Assembly (NCBI GenBank): GCA_027922465.2
Contig: BQMF02000010.1
Span: forward strand, 496,001-560,000
DNA: 64,000 nucleotides
Direction of reading: 5' to 3'
Origin: Turritopsis dohrnii
Lineage: Eukaryota; Cnidaria; Hydrozoa; Anthoathecata; Oceaniidae
Under the pieces are notes generated by a model that was not told the origin of the DNA, did not search any database, and saw nothing but the letters and a program-made list of their open reading frames with translations. This document shows, piece after piece, positions 1 to 64,000 of this stretch. The position numbers and the translations under genes are program-made. How positions within the stretch are numbered: position 1 is the first letter of the stretch; each line of letters opens with the position of its first letter.

Positions 1-324
1 GTACAATCATCGTATCAACAGGATCTTCCTCTCGCGCATAAACTACTTTCTCAATGGATAAACTTTTGTAATACCATTTCGTGGAGTAGCGTTGTTTTTC
101 TACAGCAATTACATCAGCTTGTCCAACCTCCATGTTTTTTATCTTAACTCAGCTTCAATGAAAAAACTTAAGTGAAAAAAATTTTCTATAATGTTACATT
201 TATAATGTTTATGCATGACTGACTTATAACTTACAGTGCGCATGCTGATGCAAAACTCTGAATTTTGATTGGTTCATGACTCACAGTGCGTATAGTGATG
301 CAAAACCCCCACTTTCCTACTACT
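1..324 (-). mobile_element. End of a second Polinton/Maverick (truncated by window edge)
   Basis: Read on the minus strand, a reading frame starts at the ATG near 133 (MEVGQAD...) and runs off the window edge. It is clearly related to the first gene of the complete Polinton at 29129 (both start MEVGQAD, then share STKW, EKxVYAR and EDPxDT). The AT-rich flank then ends in a short AGTA-type terminus around 321-324, like the AGTAGATA terminus of the other Polinton. Immediately after it begins sequence shared with the 5' flank of other BTB genes, which marks the junction. Only one end is visible, so TIR and target duplication cannot be checked. Confidence 0.7.
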
Positions 325-435
325 CGTAGCGGTCTGTATGAACAGTAAAGCAATGAACTAAGTTTTCAGAAGGATTTCTAAAATGTTGTATTTGTTCTAT
401 TTATTGATACCTAGTTACCAATAAAACCAATAAAA

Positions 436-724
436 ATGTCACTTGACAATAATTGGGTCAAAGAACCATGTGCATCTGCAACCATTGATGAACATCATAA
501 ATATTCGTTGCCATGGAACAATAGTGATGCGGTATTGATTGTTGAAGACACGAAATTTCACGTTCATTCGTTGATACTTGGGTTGGCATCACCAGTGTTT
601 CAAAGTATGTTAAATGGGAATTTTAAGGAAGGAAAAAGTATGGAAGTCAATCTACCTGGAAAAGAAAAAAGATGCATTTTGTTAATGTTGGATTTGATCT
701 ATCCTGGAGTACATAAAATTTCAG
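436..724 (+). pseudogene. Orphan first exon of a BTB/POZ gene
   Basis: This is exon 1 of the local BTB family: a short N-terminus, then the BTB core with SDAVLIVEDTKFHVHS and the LILGLASPVF helix. It ends at TTTCAG followed by gtatct, the phase-1 donor used by all family members here. The start ATG lies in the family context ACCAATAAAAATG. No matching second exon (consensus LSREYDI and AEEFGL) is found in the following 20 kb; the next related exon is the decayed fragment at 22.38 kb. A Polinton end sits about 110 bp upstream and a Mutator-like element lies downstream, so the gene is probably broken by insertions or deletion. The exon itself is undamaged. Confidence 0.7.
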
Positions 725-1650
725 GTATCTATTTCCTCTATCTATCACATGTGCATCTGATTGAAGAGAAAAGAGAAAATGTCTTACTCCCTTGTACATA
801 ATCTTGATGTCACTTCGGATAAAGAAGCTGCTTTTATTTTAAACAAGAAGCCCGTAGGCCTTAAGGTCAGCGCAAAATGTATGCTCAAAACCACAAAAGC
901 CAAAAACCTTATGTATAAAACAAAAAAGCTTACTTAAATTCATATAAAAACATACAGTGTGTTTCAAAAATAAGGCTACCCAAAACATTATTCACTGAAA
1001 GAAAAAAAGAAGGGCTATCAACGGACATTAAAATCACGTTGAAATGTTAAATATTTCAGAAGTTATAAGGAATTTTACCCGACAAAATATTATTCCGATT
1101 TTTTGACCAATTAACATATTTAATAGCAATATTTAATAGCACATATTTCAGGCCCTGAGACCTGAAGGTCAGCGCTTTCAGGAAAGTTGAAGAGTGATGG
1201 TCTGTAAAGCAAAATCGAAAACCTTTTTGCTCACCAGGAAGCTCGAAATAGGAATTTTTGAGATTGAACTAGTGTGACAGTGAATAAGAAACCCCAGTTC
1301 AAATGTGAAACATATATTGTGTTCATAAAGCAATATATATCATTGTAGTAAAATTTAATTCAAAACAATCAGATATTAAATATACAACACATTCACTCAA
1401 ATACTTATGAATGCACCATCAATGTCTACACATAAAACTAATAGAAACAACAGGACATGTGGCCTGAAAGTTAGTGATTTCAGCAAAGTTGAAAAATGTT
1501 GGACTGTGAAGCAAAATTGAAAAACACTTTTGACGCAGGAAGGTCAAAATAGTGACAGCGATTCAGAGAATAACACATTCCAGTTGAAAAGGCAGACAGG
1601 TACCCTCTCAAAATTGATTGCATATACCAGCATCATTACAACAAAACTTA
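725..1650. repeat. Non-coding stretch with a diverged ~300-bp direct repeat
   Basis: Two diverged direct copies lie at about 1155-1365 and 1455-1655. They share the order: TTTCAGGAAAGTTGAA-like, GGTCTGTAAAGCAAAAT-like, CAGTTCAAA/CAGTTGAAA, and AATTTAATTCAA. A shorter third trace occurs near 848-880. The second copy is interrupted at its right end by the Mutator-like element. No credible gene is present. Confidence 0.45.
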
Positions 1651-1975
1651 ATTCAATAAGAGCCAGATGGCGCAAAACGGTAGCAGCAAAAGTACTTGCC
1701 ACAAGAATACTATTAAATTTGAAATTTTACTTAAAGTTCTTAAACGTTCTGTAAATGTTATTTCTTGAGATATCTTACTGGTGGAAAACAGGCATAAACG
1801 ATAATAATATTTAAAATTACTAACTCGTGTAAATAGGGTCTAATCGGAACACACCAGCAATTTAATTTATTAGAAGACAAAAGAATTATACATGCATGAG
1901 CTGTTTATAACGTACGTTTTTTTTTATAAGAGCTTATGTAGAAAAAAAACGCGTTTCTTCGCGTACTTTATAAAA

Positions 1976-2100
1976 CATGAACCGACCAGAACCGACCAGA
2001 ACCCACCATGAACCCACCAGAACCCACCATGAACCCACCAGAACCCACCATGAACCCACCAGAAACCGAACAGAACCCAGCAAAAATCCACCAATACGCA
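1976..2100. repeat. Minisatellite, left arm of the Mutator-like element
   Basis: Tandem units of about 20-30 bp are built from GAACCCACCAGAACCCACCAT and GAACCGACCA. The block is the reverse complement of the block at 7193-7296, so the two form long inverted subterminal repeats. Small open frames across it (FWWVHGG-type repeats) are simple translations of the repeat and are not genes. Confidence 0.75.
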
Positions 2101-2394
2101 CAATGAAAAAAGAAAATCGACCAGAGAACGATCAGGAATAGTGGCTTGATACCCTGGCGCCCGTTTCGAGGCTATCATAGACGAAATGACTCCATATTAC
2201 GTCAATCAAACTTCGTTTCCAGGACATTTTACGATACCCTCATACAGCAGTTGTAAAAATTCACACTTAGCTTGAAGACAAGGGTTGAAACCATTCCTTA
2301 GTCAGAAGGATACAAAGCAAAAACAAGGACAAATCTAGCCAAAACAATAACAACTTTTTTAAATGATAAACACAAGATAAAAAACAAGGAGCGT

Positions 2395-5300
2395 CTACAA
2401 ATCTTCAAACAAGCATCCTGCTTCAACCAATTTCGATATTTGGCTGTCTGTTAGATGTGTTTTAGTTTTCTCTGCAACGGTGATGGCTGCAAAATCAAAT
2501 TTTTGATCGTGACCTTTTAAACAGTTTGTTAGGTAATGAAGGTATACATTTCCAGTGTTTTTGCGTCGATTTCCTTGAGAATCAGTATATTCCCGGACAG
2601 CGCTTGTCTTCACTGCAATAACGTCTGCTGACGTAAAGGATATCTTGCATTCTTCACACCTTTTGACGTTGCTGGGAAACGATGATTTATCTTTTTTGTG
2701 TACTAACAGGTAAATCTTGGAACTGGTACGGTTTGGATTGAACACGTCAAGAGCAGGAACAGCAGTTTTACCTTTCGAACTGACTTTCCACGAAGAGGTA
2801 GTTTTCTTAATTTTCAAAGGAGTGACGCAGGCATTTGGTTTTGATAATTGAGAATTTTGACTCACAAATGTATCAGGTTCTGGTAGTCTGGCACGTCTTT
2901 TTTCTCCAGGCTTCTTTTTTGATCCTGCATCTGCTGGTTTAGTGTACTTCTGGAATCCTGTCGGTGAATAGGAAAGAAAGGATTCAAAATGTTGAGCCTT
3001 TCTATTGGCATTCATACGCACCCAATTGACGGGGTTGACAAAAAACTGGCGGTATCCATCTGCAAGACGATATTTTCCTTGCCCAATGATAGCTTTCCGA
3101 GCTTCATTCAGGTAATTTTCTTGAATCCACTTTGTTAAAGCTATACTAGTGGAAGTAACGTCAGAAGGAATCGCTAAATCACTCAATTTCTTTTTCAACA
3201 AGCGGTGTTTTAATTCCAGACTATTTGAATAGAATCTTTCCGATATTCCCAGTAATTCTCGAGCTGAATGGACTAGGCATGTTTCGAAAATCACAAGTCT
3301 TTTCTTACAAAACCATTCGTAAAACCCTGGAACTAAATCTTCCCATATATCTTTCAACGATTCTACCTTTACTGCAAGGTCCTCTGGATCCAATGCATCA
3401 GCAAGACCATCTTGTACAATGCTATTGACTTGGCATCCATATATGTCAGACATTACGCGATTAATCGTTCGCTGGTTTGCGTTCATTTTTCTAAGTTTTT
3501 CTTTGTCAGCACCCTGCAAATGCTGTGTGCACCACATGTGAGTTGCATTTGGTAGTAAATCCACCAATCCCTGTGCAGTAGCTTTGTCCAGGTCATGTCC
3601 AATCTTCTTAATATTTTGCAAATCTGGATTGGCAATGATTAGCTCTCCAACAACGCGGCGAAATGACAGTTGATTTTTTCGGAATTGCCACTGGCTTGGC
3701 CCAGGAAAGTGCGGATGTTTTCCATTTTCATCTATCAATGACTCGTTTTCGTATGACGAGTCAGTCAACCACAATTTTTCAGCAACTTGAAAGGTGGTAT
3801 TGACAACAAATGTGGAATTTCCATCAACACAAAATCGTTTCAAATCATTGATCATATGAGGTAGATAATTCACAGAGAAAAAGCTGTCTTTGTCGAATCT
3901 GACGGTTTGAACAAAACTGTCTCCATGAATTAAATCGATTAAAGTCTCTGCTTCACTTTTCTCTGTAGCACTACTTGATGGTTTCATTTTTTGTTTTTGG
4001 TTGTGAACAAACCTAGGATTGTTGATCATTTCACTGACGGAACCTACTGTGTCGTTCTTTTGGCTCAGCTGCACATAGACCTCATCAACAGATGTACCAC
4101 ATGAAAGCTTTTCATGAACTTCAGAAAAAAGTGATGGATCCTTGCGATAGTAGCTAGCAGAATGAGATTTTTTAGCATTTCCATGACGTTCAACCAAAAA
4201 GTCATCTTGATGTTCGATGCTATCATCGGTCCAGCGTGACAAGTACATGAAGTATGGATGTGGCATGGATTTGGTTACCTTTCTTACAACAGCAATCATA
4301 TTGTAGAATTTTTTCGACTTGCTATGGCGATACTGACGAGTCAATTGATAAACTCTATCTGCATCCACAAACTCTTTCTTGTAAATTGGCCGTGCAGTGG
4401 CAGCTGAATTGTCACGTTTGTTTATAAAATATTTGTTTTCTGCATTTTTATGCACCATTGAACAGGAACCATTGCACCAAAAGAAATATTTGCTGCTGTT
4501 TCCACGTTTGCTGTATGCTCCATTGTCATCAGCTCGAGCAGATGCTATGCTGATTTTTTCCATATTTAACGTACACATGAAATTATTTCTTCGAGCTGCT
4601 GAAGGCTTGACATGGGATTCAAATTCTTCTGGGTTATTCAGCAAGACATTGAATATTATCTCCGCCCATTCAAAGTCAGAGTTCGGGAGCTGCGTCAATT
4701 TTTCCTCCTCCAAACTTTTGTTTTCTAATTCCGCATCTGAATCTACGACTACAACAGACCCACTGCCTCTGTCATCCACAGAATCATTTTCCAACCTAAA
4801 TGCATGTATGAGCATAAAACAATCACTTGCAACCTCGTACCTAGGCCATCTTTTTAGCGGATGTCCGTTCATCAAAAGGAAAAGAGGTCCTGGGTACGAG
4901 GTTGAATCACTTAAAGAGAAAGTTTCTAAAGGCTATGCGAACTGATGTGTTTACTGGATGCCAGTAAATTGATGAATATGCTGATTATTTGTTTGTCATT
5001 ATCAATATGCCTAAAACATTTCAAATGAAACAGAAATTTTAAAATACAATGCTAAAACAAAAGTTTCAACAATAGGGTGCTTCGTATTTCAACGTGACCA
5101 TGAAAAGAAGACTTCCGAAAATTTATTAAATGAAAAAAACAACCTCGAACCCAGGGCCATATTTGTCTCTCTTTCGGTTTTCGCAATTTCATGGCATCCA
5201 GTAAACATTTACAAATTAATTAACAAAACAATTACAAACATCAATTAAAATGCAATTACTTACTTCACAAAACTGGGAGTAAATTTTGTAATTTCAATTT

Positions 5301-5526
5301 CTTCCTCGTCACTTTCATGAACAAAACCACCTTCATTGGTAAACTTGGAATTTTCTGAAAAAGAAAGATGTTAATAATTGCTAAAATTGGACTAAGGTAT
5401 CTTCAAATCGCATAAAAGCATGTTGCTAGATCAAAAATGTGAGTCCATGGCAAAAGGAAACGGTAGAAAAAACAAATGATAATAATAAGACAGAAAAACA
5501 ATATTACCTGCACTGAAAAAACTCAT
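2395..5526 (-). CDS. MULE-type transposase (spliced, N-terminal exons inferred)
   Basis: The main open exon, 2395-4932, encodes about 845 residues. A MULE-like catalytic region is suggested by an early D (FCVDGNSTFVV), a second acidic region (GHDLDKATAQGL) and C-x2-H (MWCTQHLQ). Two short upstream exons look real: 5508-5526 (ATG, MSFFSA, donor GTAATA) and 5264-5354 (acidic; GGFVHESDEEE), but I could not resolve the join to the main exon. The C-terminal third is basic and low in complexity, then has a possible C-x2-C pair (CEECK). The frame reads straight through a 75-bp MITE plus its 9-bp duplication (84 nt, in frame) at residues about 8-35. The gene lies within the Mutator-like element and is probably its own transposase. 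A domesticated host gene is the alternative. Confidence 0.6.
4830..4904. mobile_element. 75-bp hairpin MITE with 9-bp target duplication
   Basis: The ends CAACCTCGTACC and GGTACGAGGTTG are perfect inverted repeats, and the arms continue imperfectly inward. The flanks are AATCACTTG (4821-4829) and AATCACTTA (4905-4913), a 9-bp duplication with one mismatch. The same family recurs at 57751-57842. The insertion lies in the coding exon of the MULE-type transposase and keeps its frame. Confidence 0.75.
4949..5207. repeat. Short inverted repeat pair flanking a ~230-bp segment
   Basis: GTTTACTGGATGCCA at 4949-4963 is the exact reverse complement of 5193-5207. A single-arm AACCTCGAACCCAGG, the end motif of the hairpin MITE family, lies just inside at about 5143-5157. 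It could be a small decayed element. It probably separates the second and third exons of the transposase gene. Confidence 0.5.
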
Positions 5527-5529
5527 CTT

Positions 5530-7165
5530 GGCTTTGTCTATTAAGTTCACTTCGATTGAAAAAAGAGTCTAACGAAAAGCGACCGTTTGCGATCTGCAAT
5601 AATGAATCGAAATGATGCGTCAGTTTCTTCTCAAATATTCTCATTGAAAAGTGAAACACAAGGCCTCTATTGTTTTTCTTTATGTTTAAACCCTTTGCAT
5701 TTATCGGATTCCGTAAAAATCGCCGAGATTGGTTCAGCAAAATATTTTTTCTCTTAAAGGTGCTACGTGCTTAAATTTGATAATAGGTTTTCGTAATACA
5801 ATGTGCCACAATTTTTGTAAATCACGTAAGCATTAATGATTAACGTTTTTAAAACGTTTCAACGTTTATAATGACCTAATTTACACAAAGGTTTATTCAA
5901 TATCAATAAAGAAAAATTCTGGTGTATAAGATAATACATCCACCAAAAGAAACGTGAGGAAATTTTATTACATCAACCTGCTATGATGGGTGTTGCAGCT
6001 AATCCACGATTTGGAGTTCTTACAAAGAAAGAAAAAGAAAAAAATATAATAATGGAATGATAATGAAATAAAATTAAAAAAAATCTTTTTGAATTTTTAT
6101 GACAAGCTTTTTATGGAGTTTCATATGTTGTTAGGGTTAGAATCTATCCTTTTATTATTATCAATAAAAGCTCACATATTTATTGAAAGTGAAAAAAGAA
6201 ACACAAGTGAATAAATATACTTCTAAACCATTTATCGATAGCTTGAGAATTGCAAGAGAATTCACAACCTGAATTCAGACTCAGGATGTTCTTATTTTTT
6301 TCGAATTTTTTGGTCAAATCTGTGGCTTGTGTTCTTCAGAAGCCGTTTGGCTTAAAGACTTCAGGAAAGTGTCATAACGACACATATACTCTCAACAACG
6401 CAACATTGCCGAATTGCCAATTTTGTTCAAGTTTGACAACATGACCGTCTAATTCGAAATCAGCAACATTCAATTGTGCTTTGTGCAACTTTTATGCGAA
6501 ATTGCGAATTTGTAAACGACTTCATGTAAACAATGCACGAAATCACGGGTATTTTAAACACTTTACTCCACCACGGGTGTCCTAAAGTCAGAAAACGTGT
6601 ATCCCGAGTTACAATTACGAAAGGAACTTTGTTGTATAAAGAACTATAAAAAATGATATGAAGTGAGCAAGAAAAAATTCACAGTTCTCTGAGTTACAGA
6701 TGAGTTATTTGCTTCCTTTCAACAAAAGTTCGGTAGCATTCTTATTTCTTACACGAAACTGTTGCATGAAACTATTATATCTGTATTATTTGTTAATCAG
6801 TTTGAGACAACTTTATTTATTTCAAAATTCCCAACATAAACTATTGTAATAATAGTATAAAAGAAAGGACCTGAAGCCGATGTTCCACCTAATCGTATAC
6901 AGGAGACCGGGTGATCCTGGGTCTCATCTATGGCATGTAAGGGTCTGGTTCCCAGTTCCTATATATCGCATGTCACGATTTAAATATTGCACAGATAAAT
7001 TTTTATACATAAAAATATGATTTGTTTACTGTACAAGTCAAGGAAATTATTGCGCTTTCAAGTAAATCCACTTTGCAAAACTGGAAAACACATAACGTTG
7101 TCATTCACGGTAAAATGACACAACTACTGCGCGAAATGAAATTTCTATAGCATTCCATAATCCGA
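5530..7165. other. Gene-free interior of the Mutator-like element
   Basis: AT-rich sequence with no credible coding region. The motif GGTCAAATCTGTGGCTTGTG near 6310 recurs in diverged form near 21740 (GGTCAAATCTGAGGCTCGTG), so part of it is dispersed repeat. Confidence 0.4.
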
Positions 7166-7192
7166 TAATGTTTTTTTTTTCGTGGATCCTTG

Positions 7193-7296
7193 CTCGGTTC
7201 TGGTGGGTTCATGGTCGGTTCTGGTGGGTTCATGGTCGGTTCTGGTGGGTTCATGGTCGGTTCTGGTGGGTTCTGGTCGGTTCTGGTCGGTTCATG
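7193..7296. repeat. Minisatellite, right arm of the Mutator-like element
   Basis: Tandem GGTTCTGGTGGGTTCATGGTC units are the inverted counterpart of the block at 1976-2100. Confidence 0.75.
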
Positions 7297-8059
7297 TTAT
7301 ATCAAGTACGGTTTCTTCGAAAAAAAATGTATGTTTTGAATTATAATTTTTTGAAACCGAAAATGAATTCAAACAGATAACTGCCTTTTTTTTAACTCGA
7401 TTATTGAAAACCTTGATGTTCAAAGACAGAACAGATAGCTAACAAACGTAGAAAGTAATAAGAAAGTCTGATGTGTGCTTTACTGACACGAAAAACATAT
7501 CTATTTTCAAGTGCCAAAGTTCATTGATTCAGTACCATAAAAGTAACTAAAAGTCCCAGTTTTATGTAAACCTATTTGATTAATATCCATTCCTTCATCA
7601 ATTAAGTGATAAAATATCAAAGAAAACGTATTTTAAATGTATGTGATTGAAAACCTTCGAAAATTCAAAAAGGCTGCGTTCGTTCATTAGAATGTATATT
7701 GAGTTTTTAGTAGGGACTCGCATACTCTAAATCGTAGGCTAAAAACTGCCGTTTCGGCCGGAGTAGTAGTAGTAGTAGTAGGAGTAGTAGTAGGAGTCCA
7801 AGTGTGTTTTAATACGGTATTCGCTTTCGCTGCTACCGTAATAAAGTCTGTATCAAAGAAATTAAAGATACGAAGCATCACTCAAATCTATATATTAATA
7901 ACCGATTCTCTGTTTGTTTGTGCGTTTGTTTGTTTGTAAGTCACGCAAAATGGTAGATTGAGTTGTGAGCGAAATTATTTCTTTTTTTGTGTGCGACATG
8001 AGTTCGAAGCAAATACATTGCAACCCCAATCGAACGTGACTTTTTTTGGCTGATGAACT

Positions 8060-8850
8060 AATAGGAACAAGAGCTAGATGACGCAAAACGGTAGCAGCAA
8101 TTGTACTTAAAGTTATGAAAAGTTACTACCACAAAGTTCTTTGAGGCTTGTGTTTTTTATATCTCACTGGTGGAAAACAGGCATATTTCAAAATTATTAG
8201 TTAGTGTAAAAAGCGTCTAATCATAAACCACCAGAAATTAATTTATTAAAGACAAAAGAATTATACATGCGTGAGCTGTATATGATTTTTTATAAGAAAT
8301 TTTTTTGTAAGGCCATGTGTAGAAAAAACCACGCGTTTCGAAAAAAAAATGTTTTTAATTTTTCATGAAACCAAAAATGAATTCAAACAAATAACTGCCT
8401 TTTCGAACTAGATCTTTGAAAGTCTTAATACAGAAACAGTGTATAGTGGCTAACAAATGAGGTAATAAGAAATTTTGAACTGATAAGCTTTACTAACAAG
8501 AAAAGCAACATATCAAGTATTTTCAGTTAACGTAATGAACTAAAAGTCCCATTTCTATGTAGACTTATTTGATAAGAATTCATTCTTTCATGGATTAAGC
8601 TACAAAATATCAGATTATGTACTTTTAAAACAAAACGCAATCTATTTTTAAATGTTTGATATAGAAAAGCTTCCAAAATTCGAAGTCTGCGTTCCTTTAT
8701 TAGAACTTACATTGCGTTATTAGTAAAGTCTCGCAGACTCTAAATCGCAGACTAATTGCCATTTCGGCCGGAGTAGTAGTAGTAGGAGGAGTAGGAGTCC
8801 ACGGGTGTTTTAATACGGTATTCGCTTTCGCTGCTACCGTAATAACGTTT
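8060..8850. mobile_element. Internally deleted (non-autonomous) copy of the Mutator-like element
   Basis: It begins with GCTAGATGACGCAAAACGG and ends with GCTGCTACCG. The first about 270 bp align with the left end of the element at 1655. The rest aligns with its right end from about 7318 onward. It therefore lacks the minisatellites and the transposase gene. The junction lies near 8340, at CGCGTTTCGAAAAAAAAATG. A (GTA/GGA) triplet repeat near 8773 matches that at 7760. Confidence 0.7.
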
Positions 8851-9150
8851 CGTTTTTATTATTTTGTTAGTTTTATATTCCACGTTGACTTGGCTTTGAA
8901 AACAATACATCAACTAAATACAAAGAAACTAACTGATAAAACATTTTGGACAAAAAGCAGCCGTGGGAGAACGTGGTAGCATCTCGGTTTGCCAGTGTAT
9001 CCTAACGTATCCTTGCCTGACTGTCTGAGACGGGTGAACATTTTTTCGAGTAATGAAAATGTTTAAAAACCTATAGGTAAAAAAAAAATATCATAAAACA
9101 AAATATTTTTTTTTGCTTTTGTCATAATAGTTGTCTTTAATCGATTTCTT
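8851..9150. other. Spacer with no recognised feature
   Basis: Nothing beyond a poly-A-rich tract near 9080-9110 is visible. The sequence CTGTCTGAGACGGGT near 9020 resembles the subterminal GAGACGGGAT motif of the Harbinger element at 18 kb, but this is short. Confidence 0.3.
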
Positions 9151-9154
9151 TTAA

Positions 9155-9544
9155 TTCCTTAATTACGTAAGGCGCGCAGCGCCGCAATGTAATTGGGATT
9201 TTATGAATAAAATCAAAGTACGATCTAATATTGGATAATCGAGACCAATCGCGAAGCATAGTGGAAACCAGACGGACAAAATGACTAGGACGGTGAACCG
9301 AGGCAGTAAAGCGAGACAGAGAAAACAACAATATGTCGGTTTATTAACACTGAATGTTAGTCATATATTTCATAAACCAAAATAAAATGCTGTCAAGCTT
9401 GTTTCCCAAACTTGTTTCCTAAGAAAAAACAAAAAAACAAATTAATGAAGGGCAGGAGGGAGGGAGAATATTAGATCGTACTTCGATTTTATTCATAAAA
9501 TCCCAATTACATTGCGGCGCTGCGCGCCTTACGTAATTAAGGAA
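9155..9544. repeat. Long inverted repeat (76-bp arms) at the DIRS 3' end
   Basis: Arms 9155-9230 and 9469-9544 differ at one position and are separated by 238 bp. Both contain the GC-rich core GGCGCGCAGCGCC. The segment 9223-9275 is also a diverged direct copy of part of the adjacent terminal repeat (9572-9625; both have ATTGGATAATCGAGACCAATC). The layout matches the internal complementary region used in circular replication of DIRS elements. Confidence 0.75.
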
Positions 9545-9630
9545 TTTTATTTCATAAAATCTCCGTAGATCTAATATTGGATAATCGAGACCAATCTCTC
9601 CCATATTGGAAACCAGACTCCCAAACATCC

Positions 9631-10630
9631 TTAGTTCAAAGCGTTGCTTAATATAGTGGACTCAAAACTATCTCCAGTTAAAATCTCTTTATTATAGTGT
9701 TTTTGCCAAGTTGATTTTCCTGACCAGTGGCCCCGTTTCAAAATATCTTCAAGAGACAGACCTAGCACCTTAGCCTTGGATGTTGAAGCAGATCTACAGG
9801 AATGAGCTTTGTAAAGAGAAGTGTCTATTCCAGCCTGCTTAAGCATAACTTTCACCCAATTGGCTATAGTCGATTTCTGAACTTCCTTATGTGGTTTCAG
9901 ATGGCTAAGGAGCATTTGATTCTGATTTTGTTTTCGCCATAAGGTTGACCTCTTCAAGTACTCATCAATACATGCTACAACACACAATGATTTTTCTTGA
10001 GGGTATTCATGAAACTCTAAACAAGGTGGAGGTTTTCCTTTCCTCCAGCTTTTGGTAACTTTGGTAAAATAAAATTTATAAGAAGTAGATGTCTTAGCCA
10101 TAAATCGAATGTCAAGATAACTTAATTCGTGACATCTCCCTGCAGATGTAAGAAATAATAACATCGTTAGTTTTAAAATCAAGTCCCTATCCAACAGGTC
10201 ATTATTGTTTGGCATACCCCTAATAAAAGTCAGCACTTTCTCAACATCCCATATGAACACATACCTAGGTTTTGGCGGGTTCTTGTTAAATATCCCTGTC
10301 ATTAGGTTGCAAACTCTAGGGTGTTTACCAATTGGCATATTATCGACTTTATTATGATAAGCAGATATAGCTGATCTATATGAATTAATAGTGGAGTATG
10401 CGAGCTTTTCTTCAAAAAGATATGCTAGAAAATCTAAAATATAATTTAAATGGCATGAATACGGATCAATTTCCCGTTCACCACACCAGCTAACCCATTT
10501 TCGCCAGGACGATTCGTAATTAGATGAAGTGCCTGGTCGTCTGGCATTTGTGATAAGTTCTGTAGCCCTTGCCGAAACCCCTTCAATAGCCAGTCTTTGC
10601 CTGAGACTTTCCAAGCCACTAATTTTAGAG
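9631..10630 (-). CDS. Tyrosine recombinase of the DIRS element
   Basis: This is the C-terminal third of a 1069-residue open frame (9631-12840). A core-binding region (AYLFEEKLAYSTINSYRSAISAYH) precedes the catalytic domain. Visible catalytic residues are R in TSAGRCHEL, H-x-x-R in KAHSCRSAS, the later H in GHWSGKSTW, and the nucleophile Y in WQKHYNKE. It would join the circular cDNA to the genome without a target duplication. It overlaps the end of the RT/RNase H frame by about 180 bp, the usual DIRS arrangement. How the frame is initiated is unknown. The stretch of the same frame upstream of about 10630 lies opposite the RT frame. Confidence 0.88.
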
Positions 10631-12779
10631 TTTTGTTCTTTACTAACGGATGCATTTGACCTTGAGGATTTAGCAACATGTTGATCGACCAAGGCAGTAG
10701 GAGAGGTTCTGCTACACATAATTCTAGAATTTGACTGTACCAAGGTTGTGCAGGCCAATTTGGTGTTATGAGAATCACCAGAGCTTTCTCTATTTTGACC
10801 TTTAAAAGTAATTTTCCTATCATGCAAAAAGGGGGGAAAGCATAAAGAAGTCCTAGATTTTTCCAACTCTGTTGGAATGCATCTGTTGCCTGACTTTGAG
10901 GATCCTGCTTCCATGACAGGTAAGCAGGAATTTGATGACAAGCCCTTGATGCAAAGAGGTCTAACTCTGGGTAACCCCATTTTTGACAAATTTTTTGAAA
11001 TAATCTTGGGAGTAGTGACCATTCGCTGGAGTCTTGGAAATTCCGGGATGCCCAGTCTGCCCTGACATTCAGTCTCCCTGGAAGGTACTCCGCAGTAATC
11101 ATGATCCCTTTGGACATAGCAAACTCCCAAATCTCCTTTGTTAGGGTTATCATCTTTGTGTTGTGTGTCCCTCCCATTTTCATCAGGTAGGAAAGAGCAG
11201 TCATATTGTCGACTTGAAAATGTACTAATTTGAGTTGAAACATCTTTGAGAAAGTGAGAAGGGCTAGTTTGACTGCTGTTAGCTCCAGTATATTGATGTG
11301 CAAGTTGGATTCCTGACGAGTCCATTGCCCGCCTGTAGATACATTGCGACAACACGCTCCCCAACCCTTTTTGGATGCATCTGATTGTATTACTACTTTG
11401 GTGTCCGGTGTTAGAATCACCCTCCCATTGGAAATTTCCAAGTTGTTGGCCCACCATTGTAATTCCTGTATGGAATCCTGATTCAGATGTACTACTGATT
11501 GATAAGATGGATTGCTCTTTATTGATCTTATTTGTTGTTGTTGTAGATATCTTACTTGCAACATTGCTGGTAGTACTGCCTGAGCTGTTGAGCATAAAGA
11601 GCCAATCAGGCTGGTTAATTCCCAAAGTGTTGTCTTGGGGTTTGAAACAAGGTTTTGGCACCTCGACCTTAATTTTATGACTTTTTCCTGTGGTAGAGTT
11701 AGAGTCATCTTGACAGAGTCTATTTCTAACCCAAGAAACTCCAACTTCTGCCTTGCTACCAGTATTGACTTCTCCAGATTTATGACAAAGCCTAGATTCT
11801 GCAAGAGAAAAATCAATGTATCCCTGGCAATCTCCAATTTTCTTATGGTTTGACTCATCAACAACATGTCGTCCAGATAAATGATGATTCTGATTTTGAT
11901 TCGGCGCAAAATTGCAATTGGAATTTTTAATAGTTTTGTAAAAATTCTGGGTGCTGGGCCCAACCCAAAACATAGACAAAGAAATTCGTAAAGTTCCCCT
12001 TCCCACTGAAATCGTACAAATTTCTGATGGTCTTTGTGTAAGGGAATACAGAAATATGCATCTTTCAGATCGATTTTGCACATGAAATCCTGTTCCTTCA
12101 ACATGTTCTTTAGCAGATGCAAACCTTCCATTTTGAAGTGCAAATATGGGATGAAAGAATTTAGTGCTTTCAGATTTATGACCGGTCTGTTCCCCCCACC
12201 CTTTTTGGCTACAAGAAACAAATTGCTTAGGAACTGACCCTTCTGAGGAAGAACTTTTTGAATGGCACCTTTTGCCAACATGGGCTCTACCTCTTGACTG
12301 ACAAGATTGGATTCTTGCACTGACATTTGTATTTGATGTGGAACCTTTCCTTGAAATGGCTCCTTGTTGAAGTCTATTTTTAGACCTGAAACCCATTTCA
12401 AAATTTCTGGGTCGCTCGTCAACAAATTCCAGTTTTCTGAAAAATGTTGCAATCTTCCTGCCAGTGGGAAATTTTTTATTTCCTTTTTTGGAAATAATTT
12501 CAGTACTATAGGATGTACATGTTTTAGCTGGCTTAATGGTACTATCTCTGGATAACGTGTATTGGCCAGAGGTACAGTCAAGTTGGAAGAAGGTGGCTTT
12601 CTTTGTGTATATTTTCTTACCAAATGGCCTTTTTGTCTTCCATCCTTGATATTGGCTTGATGGATGTGTTGACGAGGAAGATTGACCACCATATCTTGCC
12701 ATAAATGAAGCATATCGCCCCCCACTTTGTTTCTGCAGTGAGGGGCTCTTTCGAAAGGGCCTTTTGCCTTGAGATTCAA
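10446..12779 (-). CDS. Reverse transcriptase/RNase H of the DIRS element
   Basis: A 777-residue open frame. A short basic N-terminus leads to the RT domain, with motif A (KIDLKDAYF, about residue 240), motif B (GLGPAPRIFTK) and the catalytic motif C YLDD (about residue 298, near 11880). The RNase H domain follows, with D in VIQSDASKKGWG, E in NILELTAVKLAL and D in QVDNMTAL. This polymerase copies element RNA to cDNA. There is no ATG at the frame start; it probably follows from the Gag-like frame or from the ATG at 12840 in the neighbouring frame. No stops interrupt it. Confidence 0.9.
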   Translation of the reverse strand: MNLKAKGPFERAPHCRNKVGGDMLHLWQDMVVNLPRQHIHQANIKDGRQKGHLVRKYTQRKPPSSNLTVPLANTRYPEIVPLSQLKHVHPIVLKLFPKKEIKNFPLAGRLQHFSENWNLLTSDPEILKWVSGLKIDFNKEPFQGKVPHQIQMSVQESNLVSQEVEPMLAKGAIQKVLPQKGQFLSNLFLVAKKGGGNRPVINLKALNSFIPYLHFKMEGLHLLKNMLKEQDFMCKIDLKDAYFCIPLHKDHQKFVRFQWEGELYEFLCLCFGLGPAPRIFTKLLKIPIAILRRIKIRIIIYLDDMLLMSQTIRKLEIARDTLIFLLQNLGFVINLEKSILVARQKLEFLGLEIDSVKMTLTLPQEKVIKLRSRCQNLVSNPKTTLWELTSLIGSLCSTAQAVLPAMLQVRYLQQQQIRSIKSNPSYQSVVHLNQDSIQELQWWANNLEISNGRVILTPDTKVVIQSDASKKGWGACCRNVSTGGQWTRQESNLHINILELTAVKLALLTFSKMFQLKLVHFQVDNMTALSYLMKMGGTHNTKMITLTKEIWEFAMSKGIMITAEYLPGRLNVRADWASRNFQDSSEWSLLPRLFQKICQKWGYPELDLFASRACHQIPAYLSWKQDPQSQATDAFQQSWKNLGLLYAFPPFCMIGKLLLKVKIEKALVILITPNWPAQPWYSQILELCVAEPLLLPWSINMLLNPQGQMHPLVKNKTLKLVAWKVSGKDWLLKGFRQGLQNLSQMPDDQALHLITNRPGENGLAGVVNGKLIRIHAI

Positions 12780-12870
12780 ATTGCTGAGGTCTTTTGTATA
12801 CTTCTTTCGACTCTTTCTTTGCTTTAGCAGTTGTTACCATGTGCTTCTGAAAAGCTTTTCCAAAAAGTTC

Positions 12871-13581
12871 CTAGCCATCAGCTGCTTCTAACAAAGAAGC
12901 CTGATTCTTTAAGGTGTTTTTGGCTTTTTGCTTGTCTGTGCCAACACCAGTCAAGACATTTAATCTTCGATTGAATGTTACAGAGTTGAAGGCCTGTCCT
13001 ATCATCAACACTGTTTGGTCGGTGTATTGCGATATCTCATCCAGGTCAAAATTACTAGACCCTCCAGCTAAGGCTTGTTCCACTGTATACCATAACTTAC
13101 TGAGAGGGCCCATTATAGCCAGTATCTTTGACTGTAGCTTTTTAAAAGTCTCATTCTGGGCAAGCTCTCTTCTCTTTTTTTGATCTTCTAAAATTTCCAT
13201 GAAATAATCATCCATCCTCTTCAACTGTGGAAGATTTGTTGGAACCGGATTTTCCATTAAGACACTGTCCTTCAGTTCTTTTTCGCCCACGAATCTCTCG
13301 AAATATCTCTTGGCATATTTGGCCATTTCATCAGGCACTTCCCAGTTATAGGGGGATTGTTCATGAAGGGCTTCAAATCGAGCTCTTTTAAAACATACGT
13401 TGATCACATCGCTTTCTTCGTCCAAATGTCTCTTTCTGGACGCAGATTCAGGCTCAGTGGCCTCAACAACGTGCTCAGTGGCACTTACACTGTTTTTGGC
13501 GTGCTCAGTGGCAACTACAGTGTTTGCATTTTCATCGCCATTGACAGATTTGTCTGAAAACGATTCTTCAGTATCACTCAT
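12871..13581 (-). CDS. Gag-like protein of the DIRS element
   Basis: A 236-residue ORF starting at an ATG about 100 bp inside the 5' inverted repeat, first in the coding order. The first 50 residues are acidic, Ser/Thr/Glu-rich and repetitive (VATEHAKN, SATEHV, EATEP). The remainder is helical and charged, without zinc knuckles. DIRS ORF1 proteins are poorly conserved and are usually called Gag-like by position, which is the basis here. Only about 30 bp separate it from the ATG of the long downstream frame. Confidence 0.65.
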   Translation of the reverse strand: MSDTEESFSDKSVNGDENANTVVATEHAKNSVSATEHVVEATEPESASRKRHLDEESDVINVCFKRARFEALHEQSPYNWEVPDEMAKYAKRYFERFVGEKELKDSVLMENPVPTNLPQLKRMDDYFMEILEDQKKRRELAQNETFKKLQSKILAIMGPLSKLWYTVEQALAGGSSNFDLDEISQYTDQTVLMIGQAFNSVTFNRRLNVLTGVGTDKQKAKNTLKNQASLLEAADG

Positions 13582-13770
13582 GTTGTAATAGATAATCTTC
13601 TTTGATTACTCAGATAAAATTTGATCGAGTTATTGATTCAAAATAATTGCACGTCTAACTTCTTCGCGAAAAGAAACGATCAAGGATGTTTGGGAGTCTG
13701 GTTTCCAATATGGGAGAGATTGGTCTCGATTATCCAATATTAGATCTACGGAGATTTTATGAAATAAAAT

Positions 13771-14838
13771 CTATTTTATTTTATATCAGATCGAACGTTT
13801 TTTTTATTCACTTGATTCATTTAGCACGTGCCTTTTCTTCTCTCCTCCCGTGTGATCTTTTTAAGAAGAGAAACCATTTTCCCCTTACGTTTGATAGCAC
13901 CCATGTTAGAGCGCGTAACTTTTTTTAAACAAAAGTTAATAAAAAGTTGAAGTTTTGTCTCTATACGTTTTGAGTGTATTGTTACACTGATAAAAGATTG
14001 GTTTTACCAGAGGTTGTGACTTCGAATCTGCTTCTGGTTGTACGAGCCGTTTATAAGGAAATTTGACGTTTATTGATACAGTGATACAGAGCAGGTGGAC
14101 ATGGGCGGCGAGCGACGCCGCCTTGGCGGCTAGTATTTTTTAATGTCTTATTTGTATATACCTGAATATGTAAAATTAAGTTTATATAAAAAAGACTTTC
14201 ATGTAGGGGTTTTCTCTAAAGTCACTTATATATAAGAGATCTTTTCCAAACAAAATAATATTTTTTCTCAATAAGTGAATACAAATCTGGTTTCGATTAA
14301 AAAAAGTTTGTATTAAAGTCAAAATAAGTTACTAAGTCTTCAAATAAGCTGTTTTTGAGTATATTACTTCAAAAGATTTTATGCAGACCTTGTGTTATAG
14401 ATGATTACAAAAAGTTCAAAAGTAAACCTCTCCCTATGCAGATGATTCCGAAAAGGAATGACTATAGATCATTAAAAATTTATGACAATATTAAAAAATA
14501 CTATGCTTGTATGCGTGACAATGTGTCTTTCACACATTTTTGTTGTACTTCATTGAAAATAAAAAAGTAAGCAAAACAACTGCTTATTATTTGAGATTAA
14601 TAAAATAAGAGATTTCTGGCCAATCAGAAAAACAGAATAAAACATAAAAAACAACAACAAATTCGCAAAAGCTTTTGATTTAAAAAAATGAAAAAATGAA
14701 ATTTATCTATGGTGAATAATAATTTTTTACATACATGAAAACATAAAAGATTATACGAAACATGAGTGACAAGACAAGACTATGAAAGAAATAAAAAATA
14801 GACTTATAATGATTTCATAGGGAATTTAAAATACTGAA
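13771..14838. other. Non-coding, one GC-rich hairpin
   Basis: No gene seen. A compact inverted repeat, GCCGCCTTGGCGGC, lies near 14118 beside GGGCGGCGAGCGACGCC. The small frame 14355-14570 has no recognisable features. Confidence 0.35.
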
Positions 14839-14840
14839 TA

Positions 14841-16747
14841 GACGGGTTTCCGTGTGACGTATCATGTTGTCGTTCCCAGTCCCATGCGCGGTTTTGGAGG
14901 CAAAAAACGTAAATAAACACGGAAAATGTATGAGAAATATTAAAAATGGACCTCTAAATGTACACATAAAACTTAGCCATCTTTGTTTTTGAAATTGTAA
15001 GAGCAACAAAGCCTTGTAAAATATTGTTTTCTTGCGCTCGATGACTCTACTTCGAAAATAAATTGGCATTCATAAAATTATAGTTGATCAAGAAAAAATA
15101 TCGTTTGATTGAAAATTGTGATTCTCCCAATCAGATTTATGTATTGCTTAACAAACACGTGAAGCTTTTCAATCTTTTTCAATCATGTTTTGAAAGCGTG
15201 ATTACAAAAAATGAAAATCTTCCATTTCCAAACACGTGTGTTCTTTTTCAACATTGACTAAAATGGTGTGGGAAACATACTCTGGATATTATAAAAGCAT
15301 AGAAAATGGTGATAAAGCACAGTATGTTAAGAAATTGACTCATACAACATTTCAGATGGTTGGGTTTCTGTTGCTCGATTACCAGACATCACTTGGCCAG
15401 ACACATACAATTACCTTATCAAAACATCCAGTGAGTTTAGGAAAGACAAATTAAAGGAATATGTCATTACAGGCTTATAATTTCTTTATATCTACAAGAC
15501 ACAAGATATTTACATATGTGATATGAAAAGCCCAAGCAAATTCTGATACTTTCAAATTCTGATTCTTGATATTGATTATAGCTTTCTTTAATCTGTGATT
15601 TTCTTTAATGCTGTGTCGAAGATCAATTGGATATTTGGAAAGCATGGCATTACTACTATCCAAATCATGTTTGGTTGATTGTAGTTCTTCATTTGTAGCT
15701 GCCAATGTTCATTAAGGCTGTTCTTGTCTAAAACAAATACAATGTTTGAAAAACTTTAGCAAGACTAACAAAAATTAGAATGAATGTACAAAAGCTTCAC
15801 AAGATCTTGACTTAAAAAATAAGATATCATTGCTGATCACTGTGTATAAATCAGATGTTCTTTTTCAAGTTAGCAAAAAAAAATACTATGACAAAGATAT
15901 TAGCAAAAGGGAACTTTTCCACAAACACATTATTCATAATAAAGTCTACTGACCTTCTTACGATAGGGATAGATTTTCATCATTGTCATCAAGTCTCCTC
16001 ATCGTCATGATCTTTGGGTACTGGTTATGGCTAAAATCTTCTTTTGAATATGTGCTCATATCTTTCAGTCTTTTGGTGGTCTGTATCAGAAGAGTTCTCT
16101 TGGAAAACACGAAGATGGATTGCACTTTGTCATTAGACTTTTTGCCTATTAAAAAGAAAATATGAACACTTCATAGTTTGTTTCACACGAAAATGGAAAA
16201 TTGACATCATTATTCATATGTCCATTGAACCTAAGCCAAACATATTTTTTGTGTTATGCAGTATTGACACACTGTGTATGTTGAGGTACAACAAACTAGA
16301 ATAGTTGACAAATAATTTTACACAAAGCTGAACTTCCTTAAAAAGTTGAAAAAATATGATTTAGTTTACCTGATATGAAGTGAGCACTGCACAATCTAGC
16401 ATTTTCAATGTCTGCATCTGTTTAAGGCCGCACTTATATTTCTCTTCAGTTTACTAAGCCATACTTTTCCTTTGATCATCTCTTTTCTTTGGAGGAAAGC
16501 GATAGAAAATCAACTCAGAAGAGCTTGTTTTTCTGTTTGTACATCCATATGCACAACATGAACTTCGAATAATGATATATTTTCAGATACATATGTAAAA
16601 AAGTAGGAAATTACAAGTAAGTGAGAATTTATAACCTTCGCATGTACTGTTTCGCTGCAAAAATGGTGGAGGCAATCAGTTTGTTTTGCCTCCACTTTTT
16701 TGCGCATGCGCGTTGCGCTTCGAAAAATGTAAACACAGAAACCCGTC
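14841..16747. mobile_element. TA-flanked TIR element (Tc1/mariner-like by ends only)
   Basis: The left end GACGGGTTTCCGTGT and right end ACACAGAAACCCGTC are inverted repeats with one mismatch, each bordered by TA (14839-14840 and 16748-16749). The 1.9-kb interior has no recognisable transposase. Fragments such as a coiled-coil-like minus frame (15475-15705) are unconvincing. The first about 200 bp have a diverged direct copy at 24478-24690, so the sequence is repeated. An internal hairpin with GTGGAGGCAA arms lies at about 16669-16697. Confidence 0.45.
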
Positions 16748-16749
16748 TA

Positions 16750-17900
16750 TAAATAGATATTTTGGATTTCAAGTGATAATTAGGGTTTGTAAACATTATG
16801 CGTCCATTGCTTGATAATAAAGTGCATTACATTACAACTAACACAGAATATTGTTGATTAATTCGATTTTAAGTAGCACACAAATACACCTTCACAGAAA
16901 GGTAAATATAAAATGTCTTATATTACACTTTGTTTGGAGATGTTGTCTGTTTGGGTACCTATAGATTTCTACACACACACACACACACACACACACATCG
17001 AAAACTCTTCTAACTTGACGGATGTAACTATATAACAGATTACAAAAAATAACATCAACATTATGTATGGAATGCATAATGCCTCATATAGCATATAGGC
17101 CCTTGCTTGGCTTGGAGGTAGCAGAGCTCTCGTATCTCCTGACCAATTTAATAACACAAAACACAAAACCAGCACTAAGTAGCTAGCAAGGAAACTCAGC
17201 AGTATATAATCACAGTATCACTTATAACGATCATAATATTGAGAATTGCATTGCTTCCCTGATAAGCATTATAAATCTGTGTTTCCAGAAACGTAAACTT
17301 CTCTTTATTTTTATGGAGGCCGCACTCACCCTGATAAAGTAGTTGTAATTATCAATCAATAAACATTTCTTGATTAAGCCACAATCAACAAATAGCCTCT
17401 ATTCCAGCCTTAAAATTAAAGCTTGTGTTTTTAGTGGTATCAGCCTACAGCAGGGGACAAAAATTTATGGACTTACGGACGGACGAACACAAATGCTATA
17501 ATGAAAGATCAGCTGCTGCCGCGCTGACCAAAAATCTAAAAACACTATTAAAAACACAAATATCTTTTTTGTTTTCCTGCACGTGCTGTACACAACACAA
17601 CTCTTCTCCTCAACTTTAGCTATTGCACACGCCTTAAGTGCAGAAATAATTTTCTCATACGGGATTTTGTTAATAACTTTCCACTTAATTACAAAGAACG
17701 ATTTGAATTTACAGTGTGTCCACCAGAAAGTGGGCACCCTGTTTAAAACATAAATAACTTTTCGAATTTTCAACAATACAATTCGGTTTTTATACCGTTG
17801 GAAAGAAGATTTTTTGAGCTTCCAAAAATATAAGTTGTTATTTATAAAACATTTTATTTTAAAGAATATTATTTTTTGTTTTGACACGGTTGTTAATTTT
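16750..17900. repeat. Non-coding, with a (CA)n microsatellite
   Basis: A run of about 13 CA units lies at 16971-16996. The rest has no supportable feature. Open frames across the CA run (VCVCVC) are artefacts of the repeat. Confidence 0.6.
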
Positions 17901-18047
17901 GTAATAGGGACTTTAAGCAAACACAACGGGTCATGTCTGTGACGGCATTTAATGAATGTCTAGACGTTGTCGTTCTGATTCGCGTATTAAATGAAAAATG
18001 GTTAAGCAAATCATGAGTCGAAACTGAGACGGGATATCAAAACAAAG

Positions 18048-19127
18048 ATGGCGTCTTTTCGAGACACACGCGAGGCACTCATGTTTGCTCTCAGTGACGG
18101 TGATTTAAACGACGAAGAATTCGCTTTACTGTACGATATTAATAAAAGTAAAAACCCAGACTACCCATTTTGGAAGTATGACAAATTTGAACTTGATTTG
18201 ATGACAGACGCGGAATGTTTTTCTGAGTTTAGATTTTATCGCAATGACATTTATAGATTGGCCGAAACATTGAGAATCCCACAAGAAGTTACTTGTTATA
18301 ATAGATCTGTGTTTGATGGAATTGAGTCGTTATGTGTGTTTTTAAAACGCTTTTCTTATCCTTCGCGATATTCAGATATGGTGGCATCCTTTGGAAGGCC
18401 AGTACCAGAATTATGCATGATGTCGAACCTGGTAATGGATTTGGTATATGATAACTTTAATCACCTACTGGATACATTTAATCAACAATGGCTTTCCCCG
18501 GTGAATTTAGATTCGTACGCAACAGCAATCCATAATAAAGGAGCCCCCTTAGACTTTTGCTGGGGCTTTGTCGACGGAACAGTTAGACCTGTATGCAGAC
18601 CAGGACATTACCAACGGATTTTATACAATGGACACAAGAGAATACATTCGATTAAATTTCAGTCTGTGGCAGCTCCGAACGGCTTAATTGCGAATCTATA
18701 CGGACCTGTAGAGGGGCGCAAACACGATAGTTCAATGTTGGCTATGTCAAATTTATATAATCTTCTTGTGCAACATAGCATACGCCCTAACGGAAACCCC
18801 TTGTGCATATATGGAGATTCGGCTTACCCCCTCCGCATTCAACTTCAAGCTCCTTATCCAAACCGAAATCAGTTGACACGTGCACAAAAAGATTTTAATA
18901 CAGCGATGAGCAAAGTACGGATGTCTGTAGAATGGGTCTTTAAAGAAATTGTCAATTATTTTGCTTTCTTGGATTTTAAGAACAAACTTAAGATTGAATT
19001 AAGCGCAGTTGGGAAAATGTATAGAGTTTGCGCTCTCATGACCAATGCTAGAACATGTTTATATCACTCACAAACATCTGATTATTTCGGCGTTGATCCT
19101 CCCCTACTAGAAGAATATTTCATTTAG
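18048..19127 (+). CDS. PIF/Harbinger transposase (DDE nuclease)
   Basis: A 359-residue ORF from an ATG in good context (AAAGATGGCG). The DDE_4-type core shows D in WGFVDGT, D in GRKHDSSML, the conserved GDSAY box and a late E in VEWVFKEI, near the family's normal positions. The N-terminal part (residues about 1-110) resembles the usual helical region without a named domain. It would cut and paste the element together with the Myb-like partner on the opposite strand. No stops or frameshifts are seen, so the gene may be functional. Confidence 0.92.
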   Translation: MASFRDTREALMFALSDGDLNDEEFALLYDINKSKNPDYPFWKYDKFELDLMTDAECFSEFRFYRNDIYRLAETLRIPQEVTCYNRSVFDGIESLCVFLKRFSYPSRYSDMVASFGRPVPELCMMSNLVMDLVYDNFNHLLDTFNQQWLSPVNLDSYATAIHNKGAPLDFCWGFVDGTVRPVCRPGHYQRILYNGHKRIHSIKFQSVAAPNGLIANLYGPVEGRKHDSSMLAMSNLYNLLVQHSIRPNGNPLCIYGDSAYPLRIQLQAPYPNRNQLTRAQKDFNTAMSKVRMSVEWVFKEIVNYFAFLDFKNKLKIELSAVGKMYRVCALMTNARTCLYHSQTSDYFGVDPPLLEEYFI

Positions 19128-20180
19128 TCATTACGAACAAATTTGGTAGTTGTTACAAACGAACTTGAAATTATTCTTGTACATCGGTCGAAAAAATCCT
19201 CACTCAATGAAATAAATGTTTTCGTTAATTCAATTTATCTTCAAACAGATCGTGGGAGTGGTGTTCTAATGCCTTTTAAGGATTAGAGTCAATTTTGCGG
19301 ACTTGGGATATGTTTTTGCCCCCTGGGAAAGTTAATGTTTAGAAAATAGTCAGAAAAAGAAAAATGGTTTCAAAAATTTTTCAACCCTTTTTGCTAAAAT
19401 AGATGGAGAACATTTCATAGCTTAAAATTTTTAAATTCATCAAACGACACTGCTGCTAAGTGGGCTCCGATGGTCGGTCCCTCTACTAACAGAACCTCTT
19501 ACCATTCACTTATTAGGTTTTTACGTTTAATAACCGATTGTACGCAATGGGTAACAATGTTCGTTTAGGAATCGTCTTTCCCAAAAGTGAGTTATAAAAC
19601 TAACTTACCATGGTTACTAATTTACGTTTCTTTTAACAAATCTCACTAGAAAGTACAATACAACTCTTTTTTTGCAACCTTTTACAAGTGTATGTATATG
19701 AGCATTATTCGTTACAAATGTATGTGGCAAACAGGGCTCCATTTAGTTGTTGGACATAAGTTCGCACCGGCTCTTTTTCGCCAAAAATCAGTGAAAAGGT
19801 TTATATTGTGTATTTTGACAAAAATAAGTCAGTCTGAACCAATGACCGGACACTAAATCGAGCCGTCTGGCTATCTTCAGATCGTTTCAAAAAACTGAGT
19901 TGAACTGAACCTCGACAAAAGTTAAAGCAGCAGAAACGCCAAGAATTACTTTCGATGTTCGAATGACATTCTATTTCTATATAGTTAAACGGCTAAGAAG
20001 AATAAGACAGTAGTGGATTTCTGTGAAAAAAAATTTCCAGGAATTATAATCGATATCAAACTACAGAAAACTGCAGTCTGTTTTCCAGTGACTTTTATGA
20101 CTTTACAAGAGATCGTTGTTCTGCAAAAAATAAAAATAAACGTAACAATATTAACAATATATCAAAACAAATGCGTTTTC
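19128..20180. other. Spacer between the two Harbinger genes
   Basis: No gene is seen. The stretch lies inside the transposon and would contain the 3' UTRs of the two convergent genes. The open frame at 20013-20204 overlaps the end of the minus-strand gene and has no features. Confidence 0.5.
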
Positions 20181-20891
20181 TCAGTTTTTGCTGTTTTGAA
20201 GTAAGTTAGCTATGACAGCCATGAACTGTCGATTTTGTTGCTGTTGCAATTGCATTTGTGCTGTGATGCTGGCGAAAAAATTGCTTTGTTGTTCTGCTCG
20301 CATCTGCTGATCTTGTCGCACGTTTTCTAATTCTAATTTGCGTAATTCTCTATCGTTTTCTGCTTTTTCTCTCAAGTACTCCAGGGTATCAGATCCAGAG
20401 GATCTTCTTCTTTTAGCAGCAGGTGCACTTTCGTCACCTTCACGAGCTTTTCGTGCTTTCGTTTCTGCAAAAGTTTCTAAAGCCTTTTTACGAAGGTCTT
20501 CTGCTTGCGAATTCTCCTTTTCCTTACTTTCTTGTTCTTGATTGATTTCTTCCTCGCAAACTTTCATTCTTTCTAACGCATCAAAAATTGCATCGTCTAA
20601 CGGAGTTCTTTCAGGGCTAATTCCTGTTGCTTGCTCCTCATTTCGTTGTTTAGCAAGATATTGGGCAATCAATAAATCGAACCGTTCCCGAACTGCACGT
20701 GCATCCACCTTGAAGTAAGTTTCATCGGTCGAAGCTTCATTTAAATGTTCGGCAACAAGCTTCCAAGACTTACCACGTTCTTTTGTTCTTGGCTTAAACT
20801 GATAGGGTTCCAAAAGCAGCACCTCCCGAATTAAAAGCTCGTCCTTGACACCGTTCCACACCATTATTTTTCTCCTCGAAGCGTTGGCCAT
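20181..20891 (-). CDS. Myb/SANT-like DNA-binding accessory protein of Harbinger
   Basis: From the ATG at 20891 (MANASRRK), 236 residues. Residues about 10-85 resemble the Myb/trihelix domain of Harbinger ORF2 proteins: W near the start of helix 1, a central SWKLVAEHLN and a third helix DARAVRERFDLL. A basic patch (AAKRRRSS), a long charged coiled coil and a Gln-rich tail follow. This partner normally brings the transposase to the nucleus and the TIRs. The ATG was chosen because a good splice acceptor (TTTCTTGCAG) lies just upstream, suggesting a 5' UTR intron. Confidence 0.82.
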   Translation of the reverse strand: MANASRRKIMVWNGVKDELLIREVLLLEPYQFKPRTKERGKSWKLVAEHLNEASTDETYFKVDARAVRERFDLLIAQYLAKQRNEEQATGISPERTPLDDAIFDALERMKVCEEEINQEQESKEKENSQAEDLRKKALETFAETKARKAREGDESAPAAKRRRSSGSDTLEYLREKAENDRELRKLELENVRQDQQMRAEQQSNFFASITAQMQLQQQQNRQFMAVIANLLQNSKN

Positions 20892-21418
20892 TTTGCCTGC
20901 AAGAAAATACAAAATAGACGAACGGTTCAGACAACATAAGACACATAAAATAACTTGTGAAAAAGTACAACTCCTGCTCGAAACTCAAATTAAGGTTACA
21001 TCGACCAGCTATCTACCAATCATAGAAATTTCCGACCAAGCAAAAATTTTTCCAATGCTTTGTTTTGATTGTGATCGAGTGTGATCAAAAAATCAAAACA
21101 TCAACACGTGAAACCACAAAAAGAACATGTTAATTTCTATTTATGACTCAAACAAATAAATCAGAAGATTTATTTTACAGAAGATATCACTTTTATTACT
21201 TTTTCATAAAATTTAATCACTTTTCCATAAAATTCAAAATAAAAAACACTCACGTTTTCCTGAGAACGTCTCTTTACGAAAATGTCGTCGTGAAAATGAA
21301 CCAGACGGCTTTGACATGGGAATGTCCTGCAGTTGCGCACGCGCAGTTATAAAAGTATGACGTAATGTCTGTCTGATCCCGTCTCAGACATGACCCCGTC
21401 GTTATTGCTTAAAGTCCC

Positions 21419-21951
21419 TATTAATTTGTATTGCAGCGTCTTAGTGAAATACATTTATATTAAAAATGGTAGCCACTAAACGAATATGTAAGCAAATTTT
21501 TCCCGTTAGTCGCGCCGTTATTAATTAATTTCGCACATCGTATTGTAGGTGAGAAAAGACGTGATCACAAGTGAAAACAATTATATATATATAATTTTAA
21601 ACTGTTTATCATTGAAAGAGTTAAGATTGAAAGAGAATCATTGTTCTTATTTTATAAGAAAATTCAGGCTCAGGCTGTTCTTAATTTTTGAAACATTGAT
21701 TTGAGCCTCAGGTTGTTCTTATTTTGTTCTTATTTTTTGGTCAAATCTGAGGCTCGTGTTCTTATAAAATTGTTCTTATAAAAAAAAAAGCGTGTACTTC
21801 CTCGAATACATCTAACCAGAGAACTTATCAAGAAAAAATTCATTTTACGTTTGATATATGATGTTACTTTGGACTTGTGTAAATTTTTTTTCTCCGCTAT
21901 CATGTCTGCCAGTCGATCAAAATACTTCGAGCATTCTCGACCCATTCCACC
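21419..21951. other. Non-coding spacer with dispersed repeat
   Basis: It contains repeated GTTCTTATTTT phrases and GGTCAAATCTGAGGCTCGTG (about 21740), related to sequence near 6310. No gene seen. Confidence 0.35.
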
Positions 21952-21957
21952 GGTAGC

Positions 21958-22123
21958 CAGTGGCGTAGTTAGGGTCAGTCAAAAAAAACCTGGAGGAGTT
22001 CAGCATTATGATATTTCTTTTCAGTATTAAGTGCCGATTAGGTTACTTGCACGCTTTCCTTTTCTACCTTAAATGACTTAACTCTCCTCCACAAATTTTG
22101 ACTGACCTCTGGCTACGCCTCTG
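21958..22123. mobile_element. 166-bp hAT-like MITE
   Basis: The ends are CAGTGGCGTAG and CTACGCCTCTG. The inverted similarity continues inward through GGTCAGTCAAAA and a GGAGGAG stretch. Both flanks are GGTAGC (21952-21957, 22124-22129). CAGTGGCG-type termini are typical of hAT elements, whose duplications are usually 8 bp; only 6 bp match here. Confidence 0.6.
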
Positions 22124-22377
22124 GGTAGCCGCAAGGACAAGAGGTGTGAAACTTCCTTGTTCAACTATCATGATTCTGCCGTTATATTGATTCTTCTTCT
22201 CCTTCTCGTTCACACGATAACATGTAGATAGCTCTACATCTCTGTATCGTTTAGCCAATAGCCAATTTTTCAAGGGCTTTCTCCTCATAAGATTTGTTGC
22301 ATTTCGAAAAATAACTTTGCTAAAAATTGAGAAACTTTTTCTGGTCCCCATCATTTTGAGACACACCGTACAAACCA

Positions 22378-22680
22378 TAAAAACGGCCATTGACGATTGT
22401 TTTTTTATGGATATTTCTTGTTCATTGAAATGTCTAAAACAGGCAGAAGAATTCGGATTGGAGCGTTGTTTGAGAAAGAACATTGATTTCTTTTCCTGTA
22501 ATAACAACACAAAATACTCTCAACAATTTAATGGGGACTGGAGTGATATTTGGTGTTGGCACGAAATTGGAATTTGTCATGAGAAAGATTTCTGATATGA
22601 ATGCGACATCAAATCTTTGTTCATGTTTGGATGAATGCAATTGTAGGGTAAATGTTTCCATGAAAACTGAACAGAAATGA
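22378..22680 (+). pseudogene. BTB gene exon-2 fragment, decayed
   Basis: Similar to exon 2 of the BTB gene at 52854-53257, but it begins only at the ATAAAAAC..CATTGACGATT region, lacking the splice acceptor and the LSREYDI segment. The frame breaks near 22555, where the parent GCETKLEIV becomes unreadable, and resumes one frame over (KISDMNATSNLCSCLDEC). The parent end is replaced by a 10-bp tandem repeat (TGAACAGAAA, about 22666-22710). It is therefore a non-functional relic of the subfamily now represented near 52.4 kb. Confidence 0.75.
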
Positions 22681-22710
22681 ACAGAAATGAACAGAAATGA
22701 ACAGAAATGA
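22666..22710. repeat. 10-bp tandem repeat at a pseudogene breakpoint
   Basis: About four copies of TGAACAGAAA in a row, replacing the expected end of the BTB pseudogene. Confidence 0.8.
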
Positions 22711-23018
22711 ACTTTTGACAAAACAAGGTCTGTAAAGCAGTTTGCAAGTAGGGAGGGTGAAATGTTTAGTGAGTGTGCTCATTGTAGCCTTGGTTTTCAC
22801 TGCGCGATGGAACACTCGTTGATATCCTTTACCCGTCCTTTTCAACTTCACGCAGCGTAGTTGGATCGGTAAAGACCATCAACGTATTCCAGGCGAAGCA
22901 GGTCAAAACTGTAGCAGCTTGTAAGAAACGATGAACTGTGATAAGTTTTAGCATTTTTAAGATATTACATTTGTCCTATTATTCATTGAGACCTAGTTAC
23001 AAATAAAACCAATAAAAA

Positions 23019-23904
23019 ATGTCACTTGACTTTGGAACATGTACACCTGCAACCTTTGATGAAAATCATAAATATTCGTTACCATGGAACAATAGTGATG
23101 CGGTCTTGATTGTTGAAGACACGAAATTTCACGTTCATTCGTTGATACTTGGTTTGGCATCACCAGTGTTTGAAAGTATGTTTAGTGGAAATTTTAAAGA
23201 AGGAAAAAGTATGGAGGTCACTTTACCTGAAAAAGACAAAAAATACATTTTGCTAATGTTGGATTTGATTTATCCTGGAGTACATAAAATTTCAGGTATC
23301 TATTTTTATGACATGATGAGCCTGATTAAAGAGAAAAGTCCTTGCCTATGTCATTTGGAATAAGGAAAACGGTTTCGATCTATACTATTTTTAATTAGAA
23401 TTTCTCACAAGAGAGTATATATTAAATCTATGATAAAGACCTGATGCAAATTTAGGTTAATTGTTCTTAGGTAGATTTTGTTACCAAATTCCAATGGTCA
23501 TCGTTTGCACAGCGATATAACGATATAACAAGCTTTTCATGTTTTTAGATAGAAGGGATTGTGAAGAGTTACTTCATCTCTCAAGGGAATACGATATACA
23601 AGGTATCAAAGTAATCGTTGATGACTTCTTATTAGTAGAGGTTACTTGTTCTTTGGAGTACTTAAAAATGGCAGAAGAATTCGGACTACAACGTACTGTG
23701 AAAAAACATATCGATTTCTACGCTCAAAAGAACAAACCATTTACATTTAAAGGAAATTGGAATGATGTTAGCAGCGACACGAAGTTGCAGATAGTTATGA
23801 AGAAGATTTCTGAGATAGATTTTGATGATTGTGACTGTCACGCTAAAAGAAAAAGTCAATCATTGGCAGAAATAACGAGCCTCTTTTTACAGAACAAGTT
23901 CTAA
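23019..23904 (+). CDS. BTB/POZ domain protein, two exons
   Basis: Exons 23019-23295 and 23549-23904, joined in phase 1 (TTTCAG/gtatct...tttttag/ATAGAAGG), give 210 residues. Residues about 25-125 form a BTB fold: SDAVLIVEDTKFHVHS, ILGLASPVFESMF, DLIYPGVHKIS, then LLHLSREYDI across the splice. A BACK-like helical region follows (LKMAEEFGLQRTVKKHIDFY). No MATH, Kelch or zinc finger is present. BTB proteins often dimerise and link substrates to cullin-3 ligases; that role is inference here. Its 5' flank (CCTAGTTAC, AAATAAAACCAATAAAA) is shared with the genes at 436 and 25211. The intron is 253 bp. Confidence 0.87.
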
Positions 23905-24477
23905 GTTTACATACTACATTTTGTTTGACATTAAAGTCTTTTATCGTTGTGAAAAGATAGTTTTTTCAAACATTTTTATTTACAACGCCTTATCTGAATT
24001 AAAGACTTTTTTTTTTTCAAAAATTTAAAAATTCTATTTTCTGAGATGTTTCAAATACTTACAAAATGTGCTAGAAGAAACGGACTTCAAAAACACAAAC
24101 AATTTGAGACAATACCATAAAGTCAAATGACCATAATATCAGAGAACCGATAAAATATGAGGGGATTCGAGTAATATCTGTTTATTTGTTTCAATATTTT
24201 AATTATATTTACTTATAACCATGCTGTTTATTAAAGATGTATAATATCATCTATAGATCTAATTCAATAACCTTCGGTGGTGTTTTAAAACACAACATAA
24301 AATGTTCAATTGTTTGATATGGTATTTTGCTTTAAGATAATTATAGTTAATCGGTAATGTTTTGGCAGTCAAGAAGATAGGCGGGTGTACACAATGCTAT
24401 AATGAACAAAGTTTTCTAAATACAATGATTATTTCTTTGTATTATCATCATTTTTAAAAACTTGATAGGAAAGACGC

Positions 24478-24690
24478 AGGGCATTGATTGAAGGGTTTCG
24501 TGTTCCGTATCATGTTGCTGTTCCCAGTTCCATGCGTGGTTTTGGAGGGGAAAAAACATTAACAAAACACGAAAATTGTATGAGAAATATTGAATAGAAT
24601 TCTAAATATATACGTAAAACTCAACCATCTTTGTTTTTGATATTGTAAGAGCAAAAAAAGCAGTGTAAAATATTGTAAACACACTTTCCA
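24478..24690. repeat. Dispersed repeat, paralogous to 14841-15040
   Basis: Shares with 14841-15040, in the same order, GTATCATGTTG, GTTTTGGAGG, GTATGAGAAATATT, CCATCTTTGTTTTTGA and TGTAAAATATTG. It may be a truncated relic of the TA-flanked element. The AT-rich surroundings (23905-25085) contain no supportable gene. Confidence 0.6.
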
Positions 24691-25210
24691 GTGCATTGGT
24701 TCAAGTATCGTTGCAGCCATGAATATCAATATCTAGAAAATGTGCAGTAGGACTGGAGTTCAATGGATACTATGTGTTGCTTCCTTTTACTGTGGTCTCA
24801 AGAGCATTTACTTTTTTGGAGTATTTTTTAAGTAAAAGGTGGCTTGTAGAAACAGTGGCAAGAGTTGAATTTATGGCATTAATGGTCTCTTCTCTAATAT
24901 CTGTATTGGCAAGGCGCTACAAGACAACAATTATACTTATTGACAGACTTAACCTCCCCCGTTCAGGTGTATACTATTTGTTAACTTTACAGGTTAATGA
25001 TCGAAAAATTTTGGAATTGCTGTAAAATATAATAAAACTTTTAACCTAGAACTATAAAGGCTATCAACGTATTCCAAGCGAATCAGGTTGAAACCGTAGC
25101 GGTCTGTATGAACATTGAACCGATGAACTGTGATAAGTTTTAACAAGGATTTTTTAAATGTTGTATTTGTTCTATTTATTGATACCTAGTTACCAATAAA
25201 ACCAATAAAA

Positions 25211-26217
25211 ATGCCACTTGGCTATGAAAAGTTGAATCTACTAACACCTGCAACCATTGATGAAAATCATAAATATTCGTTGCCATGGAACAATAGTGAT
25301 GCGGTATTGATTGTTGAAGACACGAAATTTCACGTTCATTCGTTGATACTTGGTTTGGCATCACCAGTGTTTGAAAGCATGTTTAATGGAAGTTTAAAGG
25401 AAGGAAAAAGTATGGAAGTCAGTCTACCTGGAAAAGAAAAAAGATACATTTTGCTAATGTTGGATTTGATTTATCCTGGAGAACATAAAATTTCAGGTAT
25501 CCATTTGTTTTATTTATCACATGTCACAAGTCTAATTGAAGGAAAAAGAGTGGATTGTACCACTTCTCCGTGTCACATAAGCTACTTTTTAAGTTAAATT
25601 AATTTTAATTGCAGTTTTGTGATTAAAATACCCAACCCTAATTTAGGTGTTCTAAAGGTTGCTCAAAGCAACGGGTGAAGAAAAGGGGATTGCCATGAAC
25701 CTCATTAGCTATTTATTTATTTATTTATTTATCTAAAACACATTTAACCAAGGTAATCCCTTCAGCTAAGATAGCTTCTATCACTGAAATCGTTTAGGCA
25801 ACAATAAAACTAGAACAAAGTTTTGTGTATTTAGATAGCGATGATTGCCAATGGTTACTTCAATTATCCAGAGAATATGATATAAAAGGTTTAACATTTA
25901 TCGTTGATGACTTCTTATTTTATCTTATTTTATGTTCTTCAAAGTACCTAAAGATTGCAGAAGAATTTGGACTACAACGCACTTTAAAAAAACATATCGA
26001 TTTTTATGTTAACGAGATGCAATGTTCTTTCGTTGGCAATTGGAAAGACATTAGCAGCGATACGAAGTTGCAGATAGTTATGGAAAAGATTTCTAAAATA
26101 AATTTTGATGATTATGGAAAGAAGAATTTGTTCGGATTTGAGGCAGTCAATATAAGACCGCATATTAGGATACATTTGAAAGCAATGCAGACCCTTTTTT
26201 CAGAGAATAACTTTTAA
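25211..26217 (+). CDS. BTB/POZ domain protein, two exons
   Basis: Exons 25211-25496 and 25835-26217 join in phase 1 (TTTCAG/gtatcc...tatttag/ATAGCG), giving 222 residues. The N-terminus is slightly longer than its neighbours (MPLGYEKLNLLTP), then comes the same BTB core. Exon 2 reads LLQLSREYDIKGL ... AEEFGLQRTLKKHIDFY and ends with a tail (IHLKAMQTLFSENNF) shared with the gene at 59152. The intron is 338 bp and contains an (ATTT)n tract at about 25709-25734. The 5' flank carries CGTAGCGGTCTGTATGAACA, also found just after the Polinton end at 325. It is open and well spliced, probably a working gene. Confidence 0.87.
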
Positions 26218-27057
26218 GTGTGCATACTGTAGATTGTTTTAATTTCAAGCTTCCCTTTGTTCCAGTCATAAAGGCTATGATTTTGTCTAAAACTTTTACA
26301 GATTGGCATGTTACGATGGATTTACTGATAGTTAAGATGACAAATGGATACAATGCCGTAATAAATAAAATTTCTTTAATACAGCGATAATTTTTTTGTA
26401 GAATTGACGGTCGCTGAGTATTAAAATAGTTTTTTTTCGTCCTGTTCCGATGAAAGGCTAGTGAGTTACACTTGTTTCCGCGCAATCACGTCTTATCTGC
26501 ATCATTATGTATGATTTATAATCGTTCAAGTTCACTTTACGTGTTACTACTTTACCTCATAACTCCAGTATACTGAATTGTCTTCGAAATGCAAGATTAA
26601 TTTCACTTTACTTCACGGAAAATTTCTGTCCAAACCTACATAAACTGTACGTTTATTGTATTTCTATTTGGTTATTATTTTTCACAAGTCATATATTAGT
26701 CATAAAGTTAATCAAAATCTAACTGGATTTTAAATGGTGATTGCTTCTTCTCACATTTTGGTTGAATTATATTCCAGCCTGTATGTGATAACTCATTAGA
26801 TTATTATATGTTTGTACCTTTTTTATGCACAACCATAAAGAAGTCCCAAAATAAATAAATATACAGCAAAAGCTATAATAGCGTATTTAAACAAAACAAA
26901 TTGTGGCATTTTCAACTATTTATTGGATTTCTGCGAAAGCAAGAAATACCTTAAAACCGGCTCAGTTCTTTTTCTTCTTACTGTCCAAACCTAGCGGTTT
27001 CTTGAAATCTCGTGTTTACACGAAGCCAAAGTCACGCATTTCAGTCGAAGAAACTCA
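26218..27057. other. Intergenic, no feature seen
   Basis: AT-rich sequence between a BTB gene and the composite element. A phrase near 26310 (TAGTTAAGATGACAAATGG..CCGTAATAAATAAA) resembles the 5' flank of the genes at 52390 and 59152, so it may be a relic of BTB flanking DNA. Confidence 0.35.
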
Positions 27058-27179
27058 ACAAAGAACACCAACGTGAAGTTAGCACCACATTTTCCGCTCC
27101 ACATTTTTCTAGGACCACATTTTCCAGCACCACATTTTTAATTCCTCCATCCCCCCAAAAAAAAAAATTTCACTAGAAA

Positions 27180-28345
27180 TTTCACTCTTATTAGACAAAT
27201 GCCCAACCCATGAGGGTCACTTTGGACTAGAAACAAACTGTGCCACACCCTTCACCTTGGCGTAAAAATTCCAAACATCGAAATACCTCTGACGCCCAAG
27301 AACTACATATCTTCAGAACATTGCAATTTGGGAACTGGGAACTAAATTGGTACAACTTTTCACTTTTATTAGACAAATGCCCAACCCATGAGGGTCACTT
27401 TGGACTAAAAACAAACCGTGCCACACTCTTCACCTTGGCGTAAAAATTCCAAAACATCGAAATACCTCTGACGCCCAAGAACTACATATCTTCAGACCAT
27501 TGCAATTTGGGAACTGGGAACTAAACTGTTACAACTTTTCACTCTTATTAGACAAATGCCAAACTCAACAGGGTCACTTTGGTTCCGACGCCCAAGAACT
27601 ACATATCTTCAGAACATTGCAATTTGGGAACTGCGAACTAAATTGGTACAACTTTTCACTCTTATTAGACAAATGCCCAACCCATGAGGGTCACTTTGGA
27701 CTAAAAACAAACTGTGCCACACCCTTCAACTTGGCGTTAAAATTCCAAACATCGAAATACCTCTGACACCCAAGAACAACATATCTTCAGAACATTGAAA
27801 TTCGGGAACTGGGAACTAAATTGGTACAACTTTTCACTCTTATTAGACAAATGCCCAACCCATGAGGGTCACTTTGGACTAAAAACAAACTGTGCCACAC
27901 CCTTCAACTTGGCGTAAAAATTCCAAACATCGAAATACCTCTAACGCCCAAGAACTACATATCCTCAGAACATTGCAATTTGGGAACGGGGAACTAAATT
28001 GGTACAACTTTTCACTCTTATTAGACAAATGCCCAATCCATGAGGGTTACTTTGGACTAAAAACAAACTGTGCCACACCCTTCACCTTGGCGTTAAAATT
28101 CCAAACATAGAAATACCTCTAACGCCCAAGAACTACGTATCTTCAGAACATTGCAATTTCGGAACTGGGAACTAAATTGGTACAACTTTTTACTCTTATT
28201 AGACAAATGCCCAACCCAACAGGGTCACTTTGGACTAAAAACACACTGTGCCACACCCTTCACCTTGGCGTAAAAATCCCAAACATCAAGTACCTATGAC
28301 GCCCAAGAACTACGTATCTTCAGAACCAAACAACTAGGGAACTAT
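27180..28345. repeat. ~178-bp tandem repeats, left arm of the composite element
   Basis: Units start at CAAATGCCCAACCCATGAGG near 27197, 27373, 27553, 27670 (shortened unit), 27848, 28027 and 28205. Each contains ACAAACTGTGCCACACCC, GACGCCCAAGAACTAC and GAACATTGCAATTTGGGAAC. Two inverted units form the right arm (about 48300-48605). Open frames through the array are repeat translations, not genes. Confidence 0.92.
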
Positions 28346-28361
28346 GAAGCATGCTGATAAA

Positions 28362-28903
28362 TTACTTTTTAATTTTTTTTCTAAAGTACCGATCAATATT
28401 GTAAAATTTTTTCACAATGTCTTCATCATTTACTACGATTCTTATAATTTCCAGATTGTTTAACTTCTCAAACATTATCGTAGTAAAGATGGCGTCTTTG
28501 ATCGTTGCAATTGATGCATTCAATGTTTTGGTAGTTCCAAAGATTCCACAACTTATTGCTGACAGGGAAATAGAGCGACAGGATAATCTGTCAGCTGTTA
28601 ACAGCGACGTTTTTATTGCTTTGGTAAGCAAAGTTGGTTCGGGTTTATCTTTCCCCCATCGAGGTCCTAGAATAGAAAAAAGGGCAGAAAAAAATCTGTT
28701 GATTTGTGTTCAATTTTCTTTATTCTGATATTTAGCACTGAAAACTAAATTTTGATTCTTACCTACAGCGTGGATAACATAATAGCTGTATAGTTTCCCT
28801 GGATTAAGGGCAATTGCTTCCCCAACCGACAAAGTGCCGTTCCCTGAAACATAAGCCCTGCTTTCTTCAGTAATAACATGTCCACCTCGATTACTTTTGC
28901 TAC
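28362..28903 (-). pseudogene. Macro domain, C-terminal two exons
   Basis: Exons 28763-28903 and 28362-28666 join in phase 1 to read VIHAVG/PRWGKDK, a hallmark macro-domain segment. SISLSAISCGIFGTTK (the loop around the distal ribose) and a final helix follow. The N-terminal half, including AIVNAAN, lies at 42841-43101 beyond the Polinton. The exon at 28763-28903 seems to need one extra base near ATCGAGG for a continuous frame. The stop codon lies about 20 bp from the end of the left repeat arm. Confidence 0.78.
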
Positions 28904-29128
28904 CTACAGTATGATAAAATCTTTTGTCAATAATAACAATATTAACAACCAACTGTAATCAGTAGATATAAAAGGCCGGTTCTACATCACCTCTGACGTC
29001 ACAACCTCAAGAACCAATCAGCGTTGAGAATAAGAACCAATTAAATCTAATTATTTTAATTGCTTTCACTAATAAATAGCATAAGCTCGTTTTCAAAGTT
29101 TATTCTCGCAAATCTTACAACATTTAAG

Positions 29129-29749
29129 ATGGAAGTTGGACAAGCTGATACTGTCGCTGCTGTTAAGCAACATTATGAGTCCACTAAATGGCATTTCAAA
29201 AGTATTTCTAGTGAAAAAATCGTTTACGCTCGAGATGAAGATCCTGACGATACAATCATTATACGTTGTCTCTATCCTGCTATGAAAGAATATCACAAAG
29301 TTTTTGGATTGAAAGGTGTTTCACATGTTCATCTTTTGTTTACGGCAATTTTAAAGATAATGAGTAAAAATTTGAAAGAATTAAAAAATCCAATTCGTTA
29401 CGTAAAATTCGAGGATCTACAACAAGTCAAGAATATGTATACGTTAATGGAAGATATAACAAGCAATTGTGTCGTATCAACTAACGATAATGGAAGTGAT
29501 TCGATTCAGCTTAAAATGGAGGATGGAACATACATTGGAATTCAACTCACAATGAAAGCAGACTTTCCTCAATTAATCTTAACCAATCATGATGTCAATG
29601 GAAAATTCATTACTGGCATCTATTTGTTTATTAATGACGGAATCAATCTGTTGAAATATTTGAACACTCGATTTCAATTTCATACTTCAGACTTGCTTAA
29701 ACATGTTCAGAAAAGAAAACACGATCTTGTAAATGACAACTTTTTTTAA
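29129..29749 (+). CDS. Polinton ORF of unknown function (first gene)
   Basis: 206 residues from the ATG at 29129 (MEVGQAD). This start is chosen because the homologue at the window start begins with the same residues, while the upstream in-frame ATG at 29060 lies in TIR-proximal sequence. The protein looks soluble and mixed alpha/beta with no motif I can name. Having two copies in two different Polintons indicates a conserved element gene. It is convergent with the DNA polymerase gene and separated from it by 68 bp. Confidence 0.65.
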   Translation: MEVGQADTVAAVKQHYESTKWHFKSISSEKIVYARDEDPDDTIIIRCLYPAMKEYHKVFGLKGVSHVHLLFTAILKIMSKNLKELKNPIRYVKFEDLQQVKNMYTLMEDITSNCVVSTNDNGSDSIQLKMEDGTYIGIQLTMKADFPQLILTNHDVNGKFITGIYLFINDGINLLKYLNTRFQFHTSDLLKHVQKRKHDLVNDNFF

Positions 29750-29817
29750 TTGTTATTATATGTATGGATAATTAGTAAGAAAATAAACTATACAAAGTAG
29801 CTAATTGATTTTGTCTT

Positions 29818-31771
29818 TCATCCTGTTTTATAATGTCCATACGGAATTGAACTAATTCCATCCTTTAATAAATATCGTTTATCATCATATGCCGACAAAG
29901 TTGTTTTGTTTTGACAAATGGTGAAAATTAAATGTTTTTGTGATCGAATACCATTCATCTTATGCATGTGCTTCACATTTCCAAACAAACAATCGTAATA
30001 ATCTTGATGTGATATATACTTCTTGATGACGTATTTCTTCACACCTTTTGCTTTCGTCATAGTTTTTTTATCAAATTCTAGTGAATACATCTTTGCACGT
30101 AAACCAATAAATTCACGCATTAAACAACCATTCAACTCGTCTTTCATCTTCCCAATCACCTTTTTGTTTTTCGCCGAGTAACACTTATGATCTCGTGAAT
30201 AGCCACTAAAATCGAACAGGTCTTGGTCTTTCAACATATCAGCATATAAATCATTGGTTTGAATACGATAAGCGAGTGAATCCGTATCGGTAAACAACAG
30301 TTTCGATTGATCATCAGGATACTTCACTTTAACATATTGATAATGAAATCGATACATGAGCACTTTACTCAAATCCAAAACAGCCAAACCAGTATAAATC
30401 GGACGATTTAAAATCAAATTCGCTTTCGCTCGTTCCACAGCCACTAGATTTTCATGAAAAACTTTAAATGATTTGAAGGTAGGTTGAGCAGCCAATTTCT
30501 TCAACTGATGATCACGTTTTACCAAATCTACAACTCGACGATTACGTAAATTCTCCATGGTTTTCCCAAACATCGAATTGTTCATTAGTTTGAAAAAGTC
30601 TTTTTCGAATTCGTTTCTAGCAGCGTTACGTTTAGCCGTATTAAAGTCGATATATTTTTTCAACCATGGCGATTGATTAAACATTAAAACACGATGGATT
30701 TTCGTAACCTTTAGTCCCAATTCGAAATACAACTGCAAATTACGATAATGAACGATATATTTTTCCTTGTTATTTAGATTCGGTATCAGTTTTGGTACGG
30801 TTTCTTTTATTGTTGGCTTAATCGGACCAATGAACGGATCTTGTTCATTCATTTTCCTTAATTGATTGATTGACTTACGTTCTTGTTCTTCCAATATCTG
30901 TAGCTGCTTCGTTGACAACATTTCCGGTTTGACTGTCATTCGTTCAGGTGCCAATGGATAATCACTATGAGCATCATGTAACTCTTCAGGATATTCCAAA
31001 TCCACTTCCAAAATATATCCCTGATCACTGTCCTCTTCCACATTCTTCCAGTCAAGGTTTTCAATTTCTTCCTCTGTCATCCACGTAAATGCTCCAGTTG
31101 GTAAGTACTGACACATGGCCCATCCATACAAGTTGTTAGCATCCCAGTAAATCAAATGTTCATTCGGTTTACTATCATCATAATTCGGAAGATCGGGTAG
31201 ATTCGCTTGTGCATAACGATGACTGATGACAGCCACACCTCCACGAATACCACTTTCGATAAACAAATGCATATCGATATCGGTCAGCAATTCTAATTGA
31301 ATGTTAGTCATTTTCAACGCAGCTTGCCAAGCTAATCCAGGTGATGTAAAACAATGTGCTGGATCCAAATTATAATACGTCATACACATGTCTCTAAACG
31401 CTTCAAAGACGTCAGCCAGGAGAAGAACATCTGTCAAGAGATATACATTATGATAATCATGCATATCACGACATTCAAACTTATCGAAAACGTTTTTCGC
31501 ATGTTCATAGTCCTCATTACTGATTCCTTCCTCTGTCAAACTACTATAAAAATGCTCTTTGCTAGGTAATTCTGTTTCTTCCATTTTTTCCCACGAGTCC
31601 ATGTATTCATATGGATAAACACCTTTACGTGTAAGAAGTGCTAATTGTTCGTTAACAGCTTCTTTCATTTCATCATCGAGTTGCGGTACTTTGTAAGGAT
31701 CATTACGATAATCATGTTGTTCTTCTTGTTCGTTTTGATCATCATCATCATCATCATCATCATCATAATCC

Positions 31772-31821
<50 letters not shown>

Positions 31822-34800
31822 TTCATTCTCGTTATCCATATCATCTTCAATATCATTTGATTTATCCTGCTCATCAAATTCTTGTCTAGCTATTGATATT
31901 AGATTTTCCAAAATTTCTTGATCTAATGAATCATCCAATTGAATGTTGCTTTCGACATCTAACGAATCATTCATGTTACTATCTTGCGATGATAGCGCAT
32001 CTCGAACGTCATTCTCGAGAAATTTTCGTGTTTCAGGATAATCTTCCAAATTATCAACTAATTTCGATAACGATGTCTGCATGAATTGACAACTGTCGAT
32101 AAACGTGACTCCGCCAACACTAAACGACGTATATTTTTCATCGGTATTCGGGATACAAGACACATCACCATGACGAGGTTTCACTGCACTAAGGATGAGA
32201 TGAGCATCATAATTTTTCAGATTGTGAATCACGCAAGGTATTTTCACACGCTTAGGATTGATACGATATTGTAGATTACATCTCATGTGAGCAGTCCCTC
32301 TGAATTTTCCAGTGAGATGACAATGATCGCGAGCTTTCTTTTCATCAGACTTAATTTCTTTCTCACACAAATAACATGTGGTACATCTATTATGTGCTCT
32401 CCACTGCTCAGGTGTCAATCGTTCCATCGGTATCTTTTTTTGTAGGTTCTGTCGAATCTCTGTTGCTTGAAGTTGAACCGTATCCAGAAAGTGTTCAGCA
32501 GCATTCTTCCCACGATACACTTTTGGTGATTCATAAAATCGTTTATCTGTACACACAGTATATAATGCATAACCACAAGCTTCATGTTTCTGGTATTTCT
32601 CTGTCCATGGTATATCATCGTTTTGTTGTTCTTGTTCGCACTTTATCAACAAACTTTCAAAATCAGCATACATGACAATGGGTAATCTCAGTTGATACTC
32701 AATCTTTGTAAACTTGATAATATCTTTACCACTACCCTGCACTGGTACTGACACTTTTTGTGCACCATGTAACTGGCATCGTTCGAGATGACGATCAAGT
32801 ACTTCTTGAGTTTGACAAGCATGTGTGCAATATGAGCAAATAAACAACTTGTGATTGTGCTTGTTGATTTGAGAACCAACTAGTGCGCTTAAATTTCGGA
32901 TCAGTGCATAATGTCCCTTTTCACCTTCCGCATAATACAACAAATCCACATGACGATTTGGAATGATATTTTTGCTAATGCGAAGCGGAAACACGACTTT
33001 CTCCTCGAAACCATAAACGTTCACACTCAGGTTATTCTGTCGTTCCACTTTCTCAATGTCCTTGATTGACACTGGATAGTCGATTCCATTCATATCCAAT
33101 TCTTTCTCATAAGGTGTGTATTTGGATACTCGATTAGCGTTTTTGGACCAGTGAACTGGATTGAACTTTGCAAGAATACACCATAAGAGACATTTTTCAT
33201 CCTTGTTTTCGATATTTAAAACGGCTTTCTTTACCTTAATATGTTTTGGTAGGGGTATCCATGAAGATGCTCTCAAAGGATCATAATGTACTATTCCTTT
33301 AGAAAGAACAAAAAGTTAAATGACATCATCTATCAAACAACGTATAAGTAAGAAAAGTAAAATTCAAATTTACCTAAATCAACATGCATAAAATGGTGTA
33401 CAACCCAACCACTACCATTCCTTTGAAATTCATCAATTTGTTGCATCAACTGCGTATAGGCTGTATTGATATATGAATCCAGCTCATCACTGTTTAAGGC
33501 TGCAAAAACTTCTGATCGAAACGTGACCGGTGGATCTGTGAGATCAGTTTCATCTTTCGCTTGACAAAATACCAACTTCAACGTGTAATAATATTTGATG
33601 CCTTTAGTACGTTGAATTTCTCCATTAATGACTGAATTGAAGGTTTTCATGACATTTAAAAGACGACTGAGTAAATCTAGCTGGTTATTCGTATCCAACT
33701 CTTTTCGATACGTCATGGCTGTACGCTTCAAAGTCGATTGTACAAGCTGAGGTGCTTTCCACAATTTTGGATGTTCAGTAGATCCACCTTGTTGATTGAT
33801 TGTTTCAACACACACACGCTTGGGATTATATTCATCCAATGACATTTGTTTCATTTTCCTTTTACTAGTAGTTGATGGTATGTCCATACATCTTCGTTCG
33901 TGTAGTTGTTTAGTATTTTCACGCTCGAACAGTTTTTTACATCGATGACATTGAAAACGTTTCAATCGAGATTCACAAATCTCTACATGTCGTTCAAAAT
34001 TTTCTATTAACAGGAACGTGCGATTACACTTTTCACATTTGTGATGATCTTTAACTGACATTACATCACAATCTAACGGTTCAGACTCCAACACCATCTC
34101 TCTATCGGTCTCTTGAAACAACTTCTCCAGCTCTAACTCTGACATCATCTCTTTGTCTGTTTCTTGGAACAGCTCCTCTAATTCATCTTCTCCTTTTTTC
34201 TCTTCAACAATATAACAATCAGGTGAAGATGTTTCAAAATCAACTGGACAAATACAATCCATTAGAAATTCATCAATATCAAAAGAATTATCGATATCAG
34301 CATTATTTGTCGGCATGTATTTGAAGAGATCTGCCAAAATTTCATCCAATTCGATGTCCTAAATAATTATAAAAGTGGAAAAGCTTTTCGAAAAAGTTGT
34401 AAAGGTTTTTAAAAAGTGGAAAAGCTTTTCGAAAATGTTGTAAAGGTTTTTTAAAAGTGGAAAAGCTTTTCGAAAATGTTGTAAAGGTTTTTTAAAAGTG
34501 GAAAAGCTTTTCGAAAATGTTGTAAAGGTTTTTAAAAAGTGGAAAAGCTTTTCGAAAAAGTTGTAAAGGCTTTTTTAAAAGTGGAAAAGCTTTTCGAAAA
34601 AGTTGTAAAGGTTTTTTAAAAGTGGAAAAGCTTTTCGAAAATGTTGTAAAGGTTTTTAAAAAGTGGAAAAGCTTTTCGAAAAAGTTGTAAAGGTTTTTTA
34701 AAAGTGGAAAAGCTTTTCGAAAAAGTTGTAAAGGTTTTTAAAAAGTGTAAAAGCTTTTCTAAAATGTTGTAAAGGTTTTTAAAAAGTGGAAAAGCTTTTC

Positions 34801-35264
34801 TAAAATGTTGTAAAGGTTTTTTAAAAGTGGAAAAGCTTTTCGAAAATGTTGTAAAGGTTTTTAAAAAGTGGAAAAGCTTTTCGAAAATGTTGTAAAGGTT
34901 TTTTAAAAGTGGAAAAGCTTTTCGAAAATGTTGTAAAGGTTTTTAAAAAGTGGAAAAGCTTTTCGAAAAAGTTGTAAAGGTTTTTTAAAAGTGGAAAAGC
35001 TTTTCGAAAAAGTTGTAAAGGTTTTTTAAAAGTGGAAAAGCTTTTCGAAAATGTTGTAAAGGTTTTTAAAAAGTGGAAAAGCTTTTCGAAAATGTTGTAA
35101 AGGTTTTTAAAAAGTGGAAAAGCTTTTCGAAAAAGTTGTAAAGGTTTTGCAAAATTAAAGAAAATTACCTCGGTTATTGTGTTATGTTCAATTAAAATAT
35201 GTTCATTACACATTTCTTCACTGATAAATTCTAATCCACAAACACAGCATTGAACAGTAGCCAT
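29818..35264 (-). CDS. Protein-primed family B DNA polymerase (pPolB), three exons
   Basis: Exons 35169-35264, 33374-34358 and 29818-33296 join with GT/AG introns of 810 and 77 bp, giving about 1519 residues. The N-terminus has C2H2-like fingers (CCVCGLEF; CEKCNRTF; CHRCKKLF; CSYCTHAC). The exonuclease shows YADFESLL, NLKNYD and YLLTDVLLL. A zinc/HNH-like segment (CYLCEKE..DHCHLTGKFRG) precedes it, as in other Polinton polymerases. Polymerase motifs are DANNLYGWAM (A), KLMNNSMFGKTM (B) and FTDTDSLAY (C). It would replicate the element by protein priming. A poly-Asp tract (about 31741-31822) is encoded by an ATC/ATG triplet repeat. Intron 1 is filled by a 41-bp satellite. Confidence 0.94.
31741..31822. 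repeat. (CAT)n triplet repeat coding for poly-Asp in pPolB
   Basis: About 25 near-perfect CAT triplets on the plus strand read as GAT/Asp on the minus strand inside the polymerase, between the exonuclease and polymerase motifs. Frames showing poly-Ile or poly-Met here are artefacts. Confidence 0.9.
34371..35150. repeat. 41-bp satellite in pPolB intron 1 (about 19 copies)
   Basis: The unit has GTGGAAAAGCTTTTCGAAAA followed by a GTTGTAAAGG tract and a T/A run. GTGG recurs at 34375, 34416, 34457 and so on, a strict 41-bp period. Each unit holds the 12-bp palindrome GAAAAGCTTTTC. The array makes up nearly all of the 810-bp intron. A period that is not a multiple of three explains the spurious long open frame there. 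Confidence 0.93.
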
Positions 35265-35460
35265 CTTTATTTAAATCTAAAACAAGATGTTACTCACTTG
35301 AAATTTTACAAGAAATGAAAGGTAGCGCAAACGTTTTCACTTGCTTTATACACATTTATACTGATTTCATGTAAAAAGTACTGAATTTATAATGATAACA
35401 TGTAAAGTATCACATTTAAATCTATTTTATCAGCGTAAATCAGTCATGTGTGTCAGTTGA

Positions 35461-36117
35461 ATGTTAATCATCATGGAAGTAACATTAAAACATCCATTTA
35501 GTATGTTAGTTGCTGGTGGTCGTCAAGTTGGAAAAACAGAATTTACAAAAAACCTATTACGCTATGCTGAACAATTAATTTATCCACCTCCACAAAGAAT
35601 CGTATGGTGTTATGTAAAACATCAGCCTGAATTATATCAAACACTAATGGAAATCAATACAAATATTGAATATGTTGAGGGAATTCCTTCACAACTTCAT
35701 GAGATGTTTGATCGTAATCAAAGAAACTTGATCATATTAGATGACATGATGGATGAAGCCAACGAAGATAAACGCGTTTCACAACTATTCACTCGTGGAC
35801 GACATGATAATATGTCAGTTATTTTTCTTACACAGAACCTATTTCATAAACAACAGCGTTGTATCAGTTTAAATTCAGATTACATGGTAATTTTCAAAAA
35901 TGCTCGAGATAAATCACAAATTCTCCATCTTGCCAAGCAATTTATGCCTACAAATTCAAAATTTCTTATATGGGCTTACAAAGATGCAACACAAAAACCA
36001 TTTTCTTATTTACTTCTTGATCTAACACCAACAATGGATGATAAATATCGAGTGAGAACAAACATATTCCCTCATCAAAATCCACAATTTGTATACATTC
36101 CTAATAAAATGATATAA
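35461..36117 (+). CDS. Genome-packaging ATPase (FtsK/HerA type)
   Basis: A 218-residue ORF with Walker A GGRQVGKTEF (about residues 20-29) and Walker B NLIILDDMMDEA, followed by the arginine-bearing LFTRGRHDNMSVIFLTQN segment typical of the A32-like packaging ATPases of Polintons and related viruses. It would drive DNA into capsids. The ATG at 35461 is used; an in-frame ATG at 35473 is equally possible. It is the first gene of a tightly packed plus-strand group of virion genes, divergent from the polymerase across about 200 bp that must hold both promoters. Confidence 0.93.
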   Translation: MLIIMEVTLKHPFSMLVAGGRQVGKTEFTKNLLRYAEQLIYPPPQRIVWCYVKHQPELYQTLMEINTNIEYVEGIPSQLHEMFDRNQRNLIILDDMMDEANEDKRVSQLFTRGRHDNMSVIFLTQNLFHKQQRCISLNSDYMVIFKNARDKSQILHLAKQFMPTNSKFLIWAYKDATQKPFSYLLLDLTPTMDDKYRVRTNIFPHQNPQFVYIPNKMI

Positions 36118-36139
36118 CTAACATTCAAAACTTCATTTC

Positions 36140-36490
36140 ATGCTAGAACATCAACGTGTACGGATCGATATGACCAAACGCATTACAAAAAATTTGGAAC
36201 TGTTAAAAGCACTTAAACATTGTAGTGGTGCTGAACAAAAACAGTTTCTTAGAACAGCTCGACCTGAATTGATAAACACCATTTGTGATTGTATTCACAA
36301 CGTTTTAAAAGGAAACGTACCTATTACAGATCATCAGAGGAAGAAATTACAAACAAAGAAGAAAGTACTCAGAGAATTGGTTAAACGAAAGAATAAAACA
36401 GCCCAAAGAAAGAAATTGTTAGTTCAACACGGTAACGGCTTCTTAACAAACATTCTCGGTACTGTCATTAACGCATTAGCAAGTCTGTAA
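36140..36490 (+). CDS. Small basic Polinton protein, unknown role
   Basis: 116 residues. A Lys/Arg-rich helical body (KRITKNLELLKALKH, HQRKKLQTKKKVLRELVKRK) ends in a hydrophobic Gly-containing tail (GFLTNILGTVINALASL). A similar small basic ORF with such a tail is common in Polintons beside the ATPase, from memory of the family. Position between ATPase and capsid genes suggests a virion or DNA-binding role; this is inference. It follows the ATPase by 22 bp and precedes the next ORF by 2 bp. Confidence 0.6.
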   Translation: MLEHQRVRIDMTKRITKNLELLKALKHCSGAEQKQFLRTARPELINTICDCIHNVLKGNVPITDHQRKKLQTKKKVLRELVKRKNKTAQRKKLLVQHGNGFLTNILGTVINALASL

Positions 36491-36492
36491 AA

Positions 36493-37149
36493 ATGGATGT
36501 GGGGAAAAAATATGTTGTTATTTCACAAGAAGAATACGAACGACTTAAAAGTGGAAAAGTTATTATGCATCAACCAACTCAAACTAACATGCAGAAATCT
36601 GAAATGGAAATGAAAAATGTTTGGCAACGTGACATTCCTATTGATGAAAAAATACGTTTGTTTACTGAAGAATTAAACAATTTCAAAAGTCGTTATGAAA
36701 AACTCATCAAACCTAAACCTATCGAAGTTGTTATGAAGAAAACAGAACAAGCTCATGAGACGAAAGAACGAGATTTATTAAAACCAAAGAAAGTAGAACA
36801 AGATGTCATTATAGAATCACTTCCGAAAACCATAAAAAATGATGGTAAACGATTGTTAAGTTATTTAAAATCACATCCAGATGTTGTTCGTTGGAATGAT
36901 GATGGTGAAATTGTATTTTATGATAACGTTGTTCATGGTACGGACGTTGCTGATTTGTTACGTTATGCACTATCAAATAGAAAGTTTGTAAATCTTCCAG
37001 CGAATCATAAAACAATATTTCAACAAGTGCTAAGTGACTTGTCAGTACCCAAAACATGGATTAAAAACAAAGAATCAATGGATCAAATGATGGAAACTCC
37101 AAAAAAGAGACAAAAAGCAATGAAATGGGACTCTTCTACTTATAGATAA
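36493..37149 (+). CDS. Polinton protein with coiled coil, unknown role
   Basis: 218 residues. The N-terminal third starts VGKKYVVISQEEYERLK. A charged, probably helical middle follows (LFTEELNNFKSRYEKLIK), then a more globular C-terminal region (LLSYLKSHPDVVRWNDDGEIVFYD) and a basic end. I do not recognise a named domain. It is packed 2 bp after the preceding gene, as one would expect of structural genes in Polintons. Confidence 0.6.
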   Translation: MDVGKKYVVISQEEYERLKSGKVIMHQPTQTNMQKSEMEMKNVWQRDIPIDEKIRLFTEELNNFKSRYEKLIKPKPIEVVMKKTEQAHETKERDLLKPKKVEQDVIIESLPKTIKNDGKRLLSYLKSHPDVVRWNDDGEIVFYDNVVHGTDVADLLRYALSNRKFVNLPANHKTIFQQVLSDLSVPKTWIKNKESMDQMMETPKKRQKAMKWDSSTYR

Positions 37150-37318
37150 ATTGTATCATGGTTGTTTTTGTTTGATTGAAGTACGTTCAAAAACGCAAAT
37201 TCTATGTAAGCTTTCAATGTAAAAAGATACCATCGTAAAACCTCAGTCAAGCAAAAACAAAATAAATAGAATTGATTGTAAAATATGAATTCATTTATCG
37301 TCTGACTGTGTTTGAAGA

Positions 37319-37462
37319 ATGCCGTCCTTAAAACTTCGTGTGCGAAACTTATTAAAACGTTGTCGATGTATCATTGCATGTTGTGGTTCTGAAATAGTTA
37401 TTAAAGATAGTCAGATTGATGGCAAAGCAAAAAACTCAGTCAGACAGAAAAGAATACATTGA
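37319..37462 (+). CDS. Possible 47-residue Cys-rich Polinton peptide
   Basis: A short ORF from the ATG at 37319 with a basic N-terminus and a Cys cluster (CRCIIACCGSE). It overlaps the start of the integrase gene in another frame. It lies in the only sizeable gap between virion genes. Support is limited to the unusual composition and position; it may be chance. Confidence 0.3.
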   Translation: MPSLKLRVRNLLKRCRCIIACCGSEIVIKDSQIDGKAKNSVRQKRIH

Positions 37463-38528
37463 TCATGTGCTACAAAAGTTGTATTATTCTCTTGACTCAC
37501 CCTATGCATTTGCAAGTAAGGAAAAATTAATTCAAGAAGGCAAGAAAAAGTCTCTGACACGAAATGAAGTTGAGAATTGGTTACAAGAACAGTTATCCTA
37601 TACGTTACATAAACCTGTGCAATTAAATTTCCTGACACGACCTGTGGTTGTTTATGATATTGACGAACAATGGCAACTTGACTTGGTTGATTTATCTAAA
37701 CTTTCGAAATACAATGCTGGATACAAGTATCTGCTAGTATGTATTGATGTCTTAAGTAAATACGCATGGATAGAACCACTGAAGACAAAAACAGGAAAAG
37801 AACTAAAGGAAGATATTCAAAAAATATTTCTGAGTGATAAACGTCAACCACAAATGATTCATACTGATAAAGGCACAGAATTCCTTAATTCTCTGGTTAA
37901 GGGAATGTTAAAACAAAAGGAAATAAAGCTGTTTACAACCAATAGTGAAAGAAAAGCGAGTGTTGTAGAACGACTTAATCGAACAATGAAGGGGATCATG
38001 TTTAAGTATTTCACAAACAAAAACACAAGAAAATACATCGATGTCTTACCTGATCTTGTAAAACGATATAACAGTTCGTATCACCGTTCGATAAAAATGA
38101 GACCAATGGATGTCACTAAACACAATGCTTCGCAAGTATGGATTAACTTGTATAAAGGTCTTCTTCTGCCAATTACTAAAAACCAAAAGGAATTAAGTGA
38201 TAACGATACAGTTCGCATCAGTGTAGAAAAAGCACCATTTCAAAGACGCTATGAAGAATTATGGACAGAAGAGATTTTTCTTATATCTCACAAGATCGAT
38301 GGTAATCCCATCACTTACAAATTGAAAGATCAAGCAGATGAAGCTATAAAAGGCACGTTTTATTATCAAGAACTTCAAAAGGTTGTTGAACCTTCTACGT
38401 ATCGCATCGAGAAAATTATTCGTAAAAAAAGAACGGCTGACGGTAAATTGTTATATTACGTAAAGTGGAAAGGATATTCAGATAAATTCAATAGTTTTGT
38501 GACTGCTGAGGATTTGAAGAAATTATGA
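37419..38528 (+). CDS. Retroviral-type integrase with C-terminal chromodomain
   Basis: 369 residues from the ATG at 37419 (the frame is open slightly further upstream). The rve catalytic core has D in EQWQLDLVDL, D in MIHTDKGTEF and E in VVERLNRTMKG, giving a full D,D,E triad. The C-terminus (YRIEKIIRKKR...YYVKWKGYSDKFNSFV) is a chromodomain with the aromatic Y, W and F, as in chromointegrases that bind modified histones. It makes the 6-bp staggered cut seen as the GTAATC duplication. It overlaps the next gene by 4 bp (ATGA). Confidence 0.95.
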   Translation: MAKQKTQSDRKEYIDHVLQKLYYSLDSPYAFASKEKLIQEGKKKSLTRNEVENWLQEQLSYTLHKPVQLNFLTRPVVVYDIDEQWQLDLVDLSKLSKYNAGYKYLLVCIDVLSKYAWIEPLKTKTGKELKEDIQKIFLSDKRQPQMIHTDKGTEFLNSLVKGMLKQKEIKLFTTNSERKASVVERLNRTMKGIMFKYFTNKNTRKYIDVLPDLVKRYNSSYHRSIKMRPMDVTKHNASQVWINLYKGLLLPITKNQKELSDNDTVRISVEKAPFQRRYEELWTEEIFLISHKIDGNPITYKLKDQADEAIKGTFYYQELQKVVEPSTYRIEKIIRKKRTADGKLLYYVKWKGYSDKFNSFVTAEDLKKL

Positions 38529-39286
38529 ATCATCAATTTTATGTGGTTCTTCCAAGTAACAGTTCCATGAAACTCTATCCAAGCAACACCTGCTCTCACT
38601 TTCGTGTTAATCTCTCCACTATGCTTGACATTAACCCAACACAATGGGAAGTTGGACTATCAGAAATACAATTCCCTGGTACATTTGAGAATATACGAAA
38701 AAATAAAAATCGAATTATATTCCATGTGTATGGTATGGATTATGAAGTTGACATTCCTATAGGATATTACAAAGAAACCAAACATCTCACGACTGCTTTA
38801 CATCGCATACAAACCGAACTTGACTTAGAATGTGCAGTTTTCAATTATGATGATATCACTCAAAAAACAACTGTCAGAACTTATTTGCCCGAAAATTATC
38901 ACGTAAGACTATTAAACTCAGATGTTGCTCGCTTTTTGGGATTTGAACCAAACACAGTAATATCAGATGAATTAACATCTCCATATCAAAATTCACCTCA
39001 CAATGGATTACATACCTTGCTGGTTTACTCGGATCTGATACAAAATCAATTCGTTGGTGATGTGAAAGCTCCTCTCTTGCGATCTGTTCCTATTAATCAA
39101 AACAAAGAACATTATCATTGCATCATGTATGACCGTCCTCATTTTCTACCTTTGAGTAGAGGATCTATTCAAACAGTAGAAGTCAATATAAGAGATGACG
39201 CAGGAGATTTTATGTCATTTACATCTGGACGAGTGATCGTGACGCTTGTCTTCAAAAGAAAATCTGCAAAATTTTATGATGATTAA
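38525..39286 (+). CDS. Minor capsid (penton-like) protein
   Basis: 253 residues starting MNHQFYVVLPSNSSMKLYPSN, the usual opening of the Polinton single-jelly-roll minor capsid protein, followed by WEVGLSEIQFP and an alternating beta pattern. The C-terminal half contains LLVYSDLIQNQFVGD and VEVNIRDDAGDFMSF, matching the conserved C-terminal strands. It would form capsid vertices. It overlaps the integrase by 4 bp, and its end overlaps the next small gene by about 10 bp. Confidence 0.85.
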   Translation: MNHQFYVVLPSNSSMKLYPSNTCSHFRVNLSTMLDINPTQWEVGLSEIQFPGTFENIRKNKNRIIFHVYGMDYEVDIPIGYYKETKHLTTALHRIQTELDLECAVFNYDDITQKTTVRTYLPENYHVRLLNSDVARFLGFEPNTVISDELTSPYQNSPHNGLHTLLVYSDLIQNQFVGDVKAPLLRSVPINQNKEHYHCIMYDRPHFLPLSRGSIQTVEVNIRDDAGDFMSFTSGRVIVTLVFKRKSAKFYDD

Positions 39287-39659
39287 TAATCGTATTCAAC
39301 CAATGTGGCAGTATGGAAACGGTTCACATGTGTTTAAAGGACCAACATTACAAAAAGGCTATGGACTTGGTGGATTATTCAAAGGACTAGCTCGAAGTTT
39401 CGCTCCTGTCCTGAAACGTGGACTTGTGAGTGCAGGAAAGCATGTACTTAAAACTGGAATGGATGTTTTAGAAGATGTTTCACAAGGTACAAACTTGAAA
39501 GAATCTTTTAAGAATCGATCTATGCAAAACGCGAAGAGTGTTATTAAAGGGCAAGTGAGTGCTTTAAAAGGTGGTACAAAACGAAAAAGAGTCAGTCCTA
39601 CGAAGACTTCTAAAGTGACAAGACGTAATAAAAGACAAAAGGTGGATATTTTCGATTAA
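39276..39659 (+). CDS. Small basic core/virion protein
   Basis: 127 residues from the ATG at 39276. This start overlaps the minor-capsid stop (39284-39286); an in-frame longer start lies inside the minor capsid gene. It has a Gly-rich segment with an amphipathic helix (GLGGLFKGLARSFAPVLKRG) and a very basic C-terminus (GGTKRKR, RRNKRQK). The composition recalls adenovirus pVI/pX-like core or membrane-active proteins, and a protein of this type is expected here in Polintons. The exact role is inferred. Confidence 0.6.
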   Translation: MMINNRIQPMWQYGNGSHVFKGPTLQKGYGLGGLFKGLARSFAPVLKRGLVSAGKHVLKTGMDVLEDVSQGTNLKESFKNRSMQNAKSVIKGQVSALKGGTKRKRVSPTKTSKVTRRNKRQKVDIFD

Positions 39660-39662
39660 AAA

Positions 39663-40850
39663 ATGGAAAAAAACGAAAGTCATTTGGAATGCACACTCTC
39701 GGATACGGATTTGTTCACTCCCTCGTTTATACAAAGTGATATTCAGCATGGATTTTATGAAGAAATTTTTCCAATCTCTCAGTTGGATGATAGCGGACCG
39801 ATAGAGTTTTCTATAGAAAATGCCACGGATAAATTTATTGATGCTGCTAATACCTATCTCAAAATGAAAATTAAAATCATCAAAGCAGATGGAACTAATA
39901 TTGTCGTAGATGAAAACGTTGCTCCAATTAATTATCTGATTGCTAGTTTGTTTAGTCAAGTGGATGTAAAGCTTGGTGGATGCATGATTTCAAGTTCTAG
40001 CAATAACTACTCTTATCGTGCAATGTTAGAAACTCTACTTAATTTTGGACCAGATGCGAAACAATCACAACTCGAAATGGGATTATATTGTAAAGATGTA
40101 GCAGGACATTTAGAAAGTACCAATCCAGCGGAAAATGTCGGTTTTAGAGAAAGAATGAGTTATTTTACAGAAAGCAAAGTGGTGGAACTTTGTGGACGAA
40201 TTCATCATGATATTTTTCATCAAGGGAGATTAATCATCAACTCTTTACCGTTGAGAATTACTTTACATAGAAACAAAAATGATTTTTCGTTAATGTCTGG
40301 AGCAGAAAATCCACAATACAAAATCGTAATTACAGAATCTGTGTTACGTATACGAAAAGTTCAATTGACACCACACAAGTTTATGGAAATTCAACAAAAT
40401 CTCGAAAAAGAACCTATAGTGTATCCCTTGAATCGTGCAGATGTGCGTATGCACTCTGTTGCCGCCGGTCTTACTTCACTCAATTGGGATAATGCATTTC
40501 AAGGACAATTACCAAACCGTGTTTTTATTGGAATGGTGGATAATGTGAGTTATACAGGACGATATAATCGCAATCCTTTCAATTTCAAACACTTTTCAGT
40601 AAGCAAACTGGGAGTATTTATAAATGGAGAATCTCTACCTGCTCAACCTATGAGATTTAATTTTGAACAAGATCATTATTTGGAAGGTTATCATAGTTTA
40701 TTCACAGCAACTGGTAAATCAGGTCATGATGAAGGAATTGATATAAATAGAAGAGAATATAAAAACGGTTATACGTTATTTGGATTTGATGTTTCACCAG
40801 CTACGTGTCATGGAGGACATCAAGAAATTGTGAAAAGAGGAGCACTTTGA
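39663..40850 (+). CDS. Major capsid protein (double jelly roll)
   Basis: 395 residues beginning with an acidic segment, then DIQHGFYEEIFPIS and IEFSIENATDKFIDAANTYLKMK, the typical entry of the Polinton major capsid protein. It continues with LINSLPLRITLHRNKNDFSL, then RKVQLTPHKF and a C-terminal GYTLFGFDVSPATCHGG segment. Length and order fit the double-jelly-roll family that forms hexons. It starts 3 bp after the preceding stop. The frame is fully open, so the element may still be able to make particles. Confidence 0.88.
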   Translation: MEKNESHLECTLSDTDLFTPSFIQSDIQHGFYEEIFPISQLDDSGPIEFSIENATDKFIDAANTYLKMKIKIIKADGTNIVVDENVAPINYLIASLFSQVDVKLGGCMISSSSNNYSYRAMLETLLNFGPDAKQSQLEMGLYCKDVAGHLESTNPAENVGFRERMSYFTESKVVELCGRIHHDIFHQGRLIINSLPLRITLHRNKNDFSLMSGAENPQYKIVITESVLRIRKVQLTPHKFMEIQQNLEKEPIVYPLNRADVRMHSVAAGLTSLNWDNAFQGQLPNRVFIGMVDNVSYTGRYNRNPFNFKHFSVSKLGVFINGESLPAQPMRFNFEQDHYLEGYHSLFTATGKSGHDEGIDINRREYKNGYTLFGFDVSPATCHGGHQEIVKRGAL

Positions 40851-40967
40851 GTTGAAATTGAATTTTCCGTGCCACTTCCGAATACGATTACTGTGTTATT
40901 GTATGCAGATTTTGATAATTCATTGTCAGTGGATAAAGCGAGAAACGTATTGAAGAACTATTAAAAA

Positions 40968-41435
40968 ATGAACACTAAAGAACTGCGATGTATGTTAACG
41001 CGTGACTCGAAAATCCGAAAATTACTTATAGATGTTTTTGCTTTGGATCAGTTTAAAGAGTTTGTTAAAAGAAATCAACTTGTAAATGGAATATATATCG
41101 TAAACAATCAAGAATCTTCAAAAAGTGGAGAACATTGGTTTTTAATTTATGTAAATGAACACTATGTTAATTTTGTGGATTCTTTTGGTAAATCACCTGA
41201 ATTTTATAAAGTTTACGATGAACTTTACTGTGAGAAACCTATTCTACAAAATACTGTACAAATACAATCGAGTTTTGCTAATACTTGTGGTGGTTATTCG
41301 ATATTCTTTAGTTTTCATTTTGCAAGAGGAAAAAATCTAACACAAATTCTTAGTTATTTCACTAACGATTGTCAAATGAATGATGAACGAATTAGAAATT
41401 TTATTTTTAAGGTATTTCCAGGACACTTTTTGTAA
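40968..41435 (+). CDS. Adenain-like cysteine protease
   Basis: 155 residues. The catalytic triad of adenovirus-type maturation proteases is visible: H in SGEHWFLI, D in NFVDSFGKSP, Q in VQIQSSFANTCGGY and the nucleophile C in the same segment. It would process capsid precursors. About 117 bp without a clear gene separate it from the major capsid gene. Confidence 0.92.
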   Translation: MNTKELRCMLTRDSKIRKLLIDVFALDQFKEFVKRNQLVNGIYIVNNQESSKSGEHWFLIYVNEHYVNFVDSFGKSPEFYKVYDELYCEKPILQNTVQIQSSFANTCGGYSIFFSFHFARGKNLTQILSYFTNDCQMNDERIRNFIFKVFPGHFL

Positions 41436-41758
41436 CTTTATTTCTGAAGAAAAAAAAAAAAACAAAAAAAAAAAAAACATTTACCTTGATCGTCCCTTTC
41501 GAATGAATGTAACAGAAAAGAGAGTGAAAATGAAATGCGAAAATTTTTATAGCATAATTGAATGTCGGAACTCTACAAAGAGTATCATGAGAAAACTATA
41601 AAAGCACTGTTAACAAGTTGGGGAATTGAATAGAGTAAATATAATTATGATAAGACAACAATTGTTATTCTAAAAAATATACTTAAAATACACGCACGTG
41701 TGAAATAAATATCTTTTTATTAGATAAAACACTCCAGGTGTAAATGATTATAAAAGTT
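41436..41758. other. Convergent spacer in the Polinton
   Basis: Contains an A-rich run at 41450-41476 and AATAAA-like signals (about 41706). It probably holds 3' ends of the converging protease and minus-strand genes. No gene. Confidence 0.5.
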
Positions 41759-42121
41759 TTAAGAAAATAAATGACAAAGGTCAGTTAATGATGATGTACG
41801 TACGTATGAAGGAATCCATGAAGAAGTGAACATATAACAATAACCCAGTCCCTTTTGATAATCCATGTAAAATTGACCGTATGCATTGTGAAGAACAAAG
41901 TGTTTATAAGTCGTTTTCGACATTCTTGCAAGGAAATCATGTCTAATACCCATATCGGGATGCTTCGTTAAAATCTCATCAAATGGAATAATTTCATTTA
42001 AATAGGCATAACCTAAAAATTGATAAACGAGCGTAGTATTAAGTTGTCGTATGCTAAGTTCTGGATGTCGTTCTTTTTCCATTTGTATAATTTCTGTAAA
42101 ACAAACCGATTGTTGAAACAT
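41759..42121 (-). CDS. Polinton ORF, unknown (120 aa)
   Basis: An ATG-started ORF of 120 residues, rich in aromatic residues (VYQFLGYAYLNEIIPFDEIL, YGQFYMDYQKGLGYCYMF). I recognise no domain. It is located between the protease and the right TIR, on the minus strand, with its 5' end near the next ORF. A real gene is likely from its length and composition in an otherwise compact element. Confidence 0.5.
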   Translation of the reverse strand: MFQQSVCFTEIIQMEKERHPELSIRQLNTTLVYQFLGYAYLNEIIPFDEILTKHPDMGIRHDFLARMSKTTYKHFVLHNAYGQFYMDYQKGLGYCYMFTSSWIPSYVRTSSLTDLCHLFS

Positions 42122-42199
42122 TCTTTAAGAGTTGGAATATATTAAAACAAAGAGTATATGAAATTTATTTATTTATTCATTTCTAGAATGATAAAAATA

Positions 42200-42616
42200 T
42201 TACAATTCATTTTCAAACCATTCATTGAAAGAATAATAAACATTTGAGAGAGATTGACATAAAAGTTCTTCTACGCTTTGAAGCCATTCGGAATCATCAT
42301 ACAGTTGTTCTTTGCTTATAAAGTCTTTGCATTTCAAGCGTTTTGCACAAAGTTCATTACTTTTCATAAAATCTACCATATGGAATAGATTATAGAAATT
42401 GTCGAAAACCAACTCCTCGATAGATTTCATCACGCAGTCGTGTTGTAGTTGAGATGGATGATCGATTTCACATCCATAACACTTTACTGTTTGCATAAAC
42501 AACGTTTTCATTTCTCGTGCCACAATTTCGCATAATGTTCGACGATAAAGCGACTGTGTGGAATTTAGATCCCATTCATCAATAACACACCATTCTTCCA
42601 AACCTTCGAAATTCAT
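42200..42616 (-). CDS. Polinton ORF, unknown (138 aa)
   Basis: 138 residues starting at an ATG about 105 bp inside the right TIR, so it would be the first gene transcribed from that end. It is acidic overall with several Cys (CYGCEIDHPSQLQHDC might bind metal). No named family is recognised. Its position mirrors the unknown ORF next to the left TIR. Confidence 0.5.
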   Translation of the reverse strand: MNFEGLEEWCVIDEWDLNSTQSLYRRTLCEIVAREMKTLFMQTVKCYGCEIDHPSQLQHDCVMKSIEELVFDNFYNLFHMVDFMKSNELCAKRLKCKDFISKEQLYDDSEWLQSVEELLCQSLSNVYYSFNEWFENEL

Positions 42617-43254
42617 TTTTGAAAAACAAACTTTTCTAACAATTTGCTGGTGTTCCTCTCGAAAGTAAAATTCAACTGTTACACTTGAATGATTATATTA
42701 ATGACTGTATTAATGAATGTACAACGCTGATTGGTTCTTGAGGTTGTGACGTCAGAGGTGATGTAGAACCGGCCTTTTATATCTACTGTAATCAAAGCAG
42801 TTGAACATGGAACTTGTACTGAAAGAAAAATGGAACTTACACATCCTCCGTGGTCAAGATTGCTGTTTGCTGCATTTACAATTGCATGCGTTCGTTCAAG
42901 CGAAATATCTTTTTTTAAAACTTAAAAGTAAAAACATTAAGTAGATCTATCTTTAAATCGATTAACCAGTGAAAATGTGCATCGTCACTTTCAATCGAAA
43001 AAGGAGCCCTTTCCTTGAACTTGTAGATACAGTGTCTTACCTTGAATCACAACGGTTTTTTCTTTGGATGGATTCAAATAACTCATTGCACATATTTGTT
43101 CCTTTAATACAGAATAAATAAAGTTGCATTACAAAGTTGGATATGTACCGTGGCCCATTAGTGACATCTAGATCAATTTTATTCCATCAAATACAATTTA
43201 TTATTGAGTTAACATTATCACGTTTTATCTGCCTATGCCACCTTTCTCGATCAA

Positions 43255-43800
43255 AAAAATATCGACCCCATTAGAAAATATTTACTTAAATTATCACGTC
43301 CTTTTGAGTTAACTGTCCATTTCGTTTATTATCACGCTTTTCCCGAACTAACTGTCTATTACGTAACTATTAACGTGCCTTTCCCGAACTAACTGGCCAC
43401 TGTGTAATCATTATCGCGCCTTTCCCGAACTAACTGGCCATTATATTATCTTGACATCGCTCCCAAATTAACTGTCCATTTCTTAAGAATTATCACGCCT
43501 TTTTAAACTAACTGTCCATTTCGTATATTATCGCGCCTTTCCCGAACTAACTGCCCATTACGTAATAATTAACGCGCCTTTCCCGAACTAACTGTCCATT
43601 ACGTAATTATTAACGCGCCTTTCCCGAACTAACTGTCCATTACGTAATTATTAACGCGCCTTTCCCGAACTAACTGTCCACTATGTAATCATTATCGCGC
43701 CTTTCTCGAATTAACTGCCCATTTCGTGCACTAACGTGCTTTTCCCGAACTAACTGTCCATTACGTAATCATTAACGTGCCTTTCCCGAAATAACTCTAC
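43255..43800. repeat. Subterminal repeat array, left arm (IS3EU-like)
   Basis: About ten units of the form CGCGCCTTTCCCGAACTAAC + TGTCCATTACGTAAT. Its inverted counterpart is 45765-46215. Such arrays are probable transposase-binding sites. Confidence 0.9.
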
Positions 43801-43982
43801 CGTAATTAAATGTTTACTTTAATTCACATGTCTGTGGAATTTCATCAGCAATCCACAATCACAGCAAAGCAGTAGTGCTTACAGGAAGATAAATGGTATT
43901 AGACTCGTTTCCTATTTTGTATTGAAGTGGTGGGGCTTAGAAGAGAGAGTGCAGTATGAGTGATATATAGATATAAGGATAT

Positions 43983-45155
43983 ATGGGAGATTCAAGAGAA
44001 GACATTATTTCTCGTTATTTTCATTTGGATTACAGCTACAATGAGATTTTATGCACTCTGCAAGAACTGTATGGAATAAAGATATGTAAACGTCAGTTAC
44101 ACAGAATATTGCGACAGCAGAAGTTGTACCGAAGAAAGGAAAATAGCTGTATTAACGATATTTTGATTGCAGTGAGTATTGAGATAATAAATGGAGCTGG
44201 ACGATACTTTGGCTATCGTAACATGCACCAAAAGTTAAGAAGTATAGGGTATACTGTTGATCGTGAAACTGTAAGAATAGGTATTAAGGCTTTACATCCA
44301 GATGGGGTATCGATGAGAACAGCTAGACGATTAGTGCGACGAAAATACTCTAGCAACTAGAGGGCCAAACTATCTGTGGCACCTGGAGGCTATGACAAAT
44401 TGAAACCATTTGGATTTGCCATCCATGGTGCCATAGATGGTTACAGTCGTAGAGTGTTATGGCTTCATGTTTGTAAAACTAACAATGACCCAAAGGTAGT
44501 AGCATCCTTTTATTTGCGATGTATTGGACAGCAAAATATAGTTCCAAGGTGCGTTCGAACTGATAGAGGGTCAGAAAACATTATTATTGCTGGTGTTTAG
44601 CGATATCTGCGACGATATGGAACAGATCAAATGGCAGGACACTTAAGTTTTTTGTTTGGTAGTTCAACTGGTAACCAAAGGATTGAATCATGGTGGTCTT
44701 TATTCAAACGTAATTGTTCAGGATGGTGGATAAATATGTTTAAAGATTTAGTTGATTTGGGAATTTATGATCCAGACGTTTCATTTCACGTTGAATGTGC
44801 AAGGTTTTGCTTCATGCCCATTCTGCAGAATGAACTTGACGAGACAATTTTACTATGGAACAATCATAGGATAAGAAAAGTTAGAAATTCTGACGCTCCA
44901 TCGGGGCGCCCAAATATCTTATATTTTTCTCCAAGACTGACTAATGTGCCGGAATGTGGTTACGCTTTGAACAGCAGAGACCTGAACATTGCATTACAAA
45001 TGATAGAAGATCCAAATGCGCTGCCATGTACGCCAGAAATGAATGAATTATGCAAGCGATTGATGACAAGAAATAATTTAGCCTTACCGAAAAATCCAAA
45101 GGGCGCCAAAGATTTATTTATGGCATTGATTCAAGAAATAGATAATTTTGTATAG
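43983..45155 (+). pseudogene. IS3-like integrase-core transposase, broken
   Basis: Three open blocks lie in the same frame: 43983-44357, 44376-44597 and 44631-45155. The N-terminus has a helix-turn-helix (YSYNEILCTLQELYGI..RQLHRILRQ). The core keeps the second D (VRTDRGSEN) and the E (NQRIESWW). The first D region is damaged. A short insertion brings in a TAG near 44358, and a base missing near 44385 restores frame but removes the D. A further in-frame TAG lies at 44598-44600. This copy cannot encode an active enzyme. Confidence 0.82.
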
Positions 45156-45764
45156 TTCTTAGGAATTCATTTTATAAGAATTACACTATCCTTTTTAACT
45201 GCAATGGGTTTTTTTTCTAACAAAGTCATGGTTTTGTATGTTTGAACAAGATGTTTGGAGACATTACAGTATATTTAACTGAGAATTTCTCCTCACAATA
45301 AGCTCCTGTATGTAACATGATTGAAGTTACCTTTGGTTGAAAATTGTCAAAGAAAATAAGTACAAAAATGTTGAGCTATTATGTTTGTTAAAGTTTAAAA
45401 AATTTAAAAAATATTGATAGAGAACCGAACATTAATGATTTGAAACAAAAATTTGTGTTTTAATATTATGATAGACTTAAAAGTCATGTAGAAAGACCTT
45501 AAAACTAGTAGCTGGAGCTTCACTTCATCACTTCACTTGTTGTTTTGAAGTTAAAGTTTCATTAAACTGTTTGTTTTCCTCGTAGTTGATGAAAATTGGT
45601 TGCTTTAGGTGTTTTTGATTATTTCGTAATTATGATATCGCTTTTAACTTTGCACAAGTCACACGCAGTTCCAGAAACAAATTAATTGACTCATTTTTCC
45701 GACACTTCTAGCTGCCATCTTTCCATCTTTTCAAGCGCTGACTTTCCCGCCATCAGCCATTTGT

Positions 45765-46215
45765 TCCAGAAAGGCGCGTTAATAATTACGTAATAGACAG
45801 CTAGTTCGGGAAAGGCGCGATAATAAACGAAATGGCCAGTTAGTTCGGGAAAGGCGCGTTAATAATTGCGTAATGGACAGTTAATTCGGGAAAGGCGCGT
45901 TAATTATTACGTAATGGGCAGTTAGTTCGGGAAAGGCGCGATAATATACGAAATGGACAGTTAGTTTAAAAATGCGTGATAATTCTTAAGAAATGGACAG
46001 TTAATTTGGGAGCGATGTCAAGATAATATAATGGCCAGTTAGTTCGGGAAAGGCGCGATAATGATTACACAGTGGCCAGTTAGTTCGGGAAAGGGACTTT
46101 AATAGTTACGTAATAGACAGTTAGTTCGGGAAAAGCGCGTTAATTATTACGTAATGGACAATTAGTTCGAGAAAGGCGCGATAATATACGAAATGGACAG
46201 TTAGCTCAAAATTTA
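45765..46215. repeat. Subterminal repeat array, right arm (IS3EU-like)
   Basis: The inverted counterpart of 43255-43800, built from GTTAGTTCGGGAAAGGCGCG units with TTACGTAATGGACA spacers. The preceding 45156-45764 holds no gene. Confidence 0.9.
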
Positions 46216-47424
46216 TTTAAGTAAATATATTTTCTTGTAATGGAAGGATTAAATAGTGGCATAGGCAGATAAAACGTGATAATGTTAACTCAATAATAAA
46301 GTGTAGTTGATGGAAAAAAATGTCACTAATGGGCCACGGTAGATATGATATTAAAATAGTTTGCTTCAAATTTTGGAAACATTTTTGATTGTGTACTTAC
46401 ATTCATGAGGAACTGGGAATTATGTGCTGTAGGAAGGTAGGTACCATATATGAACTTAGAAGCTTCTTTATAACTAGTATGTTTAAGTTCCATTACATAC
46501 AATGTTATAACTTCTGGAAATATGACAAAACGAATTGTGTCATGATAAGTAGAAACCATGTTGATTTTCATTTCCGTGCGTTCGGTACCACCAAAATCCA
46601 CAATGTTGTCTTCGTCCCTGTTTCTTTCATATAGCAACATATTATGTGTTTCATTTATATATTGTTCTGTGGTATCTCCAAGCATTGACTTCAACGAGTT
46701 TATATAAATACTTTCCTCTTTTTTAGCGTTAGCTTTGAAGGCGCTAATGGACTTCGTATTACGAAGGGCGTCAAGCCTTTCGGAATTGTGATACCCTTTT
46801 AATCGTCGCTGATAAGGTCAATCAAAAACGACTTCTTTGAGCGAATAAAAGTAAGGAGATCTGTGTTGGTTTCATCGTCAAGATCTAAAATTAGGAAAGA
46901 ATCATTCATGATAATAGAAAAAGGTATAATGAGAATGATGATTTTGTTTTAGATTTCTCCATGGAATGGAAAGTAACCTTACCAGATTCTCTCATTGTAT
47001 TCTTCACGTCGTTATATTCACTCTCTTTGTTGTAATTGTCGTTATGGCTAACTATAAATGTAACATTATTAATACAAAATAATGTCAATAAAACAAACTG
47101 TAAGTTTTCTACGTTTATTGCAAATTTCAGAGGGATTGTTAACACAAAAGAAGAGTTTAAGTAATTAAGCGAATTATGATTTACATACTTCATTGTAAAA
47201 ATAGATCAGAACGTCTGAATGCGTATGCAAGAAATCAGTGCTTACCTGGTGAAGTATCAATATCATTCCATGCAGAATGTAAACGTTGTTTATCATCGAC
47301 GTTGGCAGTTTTTGTTTCAGAGCTTGTCTTCGTAGCTGGTTGCGTCGTCACACCACCTTAAAGGTGAACATTTTTTTAGAATATGTACAAAATATATAAC
47401 GACGACAAAGTCCAAGCATAATTG

Positions 47425-48240
47425 CTAGAAATGCATAACCAAACCTTGAAGTTTATGTTCTTTGCCATTACAAGACGGTCTGAGACATTTTAAAGGTTTG
47501 CGTTTCTTCTTTGGTGACTTGACAATTTCCTCTTCGTTTACTACATTCTTTTCCAGCTCTTCATTAGCAGAATAGCTTGAACTTGAAGTATCAATAAAAC
47601 ATTTGAACGAACGTGAAATCACTTTGCTTTTAACCAAGTCTGGATCGGTTGCCATGGATGTTAACACTTTCTTTTCGTACACGTTCTTTTTCCTTGTGCA
47701 ACAGCGTGCCATGTTCGCTATCCAGTAGCGTAACTCGGCAAAATCACCTTCATCAAGCTTTTCCATACTTCTGTTAACCATAGAATACGCATTAAACCAC
47801 AGATGTACACCACAGTCATAACCATTTTCTTGTATGTTAATATCTGTTGGGGATATAAACTTCCATTCGTCAATATCTATTTCTAAGCCTGAACGATTGA
47901 GGGCGTGCTTTAAGAACGAAAAAACAGTTGATAAAACTTCTGGATACATTCTGTGAAAAGAATCGAAATGACACATCACTCTTTCTTGCATATAAATCCC
48001 CACTATTGACCAGTGTCGATCAACTGATGCCCCTCGATGATGTATAGGAATCAAGATTAAATCATCGGCTATCAGTTCTTCACCATTCGCATTAGTTCCC
48101 GCCAGAGTTGGTCGTTGCTGTTCCAGAGATGTGTAAAAGTACGTGTCAAACACTCTCACTTTAAAATCCCTTTCGCTGGTTGCCAACTCTTTAAGGAAAC
48201 AGTTGATGACATCAGAATTTAACAATTTTCTTTGACACAA
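47425..48240 (-). CDS. Ulp1/C48-type protease domain exon
   Basis: This is the longest open piece of the split gene. It holds a full papain-like Ulp1 core of about 200 residues with all catalytic positions (H, D, Q, C as above) and ends in a basic Lys-rich segment (KSPKKKRKP) before a donor at 47444/47445. There is no ATG at its start. Upstream in another frame, IWFGDLDLNNEVIS continues the same domain, separated by one missing base near 48250. The coding region begins directly at the border of the right tandem-repeat arm, so any further N-terminal exons were not captured or are lost. Confidence 0.8.
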   Translation of the reverse strand: MCQRKLLNSDVINCFLKELATSERDFKVRVFDTYFYTSLEQQRPTLAGTNANGEELIADDLILIPIHHRGASVDRHWSIVGIYMQERVMCHFDSFHRMYPEVLSTVFSFLKHALNRSGLEIDIDEWKFISPTDINIQENGYDCGVHLWFNAYSMVNRSMEKLDEGDFAELRYWIANMARCCTRKKNVYEKKVLTSMATDPDLVKSKVISRSFKCFIDTSSSSYSANEELEKNVVNEEEIVKSPKKKRKPLKCLRPSCNGKEHKLQGLVMHF

Positions 48241-48299
48241 TGTTCTTAATCATCACCACTTATGACTTCATTGTTTAAGTCAAGATCACCAAACCAAAT

Positions 48300-48605
48300 C
48301 TGTAGTTCTTGGGTGTTAGAGGTATTTCGATGTTTGGAATTTTAACGCCAAGGTGAAGGGTGTGGCACAGTTTGTTTTAAGTCCAAAGTAACCCTCATGG
48401 GTTGGGCATTTGTCTAATAAGAGTGAAAAGTTGTAACAATTTAGTTCCCAGTTCCCAAATTGCAATGTTCTGAAGATATGTAGTTCTTGGGCGTCAGAGG
48501 TATTTCGATGTTTGGAATTTTTACGCCAAGGTGAAGGGTGTGGCACAGTTTGTTTTTAGTCCAAAGTGACCCTCATGGGTTGGGCATTTGTCTAATAAGA
48601 GTGAA
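48300..48605. repeat. ~178-bp tandem repeats, right arm of the composite element
   Basis: About two units in inverse orientation to 27180-28345 (GGGCATTTGTCTAATAAGAG recurs 178 bp apart). The array is shorter than the left arm. It is followed by the terminal AAAATGTGGTGCTGG units and the end at 48713. Confidence 0.92.
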
Positions 48606-48722
48606 ATTTCTATTGCTAAGTAATTTTTTGGGGAGGAATTAAAAATGTGGTGCTGGAAAATGTGGTGCTAGAAAAATGTGGAGCGGAAAATGTGGTGCTA
48701 ACTTCACGTTGGTACAAAGAAC

Positions 48723-51700
48723 CAACCAAAAGGATCCCAAAGCAACTTTAGTCAGTATAATTAAAGAAGATGCACATTTCCAAAACTGAAGATGAAGAAT
48801 AAAATCTGTAGCAGTAATTTATTATTATCTTATATTACATTATTATGATTCAATGGTGATTTTTCGTTTCATTTTATAAACAGAATGAAAAGGTATGTTT
48901 TGTTTTTGAGATTAATGTCTGAGATTTTTTCTAAAAAAAGATCATTGTTTGTTTCAAATGTGGGCTGTAATGCTTTTTAAGCTCTGGATGCGTGCAGCTC
49001 AGCTTAAGTTCCATCTCAGCTCCAACTATCTGCCTACTATGCATCACTTTTTATATCTTTAATGTTTAACTCTTAATGTTTAAAGCTTATGTGCTTGTAT
49101 AGCTAATACTTTGAAATGCAGTATTGTTTTTTGTTGGTGATCAGTAGTTTTTAGGTTATCAATGTCTCTAATTATGGACAGCCTTCCTAATTTTGATATA
49201 CAATTCGAAACACTTCAACTTTCAGTTTTGTATTTTTCATAATCAAAATTTTTGTTTGCTTTTTTGTTTACAATTAGTCCATTCGTAAAAAGGAAGATTG
49301 ATAGCAATGTTAAATGTTTGAAGTTTGTGTATGATTTACTTACGTAATTACTTTGAAATCAGAAATGATCAATGTACACTCATTATTCTGTATACTTTAT
49401 TCCAAAATAAAGTAAGTATTTTTCATTCAGATGTAAATAAATATATAGTCTGATGGTATATATAGTTTAAAGTGTTTGTAGTGTAATAAAGTTTTTGTAG
49501 TGTCAATTGTGCTTTTATGAAGCTCTGAGGAGTACGTATAATATTCTACTGTAGTGTGATACTTCTATCTAACTAAGAAGTTGTAGTAAGAAGTTTTGAG
49601 TCAAAGAGCTATGTGTTTGTATTAGGGAAAACTGTTTCAATGTTTAAGCCTTTCTAGATAAAAAAGATTTTTTTTTGTTTCTTGTTTGGGTTGTAATACT
49701 TTAATACCGTTTCCTCCTCAGCTCTAACATTAAGTAGTGGTTGTCTGCTCTGTACCACTTTTGATTGATGATTTTCTAGCTAAGTTATACTGACAATGCC
49801 CCTATTTATGAATGTTCTTCCTAATCACGATTGTTAATGAACAATTACGTTGTGTTCAATTTTTACGTGCTGTGTGGACCCGTGTTTGCTAGTGTTATCT
49901 GTTGTGAATTTATTCCTGTTTGTATGTGGCTTGTGTGTGGGTCGAACGTCATATAAACTATTATGTATTTGTTATTATTTTATGTTTGTTGATTTGTTTG
50001 TTGATATGTTTTTTCTATAATCGCGTTTTGTTTTGTAATAATATAGCCTTGATCATTATCCTGGCAAATTGAAATGTTCCAACTGTGTATAAATTCAAAA
50101 TACTGTACTATTAGTAACACAATACAAAATTTTGGTAATTTTTGGTATAAATTTATAGAGCATATACTTTTAATGATCAAGATCTTTGATTACTTTTTGT
50201 ATTTGCAACATTGGGAATTCTGTTTGTATGTAATTAAGAAGATTGGAAGTGCATATCAAATGTTTAAAGCATATTATGTGATTTTCATACGTAATCACTG
50301 TGATATCAGAGAAGATCAATATAAACTTAATTGTATTTTGTATACCCAAAATAAACAATGTTTCATGTCATTCAGATGTAATGCAATAAAGTTTTACATA
50401 ATATCAATTACACTTTCGGCATGCCTTGTAAAGATCATTCAACCTTTTCAAATTTCTCAAAGAATTTTTATAAACTTTTCTTCTATTGTGTTAGATTAAA
50501 ATAGGTCATTTGGGTTGATTGTTATGTCACACATTTCTTTTATATGTAATTTGTGTATTGTTTATGTAATTATAAAAGTACTTTTTACATTTCTCACTCT
50601 CATTCAAACATTCAAAAGAGTCAACATATAATTTCAAATAATTTATTCATTAAAATTTTCACTGGTAGCACACCTTTGGTCAGCTGTTTGAACATATTTA
50701 ACTTCAATATTTCAATAACAAAACTCATTTTATTTTGTGTGTTACAATTCCCACCTGCTGTGTACAGTCTACACTGAAGCAGCAGTCAATGTTGTATTGT
50801 GTTGTATTTTATTGTCCAATCATTCAAAACCATTCAAGTTTCAAGAATGTTATTGTTAGTCTTCCATTTTCATACTTCAGCTGATTTTTCAGAAATCCTT
50901 CTGCCCATAAGGGCATCTTGTTTATTTTCATTTATTAAACCCTAAAAAACGAGAATGGTTTACACAAAAGATATGCTCACAAAAATGTCCAAGAAGAGCA
51001 ATATCACTGTCGCCGTTCTCTTCAATGAAAAGAGAGAATATCTTCTATATTATAGGAATTAGCTACACATCAAATAAACATGCAAACGTGGAAGAGTTTG
51101 TTGATGAAAACAAATAAGGCTAACTAGTTAAACTAATCCTTACTTAGCCTGTTTTCTAATAAACCCCGCTTTCCAAGATGCGGCACTTATTCGCGGGCGA
51201 CGTTTGTTACAAATGTTCGGCTATAAGTGCAGCTTTTAATATCAGAGCTTATTAGAGGGCGGCCTTTATTAGAGGAAATACAGTATGCTAATGTGCAAGT
51301 GTCCTTCTTGCATACATGTATTATAATAGTTCACTTTTAATAAATACAAGATGTCGAAATATTAAGTTCTACTTTTGGTGATAATGCTTTTCGTCAATGA
51401 TCTTGTATATGTTCAATATTTTGGTCTAGTACATATTAAAAAGATTTACAAATCCACATTATCAGACTTAGACAACTTCTAAGTTGAAGGTGATAAACTT
51501 TATAAGTCACTTAACACCCGCTGTTTTCTTTATGTAAATGCTCTTCCAACTTCCACTATAATGCTAATGGTTCAATTGTTGATGTAAATATTTTAGGGCT
51601 ATCCCAGTAAACACAAAACGTCTTTAAGATGTCTCAAACTGGTACGGACATCTTTGAGACTAGTCAAGACTTACTTGACAGGCCTTTAATAAAACGTAAT

Positions 51701-52389
51701 TCACAAGACGTCATAAAGACGTTTTTGACGTGCCTATCATAAAATGTCTTTCAAATGTGGTTTGAATTAGCGTCTTATGCGTCTTTTTCCGAAAAACTTA
51801 GACACAGTGTCGGCAAAGTTTGTTATAGCAAACGGAACTGCAGAAAGCGAACAACACATTTTCCCTATACTTTCTACATCAGGGATTTAAGAACTCGATC
51901 TCAATGTCAATTCGGGTGGCAAAAGAAAGATAAGAGATATATTTTCGTCACGCAAGAAGAACGTCAATTTTTGAAAGCTTAACAGTAATATATCTACAGA
52001 CGTATTTAGCTCCTCTACGTTAGCCATATTGTAATCAATGAGTATCAAACCCCGCCTCGTTTTCATGTAACGGAAAATAAATTCGGGAAATGTGTATTAT
52101 AAATTTATTATAAAAAATGCTGATGGCTTTGTATGCTACTATTGATTAGCTGGTAGTTAAGTAGATAGGCGGATGTACACAATGTACATAATAGATAAAT
52201 TTTCTTTATAGAGAGATTACTTTTTGCATTATTGAAAATTTTTATCGTGTTTTTACTTTATGGTTTTAATTTAATGAATAGGAAATACGCAAGGCATTAA
52301 CAGAAAGGATTCACAAGAAATTGTCAACAAGTATCTTACATATGGATTACTTTTACTATAAAATTTCTTATTAGAAACATAAACAAAGA
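48723..52389. other. Gene-poor AT-rich region
   Basis: No supportable coding region. Open frames such as 50074-50499 have low-complexity composition and no start context. The last about 250 bp (from about 52145) form the 5' flank of the next BTB gene and resemble the flank of the gene at 59152 (GTAGTTAAG..., TTTTTATCGTGTTTTTAC...TTTTAATT, AATGAATAGGAAATA). Confidence 0.4.
51600..51760. repeat. Possible MITE rich in ACGTCTTT palindromes
   Basis: AAAACGTCTTTAAGATGTC near 51617 and AAGACGTCATAAAGACGTTTT near 51706 are inverted relatives. GACATCTTTGAGACTAG lies between. The pattern suggests a short inverted-repeat element, but clear ends and a target duplication were not found. Confidence 0.4.
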
Positions 52390-53257
52390 ATGTCCTCTTC
52401 ACCTGAAAACATTGATGAAAATCATAAATATTCGTTACCATGGAACAATAGTGATGCAGTATTGATTGTTGAAGACACAAAATTTCACGTTCATTCGTTG
52501 ATACTTGGTTTGGCATCACCAGTGTTTGAAAGTATGTTTAATGGAAGTTTTAAGGAAGGAAGAAGTATGGAGGTCAATCTACCTGGGAAAGACAAAAAAT
52601 ACATTTTGTTAATGTTGGATTTGATTTATCCTGGAGTACATAAAATTTCAGGTATTTGATTTTTTATATTTATCTCACGTGTAATGTGCCTTGTACTCCT
52701 TTATCATGTCATTTGATATCAGTAGGTAACTTGGTTAGCTCTTTTCACGGCGAACACTTCCTAATTCCAAATTTCCTATAAAGCATTTATGTTAAAAGTT
52801 TTATCTATGCCAATTTTTTTTGTTACTTTAGTGGCTATGATTTATTATTTCAGATGTTAATCATTGTGAAGGACTACTGCAACTATCTAGAGAATACGAT
52901 ATACAAAGCATAAAAACAGTCATTGACGATTTTTTGTTTATGGACATTTCTTGCTCTTTCACATGTCTAAAATGGGCAGAAGAATTCGGATTGGAGCGCT
53001 CTTTGAGAAAAAACATTGATTTTTTTTCCTGTAATAATGACACAAAATCAATACAAAGATTCAATGAAGACTGGAGTGATGTTGGTTGTGAAACAAAATT
53101 GGAAATTGTCATGAGAAAGGTTTCTGATATGACCATGACTTCAAAACTTTGTTCTTGTTTGAATCAATGCGATTGTCGCGTAAATGTTTCCATGAGATCT
53201 GGTGTCTTTCGGTCAATAACAGCATTAAATTCACTTTTCCTGGCAAAGAAATTTTAA
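52390..53257 (+). CDS. BTB/POZ domain protein, two exons (Cys-rich C-terminus)
   Basis: Exons 52390-52651 and 52854-53257 join in phase 1 (TTTCAG/gtattt...tttcag/ATGTTA), giving 221 residues. The BTB core is nearly identical to that of the other copies. Exon 2 differs (LRKNIDFFSCNNDTK, KLCSCLNQCDCRVNVSMRSG) and is shared only with the pseudogene at 22378. The Cys cluster C-x-C-x4-C-x-C sets this subfamily apart. The intron is 202 bp. The 5' flank is of a second type, also seen at 59152 and at the pseudogene at 57.7 kb. A working gene is likely. Confidence 0.87.
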
Positions 53258-55390
53258 ACTCTTTTTAAGAACAGTAAACAATGTTTGTTTTGTTTCAGCA
53301 ATTTCCAATATTGCGGTAGGGAAGGATGAGTAGGGTGCTAGGTGTTGGAGTGATGAACATGGATGTGTTTTGTTTTATGGCTGTGTCCTATATTATTAAT
53401 ATTGGTACAGCATTACATTGTAAAATTTGAGATCATTGTCATAAAATGAAATGAGTTGAGGAAGAACTATGGAAGAGAAGTACTGTGAAGTACTATGTCT
53501 CTCCTATTGAGGAGAAAAACTAATGGAATGCAGATTTGTAACTGTTATCTCCTGTATTTTCAGAAGATCATATGTATAAGAAGTTGTGAAAGTAGAAGAA
53601 TTGTCTAATTGTTTCCAAAAGAAAAAGAAGTATAAAACGCCCATTTGTGACTAGTCTTTCAAAGTTTTGTCAAATGTCAAGGACATTAATGAACGCCAGC
53701 AAATCAAAGTTGATTACAGTGGTAAAAGCAGAATTGTTTGCTAGGACAGAACAATCGTGATAGGTTAGCATATCTTCCATTGAAGACAAAAGTCACATTT
53801 ATTGATAATAGATATGATTTATCTTTGAGTATGGGACAACTCAGGAATCTATTTGTTATTCATTCATAGGTAAGATTAAGGGCAGTGTGGTGTTGGTGGG
53901 AAATTTATTGTTGAGGACATCCAACTGTTCTTTTACAAGAACATTGCTTTTAAGTATATCGGCGCTTTGAAAATAAAGAACAATTGATAAATATTAAAGG
54001 TAAACAAACATTTAATGACATTTGATCCATTTGATACATCCCGAGATCTCTAAGTGGAATCCTGAACCCAAATAGGATAGTTTAGGTTGCACCTTTTGAT
54101 CGAGACCTTTAAACCAGATTGTTAGGTAGGATCAGAAATTAAAACGGAACATTGACTCTTATTCGCGTCCAAAATCGATGACAAGATAATCTTTTAGATC
54201 AATGCTGAAGATATTACAAGATTTTTACAGGTGTGGTGTTGTGCAAAAAGTGATTTTCTAGTGGTTGTTTTCATTCCTTTACAAGAACATTTCATTTTTA
54301 TTTGATATTCCTACTCCTCTGTTTTCTCAAAAGACAATTCCTGGTGGCTCAATGTAATAACCATTGATCAATATTTAATATCTTGTGAAACTAAAGGAGA
54401 ACGGCGGCATAGTGCAATACATTGAAATATTTGCGTCCAAAAAATATTTCGTCACTCGAGAAATTTTCTTTGCCAAATGCCTAACGATTTCCCCAATTTC
54501 ATCAGCAATCTTTATAGAGAAGCGATTAAACCATTTTTGGCTTCGTAAAGGCACACTGTCACTTAATAATGTGGATAACATTTTCTGTGAACTTTCAGAA
54601 ATTTGAAATTTGAACACTCAAGAAATACAGACTTTCTCTCTTTCTTATAAATTAGAAAGCGCTGTTACATCTGCTCATCGTTCGTATTACTATATCAGTT
54701 TTGGTACTGTAGAAATATATACAGTATGGAAAAGACAATATAACCAATTAAACCTCGTGTAGATCTTAATATATAACGTTAATGCTGCGAGTAGAGCAAG
54801 GTAATCTTCTACAATTACTTACAATAACAGTAAAATTAATTCTTAAAATGTCAGGGCTGGATATTGCTGGTGCCAAGAATGGGGCTTTTGAGCAAGTGAT
54901 TGATCAAAAAATCTCGTCTAGTGACTCCTTCAAGTGCAGTAGCTGACCGTTCGGTGACTCCTGCAAATTGTAGATTCTAGCGCAAATGAAAAAGAGACAG
55001 TCCAACAGTTCACAAACGTTCAATCCAGCCAAGACGACCATATAACTGTAAATCTCTAACCTACCCAAATAACCACGGAGTGACAAACATCAGATGCTGT
55101 AAAATACATGAATGTCGAAGTGCTTCACATAAATGAACACAAATTTGCCATCCAATCGAAAACTTGTCAGTTACCTATCCGAAAAACTGGAAGGCCCTAC
55201 CTAGCAAATGCAACTTTTAAAGCTTTCATATATCCTTTGATGTGAACATCTGTCAATGTTGGGCTAAAGACCTGTTTAACAGGAAGAACTTTGTGAAAAG
55301 AATCGAAATTGAAAGGAAATATAATTCTTATTCCTTTATGACATCGTACCTAAAGTAGAACAGTACATACCATCTGCCCTTATTATCAAT
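53258..55390. other. Intergenic, no gene seen
   Basis: AT-rich sequence with only short open frames lacking features. No repeat with clear ends was identified. Confidence 0.35.
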
Positions 55391-55840
55391 AAATAAGTAC
55401 TCCCGCAGTACTTTCTTCCTAGGAAATAATTACTCCCCCAGTACTTATTACCTAGTAAAAATGTACTCCTGTCAAGAAAAAAGTACTCCCTGTGAAGCCA
55501 TTCCATTGAATATTGAAATCCAATTTGGAATGTACGCTTGTTTATTCTTGTCTAGTTGCGGTCTACTTCGTTACTACTTATACCCACCATCCCCATTGTT
55601 GTTACGATAAAACAGATTACAAAAAGAACTTTATTGAAAATCTCCTTTTCAATTTGATCGGACTTGTTTGTATACTTTTTGATACTTCTTTGCGATAAGG
55701 GAGTACTTATTTCCTGAAGGAGTACTTATTTACTAGGAAATAATTACTCCCAGGAGTACTTTTTTCCTGGGAAATAATGACTGTGGAGTAATTATTTCCC
55801 AGTAAATAAGTACTGGGGAGTATTTTTTTAAGGAAATAGT
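55391..55840. repeat. Inverted-repeat element made of AGTACTCC / GGAAATAATT units
   Basis: The left block (about 55394-55495) has AGTACTCC, TTTCCTAGGAAATAATTACTCC and AGTACTTATTACC. The right block (about 55695-55835) has their inverses (GGAGTACTTATTTCC, TACTAGGAAATAATTACTCC, AGTACTTTTTTCCTGGGAAATAATG). About 200 bp separate them. A foldback-type MITE is likely; the exact ends are not clear. Confidence 0.55.
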
Positions 55841-57700
55841 TTTTTCTGGTGACACCGGACACCGTTCAAATACATACCAGTTGGTAAGGCAGTTCTGGCA
55901 GCAAAAGTTGAGGCCTCATTAACCATTAAAGTACAGACAAACAATCAATAGCAGGAACATTTGGCACTTCATTAACGGAGAACTGCTCCCAATGCAATTC
56001 ATCCATGGTGGAAATACTAACTACAGTTCAATGAAATTTCAATTTCCAAAGAAGTTTCGCCTCAATATCCAGTGAATATATCAGATACTTTAGATTTTTA
56101 TCAAAAAAGAGCCCTAAATATTTAAGTGTATTATAGGATAAAGTCCTTTGCCATTTAAACGATTTCAACCAAGATTCAGCTTTATGTTACAAACATATAC
56201 CTTTCTAATAAAGGCAATTTCCACAATCTTCCCTTTTTCCTAATATTTCAAAAAATTATCAATAGAAATCACATAATAAACTCATCTCATATATATCTCA
56301 AAACGGAATGCCTGCAATATGGTTTTTGTACAATTACAAAGCAAACCGTGGTAAAACTTCAGAGTGCCATCAATGACTAGACTCAACCAATCTCCTTTTT
56401 GTGTTTTGTGTCCTAGGATTTTTTTTGAAGTTTCGATCGTGTTGATGTATTCTAAGAATACAAAAAACCTCATGTGTTTATTATTTGGTAACTTTACAAG
56501 TGGAGGAAACCAATGGATGATCAAGGACAAAAATTTTGGGAAGGCTGTAAAATCTACATTCATAATAAAATGTTTCATCTAAAAATTTGTATTTCGTTAT
56601 ACAGGTGGTGTAATACGTAAACAACGTAAACGTAAACGTATACGTAAAACAATCAGCACAGATGGCGATTGAAGAGAGGGAGGGGGCAACGCAAAGTTGA
56701 CGCAGGTTGACAGAGAGGGACGAAGGTCAAAAATCTTGAAAAACTGGTTGTGAACAATTGTGAACAATCCCTTACAAGCAAATCTGAAATAATATGTATT
56801 GAATTTAGTCTCTCTACGAAAAAACTAATCGTTTTTGTTTTTTCTTTTACTTTGTTTCAGCGCTTCGCTAATAATGACCAGCTATTTTTTTCTTTTATGG
56901 GCTTTGCTGATCAAACATTTGTGATATTTGAAAAATTCAACTTGTACCTCAGCAGCTTGTTCTTTAGCCACTTCGTTAATTAAAATCTTAAGCGCCAATT
57001 GCGATCTGGTTGACATTCCTAGGTATGAAAAGTGTGTGCTCTTAGGAATCCATTAATTATCAAGACTGTGATAAACCTCTAATATGCCGGTGTGCGAGAG
57101 TTGCTAAGTGATATTAACGTCTTAGCAACATCTTATAGATTATAACCCCTGGAAGATCGATGAATGATTAAATAATTAAAAAATAATTAATACAATTCGG
57201 TTTTGAACTACTCAAGCAAGCAACCGCACAGCAATGAGCCATTATTATTTTTCGTTTATTTTTTCCTGAGTTTTTAATACCTAATCGCTTTTTAACTTCT
57301 GTCCTTTTTAGAACAAGTGGTGTGACAGATTGGTAACACTTGTATAAAGTTATTTAAAACTGAAAGAAAGTTGTAAATACGAAAAAAAAAATTATTTCCT
57401 AATTCATCAAACTTCATGATCACGATAACGTCCGACACTTTCAAAAATAATTGTTTTCGGCCGGAATACTCCTTAAAGATTTTCTATTGGTTTGGTGAAT
57501 TACTACTGATTTAATCTGGTTAATTTCTTTGCAAGGTATTGTTACTTAAGTAGATAATGGTGATGTATCAAATACCGTAAGAAATCTTTTTGCATGCTTT
57601 TATTGTTTGTAATAAATGATTAGGAAGACCGTGTAATTGGTTGAAAAAAGTTACAAGATATAGTCAACAAATAACTTACCATAAAACTTATTTAATAGTA
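55841..57700. other. Intergenic, no gene seen
   Basis: Only short featureless open frames. A small CGTAAACGTA-type tandem lies near 56615-56645. From about 57540 the sequence resembles the 5' flank of the class II BTB genes. Confidence 0.35.
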
Positions 57701-57704
57701 AAAT

Positions 57705-57880
57705 ATTTAAAAACTTTTCCTCTTCACCTGTAAGCAGTGATGAAAACCTTCAATCTCGAACCCAGGGTCTCTTGCCTTTTCGATAAATGGATAACGCTGT
57801 ATCCGTATATCGAAAAGGCAAGAGACCGTGGGTTCGAGGTTGGAAAACCTTAAATATTCAAATGCAAACGCATTTTTGGT
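57705..57880 (+). pseudogene. BTB exon-1 start, interrupted by a hairpin MITE
   Basis: CCTCTTCACCTG and GTGATGAAAACC (57718-57750) match the start of the BTB gene at 52390 (CCTCTTCACCTG, TTGATGAAAATC). Directly after the MITE, CTTAAATATTC corresponds to its CATAAATATTC. Similarity fades within about 20 bp, so only the 5' edge survives. Upstream, AACTTACCATAAAACTTATTTAATAGTAAAATATT resembles the class II BTB promoter. Confidence 0.65.
57751..57842. mobile_element. 92-bp hairpin MITE with perfect 9-bp target duplication
   Basis: The ends CAATCTCGAACCC and GGGTTCGAGGTTG pair, with the arms extending about 35 bp (GTCTCTTGCCTTTTCGATA and its inverse). The flanks are GAAAACCTT on both sides (57742-57750, 57843-57851). 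It is the same family as 4830-4904. The end motif GGTTCGAGGTT resembles a tRNA-gene B box, which may be chance. Confidence 0.85.
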
Positions 57881-59151
57881 TAACAGAAATTGATAGCAAA
57901 TGAATGTTTACATAATCAATACAAAAAGGTTTCGGTTCATTTAGTTGACACAAACAAAACGCTACGCTAATTAACTCTCGTCATACTTATGGACAACAAA
58001 TTATGGTGCTAATACTCTATGTTTATGCAACCATTATATTACAAAATCACTGACTTTAAAGCCACAAATGTTTTTTTCATTTGGCAGAAGCAAAGGATGG
58101 AACATAACTCTGAGCTTCTATCTCGGAAGACTGCCTCTCCTAGATTTTGAAGTTGGTTTTCAGCGGATGTATTAGGTGAATTTATAATTTTTTATTTAAA
58201 AGTGGTCATCATTGTTACTAAAAGCTGCAACGACGTTCTTTAGCGAATCCATGTTGAAGTGGAGGTCCCACGGTCGCCTTGTGCAGAGTTTTGGTGATCA
58301 TTCAAGTGTGTAAACCCATGGCCTCTTCTAGTTTATTCATTGGCAATGTGTGAAGCCAGTGTCCCTTAGGCAAATCTTCTTCACTTAAAATGAGCTAGAA
58401 CAACTAGATAGATAAATCGCTATAAACTCAGTCTATCAAAAACGGGAACTCTTAACATCATGGCGCGCTCCCAACCTTGAACCAAGGATCTGTTTATTCG
58501 CCGCTAGCCTATCCGTCCGTGGAATCTAGGCATAGGATCTGGTAAGTGGGAATCCCGTCGTCCTGATTGGCGTGGGTCTCTCTCTAACTCGAACCTCAAA
58601 GGGGAAAACAAAATCGTTCGAATTATGGAGAGTTCAAGTAATAGAGAGTGATATTGTTAGGTTTTAGCTTGAAGGGACCCACTGATTCAGTTCGAATTAT
58701 GGAGAGTTCCAGTTATGGAAAGTCGAATTATAGAGAGTCCACTGTATTTTATTTGCTGTTCTGGATTATTATATAAAAAATCATTATGTAACTGATTTGG
58801 GGTCACGCACTGGCCTAACTCTGGACCGCCCCTGTTGTAAGATAATAGTTTCTAATGGTTTGATAAGCTACTAATGATTTTAGGTAGTTAATTTATTGTA
58901 TTGTTTTGGTAGTTAAGAAAATAAGATGAGCGTACGGAACGCCGTAAGGAAATAAAGTTTCTTTAATAGATCGATTATTTTTTGTATTATTGAAAACTCT
59001 TATCGTGTTTTTGTCTTTCAATGCTATATTGTTTTAATTAAATGAATAGGAAATATAAGGGACATTGAAAAGCATTTAAAAAAGATTGCCAACAAACATG
59101 TTACAGATAAATTATCTGAAACTTTTTTAACAGTAAAATATTAAAAAGAAA
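57881..59151. repeat. Non-coding; short direct repeats near 58.6 kb
   Basis: TTCGAATTATGGAGAGTTC occurs near 58617 and 58689, with the related TCGAATTATAGAGAGTCC near 58724. From about 58900 the sequence is the class II BTB 5' flank. No other feature. Confidence 0.45.
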
Positions 59152-61437
59152 ATGCCTTCTTCATCTAAAAACAGAGGTGAAAACCATAAATATTCGTTGC
59201 CATGGAGCAATAGTGATGCGGTATTGATTGTTGAAGACACGAAATTTCACGTACATTCATTTATACTTGGTTTGGCATCACCAGTGTTTGAAAGTATGTT
59301 TAATGGAAGTTTTAAGGAAGGAAAAAGTATGGAAGTCAATCTACCTGGAAAAGACAAAAGATACATTTTGTTAATGTTGGATTTGATCTATCCTGGAGTG
59401 CATGAAATCCCAGGTATTATTTTTTTTTATTACATGATGACCTTGATTGAAGAGACGCGTCCTTTCTTATGTCGTTTGGAAAAAGAAAAACGGTTTCAAT
59501 CTATATCTTAATCAAGTTTCGCAGAATTATGTCAATATGGAAAAGTTCTATACACCAAATGAGCATCAGGATCTGCCTTCATGATTTACCAGGATAGGGT
59601 GTCCACCCCTATTTTGGATTAAAGAGGCATTGTACGGCTGAAATCAACAAAAATAGGGCTGTCGAAAAAAACGGTCGTTGTAATCTTGATGTCCCATATC
59701 TAATCTTTATGAAACAATCGTATCTGTATTTGGGTTATCGTGGAAAGCCAAACAAGAAACGATGTCGAACAAGATAAGCTAGTATAAATAAAAAAATTGC
59801 TGTTTTTGTAATCAATTTTTTCACTTACGTTATCAAGTTACAAAAAAATAAAAGCACCAAAAGACTATGAATTTATATAAGAAATTAATTTCGTGGTTCT
59901 GATGCGAAAGCCATGTATCATTTTGAAGATATATGTGGATAACATTTACATACTTTTTTCTCTATCACTTGACAATTATGTTTCTCAAACGATATGGGTT
60001 TATACATGACATTTGAATACGAATAAGTTCTGTTTTATGACCTTTTCGATGTGAATTATCATTCGTCTGTATCAAAATGTAAATTTTAGATCACGATTCA
60101 ACGATAGACTCTTATTTTTTTTACAGAAATATTAAATATATGATAATAACAACAACTCTCTTCTTTTTCTTCCCACATTTACATTCTTCTCCACATTTTA
60201 CTTCCCTTGTCTTGCAGGGGCAACCAGATCTTTCACCATCTTTTCTGCTGCAAGTCGAGTTACATATACAATGCTGAAAATGCACGAGTGAGTAAATGTA
60301 ATCAAATTTAAGTTTTGTTGAGAACAAACAACGAAGAAAAAGTTTTGTATTGATTGGAATAGGCAATGAAATCAAATCACTTTAAATTAGCTTCCACAAC
60401 ATTCTCTTATAATGATAAAAGTAATCTTACTTGAGTTAAGACAGCTGACATGTTTCTTCACACACAACGATGACTTATGAAGAAGTTCTTCCATATTAAT
60501 TTATAATTCATGAGAAAATTCAGTAATTACTTCTAACACGTATTGTAGAAGAATGAATTCTTTCACCAATATATTGCTTAAAAGGTGTCAAAACTATGTT
60601 TCAGGTTGATTTCCCGAAATAAAGAAATTCTCTGTTCTTCTCCGACAGAGAAAGCTTGATTATTTGCCGCCATATTTGTTTATATTTTTCATGTTCGATC
60701 ACGTGACGATAATATTTACAATTTTAGCCGTACAATGCCTCTTTAAGTTTTCATATCGTATCACCAGAGCTTAATTGCATCTGCAAGTATTACTGAAAGC
60801 CGAATTTCAGATAGTCAATTATTTGATGAAAATCTCAGTTGATTTTAATTATAATTTCCCACAGGTGTGTATCACATTTGGCCGTTATCCTATTTAGGCG
60901 TGTAAGAAGTTACTACAACCAGGGGTTCGGTTGAGCAGGGGTGAGATCACCATTAAACTCAATAGGTGTATATGAAACATTTTCTGATTGTCATCATAAT
61001 TCATTTGCGTAACAGCAAAATTATAAAAAAAAGTCACCTCTTTAGATGAGAGAGATTGCCAATGGTTACTTCAACTATCGAGAGAATACGATATACAAAG
61101 TATAACAGTATTCATTGATGACTTTTTATCAAAAAAAGCTGTTTGTTCTCTGGAGAACTTAAAAATGGCAGAAGAATTTGGATTACAATGCACTTTGAAA
61201 AAACATATCGATTTTTATGTTAACGAGGATCAACGTTCTTTCGTTGGCAATTGGAAAGATATTAGCAGCGACACGAAGTTGGAGATAGTTATGGAAAAGA
61301 TTTCCAAGATAAATTTTAATAATTATAACAGTGCAAAGCAATATTTGGGACAAACAGTTTATGCGGTCAATATAAAAGAAAATATAAGGGGATCTTTGGA
61401 AGCAATGACGACACTTTATTCAGAGAATAAGTTTTAG
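59152..61437 (+). CDS. BTB/POZ domain protein, two exons, transposon in intron
   Basis: Exons 59152-59413 and 61046-61437 join in phase 1 (TCCCAG/gtatta...tttag/ATGAGA), giving 217 residues. Exon 1 carries the family BTB core (VEDTKFHVHSFILGLASPVF). Exon 2 reads LLQLSREYDIQSI ... AEEFGLQCTLKKHIDFYV and ends LEAMTTLYSENKF, closest to the gene at 25211. The 5' flank, however, is of the class II type shared with 52390. The 1632-bp intron is longer than the 202-338 bp of its paralogues, largely because of a 1120-bp TTAA-flanked element. Splice sites are intact. Confidence 0.85.
59623..60742 (-). mobile_element. TTAA-flanked DNA transposon, internally deleted
   Basis: The termini AGAGGCATTGTACGGCT and its inverse at 60726-60742 are perfect. 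Both flanks are TTAA (59619-59622, 60743-60746), the target of Kolobok and piggyBac families. On the minus strand, a possible first coding exon (ATG at 60673, MAANNQAFSVGEEQRISLF) and a Cys-rich last exon remain, while the catalytic part is missing. It sits in the intron of the BTB gene at 59152, in antisense. Confidence 0.78.
60121..60273 (-). pseudogene. Cys-rich terminal exon of a deleted transposase
   Basis: After an acceptor at 60274 (ATTTTCAG), the frame reads CICNSTC, SGCPCK, KCGEECKCG, then a Lys/Arg run, and stops at 60121. The pattern C-x-C-x3-C-x9-C-x-C-x6-C-x3-C-x-C looks like a zinc-binding CXC-type tail. It lies inside the TTAA element in the same direction as the putative first exon, so it is most simply the end of that element's transposase. 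Host origin is possible. Confidence 0.5.
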
Positions 61438-63595
61438 AGTTAATACTACAAATTGTCTTAATTTTTGACCTTTCATTCATTGAGATATTGATTTTCCCAA
61501 AACCCTTTAAATGTCGATTTTCTTAGACATAGGAAATATTTGGTAATATGTCATAGAAGAAAGTTATTTGCGTAAGTTTGCTCACATTGCTCACATCCCC
61601 CATAGGGACACTAAGTCGATCGTTAATGTTGTACCTTTTGTTTGGGAGATGTAAATTGTTGTTTCTGGCGAAGAATTTGCAAAATGCCAAATATATGCAA
61701 AAGCATCTATAATGAGAAAATCTTTTTGAAAAAGAAAATTGCAAATATTTTGGAAAATGGTTATTACCATGTGTACTTGGGTACAAGGAAAGCTAGTGGA
61801 CAATGAACGATACTCAATTGTATATATTGTATATATATTGTATACCGTTTTTCACTGTAGCATGTTATCAATTTGGGACTATGATATGATATAATATAAA
61901 TATAATTCAAAGGGCTTCCTCCTGCTTCCTACTTCCTTCAACACATAATAGTAATAGCGAATATAGCTTAATTTAAATCTCTTGATGCTGGGTACCTTTT
62001 ATCCTTCTCAAAACTAGCACGCACCATTCTCGCACCTTGGTTGTTTCGCCGTTTTGATAATGTCTGTTCTATTGATAGTAAGGAACCCTAGGTTTGAAGT
62101 TGCTTACCAATAGAAACAAATGGGCCGTAAACTAGATTTTGGTTTTCATCCAAAACGGCACCAATAATTTGGATCAGAATATTTTCTGTGGTATCTACTA
62201 AGCTTTGAGTAGAAGAAAGTCCTTAGGTTTCAACCGCTTTTTATGCTGAAAAGTAATGGAGAAAAGCTGTAATGTTCTGAGCTTAGGGGATGATGTTTTT
62301 AAATTGGATCTTATCTGTTAGAGTAGACTCCTTCGATCATCAGCTTACAGGTTCAGGACTTTTTATCTGAACGAATAAACCTTGTTTACTTTTATTTATA
62401 TGTCACTTGAAATGCAACAGCAAGCCAATATATTTTTTGCAATTTTCTTTACCAGAATTCCAAGTTCTTGAGTAGTGACATGAACGCCGTGTTGCAAGTC
62501 ACTGCGAAGGAGTACATTTCTATAGAAAGTCACGCAAGTATACGCACTTTTTTCAGTAAAAATCCTCTTCGTCGCAGTGACTTTTCTCACCGGGATTAAA
62601 AAAATACAGTTACAGCAGATGTTTACTGTTACAAGAAGTTAGCGCAGTAGATCGCACCCACACGGGCGTTATAGTGTTTCGTTAAATGAGTAAGTTTGTT
62701 TAATTTTGTCACAAACAGCAGCATTATTCAATGAACATAGAAACAGTGAGTAACACAAATTTTACCCGTCAATGTGTCCGATATACTTTCAAAGTTCTTT
62801 AAAATAGTACCACATATTTTCGTAACACAATTACGCATTGCTAGTAAAGAAACACATACAGAACATGCTTACTTTTTTGTGAATTTTTTCAAGATCTCCT
62901 TAAGTTAATGAATTATTACTAATATCCTGAGAAAACTAGCCGTTTATACAAAGTAATTTCCACGAGGGAACCAATCATTCGCTTACTCCATTCACCATAC
63001 GAAATTTTGAAATGATGTAGCACTAGCATAGCTACTGCACATATCTTGAAATTGATTGTTACTAGGTTGCTGAGTAGGTTGTACGCTCTATGTAATGATT
63101 TGAATGTCCTCCACTTTATAATTAGGTACTACAAATAAACAATTGAAACGCACACAAAGGCTTTCAAGACGGAACATAACTATATATATTTCCGATTAAT
63201 GCTTAGCGAACAGATTAAGCAACATTACTACTAATGTCTGACCTTGCTTGCTTACAAAAAGAAAAATGTGTGTTGAGCTATTACATCCCGTAATTCTAAA
63301 GCTTTTTCTCAGCATTTTGTTGACCTCATCTTGAAGGTACAATGTTTAGAAACATCCCAGTATGATCAGTATTTCGTCTACCAAACTTAGGTTTCCTTGG
63401 ATTTCCTATGTATCAACTAGTTTTTAACATCACTTTTAAAGTATTGAGTATTATTTAGTATCACTGTGCTTTTCGAACCACCTTGCTTTCAGTGCCCTGT
63501 TGTTTCAGTTAATTCGTATGTTCACCTGACCTATAAAAATAAACTATAATGATAGACGCCCTACAAATAGGCACTGCAAAACGAGACTTAGAAGA
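61438..63595. other. Intergenic, no gene seen
   Basis: AT-rich sequence; a short TATA/TATATTG repeat lies near 61815-61845. Open frames here lack features. Confidence 0.35.
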
Positions 63596-63599
63596 GCTA

Positions 63600-63690
63600 G
63601 GGTGTATAGCTCACTTGGTAAGACGGTTGACTTGTAATACATGGGTGACAGTTGGTAGTGGTTCAAATCCTGGCACTGTAGAATGCTAAT
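63600..63690 (+). repeat. tRNA-derived SINE head (degenerate tRNA-Thr-like)
   Basis: An A box (TAGCTCACTTGGTAAGA, from 63607) and a B box (GGTTCAAATCC, 63660-63670) are spaced as in tRNA genes, with an anticodon-loop-like GACTTGTAAT. The acceptor stem does not pair, so it is not a functional tRNA; a SINE or tRNA pseudogene is likelier. The SINE tail, if any, would run into 63691-64000, where nothing else is seen. Confidence 0.6.
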
Positions 63691-64000
63691 GTGATATGAA
63701 AAAGTAACATATGCAACGAAAGGTATAATGAGATATATATGTGCATGATATGATGCAATGAACAAGTGCCTCAAATAACATAAATCAAAAAAAAACACAA
63801 TCACCTATCAGTCTAGTATGTGCAAGTTCTCTGCCTTAAAATCTTAGGTATACATTCCTGGTGTCTCTTGTCTCCTTTCCGTTGCAGATGCAAACGATTT
63901 TTATCCTAGAAATTCTCGTAACAGGTGTGACCATTCCCAACGGAAAGATTAGGAATTCTGAAAAAATTATAATTTGGAAAATGAACTTGCAGAAGAAGAA

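Follow-up and report, generated by a model that had tools for sequence, protein, structure and literature searches.

A worn Ulp1-macro gene in a foldback element of Turritopsis dohrnii, probable 3′ half of a Mutator-type transposase gene

In the hydrozoan Turritopsis dohrnii, a 64,000-nucleotide stretch of contig BQMF02000010.1 (hereafter the window) holds a predicted Ulp1-type protease and a macro domain on one strand between terminal inverted repeats (TIRs). This raises the question of whether the two domains belong to one gene and, if so, whether that gene is the element's own or was taken from the host. A preliminary description of this DNA had proposed one gene of new architecture in one transposon, either encoded by the element or captured. 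We find that the window gene is probably the degenerate 3′ half (Ulp1-E4-macro) of a foldback, Mutator-type transposase gene, for which we propose a mechanism involving ubiquitin, SUMO, and ADP-ribose.

Domains and exons of the window gene

Both domains named in the preliminary description are real. The protease matches Peptidase_C48 (47428-48249, minus strand; Pfam E = 7e-17, covering 2-202 of the 217 profile positions) with all four expected catalytic residues present (H79, D96, Q140, and C146). By sequence, its nearest solved chains are SENP2 and SENP1, and SENPs again rank first for its predicted structure, which is of low confidence (mean pLDDT 43). The window-type Ulp1 is a predicted SUMO-type peptidase with putative catalytic activity. 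Taken by open reading frame (ORF), the minus-strand macro pieces have Pfam E values of 0.035 (42682-42921, below cutoff), 1.1e-4 (28713-28958), and 5e-8 (28365-28709); concatenated, they match the PARP14 macro domain at 7e-24. Judged by the loop motifs of ADP-ribose-binding macro domains, the window copy has NAAN, GPRWG, and AISCGIF and an altered first glycine loop, which is intact in two related copies (L009 and L030).

All six proposed splice junctions have GT-AG borders (Table 1), but the compatible phases claimed for the exons break down at two places. Exons 1 to 3 read into exon 4 and reach a stop at about 46801, and the remainder of exon 4 is open in another frame only. Between exons 6 and 7, one of six donor/acceptor pairs tried is in frame, and its donor, at 42843, cuts out VA-x-x-I, a conserved macro motif; with the better-looking donor, 42841, the frame is broken. 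The protease core has no preceding in-frame ATG (the first M is residue 87, the catalytic H residue 79, and a TGA lies directly upstream), and the 5′ end of the gene is cut at the TIR. The predicted fold of exon 4, with a pLDDT of 31.7, was too poor to be informative, and codon statistics reached no call for the linker exons or exon 1. The window gene is a worn relic whose frame is interrupted both within exon 4 and where exon 6 meets exon 7, and a functional enzyme from this copy is not supported. The copy has no transposase and little of the 5′ half of the gene, so that it would be nonautonomous and need mobilizing in trans. Among the copies examined in the same genome, none of the window's own subfamily was fully intact.

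Table 1. Features of the locus (window coordinates)
Feature	Position	Strand	Remarks
Outer foldback-type DNA transposon, including two nested elements	27067..48713	-	TIR termini ACCAACGTGAAG, 9-bp TSD ACAAAGAAC
9-bp target site duplication, left	27058..27066	.	
9-bp target site duplication, right	48714..48722	.	
Left TIR	27067..28326	+	~178-bp tandem repeats within
Right TIR of outer element	48298..48713	-	
Exon 1: predicted Ulp1/C48 peptidase, 5′-truncated	47445..48249	-	PF02902 7e-17; SENP2 1.1e-9
Exon 2 (linker)	47246..47356	-	GT-AG, open frame; repeated in siblings
Exon 3 (linker)	46983..47051	-	GT-AG; repeated in siblings
Exon 4: E4/E4b, domain of unknown function	46401..46884	-	Frame break ~46801-46817 in window copy
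Nested rva_4-integrase element	43146..46341	.	Intron between exons 4 and 5; TIR TACCGTGGCCC, 6-bp TSD GATATG
Exon 5: macro domain start	43041..43101	-	
Exon 6: macro N-terminal motif (AIVNAANSNLDHGG)	42843..42908	-	Pfam 0.035, below cutoff
Nested Polinton/Maverick	28961..42787	.	Intron between exons 6 and 7
Exon 7: central macro part	28763..28903	-	PF01661 1.1e-4; frame problem at 5′ end
Exon 8: C-terminal macro part with stop codon	28362..28666	-	PF01661 5e-8

Nested elements around the gene

The TIRs reported around the gene were borne out. What had been read as one transposon, however, resolved by comparison of TIRs and target site duplications (TSDs) into three nested elements, each with a separate TSD. 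The gene lies on the minus strand of the outer element, whose left and right TIRs differ by 1 mismatch in the first 82 nt. Elements of the Mutator/foldback superfamily have TSDs of 8 to 11 bp (typically 9) and long TIRs, which in foldback types contain tandem repeats. The family agrees with this in its 9-bp TSDs, its long TIRs, and its tandem repeats (178 to 179 bp), the TSD being 9 bp in all four copies with both ends known (L011, the C9 copy, and both the window copy and L009, which share one site). Profile searches found no integrase of the outer window element, the only integrases being those of the nested elements, and an Rfam search of the window at gathering scores gave no match.

A Polinton and an rva_4-integrase element have inserted into two introns of the gene; both would land in introns by chance with P = 0.08, which we did not count as evidence. 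The Polinton carries several hallmarks of the Polinton/Maverick class, namely, a 6-bp TSD (GTAATC), a perfect TIR starting with AG (67-nt match including 1 TSD base), an rve integrase, and an A32-like ATPase, together with a chromo domain (coding parts by profile search). Protein-primed PolB and capsid genes are further traits of the class; the capsid match (8e-5) falls under the Pfam cutoff, the protease ORF has no Pfam match, and no PolB profile matched, with PolB-like motifs recognized by eye. The rva_4 integrase (PF24764) is interrupted by two in-frame stops. L011, which lies at a different site with a 9-bp TSD (GGAATAAGA), shares a nested element with the window copy (99.7%), indicating that a truncated copy moved.

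Related copies and rival explanations

Related copies were sought in 20 macro regions of the same genome, which we chose ourselves and scored with models partly built from these loci. E4b and macro pieces lie on one strand in 16 of the 20, 9 of which also have Ulp1; USP (ubiquitin-specific peptidase) was found in 2, PHD in 2, and a DDE region in 3. In Polinton-free siblings, Ulp1 is followed by the linker exons and macro in the order seen in the window, which argues for one gene rather than chance. Exons 2 and 3 and the 5′ part of exon 4 are repeated in seven siblings (L009-L015). Exon 4 as a whole reads through without a break in L009-L011 and in L014, but it is cut in L012 and has breaks in both L013 and L020.

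Longer relatives carry a predicted series of DNA-binding-like region, DDE-type transposase-like region, PHD, USP (C19), and Ulp1 (C48), followed by E4b and macro exons. In L030, a single uninterrupted ORF of 1904 amino acids (ORF1) holds the transposase-like region, PHD, USP/C19, and Ulp1 (Pfam: UCH 4.8e-19, full profile; C48 3.3e-12, 2-203 of 217; PHD 0.004, below cutoff), with E4b and macro exons downstream (1.2e-8 and 3.5e-7); L030 also has 179-bp repeats. The near-identical C9 copy (L033) spans 12,690 bp, with a TIR of 1389 bp at 98.9% and a 9-bp TSD (GAATTTCTT). L014 retains PHD (2.4e-5), UCH (5.2e-10), and C48 (7.3e-17), with E4 and macro downstream, and lacks most of the transposase core. 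No Pfam transposase, MULE, or FLYWCH model matched the L030 ORF. MULE-type DDE transposases have a C(2)H motif between the second D and the E, and our own alignment, set against this D-D-C(2)H-E signature, shows D..D..CxxH..E in L030 and L031; in L027 the pattern is weak, the final acidic position being badly aligned. The preliminary description had overlooked how much larger the whole gene would be: what it saw would be the 3′ half, and the full form would also have a PHD finger and, besides Ulp1, a peptidase specific for ubiquitin.

Signs of purifying selection are seen on ORF1, E4b, and macro in several pairs: dN/dS is 0.31 for ORF1 of L030-L032 (1,902 codons), 0.20 for E4b of L016-L018 (dS 1.1, ratio rough), and 0.12 for the C-terminal macro part of L016-L018 (dS 1.9, ratio rough). 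The near-identical pair L030-L033 differs by 1 synonymous and 8 nonsynonymous changes in 1,893 shared codons, with no constraint visible.

Position, strand, splice-like sites, and recurrence suggest that E4b and macro are spliced onto ORF1, and on sequence grounds Ulp1 and macro are most likely parts of a single gene. The main competitor, which we consider unlikely, holds that the same elements carry two genes side by side, one being ORF1 (transposase-PHD-USP-Ulp1) and the other E4b-macro. It draws on the stop codon of ORF1, which in both L030 and the window comes ahead of the E4b exons, on the introns required for every E4b-macro join, on L032 (ORF1 and E4b kept, no macro detected), and on the 7 of 20 regions with E4b-macro and no detected Ulp1. 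However, in the distant, internally deleted L024, the Cys-box half of Ulp1 and the E4 domain share a single uninterrupted ORF; Pfam makes no C48 call there, and 141 of 149 residues are common to a stretch of L027 whose Pfam match to C48 falls barely short of the cutoff. In addition, an acceptor-like AG lies 5′ of E4b in L009, L014, L016, L018, L021, and L030, and the repetition of exons 2 and 3 in seven siblings also speaks for one gene. A two-gene reading drawn from the window's exon 4 stop is likewise weakened by the unbroken siblings.

Capture of a host Ulp1-macro gene by the TIRs, as Pack-TIR or Pack-MULE cargo, is very improbable. The window element does hold this gene alone, cut at the TIR as captured fragments are, and its introns are retained. 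Yet E4b-macro lies next to portions of transposases or integrases in several groups that have diverged, and a protein database search returned 69 macro matches (PF01661, E ≤ 1e-3, among the best 7997 candidates) with PF02902 in none. In relatives, a single ORF encodes a transposase-like region and, after it, Ulp1; we therefore favor a transposase gene reduced to its 3′ half over a captured host gene. Cargo from a nontransposon host gene is rejected on the evidence of L014 and L030, since relatives carry it within a transposase gene; the element-encoded origin is the one supported. That two unrelated fragments became neighbors by chance in a repeat-rich region, with no common history, might be read from the window's frame breaks and huge introns but is refuted by the order repeated in 9 of 20 regions and by selection on parts in several pairs.

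Known systems and proposed mechanism

Ulp1 in Mutator elements is already known, whereas the USP and macro additions appear new. Reports of Ulp1 on Mutator and Ginger elements of animals go back to at least 2010, with nothing more than proposals for its role, and Mutator transposons with Ulp1 from hydra and lancelet are cited in the same paper (PMC2836005). Like these, the window family pairs Ulp1 with an animal Mutator-type element; no word beginning with "macro" occurs in that main text, whereas here USP and Ulp1 (with PHD) share one ORF with macro downstream. Ginger1 has an integrase-like transposase with a C-terminal Ulp1 or OTU and sometimes PHD, but its TSDs are of the 4-bp CCGG/CCGT type (PMC2836005); the 9-bp TSD of the outer window element, and the confinement of integrases to the nested elements, set it apart from Ginger1. 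A Trichomonas protein likewise fuses a ubiquitin peptidase (C19) to a transposase, although a different one (transposase_11), with Ulp1, PHD, and macro not mentioned in the excerpted text of PMC2836005. The plant KIU/Kaonashi MULEs also carry Ulp1 and escape silencing, but on a VANC-type gene, and the excerpt of PMC13317346 mentions neither USP nor macro. Tetris foldback elements, assigned to Mutator, likewise have long TIRs with ~220-bp internal tandem repeats and 8- to 10-bp TSDs; unlike the family here, their copies lack conserved ORFs (PMC4079207, in part). NeSL/Utopia elements also encode an Ulp1-like protease but are non-LTR retrotransposons, for which the excerpt of PMC4640811 mentions no USP or macro.

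Among the published titles and abstract openings listed, none describes Ulp1 with a macro domain in a transposon and none combines a transposase with Ulp1, USP, PHD finger, and macro. In the protein database, neither of the two fungal Ulp1 proteins retrieved has a macro domain, and exon 1 alone drew 363 candidates, none at E ≤ 0.1; viral contigs scanned by protein and by TIR yielded nothing.

In the mechanism that we propose, the PHD finger would recruit the transposase to chromatin. At donor and target sites, USP and Ulp1 would free either the transposase or host silencing and repair factors of their ubiquitin and SUMO, and the macro domain would bind or remove ADP-ribose placed by host PARPs at breaks. 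E4b-macro also lies behind an rve integrase in four loci. The group of L016, L018, L021, and L028, which has E4b-macro together with an rve integrase and a PHD-like region, we liken to Ginger1, an element in which the excerpted text of PMC2836005 reports no macro. It is conceivable, and we put it forward tentatively, that shuffling has brought a transferable cassette (ubiquitin and/or SUMO deconjugase, PHD reader, E4b, and macro) to transposases that are not related, one a Mutator-like DDE enzyme and the other a Ginger-like integrase, to erase host marks. If so, the cassette would be the elements' own machinery against ubiquitin, SUMO, and ADP-ribose marks laid by host repair or silencing on transposition intermediates. 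With USP and Ulp1 in one transposase-like ORF and macro adjoining, host tagging at transposition sites would be the thing countered, and the long open genes of the L030/L033 type allow this to be tested.

The Ulp1-macro gene of the window and its nested elements

The minus-strand gene of the window (exon 1, Ulp1; exons 2 and 3, linker; exon 4, the E4b domain; exons 5 to 8, macro) had been described as joining an Ulp1 protease to a macro domain. Pfam bore out both domains (see the table), the catalytic residues claimed for the protease are all there (H79, D96, Q140, C146), and the six predicted junctions all have GT-AG ends. The nearest match of the protease was SENP2 (1.1e-9), and that of the macro domain, joined as one string, was PARP14 (7e-24). 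The compatible phases claimed across exons did not hold, as the reading frame is interrupted in exon 4 and from exon 6 to 7. Exons 1 to 3 run into exon 4 and then stop near 46801; the remainder of exon 4 is open in a different frame, which continues into the macro exons. From exon 6 to 7, one of the six donor/acceptor pairs tried is in frame, and that pair deletes the conserved VA-x-x-I loop. No in-frame ATG was found upstream of the protease core. The window copy is a relic, and we consider it probable that it represents the degenerate 3′ half (Ulp1-E4-macro) of the transposase gene of foldback, Mutator-type DNA transposons.

The preliminary description also placed this gene within one TIR transposon. 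Its outer TIRs are present, and searches for exact limits resolved three nested elements instead. The Polinton and the third element each sit within introns of the Ulp1-macro gene; at the Polinton, the empty-site form of the intron is 106 nt and ends in GT and AG.

The window element and its relative at L033 each occupy a copy of one host repeat (82 to 88% identical; window flanks compared with L034, L035, and L014), at positions that differ by about 10 bp, and the 3′ flank of L014 also resembles this repeat (77% over 80 bp). From these alignments, a target-site preference is possible.

Features of the window and of one relative (L027)
Feature	Position	Details
Outer element	27067-48713	9-bp TSD ACAAAGAAC; TIRs of ~178-bp tandem repeats
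Polinton	28961-42787	perfect TIR (67-nt match), 6-bp TSD
Third element (second nested element)	43146-46341	TSD GATATG; rva_4 integrase interrupted by two in-frame stops
Ulp1/C48 peptidase	47428-48249(-)	Pfam 7e-17
Macro piece (ORF)	42682-42921	Pfam 0.035, under cutoff
Macro piece (ORF)	28713-28958	Pfam 1.1e-4
Macro piece (ORF)	28365-28709	Pfam 5e-8
Tandem repeat in Polinton	34289-35286	41 bp, ~19 copies
Minus-strand ORFs in Polinton	41762-42697	121 and 165 aa, both without Pfam family above cutoff
Host repeat	48714-49113; 26667-27066
Another long-TIR element	1962-7310	9-bp TSD GTTTCTTCG; 845-aa ORF without Pfam family above cutoff
Large ORFs, possibly DIRS-like element	9631-13605	weak phage-integrase-like match, below cutoff
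DDE_Tnp_4 transposase, presumably Harbinger-like with the ORF nearby	18006-19127; 20181-20984	2.8e-25; 267-aa ORF nearby
BTB-type gene pieces, repeated around elements	415-801; 22064-26217; 52399-53257; 59137-61437	one piece checked: PF00651 2.4e-12
ORFs like piggyBac-type transposase (by eye), inside this element relative	L027:2417-4014

The larger gene in related elements

The architecture is directly observed at L030, another region of the assembly, where a single 1904-aa ORF (ORF1) holds a transposase-like region, PHD, UCH (full profile, 4.8e-19), and C48 (positions 2 to 203 of 217, 3.3e-12), the PHD score being under the cutoff (0.004). Downstream on the same strand follow E4b, for which Pfam gave no family above cutoff, and then macro exons (1.2e-8, 3.5e-7). 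The same modules occur at L033, a near copy that represents either a second locus or the other haplotype; the element there spans 12,690 bp, with TIRs of 1389 bp (98.9% identity) and a 9-bp TSD GAATTTCTT, and tandem repeats of 179 bp were measured at L030. L032 has ORF1 and E4b without a macro match, and at L031 ORF1 is spread over two frames in a region that ends before the downstream part.

Closer to the window element, a USP (UCH) domain lies upstream of Ulp1 in L010 and L014 (L014: PHD, 2.4e-5; UCH, 5.2e-10; C48, 7.3e-17). The 5′ part of L014 holds a DNA-binding-like region, which matched no Pfam family above cutoff, and only the start of the transposase-like region; a search with the former returned 23 places, and at 4 of them, including L030, the open frames range from 1,135 to 1,938 aa.

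Copies, movement, and constraint

Searched with Pfam Macro, the assembly that contains the window (436 Mb, 891 contigs) gave 67 places, from which 20 regions were hand-picked. Counts over these, made with module models derived partly from the same loci, are no census: Ulp1 occurs with macro in 9/20, and E4b with at least one macro piece on a single strand in 16/20; L017 and L019 have macro alone among modules, and L025 and L026 matched none. The outer element has close siblings in L009 to L015, where its TIR sequence is found at one end or at both, and L022 and L027 are more distant relatives with Ulp1. Exon 4 is unbroken at the window's break position in L009 to L011 and L014, whereas L012 has it cut and both L013 and L020 have it broken.

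L009 shares the window's TSD and flanks (97.4% over 3,014 bp and 96.7% over 418 bp for the two sides) and lacks both nested elements; it is either an allele of the window locus or a very recent duplicate of it. The two insertions are thus polymorphic, either between haplotypes or between recent duplicates. At L011, a different site that has a 9-bp TSD of its own, GGAATAAGA, the second nested element is again present (99.7% over 3,196 bp versus the window's); therefore, a truncated copy has moved. L011 has one Ulp1 break in common with L009 but its macro lesion in common with the window. Frame lesions shared in this mosaic fashion give no clear order of descent among the siblings, and the pattern suggests recombination or gene conversion between copies.

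Selection is evident in several pairs (Nei-Gojobori counts). ORF1 of L030 and L032 differs by 92 synonymous and 111 nonsynonymous changes over 1,902 codons (dN/dS = 0.31; Ulp1 part, 0.31 on 18 differences), and L033-L032 gave 0.33. Ratios were 0.20 for E4b (dS = 1.07) and 0.12 for the macro C part (dS = 1.88) in L016-L018, and 0.24 on 9 differences for the macro C part in L014-window. Other comparisons were against constraint or uninformative: ORF1 of L030-L033 (1 synonymous, 8 nonsynonymous over 1,893 shared codons), macro of L024-L027 (0.64 on 13 differences), E4b of L014-L009 (0.54 on 6 differences) and of L016-L021 (one change), and the remaining distant pairs (0.22 to 0.37 with dS near saturation, or saturated in four pairs).

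An integrase-bearing group and the possible role of the domains

The most surprising observation is the E4b-macro tail beside a different transposase type. Four of the 20 chosen regions (L016, L018, L021, and L028), which may be Ginger-like, carry an rve integrase, a PHD finger, E4b, and macro (L016: rve, 4.5e-12; PHD, 1e-5), with the tail ~50 to 60% identical to that of the window family. Ulp1 was not matched in any of the four, nor the C-terminal macro exon in L028. A ubiquitin-hydrolase-like part read by eye in this group was unsupported by Pfam.

It is unlikely that ORF1 and a separate E4b-macro gene simply stand side by side, a reading that gains slightly because E4b-macro lacks an Ulp1 match in 7/20 chosen regions. 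In the integrase group, integrase and E4b-macro lie in separate ORFs, linked by their arrangement along a single strand in the four loci. In L024, a distant, internally deleted relative, the Cys-box half of Ulp1 and E4b share one uninterrupted ORF; Pfam made no C48 call on it, and from the Cys box on it equals L027 at 141/149 residues, a stretch that in L027 scored 6.7e-4 for C48, just under cutoff.

In the preferred reading, a single transposase gene, E4b and macro would be spliced onto ORF1, whose peptidases would act on ubiquitin and SUMO while the macro domain would act on ADP-ribose at breaks, and the combined domains may counter host repair or silencing. The Ginger report already mentions animal Mutator elements with Ulp1 and a protist transposase with C19, and its authors propose a repair role for Ulp1/OTU in transposases; its main text has no word beginning "macro" (PMC2836005). 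In plants, Ulp1-carrying KIU elements reportedly evade silencing, without a role being assigned to Ulp1 itself (PMC13317346). None of the titles or abstract openings listed in literature searches combined transposase, Ulp1/USP, and macro; an undiscussed Repbase entry could exist. More tentatively, the domains may form an accessory cassette shuffled between unrelated transposases, which would erase host ubiquitin, SUMO, and ADP-ribose marks.
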